From Eubacteriales bacterium (GTDB lineage Bacteria; Bacillota; Clostridia; Lachnospirales; Lachnospiraceae), in assembly GCA_030524545.1 (NCBI GenBank), contig JAUNGM010000005.1, positions 117,588-181,587 of the forward strand: a DNA stretch of 64,000 nucleotides, written 5' to 3'. Both the position numbers and the translations under genes were made by a program. Numbering within the stretch: position 1 is the first letter of the stretch; each line of letters opens with the position of its first letter. Below are positions 1 to 64,000 of the stretch, one piece after another. The notes beneath the pieces are model-generated. The model ran no database searches. It was given only the letters and a program-made list of their open reading frames with translations, and was not told the DNA's origin.

Positions 1-231
1 CGGTCCTATGGAGAAATCAATTCCTCCCGTAGCAATTACAAATGTAACGCCAAGTGACAAAAAGCCCAGGAAATATACATAGTTCAGAGTAGACCTGATA
101 CTGTCAACAGCCGGAAATTTACTTCCCAGTGCAACTCTGAAAACTACGAACATAATAATCAGAATCCCCACCAGCAGGATTCTGTTCAGTCCGAGCTTTT
201 TTATGATTGGATTTTGTTTCAGCTTTTCCAA
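1..231 (-). CDS. RbsC-family sugar ABC transporter permease (5' part only)
   Basis: The N-terminal 77 codons of an inner-membrane permease of the ribose/xylose/galactose (CUT2, RbsC) family; the rest lies beyond the window edge. After a basic start (LEKLKQNPIIKKL) comes a hydrophobic segment at about residues 19-31, then the family hallmark GGIDFSIG close to the edge. The chosen start is a TTG at 231-229, preceded at 7 nt by a strong GGGAGGG ribosome site; no ATG fits. It reads in the same direction as the sugar-binding sensor, kinase and regulator at 379-4764 but is separated from them by a strong hairpin, so it probably has its own promoter and may be the regulator's target. Substrate unknown; a pentose or hexose is likely. 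Confidence 0.75.
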   Translation of the reverse strand, partial: MEKLKQNPIIKKLGLNRILLVGILIIMFVVFRVALGSKFPAVDSIRSTLNYVYFLGFLSLGVTFVIATGGIDFSIGP

Positions 232-324
232 CTTTTTTCCCTCCCTATATTTTTTTACATTTCTGTGTTTTCTTTTCATAATAATAACTTGAAATTCTTC
301 TGATGAAAATGGAAAATCTTATAG

Positions 325-368
325 AAAAAGGTTAAAAATTTACGATACCGTAATTTTTTAACCTTTTT
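325..368 (-). terminator. Hairpin terminator after the sugar-binding sensor gene
   Basis: Two 20-base arms (325-344 and 349-368) pair with one mismatch around a 4-base loop and end in A/T runs on both sides. It lies just past the stop codon of the 379-1362 gene and ahead of the RbsC-like permease. The symmetry means it could work in both directions. Confidence 0.7.
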
Positions 369-378
369 AGTGTAACTT

Positions 379-1362
379 CTATATACCGCCAAAAGGAAAC
401 AGAAGCTTTTCAATTTCACTGGTGTACATGTTCTCCGGCGTTACCAGCTCAGAACCGGAGTCCGTATTCTTTTCTACTTCTTCTCCCTTAAGCATCCGTA
501 CCGTTTCCTTCACTCCCAGATATCCCATCTTAAATGCCTTCTGCACCACAATTCCCTGAAATATCCCCTGTTCCATCAGTCCCACAGCTTCCTGCGAGCT
601 ATCAACGCCAACCACCTTTACACGGTTCTCCGCACCGCAGTCCTTTACGGCTCTTGCTGCGCCTACAGAAGAATACTCGTTCAGCCCTGCGATCAGTTCC
701 AGATCCGGATACTTTTCCAAAAGTTCTTTTGTCAGATTATATGATTTTTCATAAAGAGAATCACAGTAGACAACCTCCACTATATTCTCTGCAAGTTTAC
801 CAAGGCCTTCCCGAAAGCCCTTTTCCCGCTCAACAGCAGTAGAAACTCCTTTTACATGGCCCACAACTGCGAGCCTGCTGTTTTCATCCAGCAGTCCCGT
901 CGTATATTCGCCCAGCTTCCGCCCTACCTCAAGATTATCCGTGGCCACTGTCAGATCCTGAATTTCGTTCTCCGTATAGGAATCCACATAGGTCACAAAT
1001 ATCCCCTGTGCCTTTGCCTCTTTTAAAAGCTCCTCAGATTCTGTAAAGCTGGAGGGCGAAATCAGGATTGCATCCGGCCTTTTCTCAACAGCCACTGCAA
1101 GGAGTTCATTCTGCTGCTTCACATCCTGCTCCCTGGCCGGCGCAAGAATTTCCAGGGAAACGCCGTATTCTTTTGCTGCTATCCGTGTACCTGCAATCAG
1201 GGAAGTCCAGAAGTCATTGGTTCCATCCTCCGTCTTGGGAATGTAGATCAGGGAGAATGTTTTATTTGCCTTACTCTCCTTCCAGCAGTGAAGACACAAA
1301 ACCAGAGCAATGGCTGCAGCCACAGCGGTCATGAGTATCATCCATTTTTTATACTGTTTCAT
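379..1362 (-). CDS. Membrane-anchored periplasmic-binding-protein-like sugar sensor
   Basis: A 327-residue protein of the type 1 periplasmic-binding fold (RbsB / Peripla_BP_4). Residues 6-24 form an uncleaved-looking hydrophobic anchor ending in LCLHCW, with no clear lipobox. The binding domain follows, with typical segments such as RPDAILISPSS, GLNEYSSVGAARAV and KVVGVDSSQ. The start was placed at MKQYKKW, where AGGAGG stands 7 nt upstream; a longer frame reaches 1497 but has no ribosome site. It overlaps the end of the kinase gene by 14 bp, so the two are translationally coupled. By analogy with the described XylFII-LytS pair, it probably binds a sugar outside the cell and signals through the kinase rather than feeding a transporter. 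It could instead be a transporter component. Confidence 0.75.
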   Translation of the reverse strand: MKQYKKWMILMTAVAAAIALVLCLHCWKESKANKTFSLIYIPKTEDGTNDFWTSLIAGTRIAAKEYGVSLEILAPAREQDVKQQNELLAVAVEKRPDAILISPSSFTESEELLKEAKAQGIFVTYVDSYTENEIQDLTVATDNLEVGRKLGEYTTGLLDENSRLAVVGHVKGVSTAVEREKGFREGLGKLAENIVEVVYCDSLYEKSYNLTKELLEKYPDLELIAGLNEYSSVGAARAVKDCGAENRVKVVGVDSSQEAVGLMEQGIFQGIVVQKAFKMGYLGVKETVRMLKGEEVEKNTDSGSELVTPENMYTSEIEKLLFPFGGI

Positions 1363-3148
1363 GAGCAACCTCCTGATCCATCGGTATGGTAATCGTAGCC
1401 TTTGTCCCCTGGCCCGTCCGGCTTTCGTAAGCAATACCATACTCTTTTCCATAATAGAGCTGCAGACGCTTCTGTACGTTATAAACACCCACGCCATTGG
1501 AGTGATAGTTCACCTTATGCTGCTCAAAAATATGCTCCAGTGTCTCCTGATCCATGCCCACGCCATTGTCAATGACCTCCAGCACGGCATTGTTTCCGTC
1601 CCTGTAGCCGTGTACGACCAGAAGCCCCCTGCTTTCTTTATACTTCAGGCCATGGTATATGGCATTTTCGATGATTGGCTGCAGAACCAGCTTGATGATC
1701 TGCACTCCACAGATTTCCGGAGCAACATCAATCTGGAATTCCAACTTGTCCTTATAGCGCATTTTCTGGATCGTAAGGTAACTCCTGGCATATTCCACTT
1801 CCTGCCCCACTGACACCAGTTCATCCTCATTGCTGATACTCTGGCGCAGAAGGCGTGCCAGTGATGCGGTCATCAGAACCACTTCTTCATTCTTTTTGCC
1901 CTCTGCCATCCAGATGATGGAATCCAGCGTATTATACAAAAAATGCGGATTGATCTGGGACTGAAGGGCCTTCAGCTCACTCTTTCGCTTTTCCTCCTGT
2001 TCATAGATGTTCTGCTCCATCAGTTCCTGTATACGGTGAGTCATCACATTAAAAGACGTAGTCAGGCTTCCGATCTCATTTTCGGAGACTACCTCCACAT
2101 CCGCTGCTTCAAAATCCCCCACCTGCACCCTGGCCATGGAATCCCGCAGCCGCTGGATAGGAAGCGTGATATTTCTTGCAATGGCGCTGGAAATCAGAAG
2201 GGAACCGATTACAAGAACGATCGCTGTGAGAAGATAGATGCTCTGTGCCTGCCTGCTGCGCTTCAGAAGTTCCCCCACATTCGTGCATCCTACAACTGTC
2301 CACCCGGTCTTTTCGGAGCGTGAAATCGTATACAGTTTTCCATTATCCCCGTCATCCGTAAGCACCGTATCGGAATCCGCATTCATAACAATCTCTATAT
2401 TCTCTGTCTGAAGTTCGTTATAAAGCTGCTGCTGCTGAGGATGATAGACAATGTTCCCTTCTGCATCCAGAATAAATACATAGCCTTTTTCTCCGATACT
2501 GTTCTGGTCACACAATTCGCTGATCGCACTGTAGTTCAGGTCAATAAAGAATACGCCGTCTTCGCCGCCTGAAGCTTCCATGGTATTGGGAATCCTGCGG
2601 CTCAGAGTGATCACCCACGGACGTTCCCCCGCAATTGCATGCTGCACATGAGAGGAAGTAAGTCCTGATTCCCCATCAGATTTCATAGCTTCCTGATACC
2701 ATTCCTGCGCTTCTATATCAAGATTCGCATTTAACTGCTGAGTCCCCTCGTTGATCAGATATTTTCCTCCAATCCTGAGGATTCCCAGATTCTTAATATC
2801 ATCACGCCCCTTCAAGATCGCTGCATACTGGCTCAGAAGACGGCTCCTGTTCTCCCCGCTCTCCAGATCTGAGAACAGATAATACTGGGCATCCTCACTT
2901 TCTGCCAGCATAGAAGCAATATTATCCATATAATTAATATAGGAATCAATATTCTGGTTCATCTGATGGATGATCGTCCTCGTATACACAACGGAATTTT
3001 CAAAAATAGAGGAACGGGTATATTTCATGGAAACTGCAGTTACGATCAGGACCGCACTCAATACCAGTATTGATACTGCCGCAAAAATAGCATTCTGGAT
3101 ACTTTTCATTTTTCCAAGAACACGCCCGTACTTATTGCTCTTTTTCAT
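1349..3148 (-). CDS. YesM/LytS-type sensor histidine kinase
   Basis: A 599-residue membrane kinase. Transmembrane segments lie at about 20-40 and 303-323, enclosing an extracellular dCache-like sensor domain. A HAMP linker follows, then the phosphoacceptor motif QINPHFLYNTLDSI (His402) and a HATPase domain with N-box PIIENAIYHG (491-500) and DNGVGM (527-532). The start ATG overlaps the regulator's stop as ATGA, and the tail overlaps the binding-protein start by 14 bp, so all three genes form one coupled operon. It should sense an external sugar, perhaps through the adjacent binding protein, and phosphorylate the regulator at Asp55. Confidence 0.9.
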   Translation of the reverse strand: MKKSNKYGRVLGKMKSIQNAIFAAVSILVLSAVLIVTAVSMKYTRSSIFENSVVYTRTIIHQMNQNIDSYINYMDNIASMLAESEDAQYYLFSDLESGENRSRLLSQYAAILKGRDDIKNLGILRIGGKYLINEGTQQLNANLDIEAQEWYQEAMKSDGESGLTSSHVQHAIAGERPWVITLSRRIPNTMEASGGEDGVFFIDLNYSAISELCDQNSIGEKGYVFILDAEGNIVYHPQQQQLYNELQTENIEIVMNADSDTVLTDDGDNGKLYTISRSEKTGWTVVGCTNVGELLKRSRQAQSIYLLTAIVLVIGSLLISSAIARNITLPIQRLRDSMARVQVGDFEAADVEVVSENEIGSLTTSFNVMTHRIQELMEQNIYEQEEKRKSELKALQSQINPHFLYNTLDSIIWMAEGKKNEEVVLMTASLARLLRQSISNEDELVSVGQEVEYARSYLTIQKMRYKDKLEFQIDVAPEICGVQIIKLVLQPIIENAIYHGLKYKESRGLLVVHGYRDGNNAVLEVIDNGVGMDQETLEHIFEQHKVNYHSNGVGVYNVQKRLQLYYGKEYGIAYESRTGQGTKATITIPMDQEVAHETV

Positions 3149-4764
3149 TTACGATACTCCCTGGCATATTCCGTAGGGGTCTTTCCGGTCATCTTTTTGA
3201 ATGAAATTCCAAAATAGTGGGAATCGGAAAAGCCTACTTTTTCTGCAATCTCATAGTTTTTGAGGGTTGTGTTTTTAAGAAGTTCTTTTGCCTTATCCAT
3301 CCGGGTCCGGATCAGCATTTCCATAAAGGTACCGCCTGTAACTTCTTTAAAAATGGTGCTGAAATAGCTGGTACTGATGCCGAGATAAGAGCAGATTTCA
3401 TTCAGGCTCAGATCCGGATCCATATAATTATTCTGTATATAATCCAGGGCCAGCAATGCCTGACGCTGCCCGCTGGAACTGTTCAGATTTGACAGCTCCT
3501 CAAATACTTTTTCCGCGTACTCCTTTACCAATCCGATGGCCTGCTGGAAGGTACTCTGCTCTGTTACCTTCCTAAGAAGTACCTCCATATCCTTTACAGT
3601 CTCGTCCCTGTCCGTCTGGATGGAATCGCAGGCACTTCCAATGGCACGGATGATCTGCTGAAGATACATACAGGCACGGCTTTTCCCCACAAAAGCTCCT
3701 TTTATCTCCTGTTCCATCCGTGCAAGGCACAGCTCCATCGTTTCTTTTTTTCCTGTTTTCAGACTGTCTGTGAGCTGGTCCAGTGTCTCGTACAGAGAAA
3801 TTTCTCCGTTTTCCTGGTTTTCTTCCATATCCAGAAGAAGACAGCCGCCCAAGAGATACCGGTACTGAATGGCTTTGGCAGCCGTATCATGGGAGATCAG
3901 AAGTTCTTCAGGGCTTCTCACCCATCTTCCGATTCCCACGGAAAGATCGATTCCAATGACTTCCTTTACCTTCTGTTGTATTTCCCGGCAAATACTCCTG
4001 ATCTTATTGGAAAATTCCTTAGTCCGCGTTCCCTGAAAAAGAACGCATACACGATTGCTGCCCTCCTGGTAGGCAAGACCGGCGGATTCTCTCTCTACGA
4101 TCTCATTGCTGACATTATATACCACAAATGCCATCAGGGCACTCTCCTGCCTCTTCTCCACATCAATCGGGTACATGCCGGAATACAGGTCAATATCAAA
4201 AACTGCTACACGGTAATTGGAGGCTTCCAATTCGATTCCCATAGTCCGAAGCTGCTCCAGGCTTTCCTTCACATCTCTGGAACATGTGACCAGTGCCTCT
4301 ATCGCTTTAGAACGGATGATCTGGGCGTTCCTGCGGTAGTTTTCGGACGCTCTGGTAAGATTCTCCAGTCTTCGTTTCTCTTTCTGGCGCTGATCAACCT
4401 TTTCTTTCATTTTATTGATCACTGCGGTCAGTTCCATGGCTGTGATCGGTTTTAAAAGATATTCGCTTACATTATATTGAATGGCTTTTTTGGCGTACTC
4501 AAATTCTCCGAAGCCGCTGAAGATCACAATGACAATATCCGGATAATTGTCATGCAGAAAATGGCTCAGTTCCATTCCATCCATATACGGCATGCAGATA
4601 TCTGTCAGCACAATATCTACCGGATGTTTCTTCACAAATTCAGCAGCCTCCTGGCCATTCTGGCAGTCCCCCACCAGCTCACAGTCAATTCCTGCCCAGT
4701 CAATATTTTCCCTGATCGCATCCCGCACCAGGATTTCGTCATCTACAAGTAATATTCGGTACAT
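3145..4764 (-). CDS. YesN-type response regulator with AraC DNA-binding domain
   Basis: A 539-residue regulator. The N-terminal receiver domain has acidic residues Asp8-Asp9, phosphoacceptor Asp55 in VLTDICMP and Lys105 in YLLKPI. A long middle linker domain follows, then a C-terminal AraC-type double helix-turn-helix (LSLNEICSYLGISTSYFSTI and NYEIAEKVGFSDSHYFGISF). It is the first gene of the regulator-kinase-sensor operon. MYRILLVDDE is the usual start of this family, although the purine-rich site (AGGGGG) stands unusually far upstream at about 14 nt. Likely target: the RbsC-type transporter beginning at 231. Confidence 0.9.
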   Translation of the reverse strand: MYRILLVDDEILVRDAIRENIDWAGIDCELVGDCQNGQEAAEFVKKHPVDIVLTDICMPYMDGMELSHFLHDNYPDIVIVIFSGFGEFEYAKKAIQYNVSEYLLKPITAMELTAVINKMKEKVDQRQKEKRRLENLTRASENYRRNAQIIRSKAIEALVTCSRDVKESLEQLRTMGIELEASNYRVAVFDIDLYSGMYPIDVEKRQESALMAFVVYNVSNEIVERESAGLAYQEGSNRVCVLFQGTRTKEFSNKIRSICREIQQKVKEVIGIDLSVGIGRWVRSPEELLISHDTAAKAIQYRYLLGGCLLLDMEENQENGEISLYETLDQLTDSLKTGKKETMELCLARMEQEIKGAFVGKSRACMYLQQIIRAIGSACDSIQTDRDETVKDMEVLLRKVTEQSTFQQAIGLVKEYAEKVFEELSNLNSSSGQRQALLALDYIQNNYMDPDLSLNEICSYLGISTSYFSTIFKEVTGGTFMEMLIRTRMDKAKELLKNTTLKNYEIAEKVGFSDSHYFGISFKKMTGKTPTEYAREYRK

Positions 4765-4874
4765 ATGATTTTGGATGTCCCCCTGATCTTAGATTCTTTT
4801 TTCATGTTATCATGTTTTTCGGGATTTTACAATATTGGCTGCATTCCAAAAAACGGGAGGACACACTCAAAAAA

Positions 4875-4927
4875 AACCGGAATACCAGTCTGCAGCGGTA
4901 ATTGCTCTGCGAGAAAGTATTCCGGTT
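4875..4927 (-). terminator. Terminator after the aldo/keto reductase gene
   Basis: Arms 4875-4885 and 4917-4927 (aaccggaatac / gtattccggtt) pair perfectly. On the minus strand an A/T-rich stretch precedes the stem and a run of T follows it. It closes the leftward operon ending at 4943. Confidence 0.75.
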
Positions 4928-4942
4928 TAATTTTACTTTATT

Positions 4943-5953
4943 TTATTTTACGATTACGCCGTCTTCATCCCAAAGGTCATGCCAGTCATTTGCACCTTCC
5001 CAAAGGAATACATGACCCTTGATCAGACGGTTGTTTTTATCCAGAGACCGGATGATCTCCATTTCCTCATCTGTCAGCGGATCTTCTGTCACGCACTGAA
5101 GATTTTTGGTATAATTTCTTTCTTTCAAAGAGAACGGAATCGGGGTCTGTCCTCTCTGAACAGCCCATTTGATACAGATCACTGCCGGATGTACGCCGTG
5201 TGCCTCTGCAATCTTCTTCAGTTCCGGAAGCTCGATATCGGCAATATCCTCCGGCATTTTGTCGCGCTCCGGACGTTCCGGGGAACCGATCGGGCAGAAG
5301 CCGACAACTTCGATCTGATGTGCACGGCAATAGTCAAACAGCTCCGGCTGCTGGAAGCACGGATGAAGCTCCATCTCAATCGCTGCAGGCTGGATCCTGC
5401 AAAGGGGAAGAACAGCTTCCAGCTTCGGAATGGTCATATTGGACATACCGATGTGTTTGGTCAGCCCCATATCTACCAGGCGTTCCATCTGTCTCCAGGT
5501 CTTCATGAAGCGTTCTACCGTAAACGGCTTGGAATCCGGGTTACGGGAATCCACGTCGCAATGAGGTGCATGGTAGTTCGGGAATGGCCAGTGTACATAG
5601 TACATATCCAGATAGTCCAGCTTCAGATCCTTTAGTGTTTTTGCACATGCCAGGAGAACATCGCCGTCACCGTGCATATCATTCCAGACCTTGGATGCAA
5701 TGAACAATTCTTCTCTTTTTACAACACCTTCTGCAAAAGCATCTGCAAATACCTGACCAATCTGGTCTTCATTTCCGTAGCAGGCCGCACAGTCAAAGGA
5801 ACGGTATCCTACACGGATAGCCCCTGCAACAGAAGCAGATACGGCATCCGGGTCTGCATGGTCACTGCCAAAGGTTCCCATACCTACGGCCGGCATTTTT
5901 GCTCCGGTATAAAGAGTTCTCTGTGGCACTGTAGATGGATCAATAAATGTCAT
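4943..5953 (-). CDS. Aldo/keto reductase
   Basis: A 336-residue cytoplasmic NAD(P)H-dependent oxidoreductase with the AKR TIM-barrel signature. The catalytic tetrad is visible: Asp and Tyr in FDCAACYGNE, Lys in FIASKVW and His in YYVHWPF. The start MTFIDPST was chosen because AAGGAGG lies 8 nt upstream of it; an in-frame ATG 30 nt earlier overlaps that site. It is the last gene of the aldolase-LacI-kinase-dehydrogenase-PfkB row, 95 bp after PfkB. In a fucose pathway an AKR could reduce L-lactaldehyde to 1,2-propanediol in place of FucO. That role is inference; it could also act on a sugar. Confidence 0.85.
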   Translation of the reverse strand: MTFIDPSTVPQRTLYTGAKMPAVGMGTFGSDHADPDAVSASVAGAIRVGYRSFDCAACYGNEDQIGQVFADAFAEGVVKREELFIASKVWNDMHGDGDVLLACAKTLKDLKLDYLDMYYVHWPFPNYHAPHCDVDSRNPDSKPFTVERFMKTWRQMERLVDMGLTKHIGMSNMTIPKLEAVLPLCRIQPAAIEMELHPCFQQPELFDYCRAHQIEVVGFCPIGSPERPERDKMPEDIADIELPELKKIAEAHGVHPAVICIKWAVQRGQTPIPFSLKERNYTKNLQCVTEDPLTDEEMEIIRSLDKNNRLIKGHVFLWEGANDWHDLWDEDGVIVK

Positions 5954-6048
5954 GATAATTTCCTCCTTCATAAATACATGTTCTATTTTTGCTATACTCA
6001 ATAAACTGCTGTATCCTCTTTTTACAGATACATCTGCCGGATGTCCAG

Positions 6049-6981
6049 TTACTCCATTTTCCGGATCTGCACCTTAGGCAGGATTGTTTCCATATCTTCT
6101 TTCACGAAAAAGCCCGTTTCTTCTCTCATGGCTGCTGCCGCTGAAATAGCACTTGCCTTGCGCAGGATTTCCTCCATGGGAAGCCCTTCACTGATTCCCA
6201 GCGCAAATCCGGCGATCATGGAATCTCCGCAGCCTACGGTATTTACCGCATCAATCTTCGGTACTTTTGCCTGGAAAACGCCCTCGCCGCACACCACAAC
6301 AGCGCCGTCTCCGCCCAGGGAAACTGCCACGATCTCCACGCCTCTCTCATGAATCTCCTTTGCCGCACCAATGATATCCCCGATATCATCACAGCATTTT
6401 CCGGTAAGCATCCGAATCTCGTCAATATTGGGCTTGATCATGGTCGGCCCGGCTTCAATCCCCATCTCCAAAAGCCTGCCGCTCGTATCCAGAATTACCG
6501 GTTTCCCCGCATCCTTTACGATCTTTACAAGCCTCTGATAGGCGGTTCCGTCAAGGCCCTTGGGCACGCTGCCTGACATGGCCACCACATCTGCCTTTTT
6601 CGCCAGGCCCCGGAATTTTTCCATAAATCCCTGAAAATCCTCTTCTGTCAGCGTAAATCCCGGCTCCAGGAATTCTGTCTGCACATGGTTTACTTCATCC
6701 CAGATATTGATACAGGAGCGGCTTTCCGCTTCCACATGATAAAAGTCACTTTTAATGCCAAACGGCTTCAGATTTTCTTCTATATAATTACCGGCATGAC
6801 CGCCTACAAAACCGGTTGCAACCACCTCGGCTCCGTAAATCGCCGCAGGCTTGGACACGTTCAATCCCTTTCCTCCTGGCACATAGGCACATTCCTTCAC
6901 CCGGTTGACTTCTCCGATCCGGTATCCTTCCACCACATACCGTTTATCAATAGCCGCATTTAATGTAACTGTCAGTATCAT
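6049..6981 (-). CDS. PfkB-family hexose-phosphate kinase (1-phosphofructokinase / tagatose-6-phosphate kinase type)
   Basis: A 310-residue sugar kinase of the FruK/LacC group. It starts with MILTVTLNAAID, has the glycine-rich GGKGLNVSK segment and carries the ATP/anion-hole motif NTVGCGDSMIAG with its catalytic Asp. AAGGAG lies 9 nt upstream of the chosen start, and the gene begins 13 bp after the GatD-like dehydrogenase. Next to a GatD-like enzyme and a KbaY/GatY-like aldolase, the natural reaction is ATP-dependent conversion of tagatose-6-phosphate to tagatose-1,6-bisphosphate. Fructose-1-phosphate is the other usual substrate of the family and cannot be excluded. Confidence 0.85.
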   Translation of the reverse strand: MILTVTLNAAIDKRYVVEGYRIGEVNRVKECAYVPGGKGLNVSKPAAIYGAEVVATGFVGGHAGNYIEENLKPFGIKSDFYHVEAESRSCINIWDEVNHVQTEFLEPGFTLTEEDFQGFMEKFRGLAKKADVVAMSGSVPKGLDGTAYQRLVKIVKDAGKPVILDTSGRLLEMGIEAGPTMIKPNIDEIRMLTGKCCDDIGDIIGAAKEIHERGVEIVAVSLGGDGAVVVCGEGVFQAKVPKIDAVNTVGCGDSMIAGFALGISEGLPMEEILRKASAISAAAAMREETGFFVKEDMETILPKVQIRKME

Positions 6982-6994
6982 CCCGCATTGCTCC

Positions 6995-8044
6995 TTAATC
7001 TTCATTCACCAGCAGGATTTTGCCTTTCACAAGTCCCGGTGTCTTATACAACTGGAATGCTTCCTGTGCCTGGCTCATCGGCATTTTCTTATAGATCAGG
7101 CTTGGATCAAATTTCAGCTGCCCTGTTGCAAAGTAATGCGCTGTCAGCTCCCACTCTTTTCCCGGGAACGGAGAGCTGTAGGACATCCAGGAACCTGTCA
7201 GCTTAAATTCCTTTCTGTTCATGTTTTCCCACTGCTTCGGTGTAAAGCTCAGGTCTACATGAGGTGTTCCGATAAAGCAGACATGTGCCTTATTTGCAGC
7301 CAGTTCAAACGCCATATGCATGGTAGGAACCTGTCCTGCTGTTTCATACACAAAGCCATAGCCTTTTCCCCGGGTAAGTGCCATCGCCTCATCCATATAG
7401 TTTTCTTTTGTTGTATTAATAACCTCATCTGCGCCAAGACGTTTCGCAAGATCCAGGCGCTCCTCACTGATGTCAAATACAACCACTTTCTTCGATCCGA
7501 AAATCTTTGCCCACTGCATCGTAAACATTCCGATCGTACCGCCTCCAAGAATGGCTACGTACTGTCCACCCTGGTAATCGTTCTGAAGAAGGCCGTGGAG
7601 GGCTACTGTTGACGGCTCAAACATAGCGCCCTGCTCATAGGAAACCGTTTCATCAAAAGGCACAACATTCTGCTCCGGAAGAACTACATAGTCCGCATTG
7701 CTCCCCTGCTCCCTGGAACCGATAAAACTATAGTGTTTGCACAATGAAAAATTACCGTTCTGGCAATCGTCACATTTCATGCACGGAAGAAGAGGTGCAC
7801 CGGATACACGGTCTCCGACTTTTATCTTGGTAACGCCTTCTCCGACTTCTGCCACATCTCCTGAGAACTCATGTCCAAGAACGATCGGATAGAAATGTAC
7901 TCCATGATGCAGTACACGAGGGATATCGGAACCGCATATTCCGGATGCCTTGACTTTGACTTTGACATAGCCGGGCTGAACCTGAGGTTCCGGCACCTCC
8001 TGGTATTGAACATCTTCATTTGCTACTACAACTGCTGCTTTCAT
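6995..8044 (-). CDS. Zinc-dependent dehydrogenase resembling galactitol-1-phosphate 5-dehydrogenase (GatD)
   Basis: A 349-residue medium-chain dehydrogenase. Catalytic-zinc residues occur in GICGSD and GHEFSG, the structural-zinc cluster in CMKCDDCQNGNFSLC, and the nucleotide-binding glycine motif in LGGGTIGMF. Segments such as FYPIVLGHEFSG, FIGSREQG and GSWMSYSSPFPGKEWE match E. coli GatD closely from memory. It would oxidise a polyol phosphate to a keto-sugar phosphate in the cytoplasm. Start supported by AAGGAGG 6-7 nt upstream. It is followed at 13 bp by the PfkB kinase. No galactitol PTS is in the window, so the true substrate may differ. Confidence 0.8.
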   Translation of the reverse strand: MKAAVVVANEDVQYQEVPEPQVQPGYVKVKVKASGICGSDIPRVLHHGVHFYPIVLGHEFSGDVAEVGEGVTKIKVGDRVSGAPLLPCMKCDDCQNGNFSLCKHYSFIGSREQGSNADYVVLPEQNVVPFDETVSYEQGAMFEPSTVALHGLLQNDYQGGQYVAILGGGTIGMFTMQWAKIFGSKKVVVFDISEERLDLAKRLGADEVINTTKENYMDEAMALTRGKGYGFVYETAGQVPTMHMAFELAANKAHVCFIGTPHVDLSFTPKQWENMNRKEFKLTGSWMSYSSPFPGKEWELTAHYFATGQLKFDPSLIYKKMPMSQAQEAFQLYKTPGLVKGKILLVNED

Positions 8045-8129
8045 AGTGAATCCTCCTTTTTAGGAAAAAGTATGATATTTTAAAAAGATATTTTTTCCGG
8101 AACTGCGTTCCTGGCATTACTTTTGCAAA

Positions 8130-8149
8130 GGGTCCGTCTTGCCGGACCC
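8130..8149 (-). terminator. GC-rich hairpin between the FGGY kinase and the GatD-like gene
   Basis: Arms gggtccg (8130-8136) and cggaccc (8143-8149) pair perfectly around a 6-base loop. On the minus strand only a short T run follows, so this may be a leaky terminator or a processing hairpin that separates kinase and dehydrogenase expression. Confidence 0.45.
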
Positions 8150-8175
8150 TCTGCACACCCTTCACGCCTTCTTTT

Positions 8176-8280
8176 AAACCCCGCCGCCCTGTGTATCGGC
8201 AATCGGAAAGCGGTGAGGCGGATAATACAAACCCCGCCGCCCTAAGTATTGGTATCCGGCAGGCAGTGAGGCGGATTTAC
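8176..8280. repeat. Two tandem copies of a 52-53 bp GC-rich element
   Basis: Copy 1 (8176-8228) and copy 2 (8229-8280) both begin with aaaccccgccgccct and end with gtgaggcggat followed by taatac or ttac. Each copy has ccgcc near one end and ggcgg near the other, so each can fold on itself. They lie in the 297 bp gap between the FGGY kinase and the GatD-like gene, where no reading frame looks real. Confidence 0.7.
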
Positions 8281-8341
8281 TTATATCCATTTTTTTTCAG
8301 TGATCCCTCTTACAGGAATCGGAATGGAAACGAGGACTCCC

Positions 8342-9853
8342 TTATTTTTTCATTAAATTTTCCAGGGAATCGTATAATTTTAAGTATGTATGATAGGTTC
8401 TGTCATATATTTCCCGGTTGTCCGGATTTGGAGAATGGCTGCGTGTTGTTTTTACAGTAAGGGACACAGCCTCCTCATAGTTTTCGTAAAATCCGACGCC
8501 AACGCCTGCCAGAATTGCGGCACCCAGTGTAGTGGCTGTGTCGGATGACGGTACGACAATGGGCTTTCCGGTGATATCTGATTTTATCTGCGTCCAGAGA
8601 AGGGAATTGGCTGAGCCGCCCATGGCACGGAGAACATCTGCTTTGGCACCTGCCTCTTCTGCAATCTCCAGATTATGGCGCAGGGAAAGCGCTACACCCT
8701 CCATGCAGGCACGAACCATGTGGCCCTTGGTTTTCGAAAAATCAAGGCCGTAGAATACTCCTTTGGCATCCGGATTCCAGATGGGAGAACGCTCCCCTGC
8801 CATATAAGGAAGGAAAACCAACCCGTCACATCCCGGTGCTACCGGTTCTGCAAGCTCATTTAACTGAGTAAGAGAAGACTTGCCTTTCTTCTCCTGCATC
8901 GCTCTTTCGTAATCCGCAAACTCCTGTTCAAACCAGCGCATAACACCGCCGCCTCCGGTGGTGCCGCCCTGTAAAAGCCATTGGCCCGGAACTACATGGT
9001 ATCCCAGAATCAGCCTCGGGTCTGCTTTGTAGGTGTCCATGCAGATGCTCATGCCTCCCGCCTGGCCGCCCTGTTCCTGGGTTTCTCCGGGATGGATCAC
9101 GCCTACCCCCAAAGTTCCGCAGGCAGCATCCAGACCACCTGCAACTACAGGTGTGCCGGCGGCAAGGCCGCACGCTGCGGAAGCTTCCTCCGTTACAGTT
9201 CCCACAACACAGTCGCACGGGACGATCGGAGGCAGAAAACTCACAGGAATCCCAAGCTTTCTGCACATTTCCTCATCCCAGGTGCCTTTTCGCATGTCAA
9301 AACAATGCAGGCCGTATCCCTGGGAAACATCCTGGGTTACCGCACCGGTCAGCTTAAATGCAATAAAACTGTTGGATTGAAGGATTTTATCAATCTTCTT
9401 GTAAACCTCCGGCATGTTTTCCTGATACCAGAGAATCTTGGCTGTCGTATAGGATGGCTGCAGGGAGTTTCCGGCCACCCGGAAGATCGTATCCCTGCCG
9501 ATCTCGCTGTTCAAACGGTCACAGATGGACTGCGCTCTGGTATCCATCCAGATGGGGGTATTGGTCAATACCCTGCCCTCTTTGTCAATGGCAATGGCGG
9601 ACCAGCTCTGTCCGTCAATACCAACTCCGGCAATCTCCTCCGGCACGATTTTTCTTGCCTCCAGCGCTTTTCGGATCGCATGGCAGACAGCGCTCCACCA
9701 TTCCTCCGGATTCTGTTCCGCCCAGCCCTCTTTCGGATAATAAACCGGGTATTCTCCTGCAGCCTGGGCAGCTACCCTGCCATCACGGCTGAATACCGCT
9801 ACCTTGCAGGCACTCGTTCCGATATCAATTCCTAATAAATATCCCTTATCCAT
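8342..9853 (-). CDS. FGGY-family carbohydrate kinase (xylulokinase / fuculokinase-like)
   Basis: A 503-residue cytoplasmic sugar kinase. The N-terminal actin-like domain has the ATP loop GIDIGTSACKVAV, the substrate segment DGQSWSAIAID and WMDTRA. The C-terminal domain has GGLDAACGTLGVG and GGSANSLLWTQI. Length and motifs fit the XylB branch. The start MDKGYLLGID is set by GGAGGG 4-5 nt upstream; the much longer open frame above it has no ribosome site. Lying in a cluster with fucI and fucU and no classical fucK, it is the best candidate to phosphorylate L-fuculose (or D-ribulose / D-xylulose). The substrate is inference. Confidence 0.85.
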   Translation of the reverse strand: MDKGYLLGIDIGTSACKVAVFSRDGRVAAQAAGEYPVYYPKEGWAEQNPEEWWSAVCHAIRKALEARKIVPEEIAGVGIDGQSWSAIAIDKEGRVLTNTPIWMDTRAQSICDRLNSEIGRDTIFRVAGNSLQPSYTTAKILWYQENMPEVYKKIDKILQSNSFIAFKLTGAVTQDVSQGYGLHCFDMRKGTWDEEMCRKLGIPVSFLPPIVPCDCVVGTVTEEASAACGLAAGTPVVAGGLDAACGTLGVGVIHPGETQEQGGQAGGMSICMDTYKADPRLILGYHVVPGQWLLQGGTTGGGGVMRWFEQEFADYERAMQEKKGKSSLTQLNELAEPVAPGCDGLVFLPYMAGERSPIWNPDAKGVFYGLDFSKTKGHMVRACMEGVALSLRHNLEIAEEAGAKADVLRAMGGSANSLLWTQIKSDITGKPIVVPSSDTATTLGAAILAGVGVGFYENYEEAVSLTVKTTRSHSPNPDNREIYDRTYHTYLKLYDSLENLMKK

Positions 9854-9903
9854 AAATCCCTCCAACACAATTTCAATGTTCTTTTTGCTCACGGAAATAG
9901 CTG

Positions 9904-10902
9904 TCAGATTCTTCTGACGGATTTTCCCATGAGCATTTCCGTCTGCAGCTTCTCGGCAATTGTTCCTGTTTCTTTTCCATCCAGATGCTCCAGCATGATT
10001 CTGGCAACTTCCCTGCCGATTTCCTGCGTTGGCTGGGACACGATGGTCAGTTTCGGGCTGCACGCCCTGGCAAATGGAAGATTGTCAAATCCGATCACTG
10101 ATAACTGTTCCGGAATCCGGATACCAAGCTCGTTCATGCCGATTACTGCTCCCACAGTCATTTCATAGTTGGTCACAAAAACAGCCGTCATGTCCCGGTT
10201 CCGCTGCACGAGCATCTCCAACGCCCGGACACCGCTCTGGATCGTGTAATCTCCATGATAGATCAAAGCCTCCTGCACCGGAATCCCCGCCTGCTCATGA
10301 GCTTTACAGTACCCTTCCAGACGTTCCCGGGCTGTGGAGATGTCCCGGGGCCCGGCAATAATCCCTATATTCCTGTGCCCATTTTCCAAAAGAAGTTCTA
10401 CGGCATCCCTGGCTGCCTTTCTGTTATCCACCAGAACACTGTCGCACTCCAGCCCCTGAATCCGTCGGTCTATAAGAACGATTGGCTTTCCGGTCTTCTG
10501 AAAGGCGGCTAAATGGCTGCCTGTCACATCTACCGGCATATTGACAATTCCATCCACACGTTTGCGGGAAAGAAATTCTACGGCTTCCTTTTCCAGTTTA
10601 CGGTCCGTACGGCAGTCACAAATGATCGTGGCATAGCCATGGTTCCGTAAAACATCCTCCATCCCCGTGATGATTTCCGAACAGAAAATATTGTTCAGCT
10701 CCGGAATCACTACACCAATCGTTTTCGTCGCATTTGTCTTCAGGCCGCGGGCCACTTCATTTACCTCGTAATGGAGTTCCTCAATGGCCTCTTCAATCTT
10801 AATTCTGTTCTTCTCCCGTACATTTCCTCCATTGAAATAAGAAGATATGGTCGCAAGTCCGAGGCCTGTACGTTTCGCTATGTCTTTCATTGTAGCAGCC
10901 AT
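9904..10902 (-). CDS. LacI-family transcriptional repressor
   Basis: A 332-residue regulator. The N-terminal LacI helix-turn-helix reads MKDIAKRTGLGLATISSYFN, with hinge helix region EVNEVARGLKTNATKTIGVV. The rest is a periplasmic-binding-protein-like effector domain (IPELNNIFCSEII, GFDNLPFARACSPKLTIVSQP). AGGTGATTTCC precedes the chosen ATG; GGAGG lies 8 nt away. It lies inside the operon, after the aldolase. The palindrome at 11912-11921, just downstream of the aldolase promoter, is its likely operator. The inducer is unknown and probably a sugar or sugar phosphate from this pathway. Confidence 0.9.
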   Translation of the reverse strand: MAATMKDIAKRTGLGLATISSYFNGGNVREKNRIKIEEAIEELHYEVNEVARGLKTNATKTIGVVIPELNNIFCSEIITGMEDVLRNHGYATIICDCRTDRKLEKEAVEFLSRKRVDGIVNMPVDVTGSHLAAFQKTGKPIVLIDRRIQGLECDSVLVDNRKAARDAVELLLENGHRNIGIIAGPRDISTARERLEGYCKAHEQAGIPVQEALIYHGDYTIQSGVRALEMLVQRNRDMTAVFVTNYEMTVGAVIGMNELGIRIPEQLSVIGFDNLPFARACSPKLTIVSQPTQEIGREVARIMLEHLDGKETGTIAEKLQTEMLMGKSVRRI

Positions 10903-10975
10903 GGAAATCACCTCCATTTTCCTGCATTCTTCATATGCCGGCCATTCCGTATGCTCAGATGAAAGGACCGGGATC

Positions 10976-11827
10976 TTAGTTTGCTTTGCCGTCGCATCCG
11001 CAGACTTTCATCCGGCTCATAACAAGCTCCTTCACTGCTGCAATCCCGGCTTTGCCGTATGCTTTCGGGTCGATCGTTTCCGGTTTTTCTTCCAGAAGCT
11101 CTTTGACAGCTTTTGTATAAGCGGCACGCAGCTCCGTTGCAAAGTTCACCTTGCAGATACCGCGTCTTACACAATCACTGACATCTTCGTCCGTCAGACC
11201 GGATGCTCCGTGAAGCACCAGCGGAATATCTACTACCTGGCGGATTTCACTTAAACGCTCTTTATCCAGAACCGGGGTTCCTACATAAAATCCGTGTGCG
11301 GTTCCGATAGCTACGGCAAGGGAAGTTACACCGGTACGTTCTACAAATTCTTTTGCCTCCTGCGGGTCAGTGTTTGTATCAGCTTCTGCTTCCAGGTCAT
11401 CTTCCTTACCGCCTACTTTTCCAAGCTCTGCTTCGCAGGGAATGCCCACGGCTGCAGCTACATCAGCTACTTTTCTGCTGACTGTGACATTTCCTTCAAA
11501 ATCCAGTTTGGAACCGTCGATCATGACAGAGGTATAACCGGCTTTCATGGCCTGCATAGCCAGTTCAAAGCTGCTGCCGTGATCCAGATGCAGGCAGACC
11601 GGTACGGATGCTTTCGCTGCTTCTGCGGCTACGATTGCGGAATAAGTTTCAAGAGTACCATATTTGATTGTCGATGGAGTTGTCTGAATCATGACCGGGG
11701 CCTTCAGTTCCTCGGCTGCCTGGATGATAGCTTTGACCATCTCCATATTTTCGGCATTGAATGCGCCTACGGCATAACCGTCTTTCTGTGCATCTAATAA
11801 CATTTCTTTTGATGTGACCAATGGCAT
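10976..11827 (-). CDS. Class II ketose-bisphosphate aldolase, KbaY/GatY-like
   Basis: A 283-residue zinc aldolase. Visible active-site segments are LHLDHGSSF (catalytic Asp and zinc His), EAELGKVGG, GTAHGFY, LVLHGASGLTDED (zinc His) and KVNFATELR. The stretches TDPQEAKEFVERTG and SLAVAIGTAHG match E. coli tagatose-1,6-bisphosphate aldolase KbaY/GatY closely from memory. It cleaves a ketose-(bis)phosphate to DHAP plus an aldehyde. It is the first gene of the leftward operon, with AGGAGG 7 nt upstream, and is driven by the promoter at 11933-11961. Because no AraD-type FucA is present, it might also cleave L-fuculose-1-phosphate; that is inference. Confidence 0.85.
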   Translation of the reverse strand: MPLVTSKEMLLDAQKDGYAVGAFNAENMEMVKAIIQAAEELKAPVMIQTTPSTIKYGTLETYSAIVAAEAAKASVPVCLHLDHGSSFELAMQAMKAGYTSVMIDGSKLDFEGNVTVSRKVADVAAAVGIPCEAELGKVGGKEDDLEAEADTNTDPQEAKEFVERTGVTSLAVAIGTAHGFYVGTPVLDKERLSEIRQVVDIPLVLHGASGLTDEDVSDCVRRGICKVNFATELRAAYTKAVKELLEEKPETIDPKAYGKAGIAAVKELVMSRMKVCGCDGKAN

Positions 11828-11911
11828 AGTGTTTTCCTCCTGTTTTCTGCTTGTTTACTGCGGTATTTAGGGTTTCATCTTTTACATTCTGAACCTGGCT
11901 GTCGCGAAACC

Positions 11912-11921
11912 GAAACGTTTC
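11912..11921. promoter_or_regulatory. Candidate LacI-family operator
   Basis: gaaacgtttc is a perfect 10-base palindrome with the central CG typical of LacI-family sites. It sits about +5 to +15 relative to the start expected from the 11933-11961 promoter, a position where a bound repressor would block transcription of the aldolase operon, which encodes a LacI repressor. The 312 bp aldolase-fucU gap holds this site, two promoters and no gene. Confidence 0.55.
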
Positions 11922-11932
11922 TGTTTGATTCC

Positions 11933-11961
11933 ATCATACAGCACTCCTCTCAAACTGTCAA
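11933..11961 (-). promoter_or_regulatory. Sigma-A-type promoter of the aldolase operon
   Basis: On the minus strand a perfect TTGACA (11961-11956) is followed after 17 bases by TATGAT (11938-11933). It points at the aldolase gene, about 105 bp away. Confidence 0.7.
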
Positions 11962-11997
11962 CCATAAAAATTTCATCTTTTCCCGGAAAATATTGCC

Positions 11998-12026
11998 TTG
12001 TTTTCCCATGAAAATCACGTTATGTT
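11998..12026 (+). promoter_or_regulatory. Possible fucU promoter
   Basis: TTGTTT and TATGTT are separated by 17 bases, about 115 bp upstream of fucU. The match is moderate and the call tentative. Confidence 0.35.
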
Positions 12027-12139
12027 ATAGAGTAGCGAAATAGATATTCTGTATCCGCCGTATGTTCATAACCCAACACGGCTTTTACGGAATATCAGAA
12101 ACCGGCAGAACGGCCGGTCAAGAGAAAGGAGATTTTATC

Positions 12140-12583
12140 ATGTTAAAAGGAATTCCTGCAATTTTATCCCCGGAATTATTAAAAGTTTTATGCGAAATGG
12201 GCCACAGTGACCGTCTTGTCATTGCAGACGGCAACTTTCCTGTAGAATCCATGGGCAAAAATGCGATTACAATCCGCTGCGACGGACACGGCGTACCGGA
12301 GATCCTGGATGCGATCCTTCAGTTATTCCCGCTGGATACCTATGTAGAGCATCCTGTAAATCTGATGGAAGTTGTGCCTGGAGATAATGTAGAAACTCCA
12401 ATCTGGGACACCTATAAAGAAATCATTGCAAAACACGATGAGCGCGGTGACAAAGTTGTTGGAAATATTGAACGCTTCGCATTTTATGAGGAAGCAAAAA
12501 CAGCATACTGCATCATTTCCACAAGTGAAAAAGCACTTTATGCGAATGTAATGCTGCAGAAGGGCGTTGTTATCAATAATTAA
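12140..12583 (+). CDS. fucU: L-fucose mutarotase (RbsD/FucU family)
   Basis: A 147-residue cytoplasmic protein that interconverts fucose anomers so that the isomerase receives its preferred form. It matches E. coli FucU along its length: MLKGIPAILSPELLKVL, SDRLVIADGNFP with the family His changed to Asn, FPLDTY and NIERFAFYEEA. AAAGGAG lies 9 nt before the chosen ATG. It is transcribed divergently from the aldolase operon and is followed by its own terminator. The catalytic His that follows Asp in E. coli (DAHFP) is Asn here (DGNFP), a variation seen by eye that may affect activity. Confidence 0.85.
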   Translation: MLKGIPAILSPELLKVLCEMGHSDRLVIADGNFPVESMGKNAITIRCDGHGVPEILDAILQLFPLDTYVEHPVNLMEVVPGDNVETPIWDTYKEIIAKHDERGDKVVGNIERFAFYEEAKTAYCIISTSEKALYANVMLQKGVVINN

Positions 12584-12625
12584 GACATTATTTGATATAC
12601 GTGATATATTGGATCAAGTGTTTTG

Positions 12626-12656
12626 GGACAGGCTGGCTGCGGCCTGTCCTTTTTAT
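12626..12656 (+). terminator. fucU terminator
   Basis: ggacaggc (12626-12633) pairs with gcctgtcc (12642-12649) and is followed by ttttta: a classic intrinsic terminator. Confidence 0.85.
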
Positions 12657-12745
12657 GATTCCGGAAAGATAAGGAAAGAAAAATCCTGCCCGATATCTCG
12701 GGGGAGTTTCCCGAACAGTCTGATTTTATTTCCTTAAAGATGCAG

Positions 12746-12776
12746 GTATCCCCTGCCGGCTGACGACAGGGGATAC
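12746..12776 (-). terminator. Hairpin after the SH3 surface-protein gene
   Basis: gtatcccctg (12746-12755) and caggggatac (12767-12776) pair perfectly just beyond the stop codon at 12797. On the minus strand there is no long T run, so terminator strength is uncertain. Confidence 0.55.
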
Positions 12777-12796
12777 GAAATTATTTTTTATAGGTT

Positions 12797-13966
12797 TTAT
12801 TCTTTATCCCGCTTCTTAAAATGATAGATAAGCAGGATGATCACTGCTATAATCGCAACGACGATAATCCAGAGAAACGGGCTCCTGACAAGCGTCGAAA
12901 CGCTGGTCACCCGGCTTGCAGATGCTTCTTTACTTTCTGCATCTTCAGCCTTCTCTGTGGGAGCTGCTGTCTCCTCAGCCTCTTCTGTAGGAGCAGCTTC
13001 CCTGGTCGGCTCGGCGGTCGGAGTTGCTTCCTTAGTCGGCTCGGCGGTCGGGGTGGCTTCCTTCGTTGGTTCGGCGGTCGGAGTGGGCTCCTGGGTCGGT
13101 TCCGGTGTTGAGGTCGGTTCCTTAGTCGGCTCCGGAGTAGCTGTTGGCTCCACGGTCGGAGTCGGGGCTGCTGTAACTTCAGGAGTCGGAGTCAGATTTG
13201 CTTCACCTGCTGCAAGAGCTTCCCCATTCCGGGCTTCCTCTGTCTCTGCTACGGTTGCTTCTGTTCCGGTGACACCTTCTGCTGTAACAGTTGTTTCTGT
13301 ATTCGATGACTGTGCGGATATCTCCATATTTACGATTGAATTATCCGGATCTGCTGTACCATAAGGCTTCATCAGATCCATATTTACCCAGCCGTCTGTG
13401 CCGCTTTCTGTCTGAACCTGTGCCCAGTGGCTGCCGTCTGCCAGATTAGCATCTTCGTAAACATGAAGTTTCGTACCCTTTGCGATTTCATCGCTTCCCG
13501 GAACCTTGCCGTATTTCTCTCCCGGGCCCTGATACAGGTAAACACTTCCCGCATCTGTTCTCGGTTCTACATCATAATCCGCATTATAATCTACATTATC
13601 CCTTCCGGCCAGATAAAGCTCTGACTCAATGGCCTCATCCCTTGTAGCCGGCTTCAGATCGTCCTCCGGAACGTATCCGTACATTCCATGGTACAGAACA
13701 TATCCCCAGACACGTTTATCCTGGTCTTCCTTCTCCCCTTCAATGTGAAGAGCCGTTCCATTGGGAATCTGTTCGTTATTCAATTTCGCTCCGTCAAAAC
13801 TCGCATCTGCGTAGATATCCACTCCTCCATCGGGCGATTCCACGATCATATAATAATCCGTAATCAGATCCGGCTTATGTGAGCTGCCTGCTTCATCTGC
13901 GTAAACATTCACTGCCGTCAGAAAGCATAGCAGCAAAGTCAGTAATGTCTTCACACACTTTTTCAT
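12797..13966 (-). CDS. SH3-domain surface protein with Thr/Pro/Glu stalk and C-terminal membrane anchor
   Basis: A 389-residue secreted protein. A signal peptide (about 1-23, ending VYA) leads to two bacterial SH3-like domains at about 35-107 and 125-203; each ends in a typical YGYVPEDDLKP or DGWVNMDLMKP segment. A low-complexity Thr/Pro/Glu stalk (259-340) follows, then a transmembrane helix (363-381) and a basic tail. Such proteins usually bind cell wall or display domains outside the cell. No catalytic domain is visible. It lies between fucU and fucI but is unlikely to be part of fucose metabolism. Its partner or ligand is unknown. Confidence 0.75.
   Translation of the reverse strand: MKKCVKTLLTLLLCFLTAVNVYADEAGSSHKPDLITDYYMIVESPDGGVDIYADASFDGAKLNNEQIPNGTALHIEGEKEDQDKRVWGYVLYHGMYGYVPEDDLKPATRDEAIESELYLAGRDNVDYNADYDVEPRTDAGSVYLYQGPGEKYGKVPGSDEIAKGTKLHVYEDANLADGSHWAQVQTESGTDGWVNMDLMKPYGTADPDNSIVNMEISAQSSNTETTVTAEGVTGTEATVAETEEARNGEALAAGEANLTPTPEVTAAPTPTVEPTATPEPTKEPTSTPEPTQEPTPTAEPTKEATPTAEPTKEATPTAEPTREAAPTEEAEETAAPTEKAEDAESKEASASRVTSVSTLVRSPFLWIIVVAIIAVIILLIYHFKKRDKE
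12983..13192 (-). repeat. In-frame Thr/Pro/Glu-rich coding repeats
   Basis: Codons 259-328 of the SH3 surface protein consist of short units such as TPEPTKEP and PTAEPTKEAT, the last repeated three times nearly unchanged. The DNA copies are similar enough to allow length change by slippage. Confidence 0.75.
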
Positions 13967-14178
13967 AATTTCCCCTTCAGTCTCCTGCTTTATTTAAAAT
14001 ATATGTTAATCTTTCCAATTGTGCCATCTCATGATGCTGTTAACATTCTATCACATATATTTCCAAATAGTAATCCCCTTTTTTACAAATTTCACGAAAA
14101 AAATCGACAACCGTTACTTCTTCCGGCCGTTTTTGTTCGAAAAGAAAACAGACTTCTGTCTGTTCCTGTCTGGCAGCC

Positions 14179-14212
14179 AGAAAATCCCCCCGGACATTCC
14201 GGAGGGATTTTC
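14179..14212 (-). terminator. fucI terminator
   Basis: agaaaatccc and gggattttct, extended by ccgg on each side, form a strong stem 19 bp past the fucI stop codon. Confidence 0.7.
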
Positions 14213-14230
14213 TTAAAATATGTGTAATAA

Positions 14231-16024
14231 TTATTTGTAAAGAGGTCCGTAGTTCTTGCATGCTCTGAAGTCTGCGCCTTCTTTGTCCATGCCGAATGCA
14301 TTCCATGCTGCCGGACGGAAGATCTTTTCTTCCGGTACGTTATGCATGCAAACCGGGATACGAAGCATGGAGCACATGGTGATCAGGTCAGCTCCGATAT
14401 GTCCGTAGGAGATTGCGCCGTGGTTAGCACCCCAGTTGTTCATTACATCATAAGCAGTCTTAAATGCGCCTTCTCCGTTGCATCTTGGTGCAAACCAGGT
14501 GCATGGCCAGGTGTAGTCCGTACGTTTCCACAGCTTGTCGGAAACTTCTTCCGGAAGATGTACGGTCCAGCCTTCTGCAATCTGGAGAACCGGTCCAAGG
14601 CCTTTTACAAGGTTCAGACGGATCATGGTTGCAGGCATTTCTGCTTTTGTTTCAAATCTGGAGGAGAAACCGCCTCCGCGGAAATATCCGATATCAGCAA
14701 AGTTCCAGGTAGTATTCTGCATGATTGCATCCTGGTCTTCTTCCGTTACTTCATACCATGGTTTCATAACCGGGTTGCCGTCAGCATCTTTTGCTGCACC
14801 GTTGGCATCCAGACAGCATGCACCGGAGTTGATCAGATGGATGAATCCGCCGCTTTCCTTAGCAACGCCTTCCAGGTCATAACCGGTAGCTTTCTTCACT
14901 GCTTCCGGGCTCCAGTAGGTACGAACATCTGCAAACATCTGTGCACGGTTGGTCAGAAGCTTCATGAACATCATTCCAAGACCATTGAGAACATCATTCT
15001 CTGTTGCCAGGATGTACGGCTCTCTTGCTCCGTTCCAGTCAAAGGAGGTATTCAGCATAGCTTCCGGGAAGTCACAGTTCGGATAGAAGTCTGTCCACTG
15101 TCTCTGGCCCTGGAAACCTGCTGCAAGGGCATTGTGTCCAACCATTTCTTCTTCGCGTCCCTCAGGCAGGTTCTTGTTGCCGTTCATCAGGTCTTTGATG
15201 ATAACTGCCATCTTTACTACGAATTCAAACTGCTCTTCTTTCTTCTCATCAGACATCTGCAGTTCTGCCGGGTTCTTGTCAAAGCCCATGACGCATTTTT
15301 CTTTTGCCCATGCAAGTGCTTTCTGGTATTCTGCTTCGTCGTAGATGCCTTCTGTCATACGGCGGATGATCTCTACCTCGTCAACAGATTCTACGCGCAT
15401 TCCAAGATAAGACTCAATAAAGTCGGAATCAATGATGGAACCGCCGATACCCATGCAGATGGAACCGATCTGTAAGTAGGATTTGCCTCTCATGGAAGCT
15501 GCTGCTACTGCTGCACGGCCGAATCTTAACAGTTTTTCCTGAACGTCTTCAGGAATGGAGGTGTCGTCTGCTTCGCAAACGTCATGTCCGTAAATACCGA
15601 ATGCCGGAAGGCCTTTCTGTGCATGTGTAGCCAGAACGGATGCAAGATAAACTGCTCCCGGTCTTTCTGTGCCGTTGAATCCCCATACGGCTTTGATTGT
15701 CTGAGGATCCATATCCATGGTCTCAGAGCCGTAGCACCAGCAAGGAGTTACGGTAACGGTAATGTCAACGCCTTCTCTTCTGAACTTGTCTGCACAAGCT
15801 GCGGATTCTGCAACACGTCCGATGGTTGTATCAGCGATCACTACCTTTACAGGCTCGCCGTTGGAATATTTAATGTTTTCTTCGAATAATTTGGCTGCGG
15901 ATCTTGCCATGTTCATGGTCTGGTCTTCCAGAGATTCACGAACCTTTAATACACCGCGGCGTCCGTCGATTGTAGGTCTGATACCGATTACTGGATAACT
16001 TCCGATTAATCTGCTTTCTGCCAT
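14231..16024 (-). CDS. fucI: L-fucose isomerase
   Basis: A 597-residue cytoplasmic manganese enzyme that converts L-fucose to L-fuculose and, in the family, D-arabinose to D-ribulose. It matches E. coli FucI (591 aa) closely from end to end: [31 protein letters not shown] and the final [10 protein letters not shown]. The metal/active-site Glu, Asp and His lie in [17 protein letters not shown] and [15 protein letters not shown] stands 10 nt before the ATG. It is transcribed alone, divergently from the AraC-type gene at 16223, and ends at a strong terminator. It should use fucose released by the GH95 fucosidase of the neighbouring locus. Confidence 0.95.
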
Positions 16025-16103
16025 GATTGTAAATACCTCCGTTATATGTATTTTTCTGCGGACCGCCTTATCCCCCGGCAGCCCTTATAATTGAATTATA
16101 CGA

Positions 16104-16133
16104 TTGCCAAAAGAAAATTACTTGTGTTATAAT
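16104..16133 (+). promoter_or_regulatory. Promoter of the AraC-type regulator
   Basis: TTGCCA (16104-16109), an 18-base spacer and TATAAT (16128-16133) point at the 16223 gene. On the opposite strand TTGGCA overlaps the same -35 box, with TATAAG 15 bases away toward fucI, so the two divergent promoters probably share this region and could compete. Confidence 0.55.
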
Positions 16134-16222
16134 AGCAAAAAATAGGACAATATTCACTTTTTCAGTTATATAAAGAAAATGTCTGTAAAATTTTTATAAA
16201 CTCCAGGAAGGAAGGTGATTTT

Positions 16223-17071
16223 TTGCATGATTTAGATCACAATGAAGACAGGCCGCGGGGCACCTATGATTTTCCTTTTGAGTTCCACCATGTAGAAAGC
16301 ACGCATCCCAGCTATTTTATGTCTTACCACTGGCATGTGGAATATGAGATCATGCGCATTATCAAAGGCACTCTTACCGTCACTTTAGACGAAAAAAGTT
16401 TTACCGCAGTGCCCGGAGATGTCATTTTTGTCCATAGCGGAATTCTTCACAGCGGCACTCCCAAAGATTGTGTTTACCAGTGCCTTGTTTTTGACGGAAA
16501 TGTATTTTTGAAGCATAATTCCATATGCGCAGGTTATATGCAGAAAATCATCCACCAGGAAATTATGATCTATCATCATTTTACGGACAAATACCCGGAA
16601 ATCCGAGACACCGTCAACAGTATTTTTGATGCCATGTGGAAAAAGCAGCCCGGATATGAGCTGATTGTTCTTGGACAATTTTACCACTTTTTCGGTCTTG
16701 TTTTTGGTAATCATTACTATCTTGACGAAGTGACAAAGGCCCGAAGAGACTATAAACGTATTCTGCAGCTAAAGCAGGTACTGGAATTCATTGAACATAA
16801 TTATGCCTCCCCGCTGACATTGCAGCAATTGTCAGCCTCCGTTTCCATGTCCCCAAAGTATTTCTGCAGGTTCTTTTCGGAAATGACCCATCAGACACCT
16901 ATGGATTACCTGAACCACCAGAGGATCGAGCAGGCCTGCTACCAGCTCTCCACTACGGATGATTCCATTACGGAAATTGCCTACCGCAGCGGGTTTAACG
17001 ATTTAAGTTACTTTATCAGGACATTTAAGAAATATAAGGGGATTACTCCCGGAAAATATAAACGGGCATAA
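16223..17071 (+). CDS. AraC-family transcriptional regulator with cupin sensor domain
   Basis: A 282-residue regulator. The N-terminal cupin-like sugar-sensing domain contains YHWHVEYEIMRIIKG, VPGDVIFVHSG and LHSGTP. The C-terminal AraC double helix-turn-helix contains LTLQQLSASVSMSPKYFCRF and ITEIAYRSGFNDLSYF. The start is a TTG at 16223, supported by AAGGAAGGTG upstream; no ATG is available before the conserved cupin. Divergent from fucI, it is the natural candidate for fucose-dependent control of fucI. Confidence 0.85.
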   Translation: MHDLDHNEDRPRGTYDFPFEFHHVESTHPSYFMSYHWHVEYEIMRIIKGTLTVTLDEKSFTAVPGDVIFVHSGILHSGTPKDCVYQCLVFDGNVFLKHNSICAGYMQKIIHQEIMIYHHFTDKYPEIRDTVNSIFDAMWKKQPGYELIVLGQFYHFFGLVFGNHYYLDEVTKARRDYKRILQLKQVLEFIEHNYASPLTLQQLSASVSMSPKYFCRFFSEMTHQTPMDYLNHQRIEQACYQLSTTDDSITEIAYRSGFNDLSYFIRTFKKYKGITPGKYKRA

Positions 17072-17128
17072 GCCGCCCCTGAATTTACAGCCAAAGCTAC
17101 CGGCCGCGCTCCTGTATCAGCTCCCTCA

Positions 17129-17230
17129 TCAGAGGATCCGGCTCCTGATCATCCGATTGTTTTCGGTAAAGAGCTGGTTTGGCACCACATCCTGTCCGCT
17201 GTACAGGAGAACGCACCGGGCCTCCGCCTG
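17129..17230 (-). pseudogene. Remnant of a RecQ-like helicase gene
   Basis: Between a TAA and a TGA, 33 codons read QAEARCVLLYSGQDVVPNQL and on. This resembles the segment after motif VI of RecQ helicases (consensus, from memory, GRDGEPAECILLYSGQDV). After a +/-1 shift another short frame continues with QEPDPLMRELIQERGR and a stop at 17097. Nothing else of a helicase is nearby, so this looks like a decayed fragment in the 187 bp gap between the AraC gene and the GH36 gene. The identification rests on about 20 residues. Confidence 0.4.
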
Positions 17231-17258
17231 TTATGCTTCATATATTCTACTCTATTTT

Positions 17259-19460
17259 CTAAATTGCATCTGTCTTTTTCTGTACAAAATGATACTGGCA
17301 GCTTCTCGCATCCCCATTTTGTTCTTTTACCAGAAAACCGCAGTACATAAGCTCCTCCCCTGTATAAGTTTTTTCCGTACCTTCCAGAATGTAGACAGCC
17401 TCCGGGTCCAGGCCGGAAATTTTGATATTGGTGCTGTGCCAGTTTGGAACAGCCAGAACCTGAACATATGTCACCAATGCTTCCGAACCATCTTTCGCAG
17501 CTACTTCCCAGCAATCGTACGGCCGCTGTTCAGACCAGGAGGCAATCCTGTAGTAGTCTCCTGTCTGCATAAGCGGTTGGTATTTATGGCACAATTCCAC
17601 CTGTCCGGCAATCTGATTTCTCTCTTCTTCCGCAATCTTCGTGATATCCAGCTCATATCCAAAGGTTCCCGCCAGAGCCACATGAGCCCTTGTCTCAAAG
17701 GGAGTATTCCTTCCCACAGTGTGATTGGGGCAGTCACTGACATGGGCGCCAATAGAGGACAGCGGATAAAGAAGCGCAGTACCTTCCTGAATACGCAGCC
17801 TTTCTATGGCATCCGTATTATCTGAGCACCAGATCTGAGGGCTGTAGTACAGCATTCCGGGATCAAATCTGGCTCCGCCTCCGGAACAGTTCTCCAACAG
17901 AAGATCCGGAAACTCTGCCACAAGACGTTCCTGCAGTTCATAAACTCCCAGCACATATCTATGGAACAGTTCCTGCTGCTCGTCTGCCTTAAGATATGAA
18001 CTTCCCATATCGCTGAGCTGGCGGTTCATGTCCCATTTCACATAAGAAATCGGTGCGCTGCGCAGAATCTTTGCGACACATTCATAGGCATATTCCCGCA
18101 CATCAGCCCGGGATAAATCCAGAACATACTGTGCCCTGCTCTGGCATGGCTCCCTGTTTGGAATACAAAATGCCCAGTCCGGATGGGTGCGGTAAAGCTC
18201 GGAATCCGGGGAGATCATCTCCGGCTCAAACCAGATCCCAAATTCCAGCCCAATTTCATTGACTTTTTTTACCAGATCCGGCAGGCCGGAGGTAAGTTTT
18301 TCTTCATTCACATACCAATCCCCAAGAGAATTGTCATCACTGTTTCTCTTTCCAAACCAGCCATCATCCATAACCAGCATTTCAATCCCGTTTGCGGCTG
18401 CTTCCCGGGCAATATCAAGAAGCTTTTCCGAGTCAAAATGAAAATAGGTTGCCTCCCAATTGTTGAGAAGTACAGGGCGCTTTCTATATTTATAAGGACT
18501 ACGGATCATATGCTCTCTGTAAAAATCATGAAGGGATCTTGTCATTTTGCCAAGTCCTTCATCCGAATACACCAGAACCGTCTCCGGAGCCTGAAATTCC
18601 TCACCCGGACATAACTTCCAGCAAAACTCTTCTCCGGAAATTCCCATCACCATCCGCACCTGGTCATACTGTGACCGTTCTGCCTGTGCAATGAAATTTC
18701 CTGAATACACAAAGTGCATTCCATAGACTTCCCCTGTATCCTGCGTCGTATTGGGAGTCACCAATGCAAGGAACGGATGCTCCTGGTGGCTGGTTTCCCC
18801 TCTTCCTGACGATACCCTCTGTTTTCCATAAACCAGTCTGTTTCTTTGGATATGGCGTTCTCTCGCCCACGCACCGTGCAAAGTAATGACTTCATAATCC
18901 CGGTTATCCATATCCAGGCAGGCACTGTAGACCTTTTCCAGTCTTCGGATCTTCTGTCCTTTGTTCACGATCCTGATATTTCTTGTAATGATATCTTCTT
19001 TTTCAAAAACGGAATAGGAAAGTATGATCTCCAAATCCAGCACCGGATCTTCACAAAGCAGTTCCAGTGTTTCCACCTGTCCTTCTTCTCCGAAAGAAGC
19101 CGGCAGCCCCTTGAGCCTGGGTTTTCCCTTTATGATCCTATGGCTTCTATAAAAGATCTCGCAGCCCATGTTCCCGTATTCATTGCGGATATCCAGGCAG
19201 CTTTCCCGGTAATCCCCGATACCGCCCGTGGGATATTCCATCGGAAAAACATTCAAAAAAGCGGATTTTTCCCTCTTATGCAAAGATGGCGTATACGGCG
19301 GCTCCTCCATGCGGAGAAGATCCTTACCGCACATCGCTTTTAATCTTTTCCCGTAATATACATGGCCTGCATAGCCCTCTCTGGAAAGTGCAATTACATA
19401 AGTGGTTTCGTACGTATCTAATTTAAATATGCTCTGCTCTGCGTCAAATTGAATTCCCAT
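17259..19460 (-). CDS. GH36 alpha-galactosidase
   Basis: A 733-residue cytoplasmic glycosidase (no signal peptide). It has the N-terminal beta-sandwich, a TIM barrel and a C-terminal beta domain of GH36. The nucleophile Asp477 lies in YVKWDMNR and the acid/base Asp547 in WCSDNTDAIERLRIQEG, matching the spacing known for Geobacillus AgaA. LLNNWEATYF and ENCSGGGARFD are further signatures. It hydrolyses terminal alpha-galactosides; GH36 also contains alpha-N-acetylgalactosaminidases. GGAGG lies 7 nt before the start. It is the last gene of the long leftward glycan locus, 24 bp after the unknown gene. Confidence 0.92.
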   Translation of the reverse strand: MGIQFDAEQSIFKLDTYETTYVIALSREGYAGHVYYGKRLKAMCGKDLLRMEEPPYTPSLHKREKSAFLNVFPMEYPTGGIGDYRESCLDIRNEYGNMGCEIFYRSHRIIKGKPRLKGLPASFGEEGQVETLELLCEDPVLDLEIILSYSVFEKEDIITRNIRIVNKGQKIRRLEKVYSACLDMDNRDYEVITLHGAWARERHIQRNRLVYGKQRVSSGRGETSHQEHPFLALVTPNTTQDTGEVYGMHFVYSGNFIAQAERSQYDQVRMVMGISGEEFCWKLCPGEEFQAPETVLVYSDEGLGKMTRSLHDFYREHMIRSPYKYRKRPVLLNNWEATYFHFDSEKLLDIAREAAANGIEMLVMDDGWFGKRNSDDNSLGDWYVNEEKLTSGLPDLVKKVNEIGLEFGIWFEPEMISPDSELYRTHPDWAFCIPNREPCQSRAQYVLDLSRADVREYAYECVAKILRSAPISYVKWDMNRQLSDMGSSYLKADEQQELFHRYVLGVYELQERLVAEFPDLLLENCSGGGARFDPGMLYYSPQIWCSDNTDAIERLRIQEGTALLYPLSSIGAHVSDCPNHTVGRNTPFETRAHVALAGTFGYELDITKIAEEERNQIAGQVELCHKYQPLMQTGDYYRIASWSEQRPYDCWEVAAKDGSEALVTYVQVLAVPNWHSTNIKISGLDPEAVYILEGTEKTYTGEELMYCGFLVKEQNGDARSCQYHFVQKKTDAI

Positions 19461-19484
19461 CGTGTGTCCTCCAAAGTCTCTTTT

Positions 19485-20177
19485 TCATTCTGTCTCATTC
19501 ATTTTTGCCCAGCATCTGATTTTTTCCAGCTCCGCAGCGATCCGCCCGGGAATCCATTCTTCTAGTTTTTCCCAGGGAATCAGGATTTCCTCCCTGTTCT
19601 TCATCATAACATAATGATTAGCAGGCCGGAATCCATAGTTTTCTTTGATATACCGTTTTGCATTTTCACAGTCTGCTTCATCAAAGACGGGATATCCTTC
19701 CAGGATTCCAGGATTGAGGATTCCATCCTTTCCTGCAGTTTCCATACAGCATTCTGCTTCCTCCCAATGAAGCCCGAACAGATTCGGATGGGGCATCATG
19801 GCATGTTTTCCGGGCTGAGAATAGAGATGAACCGCATCCGTTCCCCTGAAAAGATCAATGCCTGTATTCCAGACGTTCATATACATTCCATGAAAGCTGG
19901 CCTCACAGTCAACCGCCTTTCCGTCCGAATCCAGATATACCCAAATATGCTCCAGATCATAAAGATGCTGGATGTCATAATCAAAAAATACCGCATACTC
20001 TATACAGAGATTTCTCCCTCTCTTGCCCAGTTCTATGCTCTTTGGTGAGGAATGGCTTTTTCCACTCTCTTCAAAAACTGTATAACCGATTCCCACCACA
20101 GGAAACGGCTCTCTTTTATCAAAATAAAGCAGCGGAACATGCTTTACCGCAAACTCTCTCATTTCTTCTGGTTTCAT
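19485..20177 (-). CDS. Conserved protein of unknown function in the glycan locus
   Basis: A 230-residue, acidic, soluble protein without signal peptide or membrane segment. Notable segments are LLYFDKREPFPVVGIGYTVF, IEYAVFFDYDIQHLYDLEH, FHGMYMN and KHAMMPHPNLFGLHW. The clustered His, Asp and Tyr residues suggest a metal or carbohydrate site. The DYDIQHLYDLEHIWVYLD stretch loosely recalls Vps62/DUF946-like beta proteins, but I do not recognise the family firmly. The start was moved to MKPEEMRE, 9 nt after AAGGAG. It lies 4 bp after the GH95 stop and 24 bp before GH36, so it is surely co-transcribed with them and likely acts on the same glycan. Confidence 0.7.
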   Translation of the reverse strand: MKPEEMREFAVKHVPLLYFDKREPFPVVGIGYTVFEESGKSHSSPKSIELGKRGRNLCIEYAVFFDYDIQHLYDLEHIWVYLDSDGKAVDCEASFHGMYMNVWNTGIDLFRGTDAVHLYSQPGKHAMMPHPNLFGLHWEEAECCMETAGKDGILNPGILEGYPVFDEADCENAKRYIKENYGFRPANHYVMMKNREEILIPWEKLEEWIPGRIAAELEKIRCWAKMNETE

Positions 20178-20181
20178 CCTT

Positions 20182-22500
20182 CTATTCTCCTTCAAAGCTT
20201 CGTACCTCTCCTGCTTTCATATGACACTGCAGTTCTTTCCCGTTGTATTGAAGACGGAAGGAATAGTCACTTCCGGCCCTAAGAACCACTCTTGTAATTT
20301 GTCCATCTTCCCACCAGGCATCCACGGTTACATTCCCTCGTGCCAGAAGCCCCCGGAAGCTTCCCTTTTTGCTCCAGCGATCGGGAAGTGCCGGAAGGAT
20401 CCGGATACATCTGTCATGGCTTTGAAGAAGCATCTCTCCTACGCCTGCAGAAAACCCAAGATTCCCGTCAATCTGGAACGGCGGATGATAGCTCCACAGG
20501 TTTTTCATCGTATTATTCTGAATAAAAAAACGCAGGTATTGATAACAGGAATTTCCTTCTCCGAGTCTGGCCCATACCCCCATCCGAAGGGCCATAGACC
20601 AGCTTGGTCCTGCATCTCCGCGGTCCTCCATAGACACTTTTGCTGCCTTCCTAAGTTCCGGTCTTTCAAAGGTAATATACTGTCCGGGATATACGCCCAT
20701 CAGGTGAGAAAAATGGCGGTGATGGAGCTGCACTCCCATAGAATCAAAGCCCCGGTTCTCCCAGGTATCCTCTTCTCTCCATTCTTTGATCTGTCCCCAT
20801 GCACCCACAGTACAGGGAACGATCCGCGGAAACTGCTGACGGATTGTTTTGATCAGTTCCTCGTCTACTGCTCCCATTCGTCCTGCACTTACAAGTTCTT
20901 CCGCTGCCTCCAGCACATCATGGTAAAGCTGCCAGATCATGGTCTGGTCAAAGGTATTGCCGGCCGTAACCGGTCCCTGCTCCGGCGAAAAGCAGGGGGA
21001 ACACAGAAGCTCTCCGGTTTCTGATTCTTCCAAAAGCAGTTGGCTCCACATTCTGGCTGCTTCCTCCATAGCCGGATAAATTTCCTTTTCCAGGGCATCA
21101 AAGTCTCTGGTAAACCGGAAATATTCGTAGGTATTCTGCAGCAAAAAGGCGCCTACCGCAGGTGCCCAGCCCCATTTCCAGTCAGATCCGGGGCCGGTAT
21201 GTCCAAAGATATTATTCTGCGTATGCGCCATCCATCCGGTAGGGGTAAAGGGATTCCCGTCACCGATTCCTGTATACCGGAAAGCGGTTTCCCTTCCCGG
21301 TATGACAAGACATTTGTTTACATACTGAAGCAGAGGCGGCACAGTTTCCGGAAGATTTGTATTCATGGACAGCCAGTAATTCATCTGAAGATTAATGTTC
21401 AAATGGTAGTCACTTTGCCACTCCGGTTCATTGGAATCATTCCAGACACCCTGGAGATTTGCCGGAAGGCCTTCCGCCCTGGAGCTTGCCAAAATGAGAT
21501 AACGTCCATACTGGAACATCTGATATTCTAATAGAGGACTTTCCTTTCCCTGCTGATATGCGGACAGAAGCTCATCCGTCGGAACTATATTCTCCTCCTG
21601 TCCGATTTCCAGAGACACTCTCTGAAACAGAGGAGTATAATCTCTTTGATGTTCTTCGTACAATGCCTCATAGCCTTTTTTTGCTGCCCGTTTTGTCCGC
21701 TCTGTAACCAGCGGAAGCAGCGGTTCACAGCTTCGATACTCCGGATAATCCCATCCATAATCTGTAGCGGCTGCAAGATATAAAGTCATCACAGAGGCAT
21801 TTTTTATATACAGCCCATGTTCTTTCGGGCTTACCTCCCCGTCACTTTCCGCCAGCAGAGACAGGGCAAATCGAAGTCCCTTATCCGCCTCTTCTTCTAC
21901 CTTCCCTTCCAGGGTGATTCCCTCCTTGGTACAGGTCATCTTCGTGACTGTCTGGTGAATGTCAAGAGAAAGCTCCATGTCCTGACGCTCCCCTTCAAAA
22001 CGCATAACTACTGTTTTGGCCGGATAGCTGGCAAAGAAGGTTCTGCGATAGGTCGTGCCGTTTTTCGTAAAATCCACCCACGCAACAGCCGTATCCATGG
22101 AAAGTCCGCGCTCATATTCCAGACAGTTGTCTTTGGAAAGACCAGGAAATTCTATAAAAAGATCTCCAAAGCTCTGATACGCTCCAAGGCCGGTCTCATC
22201 TCCCTGAAGAAGCACCATATGTTCCTGTGCCTCCTTCATTTTTCCTTCGCTCAGAAGCTTCCGGATCAATGCCACGCTTTTTCCATAGTCTCCATTGCGG
22301 TTGCCGTTGGAATTTTCTCCAACGCCTAAGGTGGTTCCCTTCCAAAGGCTTTTTTCATTAAACTGAATCCGTTCTTTTTCGATTCCTCCGAAAATTTTGC
22401 AGCCTAAGTCTCCGTTTCCAATGGGGAGCGCATCCTCCTCCCATCCCAAATGTCCTTCTCCGGACGCTGACTCATACCATAATGTCAATGGACTTTTCAT
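20182..22500 (-). CDS. GH95 alpha-L-fucosidase
   Basis: A 772-residue cytoplasmic enzyme. The N-terminal beta domain starts LWYESASGEGHLGWEEDALP, with IGNGDLGC and the family segment IQFNEKSLW. The (alpha/alpha)6 barrel has the catalytic-site motif HLNINLQMNYW (Asn368, Asn370) and the probable acid Glu507 in FSPEQGP, placed as in Bifidobacterium AfcA. GH95 enzymes remove alpha-1,2-linked fucose from H antigen, mucin and milk glycans by inversion; a few act on L-galactose. AAGGAG lies 7 nt before MKSPLT; the open frame continues far upstream without a ribosome site. No secretion signal, so the substrate must be imported. Confidence 0.92.
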   Translation of the reverse strand: MKSPLTLWYESASGEGHLGWEEDALPIGNGDLGCKIFGGIEKERIQFNEKSLWKGTTLGVGENSNGNRNGDYGKSVALIRKLLSEGKMKEAQEHMVLLQGDETGLGAYQSFGDLFIEFPGLSKDNCLEYERGLSMDTAVAWVDFTKNGTTYRRTFFASYPAKTVVMRFEGERQDMELSLDIHQTVTKMTCTKEGITLEGKVEEEADKGLRFALSLLAESDGEVSPKEHGLYIKNASVMTLYLAAATDYGWDYPEYRSCEPLLPLVTERTKRAAKKGYEALYEEHQRDYTPLFQRVSLEIGQEENIVPTDELLSAYQQGKESPLLEYQMFQYGRYLILASSRAEGLPANLQGVWNDSNEPEWQSDYHLNINLQMNYWLSMNTNLPETVPPLLQYVNKCLVIPGRETAFRYTGIGDGNPFTPTGWMAHTQNNIFGHTGPGSDWKWGWAPAVGAFLLQNTYEYFRFTRDFDALEKEIYPAMEEAARMWSQLLLEESETGELLCSPCFSPEQGPVTAGNTFDQTMIWQLYHDVLEAAEELVSAGRMGAVDEELIKTIRQQFPRIVPCTVGAWGQIKEWREEDTWENRGFDSMGVQLHHRHFSHLMGVYPGQYITFERPELRKAAKVSMEDRGDAGPSWSMALRMGVWARLGEGNSCYQYLRFFIQNNTMKNLWSYHPPFQIDGNLGFSAGVGEMLLQSHDRCIRILPALPDRWSKKGSFRGLLARGNVTVDAWWEDGQITRVVLRAGSDYSFRLQYNGKELQCHMKAGEVRSFEGE

Positions 22501-22504
22501 GCTC

Positions 22505-24996
22505 TTACTCCTTGTTTTTTTCTGCACGAAACAGATGTAATCCGTATTTTTTCCTCTGGAATCCAACCCGGTCTTCACAGGGATCTCCAACGGCTCTTCC
22601 ATAATAATCCGTTTCATAGATCCGATAGCCCGGAACTTCCAGAACTTCTCTGCCTTCCATGCCGGAAAGATCTCTGGCCACAAGTATGAGCCCCTTTTCA
22701 TCCTGTTTCAGATTCATAAGCTCCATACCCTTTGGAAGCTTAAGACCGGAAGAAGATACTGGCAGAGGAACCGTTTCCACGCCTTCCGCATGCAGAGCAC
22801 ACTGTTCCATCAGGGACTCCTCTTCCCTTTCTTCGTATCCCCGTATCACAAACCGGTAGGAAGCATCTCCTCCCTGCCACTGTGGGAAATTTGTACCCCA
22901 CATATTGTTGAACGTGTTAAAAAAGAAAACTGGAAGATTCTCTTCATATTTCTTTCGATACTGGTAGCAGCCATCATCACCAATAGACAATAGCGGTGTA
23001 TCCATGGCCATTACCACGGTACCTACCGATTCTTTTCTGGCTGCTGCAAAATTTTCAAGGGCATAAAAGACATGATTTGCCTTGTCTATGATGTCCTTCG
23101 CAGGGTCTAACAGAACTCCGTTTTTATTGATCCTGTATTGGGGATTTTCCTCCGGGAAGGGGATACAGAAGGAACCTGATTCAATAAAAGGCGTCTCCTG
23201 CTTATCCTTTAAGAGCAGCCGCACAAACAGTTCTTCTCCCTCCGGGGGAAGTGTCACTTCTACCATTACCTGTTTTGCATCTCCGTAAAGTTCCGCGCTC
23301 TTTTCATTCTGATAGGAAAAGCAAATGGTACTTCCTTTTATTTCCAGTCCCAGGAACTCTGGAACATACGTTTCATCTTCGCATTCCGGATAGTTCTCCC
23401 TGCCGTAATCCTTCACGCCCCAGTCAGAAAAACGGTACCCGTAGTTTCTTAAAAACTCTGTCATTTTCTGAATGCCGTGTCTCGTATACTGGTAGGAAAA
23501 TACGCCGATTCCATGGTGTGCTTTCAATAGCACCCTGTCGTATTTTTTGTCTGTGAGACTTACGATCACACCTGTCTTTTCTTCAAAGATCAAGCAGTAA
23601 CGGTGATTTTCCACGCAGGCATTTTCACCTGCCTGTTTGATCGATAACTCTGGCTCTTTTGGGATACTTTCCCCCTTTTCCAATGGCTCTGTGGAAAGAG
23701 GCAAAAGCCCCTGGACATAGCCCCAGGTTTTCTCAAAAAAAGTCGCTGTTTTTATCGGTTTGCCCTGGATCAAAGGCACTTTATCAGAAAACTTCATCGG
23801 TACCCAGCCTGTATATGGCTGTACGGAAGGATTGTAAAGATAGCTTTTCTCTTGTCCCTTTTCTGTCCAAAAACAGTATTTGGAAAGCTGCTCCCCGCAT
23901 AAAACAGCACGCTCTCTCTGCTCCTCCCAGGACTTCTCCATAAACTGATAATTATCCTGTTTTTTGGCTTTTAAAAAATCTTTTTTACGATATACGCGTT
24001 CCGGCCCAAGCCAGGTTTTTACATCTGCTCCCCAGGTATGTTCTCCGAACAAATGCATATTTTCATAATACTTATTCAGCGCTTCCTCCTGCGCCGGAAG
24101 CAGTTTCTTCCCAAGCTGTGCATAGTACTTCTGCATCCGTGTACTTTCATGACGGACACTTCGGATACTTTGACATGCTCCCGGATAGGCACCGACTCCG
24201 TGAATCCAGGTATCTGCCAAATCCGCATCAACTACCGGAACCCTGCTGAGGCCGCATTTTTCCAGCTCTCTTACAAAGTCATCCATCGTTCCGCATACGA
24301 TCTCGGCTTCCGGATACAGTTCCTTTGCTTCTTCCACCAGTTCCCTGATAAATTCTGCAGACTGAGGCCCGCAGTTATCATGGGTGTGGATCAGAGCCAT
24401 CCAAACAGGGAACTCCCATCCCGCAGGAGGTTCCAGGCCGGAACCATAGCCTCCGCGGCAGTACATGGTCAGAAGCCTTCTTCCGCTTTTTGCCTGCCAG
24501 AAAAACAAATCCGGTACTTCCGGCGGTGTGGCAAATGCATTACAGCCGAGATGCAGAAAACGGATTCCGGATGCGCATAAAATCTCGGGAAGCATCATGC
24601 CATGCCCGGGTACATCGGTCATCTTTGCTGCAATGGGATATGGTTTCTCATACTTTTCTGACAGCCATTTTCCATAACGGAGGCTTTCCAGATATTCCTC
24701 TTCTCCGCAGAAATCCGTATGGGAAGTAAAGGGCAGCGCATGCCACGCAATCTGTCCGTTTCGGATATAATGCTCAAGCTCCCCCTTTAATTCCCCGCTG
24801 CACTGCTCTGTCACGACCTTTAGCGGCCAGGCAGGCATTGTCCAGACGTATTTCAGTTTTCCCATATCCTCCGTTGCACGGCAGGTATCCAAAACCTGGG
24901 ACAGCATGGTTGTGGAATATTGCCGGATCACATTGGAAGCCAGATCTGTAAATCCTATGTCAAAATGTGTTTTAAATACAAGAATGATCTTTTTTA

Positions 24997-25000
<4 letters not shown>
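22505..25000 (-). CDS. DUF5054 / GH38-like protein, probable alpha-mannosidase-clan glycosidase
   Basis: An 831-residue cytoplasmic protein. The N-terminal barrel starts VFKTHFDIGFTDLA, whose HxD resembles the zinc site of GH38. MTDVPGHGMMLPE corresponds to the GH38 nucleophile loop, and LIHTHDNCGPQ and LFGEHTWGADV supply further likely metal or acid residues. A beta-rich C-terminal half follows. The family is known as DUF5054; its substrate is not established to my knowledge. Its start overlaps the HAD stop as ATGA, and it stops 4 bp before the GH95 start, so the three are tightly coupled. Confidence 0.75.
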
Positions 25001-28634
<3,634 letters not shown>

Positions 28635-28642
28635 TTATTTAA

Positions 28643-28670
28643 AAAATGAGGTGCAGACACACCTCATTTT
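28643..28670 (-). terminator. Hairpin between the GH110 and GH2 genes
   Basis: aaaatgaggtg (28643-28653) and cacctcatttt (28660-28670) form a perfect 11 bp stem just past the GH110 stop, followed on the minus strand by T/A-rich sequence. It would lower transcription into the GH2-HAD-DUF5054-GH95-GH36 genes, or those genes have their own start. Confidence 0.7.
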
Positions 28671-28681
28671 CTTTTCCGGAC

Positions 28682-30352
28682 TTACCTCTTGACATTCAAC
28701 ACATGTTCCAGTGTAAATGCTTCTCCGTCATTTGGCGGATATGTGTCCGCGTGCTCTATTATATTATCTTTCCATAGAATCGTCTCAACATTTTTTGCAA
28801 AAAGTAATCTTTTATCCATACAACGGAAGGTATTTTTTCTGATTTCCACGGTCCCGTGATAGGCCTTCCCCTCCACATAGCGGGAGGTTCCCGGCGAAAT
28901 CTGAATGGGTGCATATCCCCAGTTTGGTATATAGGCACAGCAGTCAAAAAGATTGTCCAGAATCTGAATGTGCTTCACTGCCCCTGATTCAAACCAGCTT
29001 CTGCAGTCCCCTTCGATCAGCACTCCTGCTCCCGGCACCTGAAAGACATTGTTCCGGATCACCACTTCGCCTGCACTGGTGGGAAGGATTCCCCTTGCCC
29101 GGTTGTTCCGCATGGTACATCCTTCTATCAGAACATCCGGAATCCACTCCATATTTTCGAGTGCCCACCCCTCCTTAACGGAAGGAAGAATATCCCTTGG
29201 TTCTACCAGAAGCACATCCCTGTTCAGCCTTTTTACATGAACTGCCGCACTTTCCGCCACAGGCAGCATGGTTTCGGGATCAAGCAGCCGGAACGGTTCT
29301 CCATCCTTTAAAAGAATCGCACCTTTTTGCTGATGATGCACCAGCCGGACGAAAAAGGAACCATTTTCCATCACTTTCACAATCTTCCCGTAGACTCCAT
29401 GAATATTAATGGGATCATCCAGTTGGTTTTCGATCAGACAGTCCTTTATCCGGATCATCCCTTTGCATGATACAAAATGCAGGCCGTCTGCCTCTGCGGA
29501 AAACACATGTTTTTTGATTGGATGCCGCATGATCCGCACCCGGCACAGAACCATATCTTCCGTCCGCTGTGCGATCACTCCCATTCCTGTGGCATGATAA
29601 ATATCCACATCCGTAAGGCTTATCCTTGTACTGTTTTCTGCATAAAAAGCGGGAGCACTTCTGGGGTGATGCCGAAGGATCAGATAATCTCCCGGTTTGG
29701 AATCCTCCTCAAAAGGCCTCTCCCCCTCCATCAGTTCTACCTTCAGCACTCCCGGCTCTATTTCACTCCACAAAGCGGCCTCTCCGGCGTCCTCCAGATT
29801 AAATGTGCGGTCAACCAATCCATATACGGGCTTCTGGAAATCCTTGTCCAGCTCCATCCAGCGGACAAGCTCATGGCAGTAATTTTCTCCGACAAAATAA
29901 AGCCGTCTTCCCTTCACAAAATAAGGAAATTCTTTCGGATCTACCTGGATCGTCATGCTCATAGGAGAACATGACAGGATCACACCCTGAGAGTATCCCG
30001 GGCGTACATAGTCAAGAGAGATGCCGCGAATCTCCACTGTATCACAGTCCCGGATCAGAAACGGAATGAGTTCCGTGTGAAACTGAAAAGTGGAATGATT
30101 TCCCGTAATCGTTAGATGTTTCATGCCCGTCAGATCAAAAGCCACTTTTTTGATGCCGTCTTCATCATGGTTTGGGATGAATAACAATATTTCTGCCGCA
30201 TTCTCTTCGAAAAAATGATATATTCCCTCCGGAAAGACCAGTTCAATCCCGTCCTCCGGACGAATCTCATCCAAAAGACTGCGGAGTGCAAATACGTTAT
30301 CCCGTCCCTCTCCCGGTAAAATTCCATAATCCCGTACATTGATCGATCTCAT
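28682..30352 (-). CDS. Right-handed beta-helix glycosidase, GH110-like alpha-1,3-galactosidase
   Basis: A 556-residue protein built of parallel beta-helix turns (VLIEGCTMRNNRARGIL, VVIRNNVFQVPGAGVLIEG, VEIRKNTFRC). The central block matches GH110 as I remember it: DVDIYHATGMGVIAQR, Asp289 in ADGLHF and the Asp312-Asp313 pair in NQLDDPINIHG, 24 residues apart, followed by VHHQQKG. GH110 enzymes remove terminal alpha-1,3-galactose from the blood-group B antigen or linear alpha-Gal epitope by inversion. Here there is no signal peptide, so it acts inside the cell. It follows the permease genes by 7 bp, with a weak ribosome site. A generic pectate-lyase-fold protein is the alternative. Confidence 0.72.
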   Translation of the reverse strand: MRSINVRDYGILPGEGRDNVFALRSLLDEIRPEDGIELVFPEGIYHFFEENAAEILLFIPNHDEDGIKKVAFDLTGMKHLTITGNHSTFQFHTELIPFLIRDCDTVEIRGISLDYVRPGYSQGVILSCSPMSMTIQVDPKEFPYFVKGRRLYFVGENYCHELVRWMELDKDFQKPVYGLVDRTFNLEDAGEAALWSEIEPGVLKVELMEGERPFEEDSKPGDYLILRHHPRSAPAFYAENSTRISLTDVDIYHATGMGVIAQRTEDMVLCRVRIMRHPIKKHVFSAEADGLHFVSCKGMIRIKDCLIENQLDDPINIHGVYGKIVKVMENGSFFVRLVHHQQKGAILLKDGEPFRLLDPETMLPVAESAAVHVKRLNRDVLLVEPRDILPSVKEGWALENMEWIPDVLIEGCTMRNNRARGILPTSAGEVVIRNNVFQVPGAGVLIEGDCRSWFESGAVKHIQILDNLFDCCAYIPNWGYAPIQISPGTSRYVEGKAYHGTVEIRKNTFRCMDKRLLFAKNVETILWKDNIIEHADTYPPNDGEAFTLEHVLNVKR

Positions 30353-30359
30353 AAATATA

Positions 30360-31274
30360 TCAGCCTTTTACTCCTCCAAGAGTAAGTCCCTTCGTATAGT
30401 ATTTCTGCAAAAACGGATATACAATCATGATCGGCAGTGTTGTAATGACAATCTGTGCCGCATTGGTTGCTTTACGGCTGGTGGATGCCAGAATTTCCAA
30501 CTGCGCATTGGTCATGGTCGTCAGATCCGGTGTCGTCAGAATACCCTGCAGGTATGTCTGCAGCGGATATTTTGCAGAGTTATTGATGTACATTAAACCA
30601 TCCATCCAGTTGTTCCAATGGGAAACGAAGCAGAACAATACCAGTGTAGCAATGGCCGGTTTTGCCAACGGTACATAGATCTTAAACATGATCGTACCGT
30701 GTCCTGCTCCATCCAGCAAAGCCGATTCTTCCAGTTCCTGGGGCAGCTCCCTGAAGAAATTCAGAAGGATCATCATATTAAATACACTGACTGCTCCCGG
30801 AATAATCAGTGACCAGATACTGTTCATCAGGTGCGTATATTTTACAACCATAAAGGTCGGGATAATACCTGCATCAAAGAACATGGTGATCAGGAAAAAC
30901 CATACATAAAACTTTCTTCCCGGGAATCTCCCTTCCGGTTTGGAAAGAGGATATGCGATCAGCATACACATCAGAATATTGATGGGAACACCGAGCAGTA
31001 CACGAAGTACGGAAATTCCAAATGCGTGGTAGAATTCCTTATTCTGAAGGATAAATTCATAAGAATGAAGGGTAAATCCTACGGGCCAGAAGGTAACCTT
31101 TCCTGCATCTACCGCACTGCTGGAACTAAAAGAAAGACAAAGGATATACCAAAGCGGTACTAAGGCAAGCAGAGTGAGAATTGCCATTAATATGTAATTA
31201 AATACATTAAAAATCCTTCTGGAAGAAGAGGAACCCATTAATATTTCGTCTGTTGACTTTTCTTTTTTCTTCAT
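30360..31274 (-). CDS. CUT1 sugar ABC transporter permease (LplC/YtcP type)
   Basis: A 304-residue inner-membrane permease with about six helices, the first at about 25-45 (YILMAILTLLALVPLWYIL). The cytoplasmic EAA loop for ATPase contact reads LEESALLDGAGHGTIMFK. It pairs with the permease at 31285 and the binding protein at 32332 to import an oligosaccharide; a shared MsmX-like ATPase must be encoded elsewhere. Two consecutive ATGs exist; the second, 6 nt after GGAGG, was chosen. Confidence 0.88.
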   Translation of the reverse strand: MKKKEKSTDEILMGSSSSRRIFNVFNYILMAILTLLALVPLWYILCLSFSSSSAVDAGKVTFWPVGFTLHSYEFILQNKEFYHAFGISVLRVLLGVPINILMCMLIAYPLSKPEGRFPGRKFYVWFFLITMFFDAGIIPTFMVVKYTHLMNSIWSLIIPGAVSVFNMMILLNFFRELPQELEESALLDGAGHGTIMFKIYVPLAKPAIATLVLFCFVSHWNNWMDGLMYINNSAKYPLQTYLQGILTTPDLTTMTNAQLEILASTSRKATNAAQIVITTLPIMIVYPFLQKYYTKGLTLGGVKG

Positions 31275-31284
31275 CATGTACCTC

Positions 31285-32220
31285 CTACAGAATCGAGCGG
31301 TTGCCAAGCTTGGAAGTCATAAAGTTCGCAATAACCATCAGGATAAAGGATACTACAGACTTAAACAAACCAACTGCCGCAGCCAGTGAGTACTGCCCTC
31401 CCTGAATACCCATTCGGAAGGAATACGTATCAATAATATCACCGGTAGAGTAAACAGCGGGACTATACAGCATATATACCTGGTCGAATCCGGCGCTCAT
31501 AATACTTCCGATACCAAGAAGTGTCAGCAGCAATACCATGCCCATCAAGCTTGGAATGGAAATGTAGAGAACCTGTTTAAATCTTCCGGCTCCGTCAATA
31601 GCGGCTGCCTCATAAAGGCCAGGGTCAATGGAAGTTAATGCAGCCAGGAAAATAATGGTGTTATACCCAATCTCTTTCCATAAGTCGGAAACGATCAAGG
31701 CCGGCTGGAACAGGCTCGGTGTACCAAACAGATAGAAGTCGTGTACGCCGAAAAACTCCAGAAGCTGCGTGAACACTCCGGTTCTTGGTGAGAAAATCTG
31801 AAGAAGAATACTTCCCAGAATTACCCAGGAAAGGAAATAAGGAATAAACGTAATACTCTGTACAATACGCTTAAATTTGTTGTGGATCACTTCATTCAGA
31901 AGCAATGCAAAGATTAATGGTACTACGATTTTGGCAATGAGTTTTCCTAATGCGATTACAATCGTATTGCGCACGATCATGGAAAAGTCAGGCATCTGGA
32001 AAATATATTTAAACCAGTCTAAGCCAACCCAGGTACTGCTTTTAAACAGGGAGAAAAAGAAGCCCTTTTTGGAAGGAATATAGTCTTCAAATGCCATAAC
32101 CAGGCCCATCATCGGACCATACTTATAAATGATCGTCAGGATAACCGGAACCAGAAGCATTAAATGAAGAGGAAGAGAACTGGCTCTGCCTTTGAATGCT
32201 TTGCTGCTATTTTTCTTCAT
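31285..32220 (-). CDS. CUT1 sugar ABC transporter permease (LplB/YteP type)
   Basis: A 311-residue inner-membrane permease. After a basic N-terminus the first helix is LMLLVPVILTIIYKYGPMM; the EAA loop reads YEAAAIDGAGRFKQVLYISIP. LplB-type proteins partner LplC-type ones in complex-carbohydrate importers, as the 10 bp gap to the next gene suggests. The start lies 7 nt after AAAGGAG. A strong hairpin separates it from the binding-protein gene. Confidence 0.88.
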   Translation of the reverse strand: MKKNSSKAFKGRASSLPLHLMLLVPVILTIIYKYGPMMGLVMAFEDYIPSKKGFFFSLFKSSTWVGLDWFKYIFQMPDFSMIVRNTIVIALGKLIAKIVVPLIFALLLNEVIHNKFKRIVQSITFIPYFLSWVILGSILLQIFSPRTGVFTQLLEFFGVHDFYLFGTPSLFQPALIVSDLWKEIGYNTIIFLAALTSIDPGLYEAAAIDGAGRFKQVLYISIPSLMGMVLLLTLLGIGSIMSAGFDQVYMLYSPAVYSTGDIIDTYSFRMGIQGGQYSLAAAVGLFKSVVSFILMVIANFMTSKLGNRSIL

Positions 32221-32236
32221 GTTCATTCTCCTTTTC

Positions 32237-32289
32237 AAAAAAACTCCCGGAAAGAGCTCCCATAAAACGAGCTGCCACTTTCCGGGAGT
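32237..32289 (-). terminator. Strong stem-loop between binding-protein and permease genes
   Basis: actcccggaaag (32243-32254) and ctttccgggagt (32278-32289) pair perfectly, and the minus strand then has seven T. It looks like an intrinsic terminator that lets only part of the transcripts continue, giving more binding protein than permease. Confidence 0.85.
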
Positions 32290-32331
32290 AAATCACCTCA
32301 TTGGTCAGTGAAACTATCCAACTGACAATTG

Positions 32332-33951
32332 TTACTGAAGGCTATCTGCTACGGTCTGGCGGAATTCCTCTCCGCCAAGAGAATTCCAGCTATCTACTGT
32401 GTCATCCCATGTGTTTACGTCCTCACCGGAGATAATTCTGATTGCAGATTCGTCTGTCGTCTTTTTCCAGACTGCCAGTTTCGGAAGCATGCTTTCTGTA
32501 GGAAGAGCCTGCCACAGGTTATCTGTAATTGCAGTATCCTTGTTCATTTCATAGATCACATAGTATGCATGTCCTTCTTCCGGATAATAACGGTTCCAGT
32601 CTGCCCAGTTGTCAGCGTTTCCGCTTTCTTCAAATGCAAGAACGCTGTCATAAATGGATTTGTTATCATCAGAAAGTCCTTCCGGATTCTTTGCTGCTAC
32701 CGCTTCGCAGATTGCCTGAGTGGTCTTTCTCTCATCTTCCGGGTCATAAGCCTGTACCATGAAGGCATCGCCGCAAACTGCACGGTTTTCTTCAAAGTAA
32801 TTTACATCAAATAAATCGGTACCTGGTGTGGTAATCTCTGTTACCAGATTCAGCATACGGATGACTGCTTCCGGATGCTCACATTCGGAAGAAACAGCCA
32901 TTGCAGCATTCATAGGCTGGAAGCCTGCAAGCATTGTCTCTTTTCCTTCTGCGTGCGGCATCTTCATTGCATACCATTTTGCGTTTGAATCATTCACATA
33001 TGTCTTATTAAAGCCCCATGCAGGATATCCTCTGGCACCAATGGTAATACCGGCTTTGCTTCCGTTCAGATCTTCAAACATCATTGTTCCGTCATAGGTT
33101 GCAAAATCCTGTGCGATCGCTCCTGCCTTATACAGTTCCTGCAGATCAGCCAGTGCCTGTTTCATCTCCGGCTTTTCACCGTCCCAAACAACATTTCCGT
33201 CCTCATCCTTGGAATAGAAAATCATTCCGTCATACCATCTTGCAGGAGAAATTCCATAACCGGTAAACCATCCTCTTAATGCATCAAGTCCGTCCTTACC
33301 CTGGATAGCAATACCGTAGGTATCATTTTCACCGTTTCCGTCCGGATCCTGCTCTGTAAATGCGATAGCCAGCTTCTTCAGGTCTTCAATAGTTTCCGGC
33401 ATTTCCATGCCAAGATTTTCTACCCAGTCCTGACGGATATAGCAAAGATCCATATTGCAGAGAGATTCTGTAATGTTAATCGGAATAAAACGAAGTCTTC
33501 CGTCAAATGTAGCCGCATTGAGCGCTGCCTGTCCGGCCGGTGTGGAGAATCTTTCTTTTACCAGAGGAGAAGCATACTCTTCAAATGCATCTGTCAAATC
33601 CGCAACCATATCTGCTTTTACCAGAGTGGTCATCTGCTCCGCATTTCCTACCTGGAACAGATCCGGTGTTTCACCGGAAGCAATCGCGGTGTTCATTTTA
33701 TTATTAAACTGGCTGGCATCTGCACTCCACTCTACTTCCAGATTGATTCCGTACTCTTTGTATTTCTGAGTCCAAAGTGCATCATCCCCTGTTGGGATAG
33801 CATCGCCATAAATTCTCTGTGCAACCGTAATCGTTACCGGATCCTCAAATTTACCGAATGGATCAATATCATCCGCATAAACATTCATGCTGGAAGCAAC
33901 CATTCCAAATCCCAGTAAAAGAGCTGTGGTTTTGAATAATCTTCTTTTCAT
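32332..33951 (-). CDS. Extracellular solute-binding protein of the glycan ABC transporter
   Basis: A 539-residue large (LipO/YtcQ-size) binding protein. The N-terminus MKRRLFKTTALLLGFGMVAS continues to VYADDID: a secretion signal with an AxA-like cleavage site but no lipobox Cys, unusual for a Gram-positive binding protein. TFDGRLRFIPINITES and YIRQDWVENLGMEMPETIED are typical of the family that captures oligosaccharides. AAGGAGG lies 5 nt before the ATG. It has its own promoter at 34018-34046 and is followed by a terminator-like stem-loop. The ligand is probably a fucosylated/galactosylated glycan, inferred from neighbours. Confidence 0.88.
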   Translation of the reverse strand: MKRRLFKTTALLLGFGMVASSMNVYADDIDPFGKFEDPVTITVAQRIYGDAIPTGDDALWTQKYKEYGINLEVEWSADASQFNNKMNTAIASGETPDLFQVGNAEQMTTLVKADMVADLTDAFEEYASPLVKERFSTPAGQAALNAATFDGRLRFIPINITESLCNMDLCYIRQDWVENLGMEMPETIEDLKKLAIAFTEQDPDGNGENDTYGIAIQGKDGLDALRGWFTGYGISPARWYDGMIFYSKDEDGNVVWDGEKPEMKQALADLQELYKAGAIAQDFATYDGTMMFEDLNGSKAGITIGARGYPAWGFNKTYVNDSNAKWYAMKMPHAEGKETMLAGFQPMNAAMAVSSECEHPEAVIRMLNLVTEITTPGTDLFDVNYFEENRAVCGDAFMVQAYDPEDERKTTQAICEAVAAKNPEGLSDDNKSIYDSVLAFEESGNADNWADWNRYYPEEGHAYYVIYEMNKDTAITDNLWQALPTESMLPKLAVWKKTTDESAIRIISGEDVNTWDDTVDSWNSLGGEEFRQTVADSLQ

Positions 33952-34017
33952 ATAAACCTCCTTAATGTTCCTTATTTGTTTCCATTCTCGTAGGTGCGCC
34001 CCTTCTTGATAGTTCTC

Positions 34018-34046
34018 ATTTTACAGGATTCAGTTTGTGTATTCAA
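34018..34046 (-). promoter_or_regulatory. Promoter of the binding-protein gene
   Basis: On the minus strand TTGAAT (34046-34041), 17 bases and TAAAAT (34023-34018) lie about 67 bp before the ATG at 33951. It probably drives the transporter-glycosidase operon and may be the target of the YesN regulator. Confidence 0.55.
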
Positions 34047-34088
34047 TTTTCTTGTTTTTACTTTTTTTATCATTTCTTTACCGCTATT

Positions 34089-36026
34089 TTATAATTGAAC
34101 CAGGACTTCTTCACCTTTCTTGCAGTAAAACTCCTGTTTCTTCTTTCCTGTTACCGTAATCTGATAACCGCTGCACTGCTGCCCGTCTTTTCTTTGGATT
34201 TCAATGGAAAGCTTCTCACCGCCTACGGTTAGATTCTCCACTTTCATTCCATTCCAGTCCTCCGGGATCGAGGGATGACAGGTAAAAGTACCAAATCCCT
34301 CCGGTCGCAGCCCAAGAAGTCCCTCCAAATATATCCGGCAGTACAGGGCACTTTCTGCAGAGAGATGCCTCTGATCTCCTTCCGGCCATGCCTCCACCGG
34401 ATAAGGTACATGCTCTCCCAAAAGACGTTTCCCTGAGTATTCTTTTAAGTATCCGATTCCCCGGTCCGCCTCATCTGCGGCAAACACACCTCTAAGGGCA
34501 TATACGGTAGAGCGGTCCCAAAAGGTATGATCTCCCTCCATGGTCAAAAGCCCATTTTCCGTCCACAGTTTTTTGGAAAACAATGCCTTGATCGTTCCAT
34601 CTTTTCTCCGGAAAATGCCCACAGTCAAAGGAATGCAGATCCAGGAGCGAAGAGCCTGATTCTCCTTACAGTAGCGGTATGTCTCATGCTCATCGATGAC
34701 AAAGCCAAAGTATTCTTCAACCGACTTCTCCAGTGACATCCTCCAGCTTTCATACTCTTTCGCTTTTTCCTCTTCGTTCAGTTCTCTGGCGAGACAGGAA
34801 GCCGATTTCAGTGCATCGTACAAAAGGCAGGAAGTAGAAAGGTTGGCAATTCCATGAGGAAACCGTCCTTCCAGCTCGTCAGAATCCGAAGCAATGACTC
34901 CTTCGGGAAGCAGCTTTCTCCTGCAATATTCCAGACACCAGGAAACTGCCGGAAAATATTCCCCGGCAAGCTTTTTGTCACCCATTGTCAAAAGAAATCT
35001 GGCTGTTCCATAAGCGTACATTGCCGCATCTCCTCTGTCCTTTTTGCCTTCCCAGATGCTTTCCCCCTCTGCGATAATGGAGGAAGGAATGGCCTCAAAA
35101 GCAGGACCCATAAACCGTTTAAAAAGCCCCAGGCAGTTGATCACGGACTCTGTTGGATTTTTCAGGCCTGTGTATGCAAAAAAAGGATTTGCATATTCTG
35201 CCTGGTCGTTTGTCCAGACAGCAGCGTAATAATGAAGTCCTCCCGGACTGTGAAGAAGTCCTGCTCTTGTCCAGAAAATACTTTCCATGCTTCTGATTTT
35301 TGCAAAGAAAAACATCTGATCTAAAACAGGGTCCGGCGTTTCAAGTGCAATGGTTTCCCTCATTGAGGCAAGAAATTCTTTCCTCTCAAGGAGCAGTTCC
35401 TCCCCGTTTGGCCACACGATTTCATCCAGAATGGGTGCAGCGGCAAATATCCCATACCACACAAATGTTTCTCCCGGCTTTAAGCATACTTCTTCTTTTG
35501 GTGACAGAGTGCTGTCGTATACATAGATTCCCCTTGCTCCCCGGTTTGTCCCTTTGCAGCCTTTCAGAAGCGGAACAACCGAAATATCCCGGTTGGAAAT
35601 ATTCACTGCCTGCAGCCGGATGCACGCGGCTTTTTGTTCCATAGACGGAAAAAAGGAACGCTCCGTTTTAAGAAGCGTTCCGTCACTCTCCCAAATATGC
35701 AGACAGCCGTCAAACGCAATTTTCGTTCCTTTTAACGGGAGCACTTCGCCATTTACTTTCCATACGGGATTTGCCATCTCTTTCTCCTGCATGGTCTTCA
35801 TACTGGCATGGGTATCATTCGGAAGCATCCGAAGCCAGGGCCATACCAGAATCTGCTCCACTTGAACCTTTCTTTCTCTGTCTACCTTATATTTCACATA
35901 TTGCGATACAAATTTTCCGCTCATTTCCAGATGATCGTCATGAGGAAGCTCCTTTTCTGTCTCCAGATTCCAGGAAATCCCGCCCTCTTCCAATTTCCAT
36001 CTGTCCTTCTTCTTTTCTGCCAACAT
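34089..36026 (-). CDS. Unclassified (alpha/alpha)6-barrel glycosidase-like protein
   Basis: A 645-residue cytoplasmic protein. The N-terminal third is beta-rich; the middle is made of helical hairpins like the six-hairpin glycosidases (GH15/63/65/78/95), with AGLLHSPGGLHYYAAVWTND, GIANLSTSCLLYDALKSAS, EGDHTFWDRSTVYALRG and EAWPEGDQRHLSAESALY; the end is a small beta domain. WTNDQAEY and PEGDQRHLS hold plausible acidic catalytic residues. I cannot assign a GH family. The start MLAEKKKDRWK follows GGAGG by 6 nt. It lies between the kinase/regulator pair and the transporter, so it belongs to the locus. Confidence 0.65.
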   Translation of the reverse strand: MLAEKKKDRWKLEEGGISWNLETEKELPHDDHLEMSGKFVSQYVKYKVDRERKVQVEQILVWPWLRMLPNDTHASMKTMQEKEMANPVWKVNGEVLPLKGTKIAFDGCLHIWESDGTLLKTERSFFPSMEQKAACIRLQAVNISNRDISVVPLLKGCKGTNRGARGIYVYDSTLSPKEEVCLKPGETFVWYGIFAAAPILDEIVWPNGEELLLERKEFLASMRETIALETPDPVLDQMFFFAKIRSMESIFWTRAGLLHSPGGLHYYAAVWTNDQAEYANPFFAYTGLKNPTESVINCLGLFKRFMGPAFEAIPSSIIAEGESIWEGKKDRGDAAMYAYGTARFLLTMGDKKLAGEYFPAVSWCLEYCRRKLLPEGVIASDSDELEGRFPHGIANLSTSCLLYDALKSASCLARELNEEEKAKEYESWRMSLEKSVEEYFGFVIDEHETYRYCKENQALRSWICIPLTVGIFRRKDGTIKALFSKKLWTENGLLTMEGDHTFWDRSTVYALRGVFAADEADRGIGYLKEYSGKRLLGEHVPYPVEAWPEGDQRHLSAESALYCRIYLEGLLGLRPEGFGTFTCHPSIPEDWNGMKVENLTVGGEKLSIEIQRKDGQQCSGYQITVTGKKKQEFYCKKGEEVLVQL

Positions 36027-36105
36027 CACATACCTCCAATCAGATTTTCTTTCTTGAATATATGTGATTTTGCCGCAGAAACGCAATCTGCAATTTTTTA
36101 CATTT

Positions 36106-37743
36106 TTACCCTTTCTTTACTTCTTTCCGGTAATTTATGGGAGCCTCGCCTGTATACTTTTTAAAGGCCCGGTTAAAGGACTGTACCGATTCATACCCAA
36201 CACACTGGGCAATATCCTGAATCTTCTGCGTTCCCTCCAAAATCAGTTCCGATGCCTTCTGCATCCGGACGCGAAGGACATATTCATACAGTTTCTCCCC
36301 TGTTTCTTTTTTAAACAGCCTTGAGAGATACGAAGCATTCAGATGGATCTTCTCTGCCAATACCACAAGGCTTAGATCCTCTGCCATATGTTCTTTGATA
36401 TAATCCCTTGTATACGTGACATACCCGGACAGATTTGTCCGCTCTGTCTCAAAGTACAGACGGAAAATGGTCTTCGCGGTTTTACGAAGAAATGCCACGC
36501 CCTCCGCCCAGTTTTCATGAACGTCCGCTCTCATCAGCTTATATAGTTCCAGATGAAATGCCATTTTTTCGTTCAGGCGCCAGAGATTGATATAGCGCAG
36601 CAAAAGAACCGCAATCTTATAGTAGATTTCCTGGGCAAGTGTATAGTTCATACTATCCACCTCGTCCATATGCTCCACCATCTGTTCAAACAGTTCAAAG
36701 AAAAGCTGCTCCTGTCCCATTTCCAGATATGTTTCCAGTTCATCAATGTGAACCATTTTATTCCAGCTTTTCTGAAGATCCGGATTTTCCCACACGGTAC
36801 TTCCGCCTGCTTCCCAAACGCCGCAGGGAATGATATTCTCCGTCAAATCCTGTCTGCGGTAGCCCAGCACATTTCGAATCCTTTTATATAAACGGGGATT
36901 CTCCAGATAATCTCCGGAATTTCCTCCATAAGCGAAAGAAACCGTATACTTTGTATTGGTCCGCACCATATTCTGCACAGACTCCAAAACATCCTGAAGC
37001 ATACGGGCGTCCTCCGACTTTTTCTGAAGCAGCCAGGTAGACAGGGTTTCCTGCTCATCGGAAAGATAGCAGAACATCCGGTAATCCTGCTGAAATTCCG
37101 CAGCCATAACGGTTTTTAATACAAATCCCAGATATTCCCCATCTTTTTGCGTATTCTGCTCTCCATCCATGGCTACTCCCACCAGATAGGCCGGTTCTTC
37201 AATGCAAAGATCAATGTCATATTTCTGAAAGCCCGCCTGGATCTGCTCCTTCTTCCCTTTTCCATAGAGAAACTGCCCCAGATATTTATTCTGGAAAAGG
37301 GGAAGTGCCTCCTGGCTCTCTTTTAGAACCTTCTGCATTAATTCCTTTTCCTGATAGCTTTTCTCCATCTCTTCAAACATTTCTTCTATGGTGGCGATAA
37401 TTTTTTCCGCCGGCTCCAGCTTGGTGAGAAAACGGGTATTGCTCCCCTGGGCAGCCGTAGAATATACATAGTCAAAATCCATGAAGCCCGTCAGGAATAA
37501 AAAGCGGCTTTTCGGCCATACCTTCTTGATTTCCTGATACATCTCCACTCCGTTCATTCCGGGCATCTGAATGTCGGATACCACCAGATCCACTTTATAT
37601 TCCCGGAAATAGTCCATTGCTTTTTCTGCGGAATCCACTGCATAAACATCAATTTCGAACTTTTTGCTGAGACTTTCCCGAAACATTCTGCTAAAATACT
37701 GTAAAGCATCCCATTCATCATCCACTAATAATATTCTGTACAT
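36106..37743 (-). CDS. YesN-type response regulator with AraC DNA-binding domain
   Basis: A 545-residue regulator. The receiver has Asp8-Asp9, phosphoacceptor Asp57 in VVSDIQMPG and Lys108 in FLTKLEP, where Leu replaces the usual Pro after Lys. The C-terminal AraC domain contains LSLVVLAEKIHLNASYLSRL and IQDIAQCVGYESVQSF. MYRILLVDDE was chosen as start, 9 nt after GGAGG; an in-frame GTG lies 9 nt earlier. It overlaps the kinase gene end by 26 bp. It should control the glycan locus downstream. Confidence 0.9.
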   Translation of the reverse strand: MYRILLVDDEWDALQYFSRMFRESLSKKFEIDVYAVDSAEKAMDYFREYKVDLVVSDIQMPGMNGVEMYQEIKKVWPKSRFLFLTGFMDFDYVYSTAAQGSNTRFLTKLEPAEKIIATIEEMFEEMEKSYQEKELMQKVLKESQEALPLFQNKYLGQFLYGKGKKEQIQAGFQKYDIDLCIEEPAYLVGVAMDGEQNTQKDGEYLGFVLKTVMAAEFQQDYRMFCYLSDEQETLSTWLLQKKSEDARMLQDVLESVQNMVRTNTKYTVSFAYGGNSGDYLENPRLYKRIRNVLGYRRQDLTENIIPCGVWEAGGSTVWENPDLQKSWNKMVHIDELETYLEMGQEQLFFELFEQMVEHMDEVDSMNYTLAQEIYYKIAVLLLRYINLWRLNEKMAFHLELYKLMRADVHENWAEGVAFLRKTAKTIFRLYFETERTNLSGYVTYTRDYIKEHMAEDLSLVVLAEKIHLNASYLSRLFKKETGEKLYEYVLRVRMQKASELILEGTQKIQDIAQCVGYESVQSFNRAFKKYTGEAPINYRKEVKKG

Positions 37744-39463
37744 CCAATTCACCCTCCGGTATTTCCTTCTTCAGTTTCAATGTCACCCTAAGGCCGCCAA
37801 GCTGGCTTATACCCAATTCCACGCCGCCTCCTCCATTGTAGATCAACATTAATCTCTGATGAATATTTGCCATACCATGGATCTCATCATCCACCTTTCC
37901 AAGCTTCCCGGCAATAACAGAAAGTTCCTCATCCGTGATTTCTCCGCTGTTTTCAATGATGATCCGGATTGCATCTTCCTCATAAACAAACCCCATATGG
38001 ATCGTGACAAAATCTCTGGATTTTCCCACTACATACTTAAATACATTCTCAAAAACCGGCTGGACGATCAGCCTCGGAACCAGAGTTTCTTTCCAGTTCT
38101 CGTCAAGCTCATCAAGCTGCAGATTTAATCTGTTCCGGAAGCGGACATGCTGGATTCTGGCGTAACTCCATGCGTGTTCCAGTTCTTCCTTCAATGGAAT
38201 ATACTCCCGCCCGTTTCTGGTAAGGAACATAAAATACTGCCCGAGCTCCCTGCTGAATTCTGCTGCAAACTCGTAATCCTCGGCATTGATCCGGTTGCTG
38301 AGTACGATAAAGCTGTTATATAAAAAATGGGGCGCAATCTGGGACTGAAGCTGTTTCAATTCTGACTTTTTCAAAAGGATCTCCTGCCGGTAATTCTTTT
38401 CGATCAACTGTTTCAGCCGGACTGTCATGCTGTTAAAGCTTTCATATATCTCCTGAAATTCATCATCCCTTTGAACGGAAATAACCGTATCCAGATCTCC
38501 GTTTCTGACCTTTTCCAGCCCCTCCAGCAGCACCTTCATAGGGCGGTGGAGAATCATGTACAGCCAGCGGCTGAAGAAACAGGCGCCCGCCACGATCAAA
38601 CCAAGCAGAAGACAATAAAATGCTCTGTAGAAGTTCATGGAACTGTAAATCTCTCTGTCCGCATAATAAGTAACACTTACATAATCCGAACGTTCAATTT
38701 CCGAAACATAATACAGATATCCTTTTTTGTCCGCCGGCTGCTCCTGCGCTGTCTTCCATCCCTCATCTTTTAGAAATTCCAGAACCGTGTCATCGGTATT
38801 TCCGACACTTTCTCCTTCCCGCACATTATACAGGAAACATTGTTCCGGGCTCTGTCCCTTATTTCCCAAAAGTCCTTTTTCCAGTGCATATCCGGTCAGC
38901 TTTGCGTATATATAATATTCTCCCAGAAGATATTCCGACATAATGATCATATCACCCTGATAAGAAAATAAGTTTCCGGATGTCTGCGTTTCCTGAAAAT
39001 ACTTCAAAAGCGCCTCATCCTCTTCCTGAATATAATGGAACGTCCCTGTTGTAATGACAAGATTGGTGGTGGGATTGATCAAACACACATCCTCGATCAT
39101 GGAATTTCCTTTCCAGACCATGGACAGGGATTCCTGGATCGCCTGGATTTCTTTTGTCTGGCGGATGTCCACTTTATCTTTTAATCCCTGCTGAGAAATG
39201 ATCAGATCAATGACATCCTCTGTTCCTCCAAACTGATAAAGCATCATTCGGATCTGCTGGCAGAAATTATAAATATTATTGACGTTTCCATGATTTTTTT
39301 CTTTGATCACCTGCGAAATCTCATGATTAATGATAGAAAAGCCTTCCCTGTAAATTCCTGTACAGAGAATCCCGGTCAACAGACACAGCGATAAAAAATA
39401 GATAATGATACGCTTGTAAATACTTCTTTTTCCAAACACATTTCTTAGTTTCAGAACTCCCAT
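37718..39463 (-). CDS. YesM-type sensor histidine kinase
   Basis: A 581-residue membrane kinase with helices at about 18-37 and 280-300, an extracellular sensor region, HAMP, the phosphoacceptor motif QIAPHFLYNSF (His379) and an ATPase domain. Two oddities: Ala replaces Asn in the usual QINPHF, and the G1 box is ENSGE instead of DNGxG, while GMANIHQRLMLIYNG is kept. The ribosome site is GGGAGAGGG. First gene of the leftward glycan locus; it likely senses the external glycan or a breakdown product. Confidence 0.88.
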   Translation of the reverse strand: MGVLKLRNVFGKRSIYKRIIIYFLSLCLLTGILCTGIYREGFSIINHEISQVIKEKNHGNVNNIYNFCQQIRMMLYQFGGTEDVIDLIISQQGLKDKVDIRQTKEIQAIQESLSMVWKGNSMIEDVCLINPTTNLVITTGTFHYIQEEDEALLKYFQETQTSGNLFSYQGDMIIMSEYLLGEYYIYAKLTGYALEKGLLGNKGQSPEQCFLYNVREGESVGNTDDTVLEFLKDEGWKTAQEQPADKKGYLYYVSEIERSDYVSVTYYADREIYSSMNFYRAFYCLLLGLIVAGACFFSRWLYMILHRPMKVLLEGLEKVRNGDLDTVISVQRDDEFQEIYESFNSMTVRLKQLIEKNYRQEILLKKSELKQLQSQIAPHFLYNSFIVLSNRINAEDYEFAAEFSRELGQYFMFLTRNGREYIPLKEELEHAWSYARIQHVRFRNRLNLQLDELDENWKETLVPRLIVQPVFENVFKYVVGKSRDFVTIHMGFVYEEDAIRIIIENSGEITDEELSVIAGKLGKVDDEIHGMANIHQRLMLIYNGGGGVELGISQLGGLRVTLKLKKEIPEGELDVQNIISG

Positions 39464-39560
39464 ATTACCATTACCCTCTCCCTAAAATTTATTTCCAAAA
39501 AACATGAAAAAGACAGAACTGTTTTCTTTCACACAGTACTGCCCCATCTCCTGTTTTGCA

Positions 39561-40205
39561 TTATCTTCCATATAAAAAAGGTCTTGCCACATGAACATTA
39601 AAATACTCGATCAGGGGGCCCATGAAGAATGCCGTAATAATCGTTCCGATTCCGATCATTGCCGTAAGTCCGGCAATATTTCCTCCTGACAGCAGATACA
39701 GCACCGTTCCCAACAATACGCACGCCACATCACTGATGATTCTGCAGTAGCGGAATTTTCCAACTTTCCACGTATTTGCAATGATCAGGGAAACGGCATC
39801 ATATGTAGAAACTCCCAAATCTGCCACAAAATAAAACGACGAGGCAAGACAAAGCATGACAATTCCAATCACCAGGCACAAAACTCTTCCTGTAAGATGC
39901 AGACTTGGAAAACAATTTAAAAGAAAGTCATAGGAAAACTGGACAATATATCCCAGCAAAAAGAGATTAATAAATGTAGCCAGTCCTATATAATGCCTGT
40001 CTGCTGCAAAACTGAATAAAAGCAGCAGCAAATTTACAATGACATAAAGCGTCCCAAAGCTAATGGGAAGCAGTGCATCCAATCCGCTCATAAGGGATTG
40101 GAAAGGGTCAACCCCAAATGCCGCACGTTTAAAAAATCCCACACTGATTCCACATACCAAAACACCAAAAATACTCATCAGAATTCTCTTTGTTCTCATT
40201 TCCAT
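39561..40205 (-). CDS. YczE/YyaS-type integral membrane protein
   Basis: A 214-residue protein with about five hydrophobic helices. SVGFFKRAAFGVDPFQSLMSG and ADLGVSTYDAVSLII are typical of the YczE/YyaS/YitT membrane family of unknown function; in B. subtilis YczE affects a lipopeptide pathway. The start MEMRTKRIL stands 7 nt after GGAGG. It is transcribed divergently from the AraC gene at 40400, and the kinase at 39463 lies 97 bp downstream, so read-through into the glycan locus is possible. Confidence 0.65.
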   Translation of the reverse strand: MEMRTKRILMSIFGVLVCGISVGFFKRAAFGVDPFQSLMSGLDALLPISFGTLYVIVNLLLLLFSFAADRHYIGLATFINLFLLGYIVQFSYDFLLNCFPSLHLTGRVLCLVIGIVMLCLASSFYFVADLGVSTYDAVSLIIANTWKVGKFRYCRIISDVACVLLGTVLYLLSGGNIAGLTAMIGIGTIITAFFMGPLIEYFNVHVARPFLYGR

Positions 40206-40232
40206 GAACATTCCTCCCATGAACACCCGAAA

Positions 40233-40261
40233 TTGACAAATCATGCTGATTTCTTTATAAT
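40233..40261 (+). promoter_or_regulatory. Consensus promoter of the AraC-type gene
   Basis: TTGACA, 17 bases, TATAAT: a perfect sigma-A consensus pointing at the 40400 gene, with a leader of about 130 nt. Confidence 0.75.
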
Positions 40262-40282
40262 TATAATCATTAAATCCTGCAA
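40254..40282 (-). promoter_or_regulatory. Promoter of the YczE-type gene
   Basis: On the minus strand TTGCAG (40282-40277), 17 bases and TATAAA (40259-40254). Its -10 box overlaps that of the opposite promoter. Confidence 0.55.
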
Positions 40283-40327
40283 TTTCTATGATAAAAGTCC
40301 ATAAATTTATCATTATTATCCCAAATA

Positions 40328-40382
40328 GGAATCATTTACAAAATGAGAACGATTCACAGACAAACCATGTATGAATGATTCC
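40328..40382. repeat. Inverted repeat in the AraC-gene leader
   Basis: ggaatcatt (40328-40336) and aatgattcc (40374-40382) are perfect inverse copies 37 bp apart, just before the ribosome site of the 40400 gene. They could be paired binding sites for the AraC protein itself. Confidence 0.4.
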
Positions 40383-40399
40383 CTTAGAAGGAGCTTGCC

Positions 40400-41326
40400 A
40401 TGAACAAAAAACAGATCATTACCTCCTCCACACTGGAGGAATTAAAAACACATGGAAAATCTGGTTTTCCTTTTCAAATCTACCGGGAAAATTATGATAC
40501 TTATTTTATGGAAACCATGAACCTCCATTGGCACAGGGAACTGGAAATTAACATCATTCTTCACGGCACGGTCATTGCCCAGATTGACGATAAGCTTTAT
40601 GAGCTTCATTCAGGGGAAGGGATCTTCATCAATTCCAATGTCCTTCATCTGACAAAAGCAAAATTTCCGGAGCAGCATACCGAACATCTTACGGTCATTT
40701 TTGCTCCGGAATTCTTAGCACCTGCGGAAAGCGCAATCTATCAGGAAGAGATCGCGCCGCTTTTGGAAACGCCCAATTTCCGCGGCCAGCCTCTCCATAC
40801 AGATATCTCCTGGCAGACCGACATCCTCAAAGAGATTTCCCAAGCTGCACAAAGTCCCCTTCCTACCACTCCTGCCCCGAAACTGAAAATTCATACACAT
40901 CTTAGCAATGCCTGGATGATTTTGGCGGAGCAACTGCATTGTGAAGAGTCTGTCCCTTCTCTGTCTCACGCAGATTTGGTCACACGGGAGCGCACCAGAA
41001 AAATGCTCTCTTTTATACGGGATCATTATCCTGACCCGCTTCGCATAGAAAACATCGCTTCATCTGCGCAGATCAGCCGAAGCGAATGCTTCCGCTGTTT
41101 TCAAAAACTGGTCTCTCAAAAGCCCATGGAATATCTGAACAACTATCGTCTCACCAGGGCAGCAGAGCTGTTAAAGACTACGGAGCTTTCCATCCTGGAG
41201 GTCGGAATACAATGCGGCTTTAGCTACCAGAGCTACTTTGGGAAAAAGTTCATGGAACGCTATCACATGTCTCCCCGGAAATACCGCAAACACTTTTATG
41301 GTGTCTCCTCTGATCCATCATCATGA
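40400..41326 (+). CDS. AraC-family transcriptional regulator with cupin domain
   Basis: A 308-residue regulator. The cupin-type N-terminal domain has MNLHWHRELEINIILHG and SGEGIFINSNVLH. The C-terminal AraC domain has LRIENIASSAQISRSECFRC and LEVGIQCGFSYQSYF. AGAAGGAG lies 7 nt before the ATG. It converges on the beta-mannosidase-like gene at 41377 with only 50 bp between, and diverges from the YczE gene. Its target could be either; a link to the second glycan locus is suggested by position only. Confidence 0.88.
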   Translation: MNKKQIITSSTLEELKTHGKSGFPFQIYRENYDTYFMETMNLHWHRELEINIILHGTVIAQIDDKLYELHSGEGIFINSNVLHLTKAKFPEQHTEHLTVIFAPEFLAPAESAIYQEEIAPLLETPNFRGQPLHTDISWQTDILKEISQAAQSPLPTTPAPKLKIHTHLSNAWMILAEQLHCEESVPSLSHADLVTRERTRKMLSFIRDHYPDPLRIENIASSAQISRSECFRCFQKLVSQKPMEYLNNYRLTRAAELLKTTELSILEVGIQCGFSYQSYFGKKFMERYHMSPRKYRKHFYGVSSDPSS

Positions 41327-41376
41327 GAGGAACACAATATTATTTTTCAGTCACCATTTTTAGCACATTCTCAGCC

Positions 41377-43929
41377 TCAGTATACGGATGTTTCCATATG
41401 GTAAGCCACATGAACTGTATTTGATGAAAAATGAGGTTTAACTGTAATCATACCCTCCTTATGTTTCCCAAGGATCTTCACCTGTTTCGTCTGGCCCGGA
41501 AGCAAATCAAAATAATTATCTTCAAACATCCAGCCGAAAGCATCGCCTTTGTCATCCCCTGTAAGCTCAATACAATGGGCAAAGGAATCGGTTGTAATAA
41601 TAAGTGTATTTCCTTCCAGCTTCACATCAAGCTTTGCTTCCGGGAACCGCATATGTCTCTCAATATCCACAAAGTCAATCGTACTGCATTCAAACGCTGA
41701 TGTCTCAGACTCAAACTTTGCAAACAGCAGATGATATTTCCTGAAAAACAAAAGAAAGTCTAAATTCATCACAATGTCCGACTGCCCCTGCGGCATAACG
41801 ACCGGCACCTTCCTGATGTCCGTATATTTATTTTCCAGCGGATTAAACAATGCAAAAGTAACCGTTCCCCGAATATCTTCCCCGGAATCATTCACCAGCC
41901 AAAGATTAATCCGTTCCGGCCGGATGTCAAAACACAACAGGATCGGCTCCTGGGCGCGCTTGGTCGCATAATAAGGAATGTATCCTTCACCAAAATAGTC
42001 AATTACCGCACAGTAAATTTTCGGCCAGGTATCGTTCAGCTTACAGGAAAAATGTCCTCTGCTGCGCTGTTTGCGGTACAGACCCCCTTCCTTGCTTCCC
42101 ATGCGCACCTTTTCAAGTCCGCGGCGCATTTCAAGCCCATATGCCGCCCCAAAACGGTATACCATCTCTTCTGGTGTATCGGCATCATAAAAGTCTCCTA
42201 CCGGACCTGTTTTTAAATCCATCATCGCAGCCGTACATACACGCTCCATCCAGGAATCCGGAAGCGGCGCACGGCTTTGATAGGTATAAAGGCCTGTGTA
42301 ATCTTTTGGCCAGAACTCTTCTCCCTGTTTTACAAACCTCCTAAGACTGTGCATAGCAGGAGGTGCTGTACGGATATGCTCGCTGACCATATTAGGATAT
42401 TCCCCACCCGGGTACTGCCAGATACAGTCATAGGTATGATGGTCGCCGTAACGCGGGTCATTCGACCATGCCCCTCCGGACGGTGAGCTTTCATGATAAT
42501 ATTTATCCGGATCCAGCCGCTGCACTACATCCGGGAAATCCTCACATATAATCGGTTCTCCATAAAACGGGCGGTTTCTGTCCGTATACTCGGCCCCCAT
42601 TCTTGTCTCATTTCCGCCGCACCACAGCAGCAGGCATGCACGATGACGCAGTCTCTTCACAAGAAATTCTGCTTCCGCCACACATTTTTCCCGATATTCA
42701 TGGTTCTCCGGATAAGCACCATAGCCGATAAAAAATTCCTGCCAGATCAGAATTCCCCGTCTGTCCGCCTCATCATAAAATTCCTCTGAATAAGGAATTC
42801 CTCCCTCTCCCCAGCATCGCAATGTATTCATATTTGCATTTTCTACCATATCCAGCAGATGCAGTGCCCTTTCACGCCTCCAGCAATGGGTAAGCCCCTG
42901 GAACGGATCCATACTGCCGCCCCACAGGCGGACAATTTTTCCATTAATTTTATAATCAAAGGTTCCTGCCATCTGCACATGTCTGAAGCCAATCTTTTTT
43001 TCCAGACTATCATAGACATTCGAAATGGAATCCTTTTTATGCAGTTCTATTTTTATCCTGTAAAGCGGCTGTTCCCCAAATCCGCGGGGATACCACAAAC
43101 GGGGATTTTCTGTCTTTAAAAGCCCCTTTGCAGTCCATGCCTCACCACCGCAATAGATATCCAGAATCTGCGTATCTATAAGACGGTCATCCGGATTAAA
43201 CAGGTATGCAGTCATGCCGCAGGACACCAAACCGTCACGGATACCGGACAGAGTCAGCAGTACCTCTCCATTCTTATAGTCTTCACTTACCTTTGCCTGG
43301 ATATGATCCTCCGTGATCTGGGCAGCATCTGCATACTCTATAAATATCTCATCGTAAATTCCCACAGGTGTATGATAACGGTGTGCGCCCTGATAGTCGC
43401 TTCCGTCCTCCAATTGATAGGGCTGGTCATGGTAAGGCTTTCTCAAAACCTTCCATTTATCCACCATGCCTTCCCATTCAGAATCATAATAGCCCTTGTC
43501 CATTGCATCAAAAATATTGTGGAAATGGAACAGAAGGATATTTTTTTCCCGGATCATATCAGTAATTTCCACCCGGCACGGCAGATAAAAATCATCATGC
43601 TCTGCGATTTTCTTTCCATTGAGATAGACATCAACAATCGTATCCAGTCCCTTACAATGCAGATAGATCTTTCCCTTATGCGGTCTGCCCGCAAATTCGC
43701 AGTGATAAACCCAATCACAGGCAGTAATCCAATTTCCTTCATCGCACCAGCCTACCAGCATCCCCTCGGACAAAAGTTTATTCTGCAAAAAAATATCATG
43801 CACCTCTGCAGGCATCTCATGAACAGGCAGCCATTCTGCCTTGTCCACCTCCCATCCTTCCAAAGAATCACAGGGAGCGGGAAGCTGTGCAAGCCTCCAG
43901 TTTGAAGCCAGAATCACTTTTGTTTTCAT
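41377..43929 (-). CDS. GH2 beta-mannosidase-like glycosidase (copy 1)
   Basis: An 850-residue cytoplasmic enzyme with the GH2 sugar-binding, Ig-like and TIM-barrel domains. Acid/base Glu441 lies in LLWCGGNETRMG and the likely nucleophile Glu517 in NMVSEHIRTAPP. Trp-rich RLWGGSMDPF and TLRCWGEGG are features of the beta-mannosidase branch. The C-terminal domain includes GWMFEDNYFDLLPGQ, shared with the next gene. Probably removes beta-linked mannose, but GH2 substrate cannot be fixed by motif alone. Last gene of its operon, 12 bp after copy 2. Confidence 0.85.
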   Translation of the reverse strand: MKTKVILASNWRLAQLPAPCDSLEGWEVDKAEWLPVHEMPAEVHDIFLQNKLLSEGMLVGWCDEGNWITACDWVYHCEFAGRPHKGKIYLHCKGLDTIVDVYLNGKKIAEHDDFYLPCRVEITDMIREKNILLFHFHNIFDAMDKGYYDSEWEGMVDKWKVLRKPYHDQPYQLEDGSDYQGAHRYHTPVGIYDEIFIEYADAAQITEDHIQAKVSEDYKNGEVLLTLSGIRDGLVSCGMTAYLFNPDDRLIDTQILDIYCGGEAWTAKGLLKTENPRLWYPRGFGEQPLYRIKIELHKKDSISNVYDSLEKKIGFRHVQMAGTFDYKINGKIVRLWGGSMDPFQGLTHCWRRERALHLLDMVENANMNTLRCWGEGGIPYSEEFYDEADRRGILIWQEFFIGYGAYPENHEYREKCVAEAEFLVKRLRHRACLLLWCGGNETRMGAEYTDRNRPFYGEPIICEDFPDVVQRLDPDKYYHESSPSGGAWSNDPRYGDHHTYDCIWQYPGGEYPNMVSEHIRTAPPAMHSLRRFVKQGEEFWPKDYTGLYTYQSRAPLPDSWMERVCTAAMMDLKTGPVGDFYDADTPEEMVYRFGAAYGLEMRRGLEKVRMGSKEGGLYRKQRSRGHFSCKLNDTWPKIYCAVIDYFGEGYIPYYATKRAQEPILLCFDIRPERINLWLVNDSGEDIRGTVTFALFNPLENKYTDIRKVPVVMPQGQSDIVMNLDFLLFFRKYHLLFAKFESETSAFECSTIDFVDIERHMRFPEAKLDVKLEGNTLIITTDSFAHCIELTGDDKGDAFGWMFEDNYFDLLPGQTKQVKILGKHKEGMITVKPHFSSNTVHVAYHMETSVY

Positions 43930-43941
43930 AAGGCTCCTCCT

Positions 43942-46449
43942 TTATGGTAAAGTAATCGTTGTAATTTTTTCAGAATACTGTGCTTTTACCTGAACGGTTC
44001 CCTTTTTATGCCGTCCCAGAATACGGACTTTTTTCGTCTCAAAGGGCAGCAGATCAAAATAGTTGTCTTCAAAAAACCAGCCGAATTCATCCCCATCCTC
44101 ATTTCCGGAAAGAATCACGCATCTTGCAAAATCATCTGTTGTAATTGTAAGCTCTCCGTTTTCATAAGTCATTTGAAGCCCGGCCTTAGGAAATGGAAGC
44201 ATATTTTCCTTTGTCAGAAAGGTATGGGTACGGGAAAGCTGTATTTCATCCGGCGATATAAATTCTGCAAATACGATAGCCGTCCAGGGTAAGGGGCATA
44301 GATCATCCAGCGTATCCAGCAGCACTGAACGTCCGGGAGCAACAGCAGCAGCAAATTCCTTTTCTTTCAGAATGCACTTTTTTTCCAAACTGTAAACACG
44401 GATTCTTACGGTTCCCATATAATCTTTTCGTGTATCGTTTACTCCCCACAGGTAAATATGGTTCTTTGCTTCAAGATGAATTAGAAATGGTGCGTAACCG
44501 CGTTTTGCAGCATAATAGGTCGTGTTGCATTCTCCATAATAATCATACATGGAACAATAATAGTGCGGCCATGGGTCATTGTATTTCCAGAACATACGTC
44601 CGGTACAGTTACGGGGCTGTGTGCTTTTCTCCGGAGGATTACCGGTCCGTGAACGGAGTATCATCTCATGCATTTCCCGCGCTGCAGCATCCGTATGCTT
44701 ATAAATCAGTTCGTTTACATTTGTTGCACTGTAATATTCTTCAATGCGCCCAAATTTCAGGTGCCCCATATCCAGCGAATTATTGGCCAGATGTTTCTTC
44801 CAGCCCTGTGGCATAGGATAAATACACCCAAACGGTTTGATATCTGTATAGCCATCCTCCCAGATATCCTCCTTCATAAATCGCTTCGCACTTTTATACT
44901 GGGGCGGATACACACGGATATCTTCTGAAAAGAACACCCCATAATCCTCGCCTGGAATATATTTCCGGTAAGCTCTGCTGCCATGGGTATCGCCATGCTG
45001 GGGATCGTTTGTGAAATATCCGTCATAAGGACATGAGGTATGATAATATCGCTGAGGATCCAGACGATTACATACCTCACGGTACTCATAGCGAATCGTA
45101 TCGAACCCGATCCGGGAAGGATTATCATGAAGCTCACACATATATTCATGCTCGTTGCCGCCACACCACAGCATAATAGACGGGTGCATTTTCAGCCGCC
45201 GCACAAGCTGCTCTGCCTCTGCCCGGTATATATCCACATATTCCTTTGTATCGGGAAGCTGGCAGCCACCCGTAGGCATATCCTGCCACAGCATAATTCC
45301 CGCTCTGTCAAACCATTCATAAAAGGAATCCGGATAAGGCTTGCTCGGCCCCCAGACGCGCATACCGTTAAAGTTCGCATGATATGCTTTTTCCACCAAA
45401 TCTCTGGCAGCAGCCTCGTTATACCGGTTTGTGGCCCCGTAAACAGGTGCAATATCCGCACCCCACCAGCGTATTTCCACGCCATTTACAAGGAATCTCA
45501 TATCTCCGACCTTCTTTACCTCACGAAGCCCTGTAAGCTTATTCACCTGATCGCAAGGCTGAGCTTTCCTGTACAAGGTATAGGAAACCTTATATAATGG
45601 CTGTTCCCCATAATTTCTTGGCCACCAAAGCTCCGGGGAGGGAATCTGAAATACAGTATTTGCTTTCCATCCGGTACTGTCACAGGGCACCTTTACTCTG
45701 CTTTTTTGTACATGGGCCCCTTTTTCATCCCCGATACAAAATTCCATTTCAAAATCATTACAGGCTTCTTCATAGCATGTTCCCTCTGCTGACAGAGATA
45801 CAGTTGCAAGAGAATAATCCAGATTGAAATCCGCCCTCATATCTACCCCATCGATCACTGCGGCGTCCTCGACCTCCAGCAATACATCATCAAATAATCC
45901 GATTGGTTTATACCCATACACGGCTGCATAGTCGTCTGATTTTCTCAGCATAACAGCGGGCAGGACATTCCCCTTCCATTCCTCCGGCATTGTTTCCTCA
46001 TAATAACGAAGCATTTTTGTATTAGAATGGAAATAAACCAATAATGTATTCTCTTCCTCAAGAATTTTACTGATATCAAATCGGTAATGCAGGTACATAC
46101 TCCGGGTTTGTCCCAGATATTTTCCATTCAGAAAAATATCTGCAACCGTATCCACCCCCTTAAATACCAGAAAAGCCGGACCATCCTCCGGCTTTTTTAA
46201 GGTACAACGGTAAACCCAGTCTTTTTCCATTACCCAATCACAATAACGGGTGTCACCGTCTTCCAGCATGGAATCAGAAATAATACCCTGGGCTATCAAT
46301 ATCATCTGCACCTGAGAAGCATTACCTGCATAACTCCAAGCGGATGTACTTTCTTTTATCCTCATTAATACATCTTTCTTATCGGACGGATAAGGCAAAG
46401 CCTCACAGCATTTAATTTCCCAATTTTCCAGAGGAATTATCTTTTTCAT
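43942..46449 (-). CDS. GH2 beta-mannosidase-like glycosidase (copy 2)
   Basis: An 835-residue paralogue of the 41377 gene with the same domain order. Acid/base Glu433 lies in MLWCGGNEHEYM and the likely nucleophile Glu509 in FFSEDIRVYPPQ; RWWGADIAPVYG and GMRVWGPSKPYPD are beta-mannosidase-like. The C-terminal GWFFEDNYFDLLP segment is nearly the same as in copy 1, but the two differ widely elsewhere, so they probably have different specificities. GAAGGAG lies 7 nt before MKKIIPLENW; a longer frame upstream lacks a site. Confidence 0.85.
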   Translation of the reverse strand: MKKIIPLENWEIKCCEALPYPSDKKDVLMRIKESTSAWSYAGNASQVQMILIAQGIISDSMLEDGDTRYCDWVMEKDWVYRCTLKKPEDGPAFLVFKGVDTVADIFLNGKYLGQTRSMYLHYRFDISKILEEENTLLVYFHSNTKMLRYYEETMPEEWKGNVLPAVMLRKSDDYAAVYGYKPIGLFDDVLLEVEDAAVIDGVDMRADFNLDYSLATVSLSAEGTCYEEACNDFEMEFCIGDEKGAHVQKSRVKVPCDSTGWKANTVFQIPSPELWWPRNYGEQPLYKVSYTLYRKAQPCDQVNKLTGLREVKKVGDMRFLVNGVEIRWWGADIAPVYGATNRYNEAAARDLVEKAYHANFNGMRVWGPSKPYPDSFYEWFDRAGIMLWQDMPTGGCQLPDTKEYVDIYRAEAEQLVRRLKMHPSIMLWCGGNEHEYMCELHDNPSRIGFDTIRYEYREVCNRLDPQRYYHTSCPYDGYFTNDPQHGDTHGSRAYRKYIPGEDYGVFFSEDIRVYPPQYKSAKRFMKEDIWEDGYTDIKPFGCIYPMPQGWKKHLANNSLDMGHLKFGRIEEYYSATNVNELIYKHTDAAAREMHEMILRSRTGNPPEKSTQPRNCTGRMFWKYNDPWPHYYCSMYDYYGECNTTYYAAKRGYAPFLIHLEAKNHIYLWGVNDTRKDYMGTVRIRVYSLEKKCILKEKEFAAAVAPGRSVLLDTLDDLCPLPWTAIVFAEFISPDEIQLSRTHTFLTKENMLPFPKAGLQMTYENGELTITTDDFARCVILSGNEDGDEFGWFFEDNYFDLLPFETKKVRILGRHKKGTVQVKAQYSEKITTITLP

Positions 46450-46478
46450 ATTGCTCTCCTTCTCTATCAAGCTAAATG

Positions 46479-48254
46479 TCACTTTAAATTCTTGTAAAAA
46501 TCCTGTAATACATAAAAAGCCATTTTTTTATATTTTTTGTCTGCTGAACACAATCCCTTCAAATTATAATAGTTCTGCAGTACACTAAGCCTTCTGGGGC
46601 ATCTGAAATCGTATAATATCCATGGCGTCATTCCCTTAACATAAGGAATTTTCTCCAATGTTTCTACTTGTTTCCGATAAATTTCTGCCTGACAATCTTC
46701 GGAACCTTTATCATATATTGTCCCTCTATGACCAGCTCTGGCATCTGCTCCAAATTCTGTAATAATAACAGGCTTATCCGGAGCACTGTTTTCCAGTATT
46801 TGTGGTAAGGTATCAAAATCCGGAATATACCACCCGCAATATTCATTAATACCAATAATATCCAGATAGTCTCCCAGTCTGTCAGCAATGATTTTTCTCG
46901 TATAGTCTACAAGACACGCAGCAGAAACTAAACGAGTAGTGTCTAATTCTTTTGCAGACAAAACAAGATTTTTCATAAATCCCAATCTACTATCCGTATC
47001 TGCATTCTCATTTCCTACCGACCATATAATCACACTTGCCCGGTTATAATCTCTTTTGATCAATTCAAGTAATTGATTTTTGGCATCCTCATATGTATCC
47101 GGATTATCAAATGCGATTGCCCAATAAACCGGAATTTCCTCCCATAAGAGAATTCCAAGCTTATCTGCCATCCTTGCCATATTATCGTGATGGGGATAAT
47201 GAGCAAGCCGCATATAATTACATCCCAGTTCTTTTGCCAACAACAGATTTTCCATCCTCTCCTCATCTGTTAAGGCTTTTCCATTTGTTATACTTTCTTC
47301 ATGGCAGCTAATTCCTTTTAAAAACACCGGAGTTCCATTTAAACAAATCGTATTTCCCATTACAGAAATCCTGCGGAATCCAACTTCATCTTTAATCCGA
47401 TCTTCCCCAAATTCCGCCATTACTTCATAGCACACCGGCGTATCCGGAGTCCACAGCTCTGGTTCTGCTTCAAAAGAAACGTGTCCATATCCGTCTTTCA
47501 CCGATACTTCCACTGAAACATTTAAATCAGGTATTGTTATATGTGCTGTTCCATCTATAGAATCAGAAAGACGGATATCTGACACAATTCTTGTATATGA
47601 ATTCTCAGATGAATCCAGGCTGATTCTAAAATCTTTTATAAACACCTGCGGCAAAGAGATAATTTCTATAGAACGATAAATCCCTCCATAATTAAACCAA
47701 TCCGTATTTTCCATCGGTATCTGTAATGAGTTCCGTTTATTGTCACATGTAATGATAATTCTGTTATGCGGTTTAAGATCATTTGTCACTTCCACATAAA
47801 AAGGAGTAGAACCGCCCTTGTGCATCCCTACAAATCTGCCATTTAAAAAAATCCGGCATGTGTAATTTGCAGCGCCGATCTTAATAAATACACGCTCCGC
47901 CTTTTTTCTTTCATAATAAAATGTCCTTGTATAAACAACACTTCCCTCATATAACTTTAAATCTTCTCTCTGCATGTTAAAGCACGAGGGCAATTTCATT
48001 GTTGGCCATTCATCAAAGGAATAATCCATGGGATAAGGACGTCCATCTTCGTCATAATACCTCTCTTCATACCATTTGGCACGAAGACACGTATCATACT
48101 GATCCACACCGTAGTTCCAATAACCGTCCAATGATTCTTTTTTTCTCCCTGCATCAAAAATCATGCTCTCGGAAGTAATCTTTTTTTCTTCATAAATGCT
48201 TAAGTAATCTTTTTTATGTATATCTTCCTGAAAATATCCTTCTTCCTTTTTCAT
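46479..48254 (-). CDS. GH2 beta-glucuronidase
   Basis: A 591-residue cytoplasmic enzyme of beta-glucuronidase size (E. coli GUS 603). Acid/base Glu416 lies in IIWSVGNENAD and nucleophile Glu500 in VIITEFGADA. The glucuronate-carboxylate motif N-x-K occurs as Asn564-Leu-Lys566 in YYNLKGL, at the place it has in E. coli GUS. GGGCYR-type loops for drug glucuronides are not obvious. It removes terminal beta-glucuronic acid, here probably from an imported oligosaccharide. Lies 29 bp before the copy 2 GH2 gene. Confidence 0.88.
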   Translation of the reverse strand: MKKEEGYFQEDIHKKDYLSIYEEKKITSESMIFDAGRKKESLDGYWNYGVDQYDTCLRAKWYEERYYDEDGRPYPMDYSFDEWPTMKLPSCFNMQREDLKLYEGSVVYTRTFYYERKKAERVFIKIGAANYTCRIFLNGRFVGMHKGGSTPFYVEVTNDLKPHNRIIITCDNKRNSLQIPMENTDWFNYGGIYRSIEIISLPQVFIKDFRISLDSSENSYTRIVSDIRLSDSIDGTAHITIPDLNVSVEVSVKDGYGHVSFEAEPELWTPDTPVCYEVMAEFGEDRIKDEVGFRRISVMGNTICLNGTPVFLKGISCHEESITNGKALTDEERMENLLLAKELGCNYMRLAHYPHHDNMARMADKLGILLWEEIPVYWAIAFDNPDTYEDAKNQLLELIKRDYNRASVIIWSVGNENADTDSRLGFMKNLVLSAKELDTTRLVSAACLVDYTRKIIADRLGDYLDIIGINEYCGWYIPDFDTLPQILENSAPDKPVIITEFGADARAGHRGTIYDKGSEDCQAEIYRKQVETLEKIPYVKGMTPWILYDFRCPRRLSVLQNYYNLKGLCSADKKYKKMAFYVLQDFYKNLK

Positions 48255-48297
48255 TTATCATACCTCATCAAATGATTCCTTTTAATTCTGCAACTGA

Positions 48298-50100
48298 TTA
48301 TTTTTCCTCTATACAAATTACCACTTCAAAAGAGGAATCCTTTTCCAAATTTATATAAAATGGAATGAATTCAAATCCGCTTACCGGATTAAACATCCTA
48401 TGAATTTTTTCTATCGAAACTTTTTCTCCCAGCTTTCTTTTTCTGGGATATTTGTTATTCACCTCTATCTTCTCACTGCAATGAATTGTCATACACGCGT
48501 CATCTCTTTCAATCGAATATGTGTAATCGTCCATTTTACTTACCTTATCCGTACTACGCGCTATGATTGGAAAATAATATCTGCTGTTTTTCCCGATACA
48601 TTTTCCTTTGACTATAAAATTCTCCTCTGCACAATAACTAATTTCATAAGGAATATCTGCATTCTTTTTACCATCGCACATAGTCCCTTTCACGATAAGG
48701 GAGGCTGTTTTTCCTTCTATCTCTTTAACCTCTGCACATAAATCATTGATATTTCTGTATTTTCTTCCATCATCCCAGTACTCCAGCCTTGACGTACTGC
48801 AAATATCCTCAAAATAACCCGGCAATTGCATATTATTGGGTTCGACAAGACTATATTCTCCCATAGACGCAGCCATTACCGGCCCTATTTTTGCATTCCA
48901 CAGCATAGTAAGCGCCCCGCCTGTTGCATGTCCTTCGGAGCTATATTCATAATCATAATCAGAAACTGTGGCACGCCATCCATAATTAGCCATAAGCCTG
49001 ATATGAACCGTTGGAAAATACTGAATTCCATGCGCCATTTGACGTGGAAGATTCCCTACCACAACCGGTTCCTTTATACCATGCTCCAAAAATGCTGCCA
49101 GGGCCTTTGCATGGCAAAATGTATGATGAACACAGGGAGGTTCCCCCGCTGTATCAAACATAGTTCCTCCATACAGCAGCCCATCCTGTGTACATTCCCG
49201 GAGAAGCTGCATATTTTTCATTGCCGCCGCCGCAAATTCCGGTCTTCTATCTGCCAGAATTCCATAGGCCCCCTGACATCCATCTGAAGTTCTGCTTCCC
49301 CAATAGCTCCATTTATTATTTCGCGTTCCCCAACTATTATCCCACGCCCCATCAGGAAGCATAAAACTAAGATGCGCTTCCATGCTTTTCATAACCGCTT
49401 CCAAAACTTCTTTATCTTCCATTAAAATAGCATACAAAACCAAATTAGGCAGAGACTCTTCTACATTGTATCCAATGTCAACAGGCCTGCACCCCTTAGG
49501 TGTAACAGCCTCAAACGGATGTCCTTCTCCATATATCAGCCCTTCATCGGTAAGATAATGAAGAGCTTTTATTGCAAGTTCTTTTGCCAGCTTCGCATAC
49601 TTCTCATCTTTTATTATTTTTGACGCAACAGCCATTGAAGCACAACAGGAAATCGGATAGTTAACATTCCCCCCTATCTCCTCAATGTGTATATATAAGT
49701 ATTCTGATGTACGTTCAAAACGCTCCCTCCATCTTTCTGAAATAGAGTTTTCCAATAAATGTCCATGATACAAAAGAGCCTCGCCCAATTGAATTTGAGT
49801 GAATACAGTAATCCCGTTCCATTCATGGTTCGTATCATTATTGTAGCAATCATCCGGCCGTACCATACGTTCTGACCAATCAAAGAGCAGCTTTGCACAA
49901 TCCAGGTATTTTTTATCTCCTGTCTTATCAGCCATATACATCATCGGATATATTGCATCACCACATCTGCCATGAATCCTGGCACACGACGGACACATAA
50001 TTCCGCCGTAAATGTTCGGATCCTTTATCTGAGTAATTTGAAGTTCAACCAGTTTATCACACCATTCTTTCAGCAAATCAAAAGCGAATTTCTGTATCAT
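48298..50100 (-). CDS. Unknown helical-toroid protein, possible lyase or glycosidase
   Basis: A 600-residue cytoplasmic protein. The first 400 residues form helical hairpins rich in Trp, His and Tyr (GGIMCPSCARIHGRCGDAIY, NYPISCCASMAVASKII, GTRNNKWSYWGSRTSDGCQ, EPPCVHHTFCHAKALAAFLE). The last 200 are beta-rich. This layout resembles heparinase II/III-type and oligoalginate lyases or (alpha/alpha)6 glycosidases, but I cannot assign a family. Two Cys pairs (CPSC, ISCC) stand out. Start MIQKFAFDLL after GGAAAGGAT; the long upstream frame runs over the permease gene and is rejected. It sits between permease and beta-glucuronidase genes, so it likely makes the first cut. Confidence 0.6.
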   Translation of the reverse strand: MIQKFAFDLLKEWCDKLVELQITQIKDPNIYGGIMCPSCARIHGRCGDAIYPMMYMADKTGDKKYLDCAKLLFDWSERMVRPDDCYNNDTNHEWNGITVFTQIQLGEALLYHGHLLENSISERWRERFERTSEYLYIHIEEIGGNVNYPISCCASMAVASKIIKDEKYAKLAKELAIKALHYLTDEGLIYGEGHPFEAVTPKGCRPVDIGYNVEESLPNLVLYAILMEDKEVLEAVMKSMEAHLSFMLPDGAWDNSWGTRNNKWSYWGSRTSDGCQGAYGILADRRPEFAAAAMKNMQLLRECTQDGLLYGGTMFDTAGEPPCVHHTFCHAKALAAFLEHGIKEPVVVGNLPRQMAHGIQYFPTVHIRLMANYGWRATVSDYDYEYSSEGHATGGALTMLWNAKIGPVMAASMGEYSLVEPNNMQLPGYFEDICSTSRLEYWDDGRKYRNINDLCAEVKEIEGKTASLIVKGTMCDGKKNADIPYEISYCAEENFIVKGKCIGKNSRYYFPIIARSTDKVSKMDDYTYSIERDDACMTIHCSEKIEVNNKYPRKRKLGEKVSIEKIHRMFNPVSGFEFIPFYINLEKDSSFEVVICIEEK

Positions 50101-50126
50101 ATCAGTATCCTTTCCATAAAAAGTAT

Positions 50127-50954
50127 TTATCCCTTCAGAGCACCGGCTACAAGGCTCTCCTCGACCTTCGAACTGAAGAAAATATAAAACAGTATTGTAG
50201 GCAAAGATGCAATTACCATACCAGCACCTACAACGCCCCAATCCGTGGTAAATGCCCCAACAAATTCCTTCACACCGATAGTAATCGTTTTTACCTCTGC
50301 ACTGCTGGTAAATGTCATTGCATACATAAATTCATTCCAGGAATTATTAAATGTAAATATGGACACGGTAGCCAACGGTGCTTTCAGTAAAGGTAAGATT
50401 ACTGAACGAAATGTTTGAAAAATCGTTGCACCATCTATACATGCCGCTTCTTCCAACTCTGCCGGGATAGATTCAATAAAAGCCGTAAGTACAAAAATAG
50501 AAAGAGAAAGCTGGAATGCTGCATAAGGAAGAATTAAGGCCCAATAGGTATTTACCAGTTTCAGGTTTCTTAATGTAAATAAAACAGGAAGTAAGACTGC
50601 CTGCATGGGAACCATTAATCCAAGCATAAACACTGTGCTGACTGTCCCTTTTAAACGCCAGCGCATTCTCGCGATTGCGTACGCAGCCAGGGTAGCTGCC
50701 AGTCCGCAAATAAGAATAGTTGCTCCTGAAACAATCAGCGAATTCAGCAAATAGCGAGGAATATTATTTTGAAATACAGAGGTATAATTACTAAAAAGCC
50801 ATTTTTGCGGAAGGCCAAATGGGTTGGTTACAAAAATTTCCTGATTATCTTTAAAAGAGAAGAAAATCAGGTAGATTAGCGGATATATCTCAACTACAGA
50901 TAACAACGCCATAATTACAAATGTCAGCTTACGGCCAGAAAGAAGTTTTTTCAT
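50127..50954 (-). CDS. CUT1 sugar ABC transporter permease (MalG type)
   Basis: A 275-residue inner-membrane permease, six predicted helices. EAA loop: LEEAACIDGATIFQTFRSVILP. Start at the ATG after AAGGAGGAG; a TTG one codon earlier is possible. It works with the permease at 50981 and the binding protein at 51935. Confidence 0.88.
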   Translation of the reverse strand: MKKLLSGRKLTFVIMALLSVVEIYPLIYLIFFSFKDNQEIFVTNPFGLPQKWLFSNYTSVFQNNIPRYLLNSLIVSGATILICGLAATLAAYAIARMRWRLKGTVSTVFMLGLMVPMQAVLLPVLFTLRNLKLVNTYWALILPYAAFQLSLSIFVLTAFIESIPAELEEAACIDGATIFQTFRSVILPLLKAPLATVSIFTFNNSWNEFMYAMTFTSSAEVKTITIGVKEFVGAFTTDWGVVGAGMVIASLPTILFYIFFSSKVEESLVAGALKG

Positions 50955-50980
50955 CAATCACTCTCCTCCTTTTGTTTCCA

Positions 50981-51856
50981 TTACAAGGTTGTATCAATTT
51001 TGGGAAAGAATTTTCTCACAGCTATAGAAATGATCAGGCACATGATAATAATTATTACTGAAATTGCACTGCCATAGCCATAATACGATAAAATTTTTTC
51101 ATACATATAAATCAAAGGAACAGAAGTACGATAAATTGGTCCGCCCTTTGTAAGATTGTATACTATATCAAATTCTTTAAGTGCATACATCAAAGCTAAA
51201 GTTAAACAAACCTTAATCGTTGGTGACATAAGTGGAATTGTAATCCGCGTCGCAACAGCAAATTCATTAGCTCCATCTATTTTTGCCGCCTCATAAACAT
51301 CCTGTGAAACACCTTTCGCTCCAGTATACATTAACAACATATACCATCCTATCGCTTTCCATATTACCGGTATGATTGTTGCAACAAGGACAACAGACTT
51401 ATCCTGCAGCCATGAATGCGTAAGGGATTCCAAGCCTAAGCGAGTCAGCAAAACATTTAGAAGTCCTGTTTCCGGACTATAGATTTTTGCCCATAGCTGA
51501 GCCACCGTAACAGATGACATCAATACCGGAATAAAAAATATAACTTTAAAGACCTTCGCTCCTCTGATCCCTTTTGCCAAAATAAGAGCAAAAATCAGTG
51601 ATACCGGAAGACATACAAAAACCATCATAACCATAAGAAATAACGAATTTTTTAAGGAAATAATCATCTTCTCGTCTTTAAGTACATCTATAAAATTCTG
51701 AAATCCGACAAATGTACGTGGGCCAATGGTGTTCCATTGAAAAAAGCTATAAAATCCCGATCTGAAAATAGGAACAATTACCAAAGTCAAATATAAAACA
51801 GCTGCAGGAAGCATAAATAAAAAAATTGCCTTTTTATTTGAGAGATACTTGTTCAT
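50981..51856 (-). CDS. CUT1 sugar ABC transporter permease (MalF/UgpA type)
   Basis: A 291-residue inner-membrane permease. The first helix is AIFLFMLPAAVLYLTLVIVP; the EAA loop reads YEAAKIDGANEFAVATRITIP. Start MNKYLSNKK lies about 7 nt after a GAGGTG site; the frame extends ten codons upstream without a better site. It is separated from the binding-protein gene by the stem-loop at 51889-51925. Confidence 0.88.
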   Translation of the reverse strand: MNKYLSNKKAIFLFMLPAAVLYLTLVIVPIFRSGFYSFFQWNTIGPRTFVGFQNFIDVLKDEKMIISLKNSLFLMVMMVFVCLPVSLIFALILAKGIRGAKVFKVIFFIPVLMSSVTVAQLWAKIYSPETGLLNVLLTRLGLESLTHSWLQDKSVVLVATIIPVIWKAIGWYMLLMYTGAKGVSQDVYEAAKIDGANEFAVATRITIPLMSPTIKVCLTLALMYALKEFDIVYNLTKGGPIYRTSVPLIYMYEKILSYYGYGSAISVIIIIMCLIISIAVRKFFPKIDTTL

Positions 51857-51888
51857 AAAAAACACCTCACGATCTATAATTATCAAAT

Positions 51889-51925
51889 GATGGAGGGCAA
51901 GGAATAGGTATCCCTGCCTTCCATC
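51889..51925 (-). other. Stem-loop between binding-protein and permease genes
   Basis: gatggagggcaagg (51889-51902) and ccctgccttccatc (51912-51925) form a 14 bp stem with three mismatches or wobbles. There is no T run, so it is more likely a 3'-end-protecting or processing hairpin than a terminator. Confidence 0.6.
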
Positions 51926-51934
51926 AAATATCAG

Positions 51935-53266
51935 TTAGTAAACATCATAAATATCCAAATTATCCAAATCTTCAATAAATTCTTCCGGTGTTATTTCTTT
52001 CATAAACAATTTTTGAATCGGCTCAACATACATAGCTGTACGTGATTCTCCCAACATATGATCACGATAGGAACAGTTTGCACCGGCATTTTCAAACAGA
52101 TTAATAAAATCACTCAATACCGGGTTTAATTCTGCAGGATCAAAATCCATTTTATAGGTATTCGGCATTTTATTTAACTGGATGGAATATTTAGACATAT
52201 GTGTTGCATAATACATTGCAAACTCTGTAGCAATTTCCGGATATTCTGTGTTCGCATTAATAAATACTCCCGAACTTGGACCTCCGAATACTTCTGTCGC
52301 ATCCTGTCCTGTTTCATGATCCGGCCAGGGAACAGCGCGCACATCTTCCATATCGCTAAAGATACCAGCAAACCAAGATCCAGTATAGTTATATGGGACA
52401 TTGCCTTCCATAAAAATCGTATTACATTCATTTGCTGTCATGCTCATGAATCCCTCCTGGAAAAATCCTGCTTCCACCAGTTCCTGCACTTTACGGGCTG
52501 CCTCAATAAAGCCTTCCTGATTCCATGACGTATCTCCTTTAATGGCTGCATCTGCTGTAGCTGCACCTACTTCACGCATTCCCAGAGTATCCCAAAGTCC
52601 CATAGTTGTCCAGTTTTCACTGCCGCCAATATAGCAAGGAACAATCCCAAGTTCTACCCATTCTTTTACATTCTGCAAAAGTTCGTCGTAGGTTGTAGGT
52701 ACTTCAAATCCATATTCATCAAAAAGAGCTTTATTTACAACCAGGCCTGAACAGGAGTTGCTATACGGAATCATATAGATGGAATCATCACAGTATGCCG
52801 CACTTCGACAATTCGGAAGGATTTCTTCAAAATAATCATCGGTTACATAATCATCCAGATTCAGAAAATAACCATTCCGTGCATAGTCAAAACATCCACC
52901 TGTTCCCCAGTAAATAAAACAATCTGCATATTCACCACTGGCCAAGCGTGACTGAAGTACATAGCGGTACTCTGTCTCAGAAAGAGTATCTGCCTCAATT
53001 TCAATATTGGGATAATCATTCGCAAAGTCTTCCATCGATTTGACGTGAGGTTCATACTGTGCCACCGCAGGTGAAGAAGCATTATGCCAAAAGGTCAGCT
53101 TGATCTTTTCTCCGCTCTCTTTTGCTTTTTCCAAAGCCGGATATTCCATTTCTTTGGTCTGTGTAACTTCCACTTCTGCAGCGCTTACCCCATATGAAAA
53201 TAAACTGGATGTCAAAGTTGCTCCACCTAAAATAGCAGCTAAAATTTTTCTCATTCTTTTTTTCAT
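51935..53266 (-). CDS. Extracellular sugar-binding protein of the second transporter
   Basis: A 443-residue family 1 solute-binding protein. The signal peptide MKKRMRKILAAILGGATLTS runs on to VSAAEVEV, again with no lipobox Cys. ESGEKIKLTFWHNASSPAV, YNYTGSWFAGIF and EVFGGPSSGVFI are typical family segments. AAGGAG lies 6 nt before the ATG. It follows the dehydrogenase gene by 30 bp and supplies the permeases at 50981 and 50127. The ligand is probably a mannose/glucuronate-containing oligosaccharide, judged from the linked glycosidases. Confidence 0.88.
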   Translation of the reverse strand: MKKRMRKILAAILGGATLTSSLFSYGVSAAEVEVTQTKEMEYPALEKAKESGEKIKLTFWHNASSPAVAQYEPHVKSMEDFANDYPNIEIEADTLSETEYRYVLQSRLASGEYADCFIYWGTGGCFDYARNGYFLNLDDYVTDDYFEEILPNCRSAAYCDDSIYMIPYSNSCSGLVVNKALFDEYGFEVPTTYDELLQNVKEWVELGIVPCYIGGSENWTTMGLWDTLGMREVGAATADAAIKGDTSWNQEGFIEAARKVQELVEAGFFQEGFMSMTANECNTIFMEGNVPYNYTGSWFAGIFSDMEDVRAVPWPDHETGQDATEVFGGPSSGVFINANTEYPEIATEFAMYYATHMSKYSIQLNKMPNTYKMDFDPAELNPVLSDFINLFENAGANCSYRDHMLGESRTAMYVEPIQKLFMKEITPEEFIEDLDNLDIYDVY

Positions 53267-53296
53267 TTTTTTCTCCTTTTTCTTTTATGCTCAAAA

Positions 53297-54334
53297 TTAA
53301 GATATTTTAATCACGGCCTTCACAACATCTTCTTTGTGATCAATGACAAAATTAAATGCCTCTGCTGTCTGTGAAAAATCAAATTCATGGGTTACAATTT
53401 TCTTTACCGGAATGATTCCCTGGGAAATTGCCTGAATCGCCTGGGGATAAATATTACGATAACGAAATACGGATTTAATGGTTGCTTCCTTTGCCATAAT
53501 TTTGGAAAAATCATAAGAAATAATATCCTGTGCCGACATTCCTACCAAAACAATGGTACCGCCGCGCTTAACCAAAAGCGAGGTCTGTGCAATCGTTTTG
53601 GGGGAACCTGCAGTTTCAATGACAACTTCCGTTCCGGCCTGGCCGGTAATCTTTTTCATTTCCTCCACTGTATCACAGGAAGCTGCGTTAATCGTACATG
53701 TTGCTCCCAGCTCCTTAGCATACTCCAGACGTTTGGGAAGCACGTCAACCACAGTAATATCCGCGGCCCCAAGCGCCTTGCAGGCCAGAAGAGTAACCAA
53801 ACCGATACAGCCGGCTCCCAGAATCACCACAGAGCTTCCTAATGTAACGTTGCCCTGGTGTGCAGCATGGATACCAACTGACAGGGGTTCTACAAGCGCC
53901 CCTTCCTCGGTACTCATATTATCCGGCAGCTTAAAACACATATCAGCCGGAAATGCTATATAATTTTCCAGACATCCTGCATAAGGGGGTGTTGCCAAAA
54001 ATCTCACATCCGCGCACAAATTGTAGCGGCCTGTTTTGCAAAATTCACATTTTCCGCAAGTACATCCGGGTTCTAATGCCACACGGTCGCCAACTTTCAT
54101 ATCGGTTACCTTACTGCCCACCTGCTCAACTACCCCGGCACATTCATGTCCCAGAATAAAATCTCCATCTACTACAAAGTCTCCTATTTTTCCGTATTCC
54201 AGATAATGAACGTCGGAACCACATATTCCTACATATTCCAGACGTACCAGAACCTCTTCGTCTTTAACCACGGGAATGGGAATTTCTCGTATCTCCATTT
54301 TCCGAAGATCTGTCATAAATGCAGCTTTCTGCAT
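53297..54334 (-). CDS. Zinc-dependent sorbitol/iditol-type dehydrogenase
   Basis: A 345-residue medium-chain dehydrogenase. Zinc residues occur in GICGSDVHYLE and GHECAGVVEQVG, the structural-zinc cluster in CTCGKCEFCKTGRYNLC and the coenzyme motif GAGCIGLVTL. The ICGSDVHYLEYGKIGDF block is typical of sorbitol, xylitol and L-iditol dehydrogenases that oxidise a polyol with NAD. First gene of the second glycan operon, 348 bp from the divergent ROK gene, with a palindrome in the gap that may be its operator. Its substrate in this locus is unknown. Confidence 0.85.
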   Translation of the reverse strand: MQKAAFMTDLRKMEIREIPIPVVKDEEVLVRLEYVGICGSDVHYLEYGKIGDFVVDGDFILGHECAGVVEQVGSKVTDMKVGDRVALEPGCTCGKCEFCKTGRYNLCADVRFLATPPYAGCLENYIAFPADMCFKLPDNMSTEEGALVEPLSVGIHAAHQGNVTLGSSVVILGAGCIGLVTLLACKALGAADITVVDVLPKRLEYAKELGATCTINAASCDTVEEMKKITGQAGTEVVIETAGSPKTIAQTSLLVKRGGTIVLVGMSAQDIISYDFSKIMAKEATIKSVFRYRNIYPQAIQAISQGIIPVKKIVTHEFDFSQTAEAFNFVIDHKEDVVKAVIKIS

Positions 54335-54379
54335 TTTTTACTTCACCTCCACCTCTTACTTATATACTTTTGCAAAATT

Positions 54380-54391
54380 GTTTAGCTAAAC
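54380..54391. promoter_or_regulatory. Candidate ROK-repressor operator
   Basis: gtttagctaaac is a perfect 12-base palindrome 46 bp before the dehydrogenase start, in the gap shared with the divergent ROK regulator. The rest of the 348 bp gap (54335-54682) is very A/T-rich and shows no gene. Confidence 0.5.
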
Positions 54392-54400
54392 TTATTGTGT

Positions 54401-54420
54401 AATCATATTAACATATGATT
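54401..54420. promoter_or_regulatory. Second inverted repeat in the ROK/dehydrogenase gap
   Basis: aatcatat and atatgatt are perfect inverse copies around taac, 10 bp from the first palindrome. It could be an operator or part of the dehydrogenase promoter. Confidence 0.4.
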
Positions 54421-54607
54421 TTCTGATTAGCAACTGTTTTTTTTAGTCCAGAATACTTTCTCTTTTTTTCCTAATTTATTTACATAATTTTTGTTAAAAA
54501 GTTATAATTTACAAAATTCTAATATAAAGAAATAGATATTTAGCATTTTTTACCATTTTTACGAAAGTTCTTTATTAAAGTTTTATGCGCGAAATGAATG
54601 AACCATA

Positions 54608-54636
54608 TTGCAATTTCAAGAAGTTTCCATTATAAT
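54608..54636 (+). promoter_or_regulatory. Promoter of the ROK gene
   Basis: TTGCAA (54608-54613), 17 bases and TATAAT (54631-54636) lie 46 bp before the ATG at 54683. Confidence 0.6.
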
Positions 54637-54682
54637 TTATGTAAAAGTGATTTCATAAACTATTTTGGTAAGGAGTTTTTCT

Positions 54683-55819
54683 ATGCGATATAGTTTTCCC
54701 GAAAATATAAACAGTATTGAAATGAAAAAAATAAACCGTCAGAGAATCTTCCAGCTCATTTATAAAGAGGGGCCTTTATCCAAACAGGCGATTACGGCCG
54801 CCCTTAATGTAAGCACCCCTACTGTAACCCAAAATTTAAAGGAGCTGGAAGAACAGGATTTGATACTTAAACAAGGTTATTTCGCTTCCACCGGAGGACG
54901 TAAGGCCAAAGCAATTACTTATCAGCCGAATGCCAGATTTGCCATAGGACTGGATGTCACTGCAAATCATTTGACTACGGTTATTATTAATTTAGGGATT
55001 GATATTATTTACCGCCGCAGAGTACGGCTCCATTTTGAAAATACGCAGGAATATTTCCGTATGGCCGGAGCTATGGTTCGTCAGGCAATAAAGGAATCAG
55101 GAATTGACAGCAATAAGATCACCGGTACAGGGATTGCTGTTCCAGCGCATGTATCTGAAGACGGCCTCAATATCACCTATGCCCCCATACTGGACTTTAC
55201 GGGCGGCAATATAAAAGAGTTTGCCCAGTTTATCGATTATCCCTGCCGTTTTATTAATGATGCAAGTGCCGCCTGTATGGCTGAATACTGGAACGTAAAT
55301 GAATTAGTAAATATTGTTTATCTGTCGCTGAGTAACAGTGTAGGCGGTGCTATTCTTTTAAATAACACTGTATATCCGGGTGAGAATCAGAGAAGTGCGG
55401 AATTCGGCCATATGACGCTGGTGCCTGGAGGACGCCCATGTTATTGCGGCCAAAAGGGATGTGTGGAGGCATACTGCAATGCCAGACTTTTGTCAGATAC
55501 CTGTAATGGGGATCTTGCTTTATTTTTTGAAATGCTTTCTATGGAAAGTACGCCGCATCTGAAAATTTGGAATGAATATCTGGATGATCTGGCAATTGCT
55601 ATTAACAGTTTACGCATGATGTTCGACTGCCAGATCGTTCTAGGAGGCTATGTGGGCGGCTATATTGAGCCATATATTCCTGATCTCCGCCAAAGAGTTT
55701 CCAAACTCAATTCCTTCGGGAATGACGGCAGCTATCTGCAGGTCTGCCGATATAAATTCGAAGCCTCCGCGGTTGGTTCTGCCCTGCAGTATATCTCCGA
55801 ATTTTTAGAAGAAATCTAA
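54683..55819 (+). CDS. ROK-family transcriptional repressor
   Basis: A 378-residue regulator of the NagC/XylR type. The N-terminal winged helix-turn-helix reads PLSKQAITAALNVSTPTVTQ. The ROK domain follows, with GLDVTANHL in place of a kinase ATP loop, so kinase activity is unlikely. The zinc motif GHMTLVPGG continues to CYCGQKGCVEAYCN. AAGGAG lies 7 nt before the chosen ATG. It is divergent from the dehydrogenase-transporter-GH2 operon and probably represses it until a sugar binds. A terminator follows at once. Confidence 0.9.
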   Translation: MRYSFPENINSIEMKKINRQRIFQLIYKEGPLSKQAITAALNVSTPTVTQNLKELEEQDLILKQGYFASTGGRKAKAITYQPNARFAIGLDVTANHLTTVIINLGIDIIYRRRVRLHFENTQEYFRMAGAMVRQAIKESGIDSNKITGTGIAVPAHVSEDGLNITYAPILDFTGGNIKEFAQFIDYPCRFINDASAACMAEYWNVNELVNIVYLSLSNSVGGAILLNNTVYPGENQRSAEFGHMTLVPGGRPCYCGQKGCVEAYCNARLLSDTCNGDLALFFEMLSMESTPHLKIWNEYLDDLAIAINSLRMMFDCQIVLGGYVGGYIEPYIPDLRQRVSKLNSFGNDGSYLQVCRYKFEASAVGSALQYISEFLEEI

Positions 55820-55850
55820 ATACAAAAATATAAATTTGATATTTTAATAA

Positions 55851-55903
55851 ATACACCGGCTTCTTAGAAAATCACTTCTCCGAAGCCGGTGTATCAAAAT
55901 TTT
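55851..55903. terminator. Bidirectional terminator after the ROK gene
   Basis: atacaccggcttc (55851-55863) and gaagccggtgtat (55882-55894) form a perfect 13 bp stem flanked by A runs before and T runs after. It ends the ROK gene and can also serve the DUF4097 operon coming from the other side. Confidence 0.85.
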
Positions 55904-56031
55904 ATTTCTTAAATTCTATCCTGAATAAAAGCTGCGCCGTAATCATTTTTCCGAATTGTCTCAAAATTCTGATGTCCCATTGCAACCGTCCTTGGCATAG
56001 ACTCTTAAAAAAGTCTGTTTTTCCTCTCCTG

Positions 56032-57204
56032 TCAGCTAACCGTAATATCTCCGGAGCTGCAGTAAATCTCCAGTTCTTTTCCCAGGGTTCCTTCCAGGCG
56101 GAAGCTTTCTTCCTCGTCTTCAGCAGTAAGTCTGCCCACATCCGGAACCTTGATTTTGCCGTATTCCGTATCCAGCCTCATTGTGTATTCGGAAATAGAA
56201 TCTCCCAGTCCTACTGCTGCATTGCCATACTCCAGCGTAAGCATTCCTTTCTTTTCCAGTATGAGTTCCTCAATTTCCACATCTCCACTGCTGTTATCCA
56301 CTGTCAGGCTTTCTCCGTTCATGGATTGGACTTTCAGATTGCCGTACTCCAGGTTCATTTCCATATCGCCCGCCTTGCATGTACCGATAGTAAGATTTCC
56401 GGAATCCAGGGTAAATTTCCCGGCACCTGTCACCGTAAGGTCTTCCGCCTTCACTCCTCCATAGGAATCATGAATTTCTAACGTTTCCGCTGCCAGTCTC
56501 TCAGCGGAAAGACTTCCTGACTCAAGAGTTACGTTTAATTCTCCTGCCGTACAATCATCAAGCTGCAGATTGCCGTAATCCATCGTAATCTCCAGCTTTT
56601 TCCCACCTGTTATCTCTCCTGCTTCCATGTCCCCGGAATCCAGTGAGGCCTCAACCGTATCACCCGCAATGGATTCTGCCGACAGCTTTCCATATCCAAG
56701 GTACAGCTTTATGGCTTCTCCCCTTAGAGTCTCTATTTCCGCGTTTCCGCTGTTATTATTCAGCACAAAAGTGTCAAAATAAACGTCTTCCGGCACATAA
56801 AGATTCACATAGTACTGCCCGCGGGCGCTTGGGAGATCAAAATCCATGATCTGAAACTGAACGTAGCTTACGATTGGTTTTTCATTAAAAATAAGTGTTC
56901 CGTTATTTACTTCATATTTTGGCTTCTGGCTATGGCCGCTTAAGCTGTATTCCAGATAGTATCCGTCTGACGGAATGAGATGGAAATCTCCGTAATCCAG
57001 ATTCATTTCCACAGCGGAGATTTCCTCCAGTTTTGTCTTTTCTAAAATGTAATCATCTCTGTTATCATCTCCCAGCATCCGGATTCCGTCGGAACCCAGT
57101 GATACGCCGGGCCGCCCGCCTGCCATGATTCCGCCTGCCGTACAAATGATTCCTATACCGATACAAACTGCGGCTGCTATATAAATCCTGCTATTTTTCT
57201 TCAT
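56032..57204 (-). CDS. DUF4097 (toast-rack) envelope protein
   Basis: A 390-residue protein with one N-terminal transmembrane segment (about 6-26) and a long extracellular beta-solenoid. Rungs alternate between a Tyr-Gly and a Ser-Gly turn: DYGDFHL, NNSGNAEIE, GYGKLSAE, DSGDMEAG, DYGNLQL, ESGSLSAE, DSGNLTIG, EYGNLKVQ, NSSGDVEIE, EYGNAAVG, SSGDITVS. DUF4097 proteins commonly lie beside HAAS and PadR genes as here and are linked to envelope stress; the function is not established. Start MKKNSRIY after AGGAAG. It is 16 bp after the HAAS gene. Confidence 0.8.
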   Translation of the reverse strand: MKKNSRIYIAAAVCIGIGIICTAGGIMAGGRPGVSLGSDGIRMLGDDNRDDYILEKTKLEEISAVEMNLDYGDFHLIPSDGYYLEYSLSGHSQKPKYEVNNGTLIFNEKPIVSYVQFQIMDFDLPSARGQYYVNLYVPEDVYFDTFVLNNNSGNAEIETLRGEAIKLYLGYGKLSAESIAGDTVEASLDSGDMEAGEITGGKKLEITMDYGNLQLDDCTAGELNVTLESGSLSAERLAAETLEIHDSYGGVKAEDLTVTGAGKFTLDSGNLTIGTCKAGDMEMNLEYGNLKVQSMNGESLTVDNSSGDVEIEELILEKKGMLTLEYGNAAVGLGDSISEYTMRLDTEYGKIKVPDVGRLTAEDEEESFRLEGTLGKELEIYCSSGDITVS

Positions 57205-57220
57205 TCTTCCTGTCTCCCTT

Positions 57221-57844
57221 CTATTCCTGCACACTTGCGCTCTTCCTTGTGAATCTCCTAACCATTTTTCCGAAGATTTTCGTGAGCATTTGCATGCAGC
57301 CCTTTGTGAGGTTTACTGCAAAAGGACAGATCAGCACGCCCACTCCCATACAGAGAAATCCTGCTCCTATTGTCGCAATGGCATTTGCCGGGGATTTGAG
57401 TATCATGATACCCCCTAATACAATGGTAACTGCTGCTCCTGCCACAACGGCCACACCCGCAACTACCAGGGAAGCCAAAACCGCCACAACGGCCAGCCCC
57501 ACGCCTCCCAAAACCGCCACCGCTGCCAGTGCAAGAGGAATGGCGATCGGTGCGGCAAAGACCGCCAGAATCCCAATCCAGACAGAACGAAAGCTTCGTT
57601 TCATCCCTGCCTTCGGCGCTTCCTCGCAGTTTTTTACTGCCATGTCCATAATGATCTGCTCAGCGGCCTCCTTGGGACTTCCAAGATTCTCAATGGCCTG
57701 CGCTTCGTTTTCCGGGCCTGCTTCGTCAAAATACTCCCGGAAATATTCCATCGCCATATCCTGATCTTCCTTCGGAAGCTTCCGAAGCCTTTCTCTCAAA
57801 CTCCTCATATAAATCTCTCTGTTCATCTTAACCCTGCTCTCCAT
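57221..57844 (-). CDS. HAAS-domain (DUF1700) membrane protein
   Basis: A 207-residue protein. The N-terminal HAAS domain (MRSLRERLRKLPKEDQDMAM, EYFDEAGPENEAQAIENLG) is a helical module found with PadR regulators. A very Ala/Val/Gly-rich region of three to four membrane helices (about 85-175) and a basic tail follow. The start MESRVK lies 8 nt after GGAGG and overlaps the PadR gene by 17 bp. It probably senses or relays an envelope signal with the DUF4097 protein. Confidence 0.82.
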   Translation of the reverse strand: MESRVKMNREIYMRSLRERLRKLPKEDQDMAMEYFREYFDEAGPENEAQAIENLGSPKEAAEQIIMDMAVKNCEEAPKAGMKRSFRSVWIGILAVFAAPIAIPLALAAVAVLGGVGLAVVAVLASLVVAGVAVVAGAAVTIVLGGIMILKSPANAIATIGAGFLCMGVGVLICPFAVNLTKGCMQMLTKIFGKMVRRFTRKSASVQE

Positions 57845-58157
57845 CACTGTTCCCTCCACTCACAATTTCTTCAATGGCCTCCCGAAACCACTTCCATTCC
57901 TCTAAAAGTTCTCTCTGGTGCTGCTGTCCTGTCTCTGTCATATGATAATACCGCCGGTTCCTTCCCTGAAACGGACGGTCATAGGCTTCTACCCATCCAT
58001 TCTCCTGCAGACGCTTCAGTACCGGATATAAAGTGGAATCCTTCGCATTGGATACCTTCTTTAAGATCTGGCTGATCTGATATCCGTAAGCATCTCCCTG
58101 CTCAATGACGGTCAGTACCAGAAAATCCAGCATAGGTGCATTCAGTGTATAAATCAT
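57828..58157 (-). CDS. PadR-family transcriptional repressor
   Basis: A 109-residue winged-helix protein. MLDFLVLTVIEQGDAYGYQI and STLYPVLKRLQENGWVEAY with NRRYYHMTETG form the standard PadR domain; a short C-terminal dimerisation helix follows. The start MIYTLNAP was chosen because AAGG lies 8 nt upstream; an ATG three codons earlier is too close to the site. First gene of the PadR-HAAS-DUF4097 operon, which it probably autoregulates through the palindrome at 58232-58256. Confidence 0.9.
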   Translation of the reverse strand: MIYTLNAPMLDFLVLTVIEQGDAYGYQISQILKKVSNAKDSTLYPVLKRLQENGWVEAYDRPFQGRNRRYYHMTETGQQHQRELLEEWKWFREAIEEIVSGGNSDGEQG

Positions 58158-58231
58158 ATATTTCATCCCTTCTTTCTTCTTTCTTTCTGCATCTATTCCA
58201 TATATACCTTTAATTTATATATTTCATTTTT

Positions 58232-58256
58232 ATATATTATATATTGTATAATATAT
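58232..58256. promoter_or_regulatory. Candidate PadR operator
   Basis: atatattata and tataatatat are perfect 10-base inverse copies separated by tattg, 75 bp upstream of padR and inside its very A/T-rich promoter region. Confidence 0.5.
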
Positions 58257-58444
58257 TCTGTCAACACATATGTAAAAAATCAAAAAAAACAATCGGTATG
58301 TCCCTCATATGAGCACACCGATCTTTATTTACCGTTCACTGTTCCTATTCCGCGGCCTGTAACACCAAACACGGGGTATGCCCGTGAACAGGAATTATTT
58401 TCCTACAAACACTATAAATGTCACTTACATCTTACCGGAAGTCC

Positions 58445-58473
58445 TTGACATCTTCTTCCAAAGCATTCAAAAT
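58445..58473 (+). promoter_or_regulatory. Possible promoter of the alpha/beta hydrolase gene
   Basis: TTGACA (58445-58450), 17 bases and CAAAAT (58468-58473). The 364 bp gap 58158-58521 otherwise holds the PadR operator and a weak hairpin near 58288-58323, and no gene. Confidence 0.4.
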
Positions 58474-58521
58474 AAATCTGAAGAATTATTGATTTTTGCA
58501 GATACAGAGAGGATGATACTT

Positions 58522-59100
58522 ATGAAAAAACTTGCCGTTATTTTTCCGGGAGTGGGATATACCTGTGAAAAACCGCTGTTATATTATACGGCTTCCGCAG
58601 CAGCAGACAAAGAGTATGAGATTGTCCGTCTGGACTATGGACAGGACATTCATTCCTTCCGGGGACGTACTCCTCTGGAGCTGGAGCCGGTCATCGGCCT
58701 TGCTTTGAAGCGAAGCCTGAGACAATTGCAGAATATCCGTTTTCAGGATTATGAACGGATTCTTTTTATTTCCAAAAGCATTGGAACCGTCATTGCCTGC
58801 GAGACCCAAAAGCAGCTTGCGCTCACCGGAAAGGTCCGCCACTTTCTCCTGACGCCCATTCCGGCAACACTCCCCTATCTGAAGCAGGCCGAAGGCGTTT
58901 TCTTCTCCGGTACCGCAGATCCTTATATTCCGGAGAAGACTGTCCGTCAGGCTGCCAGGCTCTACCCGTCCAAGACCGGCGGCATCTTCGAAGGCTGCAA
59001 TCACTCCCTGGAAAGGAAAGGGGATACCATGGGCAATCTCCAAAACCTTCACAAGGTCATCGAATGTCTGGAATGGATACTCAAGGAACCGCTTGACTGA
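58522..59100 (+). CDS. Small alpha/beta-hydrolase-fold protein
   Basis: A 192-residue cytoplasmic protein. After strand KLAVIFPGVGY come a nucleophile-elbow-like FISKSIGTVIA (Ser), the acid region FSGTADPYIPE (Asp) and GGIFEGCNHSLE (His), in the right order for a Ser-Asp-His triad. It lacks the strict GxSxG, having SKSIG. Resembles small KANL3/Tex30-like or dienelactone-type hydrolases; the substrate is unknown. Start set by GAGAGG 9 nt upstream of MKKLAVIF. It converges on the debranching enzyme gene and has a terminator overlapping its 3' end. Confidence 0.75.
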   Translation: MKKLAVIFPGVGYTCEKPLLYYTASAAADKEYEIVRLDYGQDIHSFRGRTPLELEPVIGLALKRSLRQLQNIRFQDYERILFISKSIGTVIACETQKQLALTGKVRHFLLTPIPATLPYLKQAEGVFFSGTADPYIPEKTVRQAARLYPSKTGGIFEGCNHSLERKGDTMGNLQNLHKVIECLEWILKEPLD

Positions 59101-59126
59101 TTCTGCTGTCAGGCGGTTCTTCATTT
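59086..59126 (+). terminator. Terminator overlapping the hydrolase stop codon
   Basis: gaaccgc (59086-59092, still inside the gene) pairs with gcggttc (59113-59119), followed by ttcattttt. Confidence 0.6.
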
Positions 59127-59149
59127 TTCTGCTGTTCAATTTCTGCTGT

Positions 59150-61108
59150 TCAACATTTATGCTCAATCATTTTATACACCCGGAGTATCTCACCCACGCT
59201 CCAGGCCTGGCCGTAGCATCCCTTGGAAATAACCGGATTTTCCCCGTCGTATATTTCTGCAAGGTGAAACAGACAGCCTTCATAAAGCCAGCACTCCACC
59301 TGATCCAGCCCCCGTTTTACCTCCTGTTTTGCTGCTTCCGGATTCTCTGCATATGCCAGAACGGCACGATAATAAGCGCCAAGTGGAAACGTCCACACAG
59401 TTCCCTGATGATAAGCTCTGTCCCTGTCCGCCTGGCTTCCTCCGTACCATGGATGAAAATCCGAATCCTGCGGAGACAGAGAACGCAGGCCGGCCGTTGT
59501 ATAAAGATGCTTCTTCACAGCAGACAGCACCCTTTGCCCCTGTTCCTTCGCCAGTATTTTATAGGGAAGAGCCAGAGCAAACACCTGGTTACACCGGAAT
59601 TTCTCTTCCTCCTGTGTGCCGTTGACCACATCCTTCAGCCAGCCCTTTTCCTCCATCCAGAACTTTTCAAGGAAGCTTTTCCGTACTCTGCCGGCAAGCT
59701 GTCCATATGCGCTTCCGTCCGTCTTCACCAGAGACGAAAGCTCCTCCATGATCTTCAGGGCATTGTACCAGTACGCATTAATCTCCACCGGCTTCCCGTG
59801 GCGGGGTGTAGGAAGCTCTTCCCCGATCCGCACATCCATCCAGGTTAGTTGTTCCGGCCCCTCCCCGGCCATGATCAGGCCGTCCTCATCCATTTTTATA
59901 TGAAAATTCGTTCCTTTGCGGTACCAATAAATAATTTCTTCCATCACCGGATATGCGTCTTTCAGAAATTCCGAATCTTTTGTTTCCGTAAAATACTGAT
60001 ATACACTGTCGATAAACAAAAGCGCCGCATCCACCGTATTATACAGAGGCTCCCTGTCGCCTTCCGGAAACAGGTTCGGCATTAAGCCCTTTCTGCAATA
60101 GGCCATAAAAGTGCGGAGAATGCTTTTGCATCCCTCGTAATCCCCGACAGCCAGGGTGCACCCCGGCAGGGCGATCATGGTATCGCGTCCCCAGTCCTCA
60201 AAATAAGGATAACCTGCGATAATACTTTTTCCGCCTGTGGACTCCCGGGCCACCACGTATTGCGAAGCACTCAGTGCCAGAGTACGTCCCGCATCACTTT
60301 GCAGTCCGGATCTTTTTACGATTTCTCTGCGTCTTTGAATTTCCTCACTTATCCACTTTTCTATCGTAATTTCGCTGCAGTCATCCACAGGCCTGTCCAG
60401 ACTGTATACCAGATAAAAGACCTGTTCCTTTTCTCTTATTTCAAAACGGATCCTGTGATCAAGCACCACAGCTCCCACTGCATCCCGTCCATCCCTTGCA
60501 TCCTGCTCATAATACAGATCCGTCCAGGTTTCCTGTTCCTTTTTTTCAAAAATTCCATTTGTGGAATAGTACATGACTCTGCCATTTCCCGTGACGCTTT
60601 TTTCATCTGCCTGCAGCTTCAGATGTCCATCCGGGTTCTTCCCTTTTGGCGCAAACCGGAGCAATGGAGTGACAAAAAGCCGGTTTCCCGGCTCTCTGCT
60701 GTTTCTCACTTGATAACGGATGGCCAGGGTATTTTCTCCCTGAAGCATCACGATCGTTTTTTCAATTTCAATTCCTTTGATCCGGTAAAACCAGGTGGGA
60801 AAGGCTTCCATCTCAAATCCTTCCAGATACCGGAAGCCCTGCGCATTTTTCGTCCGGTTTACAAACTCCTGTGAATAAAGGGAGATTTCCTCCCCATCGG
60901 CAATCAGAGTTTCCGCCACATTGGAAATAAGCTGAATCCTTTTATTCGGAGCTTTTTCCGCAGCCATAAACAATGCATGGTCATTTCTTGCGGTATCTCC
61001 TGCCACAGTCAGGGAGGAATACCCTCCCAGCCCATTGGTAAGAAGAAAGCAGGTTTCCTGCCCTCTTCTGAAATCCTGCCAGCAAAACCGGCCAAGCCTG
61101 ACTTTCAT
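59150..61108 (-). CDS. Glycogen debranching enzyme / amylo-alpha-1,6-glucosidase
   Basis: A 652-residue cytoplasmic enzyme of the GDE_C (GH133-type) family. The N-terminal beta-sandwich domain starts FLLTNGLGGYSSLTVAGD. The (alpha/alpha)6 barrel has AGYPYFEDWGRDTMIALPG, LTWMDVRIGE and TPRHGKPVEINAYWYNAL, the conserved catalytic region. It hydrolyses alpha-1,6-linked glucose branches left after phosphorylase or transferase action on glycogen or malto-oligosaccharides. Last gene of the malto-oligosaccharide transport operon, 28 bp after MalG. Confidence 0.9.
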   Translation of the reverse strand: MKVRLGRFCWQDFRRGQETCFLLTNGLGGYSSLTVAGDTARNDHALFMAAEKAPNKRIQLISNVAETLIADGEEISLYSQEFVNRTKNAQGFRYLEGFEMEAFPTWFYRIKGIEIEKTIVMLQGENTLAIRYQVRNSREPGNRLFVTPLLRFAPKGKNPDGHLKLQADEKSVTGNGRVMYYSTNGIFEKKEQETWTDLYYEQDARDGRDAVGAVVLDHRIRFEIREKEQVFYLVYSLDRPVDDCSEITIEKWISEEIQRRREIVKRSGLQSDAGRTLALSASQYVVARESTGGKSIIAGYPYFEDWGRDTMIALPGCTLAVGDYEGCKSILRTFMAYCRKGLMPNLFPEGDREPLYNTVDAALLFIDSVYQYFTETKDSEFLKDAYPVMEEIIYWYRKGTNFHIKMDEDGLIMAGEGPEQLTWMDVRIGEELPTPRHGKPVEINAYWYNALKIMEELSSLVKTDGSAYGQLAGRVRKSFLEKFWMEEKGWLKDVVNGTQEEEKFRCNQVFALALPYKILAKEQGQRVLSAVKKHLYTTAGLRSLSPQDSDFHPWYGGSQADRDRAYHQGTVWTFPLGAYYRAVLAYAENPEAAKQEVKRGLDQVECWLYEGCLFHLAEIYDGENPVISKGCYGQAWSVGEILRVYKMIEHKC

Positions 61109-61136
61109 TTCGCACCTCTTTCTATACGAAAACGTA

Positions 61137-62009
61137 TCATCCTTTGACAGCTCCGGAAAGCCCTTCTGTGTAAAACCTCTGCATAATTACAAACAGGATT
61201 GCGATCGGAATGGAAATGCATACCGCCCCTGCTGCAAAGCTGGTGTACCAACTGTCAATGTATTCCTTTTCCAGCATCTTCCACAGGCCTACGGCAACCG
61301 TATAATATTTCGCATTTGCCCTGCAGATGACTTTTGCAAAAATGAAATCCAGCCATGGATTCAGGAAGGAGGTCAGCACTGTGTATACAATGATCGGCTT
61401 GCTGAGAGGAACCGTAATCTTTGTAAACACCTGAAATCTCGTAGCGCCATCCAGATAAGCGGATTCATCAAGCGCCTTCGGGATCGTATCAAAGAAACCT
61501 TTGGCAATAAAGAACTCGATTCCCGCACCGCCGGAATATACCAGGATCAATGCAACACGGATCATCGCACCCTCCGACAGCCCCAGAGCCTTCAAAATAT
61601 AATATACGGCAACCATAGACATAAAAGCCGGGAACAGCTTCAGGATCATGCAGATATTCATATATACCTTTCTCATTTTAAAGCGCATCCTTGACATACA
61701 GTAGGACATGGCAAGCACAAAAAATGTGGAGATCACGCATACAAAGCATGCGATAATAAATGTATTTTTAAACATCTGAGGAAAATCCAGAACCTGCGTG
61801 TCCGTAAAAATCCGTTTATAGTTCGCCAGAGTATAGGATTTCGGGAAAAATGAAGTAACATAGGATCCTTTCTGCCCGCTGAAGCTTAACAGTACGATCC
61901 AGATGATCGGGATTACCCATACAAATGCCAGCACGGCCAGTACGGCATGAACGATCACATCCGTTATGATTCCTTTTGTCCGAATGGATGAAGTCTTTTT
62001 TTCTTTCAT
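61137..62009 (-). CDS. Maltose/maltodextrin ABC transporter permease (MalG type)
   Basis: A 290-residue inner-membrane permease. The first helix is HAVLAVLAFVWVIPIIWIVL; the EAA loop reads LDESAYLDGATRFQVFTKITVP. Its ATG shares one base with the stop of the MalF-type gene (TAATG), a sign of translational coupling. Together with the debranching enzyme it indicates alpha-glucan import. Confidence 0.88.
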   Translation of the reverse strand: MKEKKTSSIRTKGIITDVIVHAVLAVLAFVWVIPIIWIVLLSFSGQKGSYVTSFFPKSYTLANYKRIFTDTQVLDFPQMFKNTFIIACFVCVISTFFVLAMSYCMSRMRFKMRKVYMNICMILKLFPAFMSMVAVYYILKALGLSEGAMIRVALILVYSGGAGIEFFIAKGFFDTIPKALDESAYLDGATRFQVFTKITVPLSKPIIVYTVLTSFLNPWLDFIFAKVICRANAKYYTVAVGLWKMLEKEYIDSWYTSFAAGAVCISIPIAILFVIMQRFYTEGLSGAVKG

Positions 62010-63382
62010 TATTGGAATCCCTCCTCATTCTTGTAAGATCCTGTATTCCGGTAAGTAACCAGAGATACGACTGCAAGGATCACAAAGGTCAAAATACCAA
62101 CAACTGCCCCAACATTGAAATACTGCTGGTCAACCGTCAGTTTATACAGCCAGGTAACAAGCAGGTCCGTTTTTCCGGCAGTGGAGCCAACAGGAACCGG
62201 TTCTCCCTTTGTCAGCAGATAAATGATATTGAAGTTGTTGATGTTGCCTGTAAACGTAGTGATCAGATACGGAGTTGTTACAAACAGCATGTACGGCAGC
62301 GTGATCTTAAAGAAGATGATCACTGAATTTGCACCGTCCACTCTCGCTGCTTCATAAAGTTCTCCGGGAATATTCTGGAGGATACCGGTTACCTGCATCA
62401 TGGTAAATGGGATTCCAACCCACAGGTTGATGACAATGACGGTTACTCTTGCCCATGTGGCATTTGATAAAAACGGCAGAGGGCTATTGATCAGGCCTGC
62501 ATTCTGGAGCAGGATATTGATCAGGCCGCTCTCTCTTAACATGCTTCGCATTAAAAGCAGGGATACAAACTGCGGAATCGCTGCAGACAGCATGAAGCAG
62601 GAGCGCCAGAAGCTTTTCAGCCTTGTTGTTTTTCTGTTAATGACAATTGCCAGAAGCATTCCCAGGATATAGTTCAGGAATGTGGCAAAGAAAGCCCACA
62701 CCAAAGTCCATCCAAGCACGGACCAGAAGGTTTTTCCTATGGAATTCCCCATGCTCAGGACTGTCTTGAAATTCTCGAAGCCAACCCAGTTAAAAAGCGT
62801 CAGATGGTCATCCACTTTGCTGTAGCTGGTGAATGACATGCAGATCATAAACACCAACGGAAGGATCGTAAATACCAGAATTCCCAGAATCGGCGGTGTA
62901 AGAAGCGTCCAGTGGAGGTTTTTATCCAAAAGCTTCTTCAAATCCTCACCGAAAGAATTGATATGTTTGTTCTCCTTTGCACGGCACTCTGCCTCATACG
63001 CACTCTTCATGTTCGCTCGCCATACAACAATAAACGAAACCGTCAAAAAGAGTGTTGCAACTCCGTACAGCAGGAACAGGATCGACATATCTCCTGCGGT
63101 GTATTCATAAATTCCTTTCGCCTCATTCCATACCTCTTCCTGAGGCCTGCCGCCCAGAGTGATCAGATTCCTGATATTCATGATACCGCTTTCTATCATA
63201 AACAAAAGATATGCTATCTCCACTGCCAGAAACAAAAGGCCCTTTATAATCTGCTTATGTGCAATATTTCCAAGCCCCATGACCAGCATGGAGAGCCTGG
63301 TCAGTACATTGCCGTCGGCAATCGCCCGTGTGACCGTATAAGACGTTTCCTTTTCTTTTACAGTCTTCTTCCAAATCGCCAT
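62009..63382 (-). CDS. Maltose/maltodextrin ABC transporter permease (MalF type)
   Basis: A 457-residue inner-membrane permease. As in Firmicute MalF/MdxF proteins, extra N-terminal helices (LLFLAVEIAYLLFMIESG, ILFLLYGVATLFLTVSFIV) precede the transport core. The EAA loop reads YEAARVDGANSVIIFFKITLP. GGAAAGGAG lies just before MAIWKKTVK; the frame continues 11 codons upstream without a site. Forms the channel with the MalG-type protein. Confidence 0.88.
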   Translation of the reverse strand: MAIWKKTVKEKETSYTVTRAIADGNVLTRLSMLVMGLGNIAHKQIIKGLLFLAVEIAYLLFMIESGIMNIRNLITLGGRPQEEVWNEAKGIYEYTAGDMSILFLLYGVATLFLTVSFIVVWRANMKSAYEAECRAKENKHINSFGEDLKKLLDKNLHWTLLTPPILGILVFTILPLVFMICMSFTSYSKVDDHLTLFNWVGFENFKTVLSMGNSIGKTFWSVLGWTLVWAFFATFLNYILGMLLAIVINRKTTRLKSFWRSCFMLSAAIPQFVSLLLMRSMLRESGLINILLQNAGLINSPLPFLSNATWARVTVIVINLWVGIPFTMMQVTGILQNIPGELYEAARVDGANSVIIFFKITLPYMLFVTTPYLITTFTGNINNFNIIYLLTKGEPVPVGSTAGKTDLLVTWLYKLTVDQQYFNVGAVVGILTFVILAVVSLVTYRNTGSYKNEEGFQ

Positions 63383-63451
63383 ATTCTCTCCTTTCCGCTC
63401 CCTTTCCCAAAGCACATCCCGGCTTTCGGCAGGAGTCCATACTTCGCAGTA

Positions 63452-63487
63452 AAGGGCATTGCCTGTTGTATCTGCGGCAATGCCCTT
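63452..63487 (-). other. Strong stem-loop between binding-protein and MalF genes
   Basis: aagggcattgcc (63452-63463) and ggcaatgccctt (63476-63487) form a perfect 12 bp stem with a 12-base loop, followed on the minus strand by a short T run. Acts as a leaky terminator or mRNA-protecting hairpin. Confidence 0.75.
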
Positions 63488-63522
63488 AATTCATTCGTTA
63501 TACCACTATTGTCTGCCTCTGA

Positions 63523-63996
63523 TCATTCTACTGCGGAAGTATTCATGCTGGTGTTGAACTGTTCTGTCATCTCTGCCGCATTGTCATGGGTAACTTCGTT
63601 ATTTACCAGGGATTTGCCAAAATTTTCTGCCGGTGTCCAATAGTTGTTCATAGCAGATACAAACGGCTGAATAATAGCAGTGTTATCAAAAGTATCATTC
63701 TGGGCAGTTACCAGTACATCAGCACTGATCGCTTCGTCTGCAAGAAGCTCTGTATTACACGGAATCACATTTCTCAGATCATAGTGAGCCTGCTGTGCCT
63801 CTGCACTTCCAAGATAGCTTGCCAGAGCAACTGCTACCTGCGGATATTCGCAGTTCGGGTTTACACCGATTGCTTTGGATCCTGCAAATGATTTCATCTG
63901 TTTTTCTTCGCCATTGATCGTAATCGTCGGAAGCTGTGCTACACCGTAGTATAATCCACGCAAATTAGAAGCCTGTTTCAAATTAGCATTTCCATG
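63523..63996 (-). CDS. Maltose-type solute-binding protein (C-terminal part, possibly frameshifted)
   Basis: About 157 C-terminal codons of a family 1 sugar-binding protein: YYGVAQLPTITINGEEKQM, SFAGSKAIGVNPNCEYPQ and NYWTPAENFGKSLVNNE are typical of MalE/MdxE-type proteins. Upstream the frame hits a TAA at 63999-63997, so the usual N-terminal two thirds are not joined in frame. Removing one base of the AAA near 63990-63992 would restore the expected Thr-Trp-Asn-Ala reading. Either the gene is a pseudogene or the base call is wrong; the window edge prevents a decision. It precedes MalF and MalG. Confidence 0.75.
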   Translation of the reverse strand, partial: HGNANLKQASNLRGLYYGVAQLPTITINGEEKQMKSFAGSKAIGVNPNCEYPQVAVALASYLGSAEAQQAHYDLRNVIPCNTELLADEAISADVLVTAQNDTFDNTAIIQPFVSAMNNYWTPAENFGKSLVNNEVTHDNAAEMTEQFNTSMNTSAVE

Positions 63997-64000
63997 TTAA

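Follow-up and report, generated by a model that had tools for sequence, protein, structure and literature searches.

The B antigen is usually taken apart by a galactosidase and then by a fucosidase. In the available excerpts of the cited reports, the handling of ABO-type glycans by gut Clostridia is described for Roseburia inulinivorans, where a system for A/B oligomers combines a mucin-induced binding protein with a GH29, a putative GH36 and a GH98 enzyme outside the cell and where the fucosidases of an HMO locus, RiFuc29 and RiFuc95, lack signal peptides (PMC7335108), and for Ruminococcus gnavus, which has a mucin-induced GH98 operon for blood group A that includes a GH95 enzyme (PMC8730463) and whose strain ATCC 35913 is reported to make an alpha-1,3-galactosidase that degrades the B antigen and a fucosidase that degrades H (PMC10112845). 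According to similarly partial texts, GH110 enzymes have been characterised from Akkermansia (B types I and II and linear substrates; PMC11790493), Pedobacter (PpaGal; PMC12002104, an excerpt that also names a structure of AmGH110A without its code) and Bifidobacterium bifidum (PMC7232152). PdGH110B of the marine Pseudoalteromonas distincta, proposed to act in a lambda-carrageenan setting, is active on Gal-alpha-1,3-Gal but leaves the B trisaccharide uncut, its site being closed to the 2-fucosyl group by Lys-195 and Lys-207 (PMC7939477, in excerpt).

Here we analyse an operon in a window of 64,000 nucleotides (the whole stretch of DNA under study) from a Lachnospiraceae genome, which an earlier note had read as a locus that imports intact B-type or alpha-Gal glycans and trims them inside the cell by a 'selfish' route unlike the surface-enzyme systems of Bacteroides and bifidobacteria. 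Overall, that interpretation is partly supported. The operon resembles the Roseburia locus in its clostridial ABC importer, putative alpha-galactosidase, fucosidase and fucose genes (co-induced in Roseburia). It differs in having GH110, GH95, LacZ and DUF5054 genes, GH110 not being among the Roseburia parts that the excerpt describes, whereas Roseburia (PMC7335108) has an extracellular, ligand-releasing GH98; no GH98 was found in the window genome, in a search whose controls gave no match either. With R. gnavus it shares the operon GH95, and strain ATCC 35913 is a case of B degradation by a gut Clostridium related to it, but the excerpted R. gnavus operon is specific for A and centres on a secreted GH98. 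Given the Roseburia precedent for importing ABO glycans, the route as such is not new and calling it unlike known systems goes too far; what is new here is an apparently cytoplasmic GH110 branch; no report of an intracellular GH110 import locus was recognised in the portions available of the open-licence PMC literature.

A tight operon joins GH110 to an ABC importer

All open reading frames named in the earlier note are present on the minus strand at the coordinates it gives, and Pfam matches confirmed the families claimed for them (GH110, GH95, GH36, LacZ-type GH2, DUF5054, importer and kinase/regulator pair). They form a tight leftward operon combining GH110 and an ABC importer with LacZ-type GH2, GH95, GH36 and DUF5054, in which adjoining genes overlap or are separated by 4-137 nt. 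At its right end lie a sensor histidine kinase (37718..39463; PF06580, PF00672) and a response regulator with an AraC-type HTH domain (36106..37752; PF00072 and PF12833, HTH_18), which overlap by 35 nt and which we take to be of YesM and YesN type. ORF665 (34089..36029) follows, and then an importer, presumably CUT1, made up of a solute-binding protein (32332..33951; PF01547, SBP_bac_1, E 1.3e-15) and permeases A (31285..32238) and B (30360..31307), both matching PF00528 (BPD_transp_1). The predicted GH110 alpha-1,3-galactosidase gene (28682..30352) is separated from the GH2 gene by a minus-strand hairpin with a T-run (28611..28681; -20.8 kcal/mol, z -4.6, equalled by none of 200 shuffles); the hairpin is absent from the terminator-like sites of a consensus scan and is possibly an attenuator.

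In a scripted hydropathy check, which is not a signal-peptide program, the N-termini of the enzymes were non-hydrophobic and that of the binding protein was hydrophobic, the latter being signal-peptide-like without a lipobox cysteine. This fits the claim that the enzymes carry no signal peptides. With an importer adjoining exo-enzymes of this kind, the proposal of import and intracellular trimming finds support, and families and hydropathy together indicate that the operon enzymes probably act inside the cell.

The GH110 enzyme lies outside the reference clade

The product of 28682..30352 matched PF23763 over the cut-off (E 1e-9) and PF23764 under it (25.2 bits, cut-off 28), and it matched PDB entries 7jw4 (E 5.6e-80), 8pvs and 9i4f, with a beta-helix and two GLAA-B barrels as domains. 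A pectate-lyase-like beta-helix protein, one of the outcomes that the earlier note had set beforehand as a refutation, was ruled out because GH110 models and structures score better. By these matches the window enzyme is a true GH110 member, and its family and kept residues predict alpha-1,3-galactosidase activity. With the Akkermansia, Pedobacter and Bifidobacterium enzymes it has the family and the catalytic residues in common. Its best PDB match is PdGH110B (272 bits), with 8pvs behind (242 bits), and it is identical to PdGH110B at all ten catalytic and -1 galactose-site positions checked, the Asp triad included. Kept residues are N85, R265, D321, D344, D345 and N348, and also R453, E480, W486, E488 and R451 (PdGH110B numbering). 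By contrast, nothing aligns with the Lys-195 finger of the marine, linear-specific enzyme, and in a loosely aligned region Lys-207 is replaced by Val, with Arg-208 of the basic +1 site kept in the same loose stretch.

A single-sequence search of genome contigs found no GH110 relative; a profile search with alignment A1 found at least 579, of which 80 were kept. In the tree the window GH110 belongs to a clade of six members, all of them from Bacillota. A clade of 49 rows (support 100/98) that excludes it contains the reference chains 8pvs, 9i4f and 8yk3; we take 8pvs to be AmGH110A of Akkermansia and 8yk3 to be the B-active enzyme of B. bifidum. An AU test was run under a simpler model on a set of 46 rows, from which four rows had been omitted and which a script had otherwise thinned. 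It did not reject a placement of the window clade beside the reference clade (p 0.188) and rejected a sister relation between the window GH110 and that of congener G746 (p 0.011); these p-values assume that groups are chosen without sight of the tree, whereas ours were named afterwards. Before the second tree was built, three rows on long branches were removed along with eight near-duplicates, and one row was added. The GH110 gene of L028 is split into two ORFs, a single piece of which entered the trees, and the L018 stretch stops within GH110. A hydrophobic N-terminus occurs in 35 of the 36 scored rows of the reference clade, a count that sets aside the five PDB rows, the eleven rows of alignment A1 and the six focal ones, and in none of those six around the window GH110, which were scored apart. 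The GH110 of G093, an A1 row within the 49-row clade, has no hydrophobic N-terminus and therefore speaks against a clean split between the clades.

The window GH110 is thus no more than a candidate B-antigen enzyme: its best PDB match is the linear-specific PdGH110B, and the reference clade excludes it, though the AU test does not reject a sister placement. The closest relatives of the GH36 enzyme (below) likewise do not point to a B-type substrate.

Other proteins of the operon

The listed GH95 frame (20182-22701) overlaps the DUF5054 gene by 197 nt, and an ATG at 22500 is preceded by a ribosome-site-like AAGGAG, so 22500 is the likelier start (20182..22500; PF22124, 1.2e-134). The best PDB match of the product is 2eab, which we take to be AfcA, and two positions at which 2ead and 2eae have Ala, presumably the catalytic pair, hold Glu and Asp in the product, as in 2eab; it is a fucosidase that probably acts on alpha-1,2-Fuc. 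The predicted GH36 alpha-galactosidase (17259..19460; PF02065, 4.9e-151; PDB 4fnq, AgaB, 767 bits) is closest to AgaB, AgaA and AgaSK, the last of which acts on melibiose, raffinose and stachyose (PMC10112845, in excerpt). The predicted LacZ-type beta-galactosidase (25530..28610; PF02836, 2.1e-93; PF02929, PF02837) scores under all 11 NCBIfam cut-offs listed for it.

The GH38 link proposed for the DUF5054 protein (22505..25000; PF16477, 1.5e-17) found support in a profile of eight DUF5054 proteins, which matches L120:3558-6023, a PF01074 protein by Pfam; this protein and the window protein share the H-x-D, D129 and H321 positions, presumably the metal and nucleophile sites of GH38. The window protein itself had no PF01074 match at E 1 and matched PF07748 at no better than 0.095, and the profile had no credible match among solved structures (best E 0.035). 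Since the positions are shared and the PF01074 match is absent, we call it GH38-like and do not file it as GH38. ORF665, named after its full frame, has a 646-aa product of a rare family with no Pfam match at 1e-3 and weak matches to PF17389 (E 0.08) and PDB 5mqr (E 9e-4), which make it a possible (alpha/alpha)6 glycosidase; an AlphaFold2 model from two sequences (pLDDT 35) was not used for fold search. A relative (42% over 658 aa) lies near two GH110 genes in L069, and no relatives of ORF665 or the DUF5054 protein were found in viral contigs. ORF236 (19485..20177; 230 aa) has no Pfam match and has homologues in 6 of 299 family genomes, its own counted. It is likely a partner of the HAD-family phosphatase-like protein (24997..25548; PF00702), homologues of which are elsewhere fused to, or found near, ORF236 homologues.

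Related loci and fucose genes

GH110 occurs in 2 of the 64 genomes of the genus, 34 of which reach 90% completeness or more with contamination no higher than 5%. The second, G746, has a distinct locus of GH110, SBP and permease genes accompanied by GH123 and GH29; it lies between fucU and fucI, on the opposite side of fucI from the window operon. A GH2-DUF5054-GH110-GH95 module recurs in G093, of a second genus, its GH110 belonging to the 49-row clade and not to the window clade. The close relative Drancourtella massiliensis (L017) has the order RR-HK-SBP-permeases-GH110-GH109-GH123; permease A is 51% identical to the L017 permease two genes before GH110, and permease B 46% identical to the gene before it. 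The contexts in G746, G093 and L017 favour a fucosylated alpha-1,3-galactoside. In G003 a DUF5054 gene comes after fucI and the genes for a class II aldolase and GH3; in G039, G046 and G126 one lies near a kinase (ROK-like by eye) and a gene of 582-586 aa, with a weak PMI match in G039 (E 0.02). An arabinofuranosidase gene lies near GH110 in L018 (PF06964) and, judged by its N-terminus, a similar one in L017; in L023 and L028, of the window clade, neither an importer nor a recognisable glycan enzyme was seen beside GH110 when neighbours were judged by N-termini and not by Pfam.

The proposed link to adjacent fuc genes found support in an L-fucose isomerase gene, fucI (14231..16024, minus strand; PF07882, PF07881, PF02952; 95% in G746), an AraC-type regulator beside it (16223..17071, plus strand; PF12833, PF02311; 90% in G746) and a FucU/RbsD-family gene for a probable fucose mutarotase (12062..12583, plus strand; PF05025, E 1.6e-44; 95% in G746). 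No fuculose kinase or aldolase was assigned within the window. At 4.8 kb to its left is a FucK-like gene (42%), and a different contig carries a FucA-like one (47%). GH112 and a GH20 match are likewise present in the genome. It gave no GH98 match, but the search controls gave none anywhere, so the absence of GH98 is not established.

Discussion

We lean slightly towards the explanation that the operon imports a short oligosaccharide containing terminal alpha-1,3-Gal and L-fucose and dismantles it from the outer end inside the cell. The ligand, released outside beforehand by another enzyme or organism, would enter through the binding protein and permeases with a presumably shared ATPase; GH110 would then remove alpha-1,3-Gal, GH95 alpha-1,2-Fuc and the LacZ-type GH2 beta-Gal, activities predicted from family and kept residues, and the freed fucose would pass to the neighbouring FucI and FucU. 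These steps cover the importer, GH110, GH95, GH2 and FucI/FucU and give no role to GH36, DUF5054, HAD, ORF236 or ORF665. A B-type host-glycan fragment fits the enzyme set best, and the ligands may also be a mixture of B-type and linear alpha-Gal forms. A fucosylated ligand is favoured by the kept GH110 residues together with the missing Lys-195 finger and the Val at 207, by the two GH95 positions mutated in 2ead and 2eae, by the gene contexts in G746, G093, L017 and G003, and by GH112 and a GH20 match in the same genome. Against the B type stand the position of GH110 outside the B-active reference clade and its linear-specific best match, the kept Arg-208, a GH36 near enzymes for dietary alpha-galactosides, the lack of a GH98 match in a search whose controls gave none either, the contexts in L023 and L028, and the G093 GH110 in the other clade.

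Several of these points would also suit a GH110 with the linear alpha-Gal specificity of PdGH110B, an alternative that we consider rather unlikely: the clade, the best match and the kept Arg-208 and Glu-480 speak for it, but the finger and Lys-207 are not kept, and in the window, in G746 and in G093 GH110 of this clade or module is accompanied by fucosidases or by fuc genes. The same best match could suggest lambda-carrageenan or another sulfated algal galactan, as proposed for PdGH110B; we considered a carrageenan locus and rejected it as very improbable, since the fucosidase and LacZ would be unexplained, Lys-195 and Lys-207 are not kept, and neither the operon nor any further window protein that was scanned gave a Pfam match to a sulfatase or carrageenase (ORFs up to 61137, apart from small plus-strand ORFs at 58378-59848).

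The GH36 enzyme invites two further readings. A fungal mannofucogalactan or similar polymer, of a type that has been described (PMC6432100, in excerpt), would offer an alpha-1,6-Gal backbone to GH36, C-2 alpha-Fuc to GH95 and alpha-Man side units to DUF5054, and it would suit the GH36 relatives acting on alpha-1,6 linkages (for AgaSK, from the excerpt of PMC10112845), the GH38-like DUF5054 protein and the ROK-like kinase neighbours in G039, G046 and G126. We think this improbable, for GH110 and the LacZ-type GH2 would be left without a task, no endo-enzyme is among the operon Pfam matches, and a relative pairs GH110 with GH109 and GH123. Little probability also attaches to a plant alpha-galactoside locus for the raffinose family or galactomannan with GH110 and GH95 as bystanders: the closeness to AgaB, AgaA and AgaSK and the arabinofuranosidase genes of L018 and L017 agree with it, but the operon Pfam matches include no mannanase or sucrose enzyme, and GH110, GH95, DUF5054 and GH2 recur together in G093. 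A simple raffinose operon was considered and rejected.

More tentatively, and with less than even confidence, the loci may jointly reflect a cytoplasmic GH110 branch of Bacillota that stands behind ABC importers and acts on fucosylated ABO-type oligosaccharides, in B-type (GH110) and A-type (GH109) versions assembled repeatedly out of differing importers and fucosidases, within one genus to both sides of a single fucI gene, with DUF5054 and ORF665 as two enzyme families of these pathways whose activities have so far not been described. If the B-type reading is true, host ABO and secretor status could select for gut Clostridia that import the intact epitope and leave no free galactose or fucose to others. 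The same outcome would add a further branch to GH110, which could help in finding enzymes for B-to-O conversion, and would give the DUF5054 and ORF665 families a pathway context.

A GH110 gene in a leftward glycan operon

The ORF and domain search bore out the genes and families that the earlier note had named. The operon runs from 39463 to 17259, entirely on the minus strand, and encodes in order HK, RR, ORF665 (34089-36029, 646 aa, named after its full frame), a binding protein (SBP, 32332-33951), two permeases, GH110 (28682-30352), GH2, a HAD protein, DUF5054, GH95 (whose start is better placed at 22500), ORF236 (19485-20177, 230 aa) and GH36, with neighbours overlapping or separated by at most 137 nt. 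The SBP has a signal-peptide-like N-terminus without the lipobox cysteine found in its relative from Drancourtella massiliensis (L017). A strong hairpin followed by T (28611-28681, minus strand) separates GH110 from GH2 and could perhaps uncouple expression of the importer and GH110 from that of the remaining enzymes. The window also holds a second ABC importer locus (41377-53266), which includes three proteins of GH2 type and one of 647 aa that matches no Pfam family.

The 28682-30352 product is a GH110 protein: it scores above the Pfam cut-off for PF23763, the one match to this profile in its 4.34-Mb genome, and matches nine sequences in the PDB that carry the name GH110 or alpha-galactosidase, each with E < 1e-20. 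Aligned to the best of these, PdGH110B of Pseudoalteromonas distincta, which cuts linear Gal-alpha-1,3-Gal, it conserves D321, D344 and D345, the remaining -1 site residues (N85, R265, N348, R453, E480, W486 and E488) and the +1 site R451. PdGH110B is inactive on the B trisaccharide, which the excerpted text of its description blames on Lys-195 in a finger and on Lys-207 (PMC7939477). In the operon GH110 this finger is unmatched and position 207 is Val, yet position 208 is Arg and the alignment is loose in that region; the site thus neither argues against fucose nor proves a fit.

An apparently cytoplasmic GH110 branch

A quick tree of 105 rows placed the operon GH110 inside a five-row Bacillota clade (support 99). 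With the protein of a congener (G746) added, a careful tree of 95 rows gave a six-row clade (100/99) of the operon, L017, L018, L028, L023 and congener proteins, within which the first three grouped together (100/94), as did the congener with L023 (98/80). The L028 gene (9935-11599) is split into two ORFs in its draft genome. Both the operon GH110 and PdGH110B lie outside a 49-row clade (100/98) that unites the reference chains 8pvs, 9i4f and 8yk3 with rows from Bacteroides and with nine large GH110 proteins from the same family as the operon's host. B activity is published for PpaGal (9i4f; excerpt of PMC12002104) and for both Akkermansia GH110s (excerpt of PMC11790493). One genome of the host's family (G140) encodes GH110 four times, in open frames of 987-2385 aa, and every copy falls inside this clade of B-active references. 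In AU tests on 46 rows, with groups chosen once the tree had been seen, the six-row clade as sister to the 49-row clade stood unrejected (p 0.188).

By a crude hydropathy score, the N-terminus is hydrophobic in 35 of the 36 rows scored within the 49-row clade (the exception resembles a signal peptide too), in 20 of the 37 scored elsewhere in the tree and in none of the six rows of the operon's clade. The split is not clean, however, since the GH110 of genome G093, on a long branch within the 49-row clade, lacks a hydrophobic N-terminus. We infer from these sequences that the characterised references represent a mostly secreted branch, and that the operon belongs to an uncharacterised, apparently cytoplasmic one.

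Related loci and a possible separate acquisition

GH110 is present in two of 64 genomes of the genus and in eight of 299 of the family, the host included, with 10 of 13 copies in open frames of 987-3237 aa. The congener shares the host's fucose-gene backbone at about 76-87% nucleotide identity. Between fucU and fucI it carries a distinct GH110 (33%), an SBP, permeases (32-33%), a two-component system, GH123 and GH29; the operon, unlike this locus, sits past fucI (14231-16024, minus strand) and its AraC neighbour (16223-17071, plus strand). Both loci might descend from a single old locus, heavily rearranged. The AU test rejected the two GH110 proteins as sisters (p 0.011), and this result, with the differing position and content, makes the loci look separately acquired beside the same fucose genes.

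Gene context favours a fucosylated alpha-1,3-galactoside as the substrate. The L017 importer is close to that of the operon (permeases 51% and 46%, SBP 27%) and directly precedes GH110, which is followed by GH109 (PF21252, 2.1e-63; PDB 2ixa, 8.5e-92) and GH123 (PF13320, 1.1e-110). G093 has consecutive genes for a LacZ-type GH2 (40%), DUF5054 (29%), GH110 (27%) and a GH95 protein, and G003 carries a DUF5054 gene in a single run with FucI (86% to the host FucI), an aldolase and GH3. Counting against the argument from context, alongside the family-wide GH110 counts given above, neither an importer nor a glycan enzyme was recognised adjoining GH110 in L023 and L028, where neighbours were judged from their N-termini.

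Accessory proteins

A profile of DUF5054 links this family to GH38, matching an L120 protein (3558-6026; E 4.9e-38) that is itself PF01074 (1.8e-12), but the Pfam search gave the operon protein no direct GH38N match. L120 also encodes a DUF5054 protein, so that two branches of one family stand together. Near the DUF5054 genes of L118-L120 are two that by eye encode a GntR-like regulator and a ROK-like kinase, and one for a protein of 582-586 aa, which in L118 weakly matches phosphomannose isomerase (PF20511, E 0.02).

The HAD protein and ORF236 form a single 397-aa protein in L124 (1159-2352), are adjacent in L125 and lie about 3 kb apart in L126, with importer genes between; from this recurrence in three genomes they probably function together. 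L127 and L123 also have ORF236 homologues close to genes of GH27 type (checked with Pfam for L127). ORF665 is rare, found in one of 299 family genomes (the host) and two of 398 phylum genomes (the host and G425), and additionally in L069. There, in a Bacteroidales locus from sheep cecum (2654-10191), the homologue adjoins GH97 and two GH110 genes, whose products group with PdGH110B.

A proposed import pathway

Reading activities, location and substrate from families, residues and gene order, we propose that the ABC system would import the ligand, that GH110, GH95 and GH2 would then exo-trim it, and that released fucose would pass to FucI and FucU (12062-12583, plus strand). The genome has a FucK-like gene (42%) 4.8 kb to the left of the window and a FucA-like gene (47%) elsewhere; each could be confused with a rhamnose gene. 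The genome also carries GH112 and one GH20 match, which suits host-glycan use, and our best guess for the substrate is a B-type glycan.

The excerpted accounts of Roseburia inulinivorans (PMC7335108) and Ruminococcus gnavus (PMC8730463) each describe an ABO-glycan locus in Clostridia centred on a GH98 acting extracellularly; what sets the operon apart is an apparently intracellular GH110. We came upon no intracellular GH110 import locus in open-licence PMC papers. Since ABO-glycan loci are already known in Clostridia, the operon is a variation on a known theme, and its new part is a GH110 that is apparently inside the cell.
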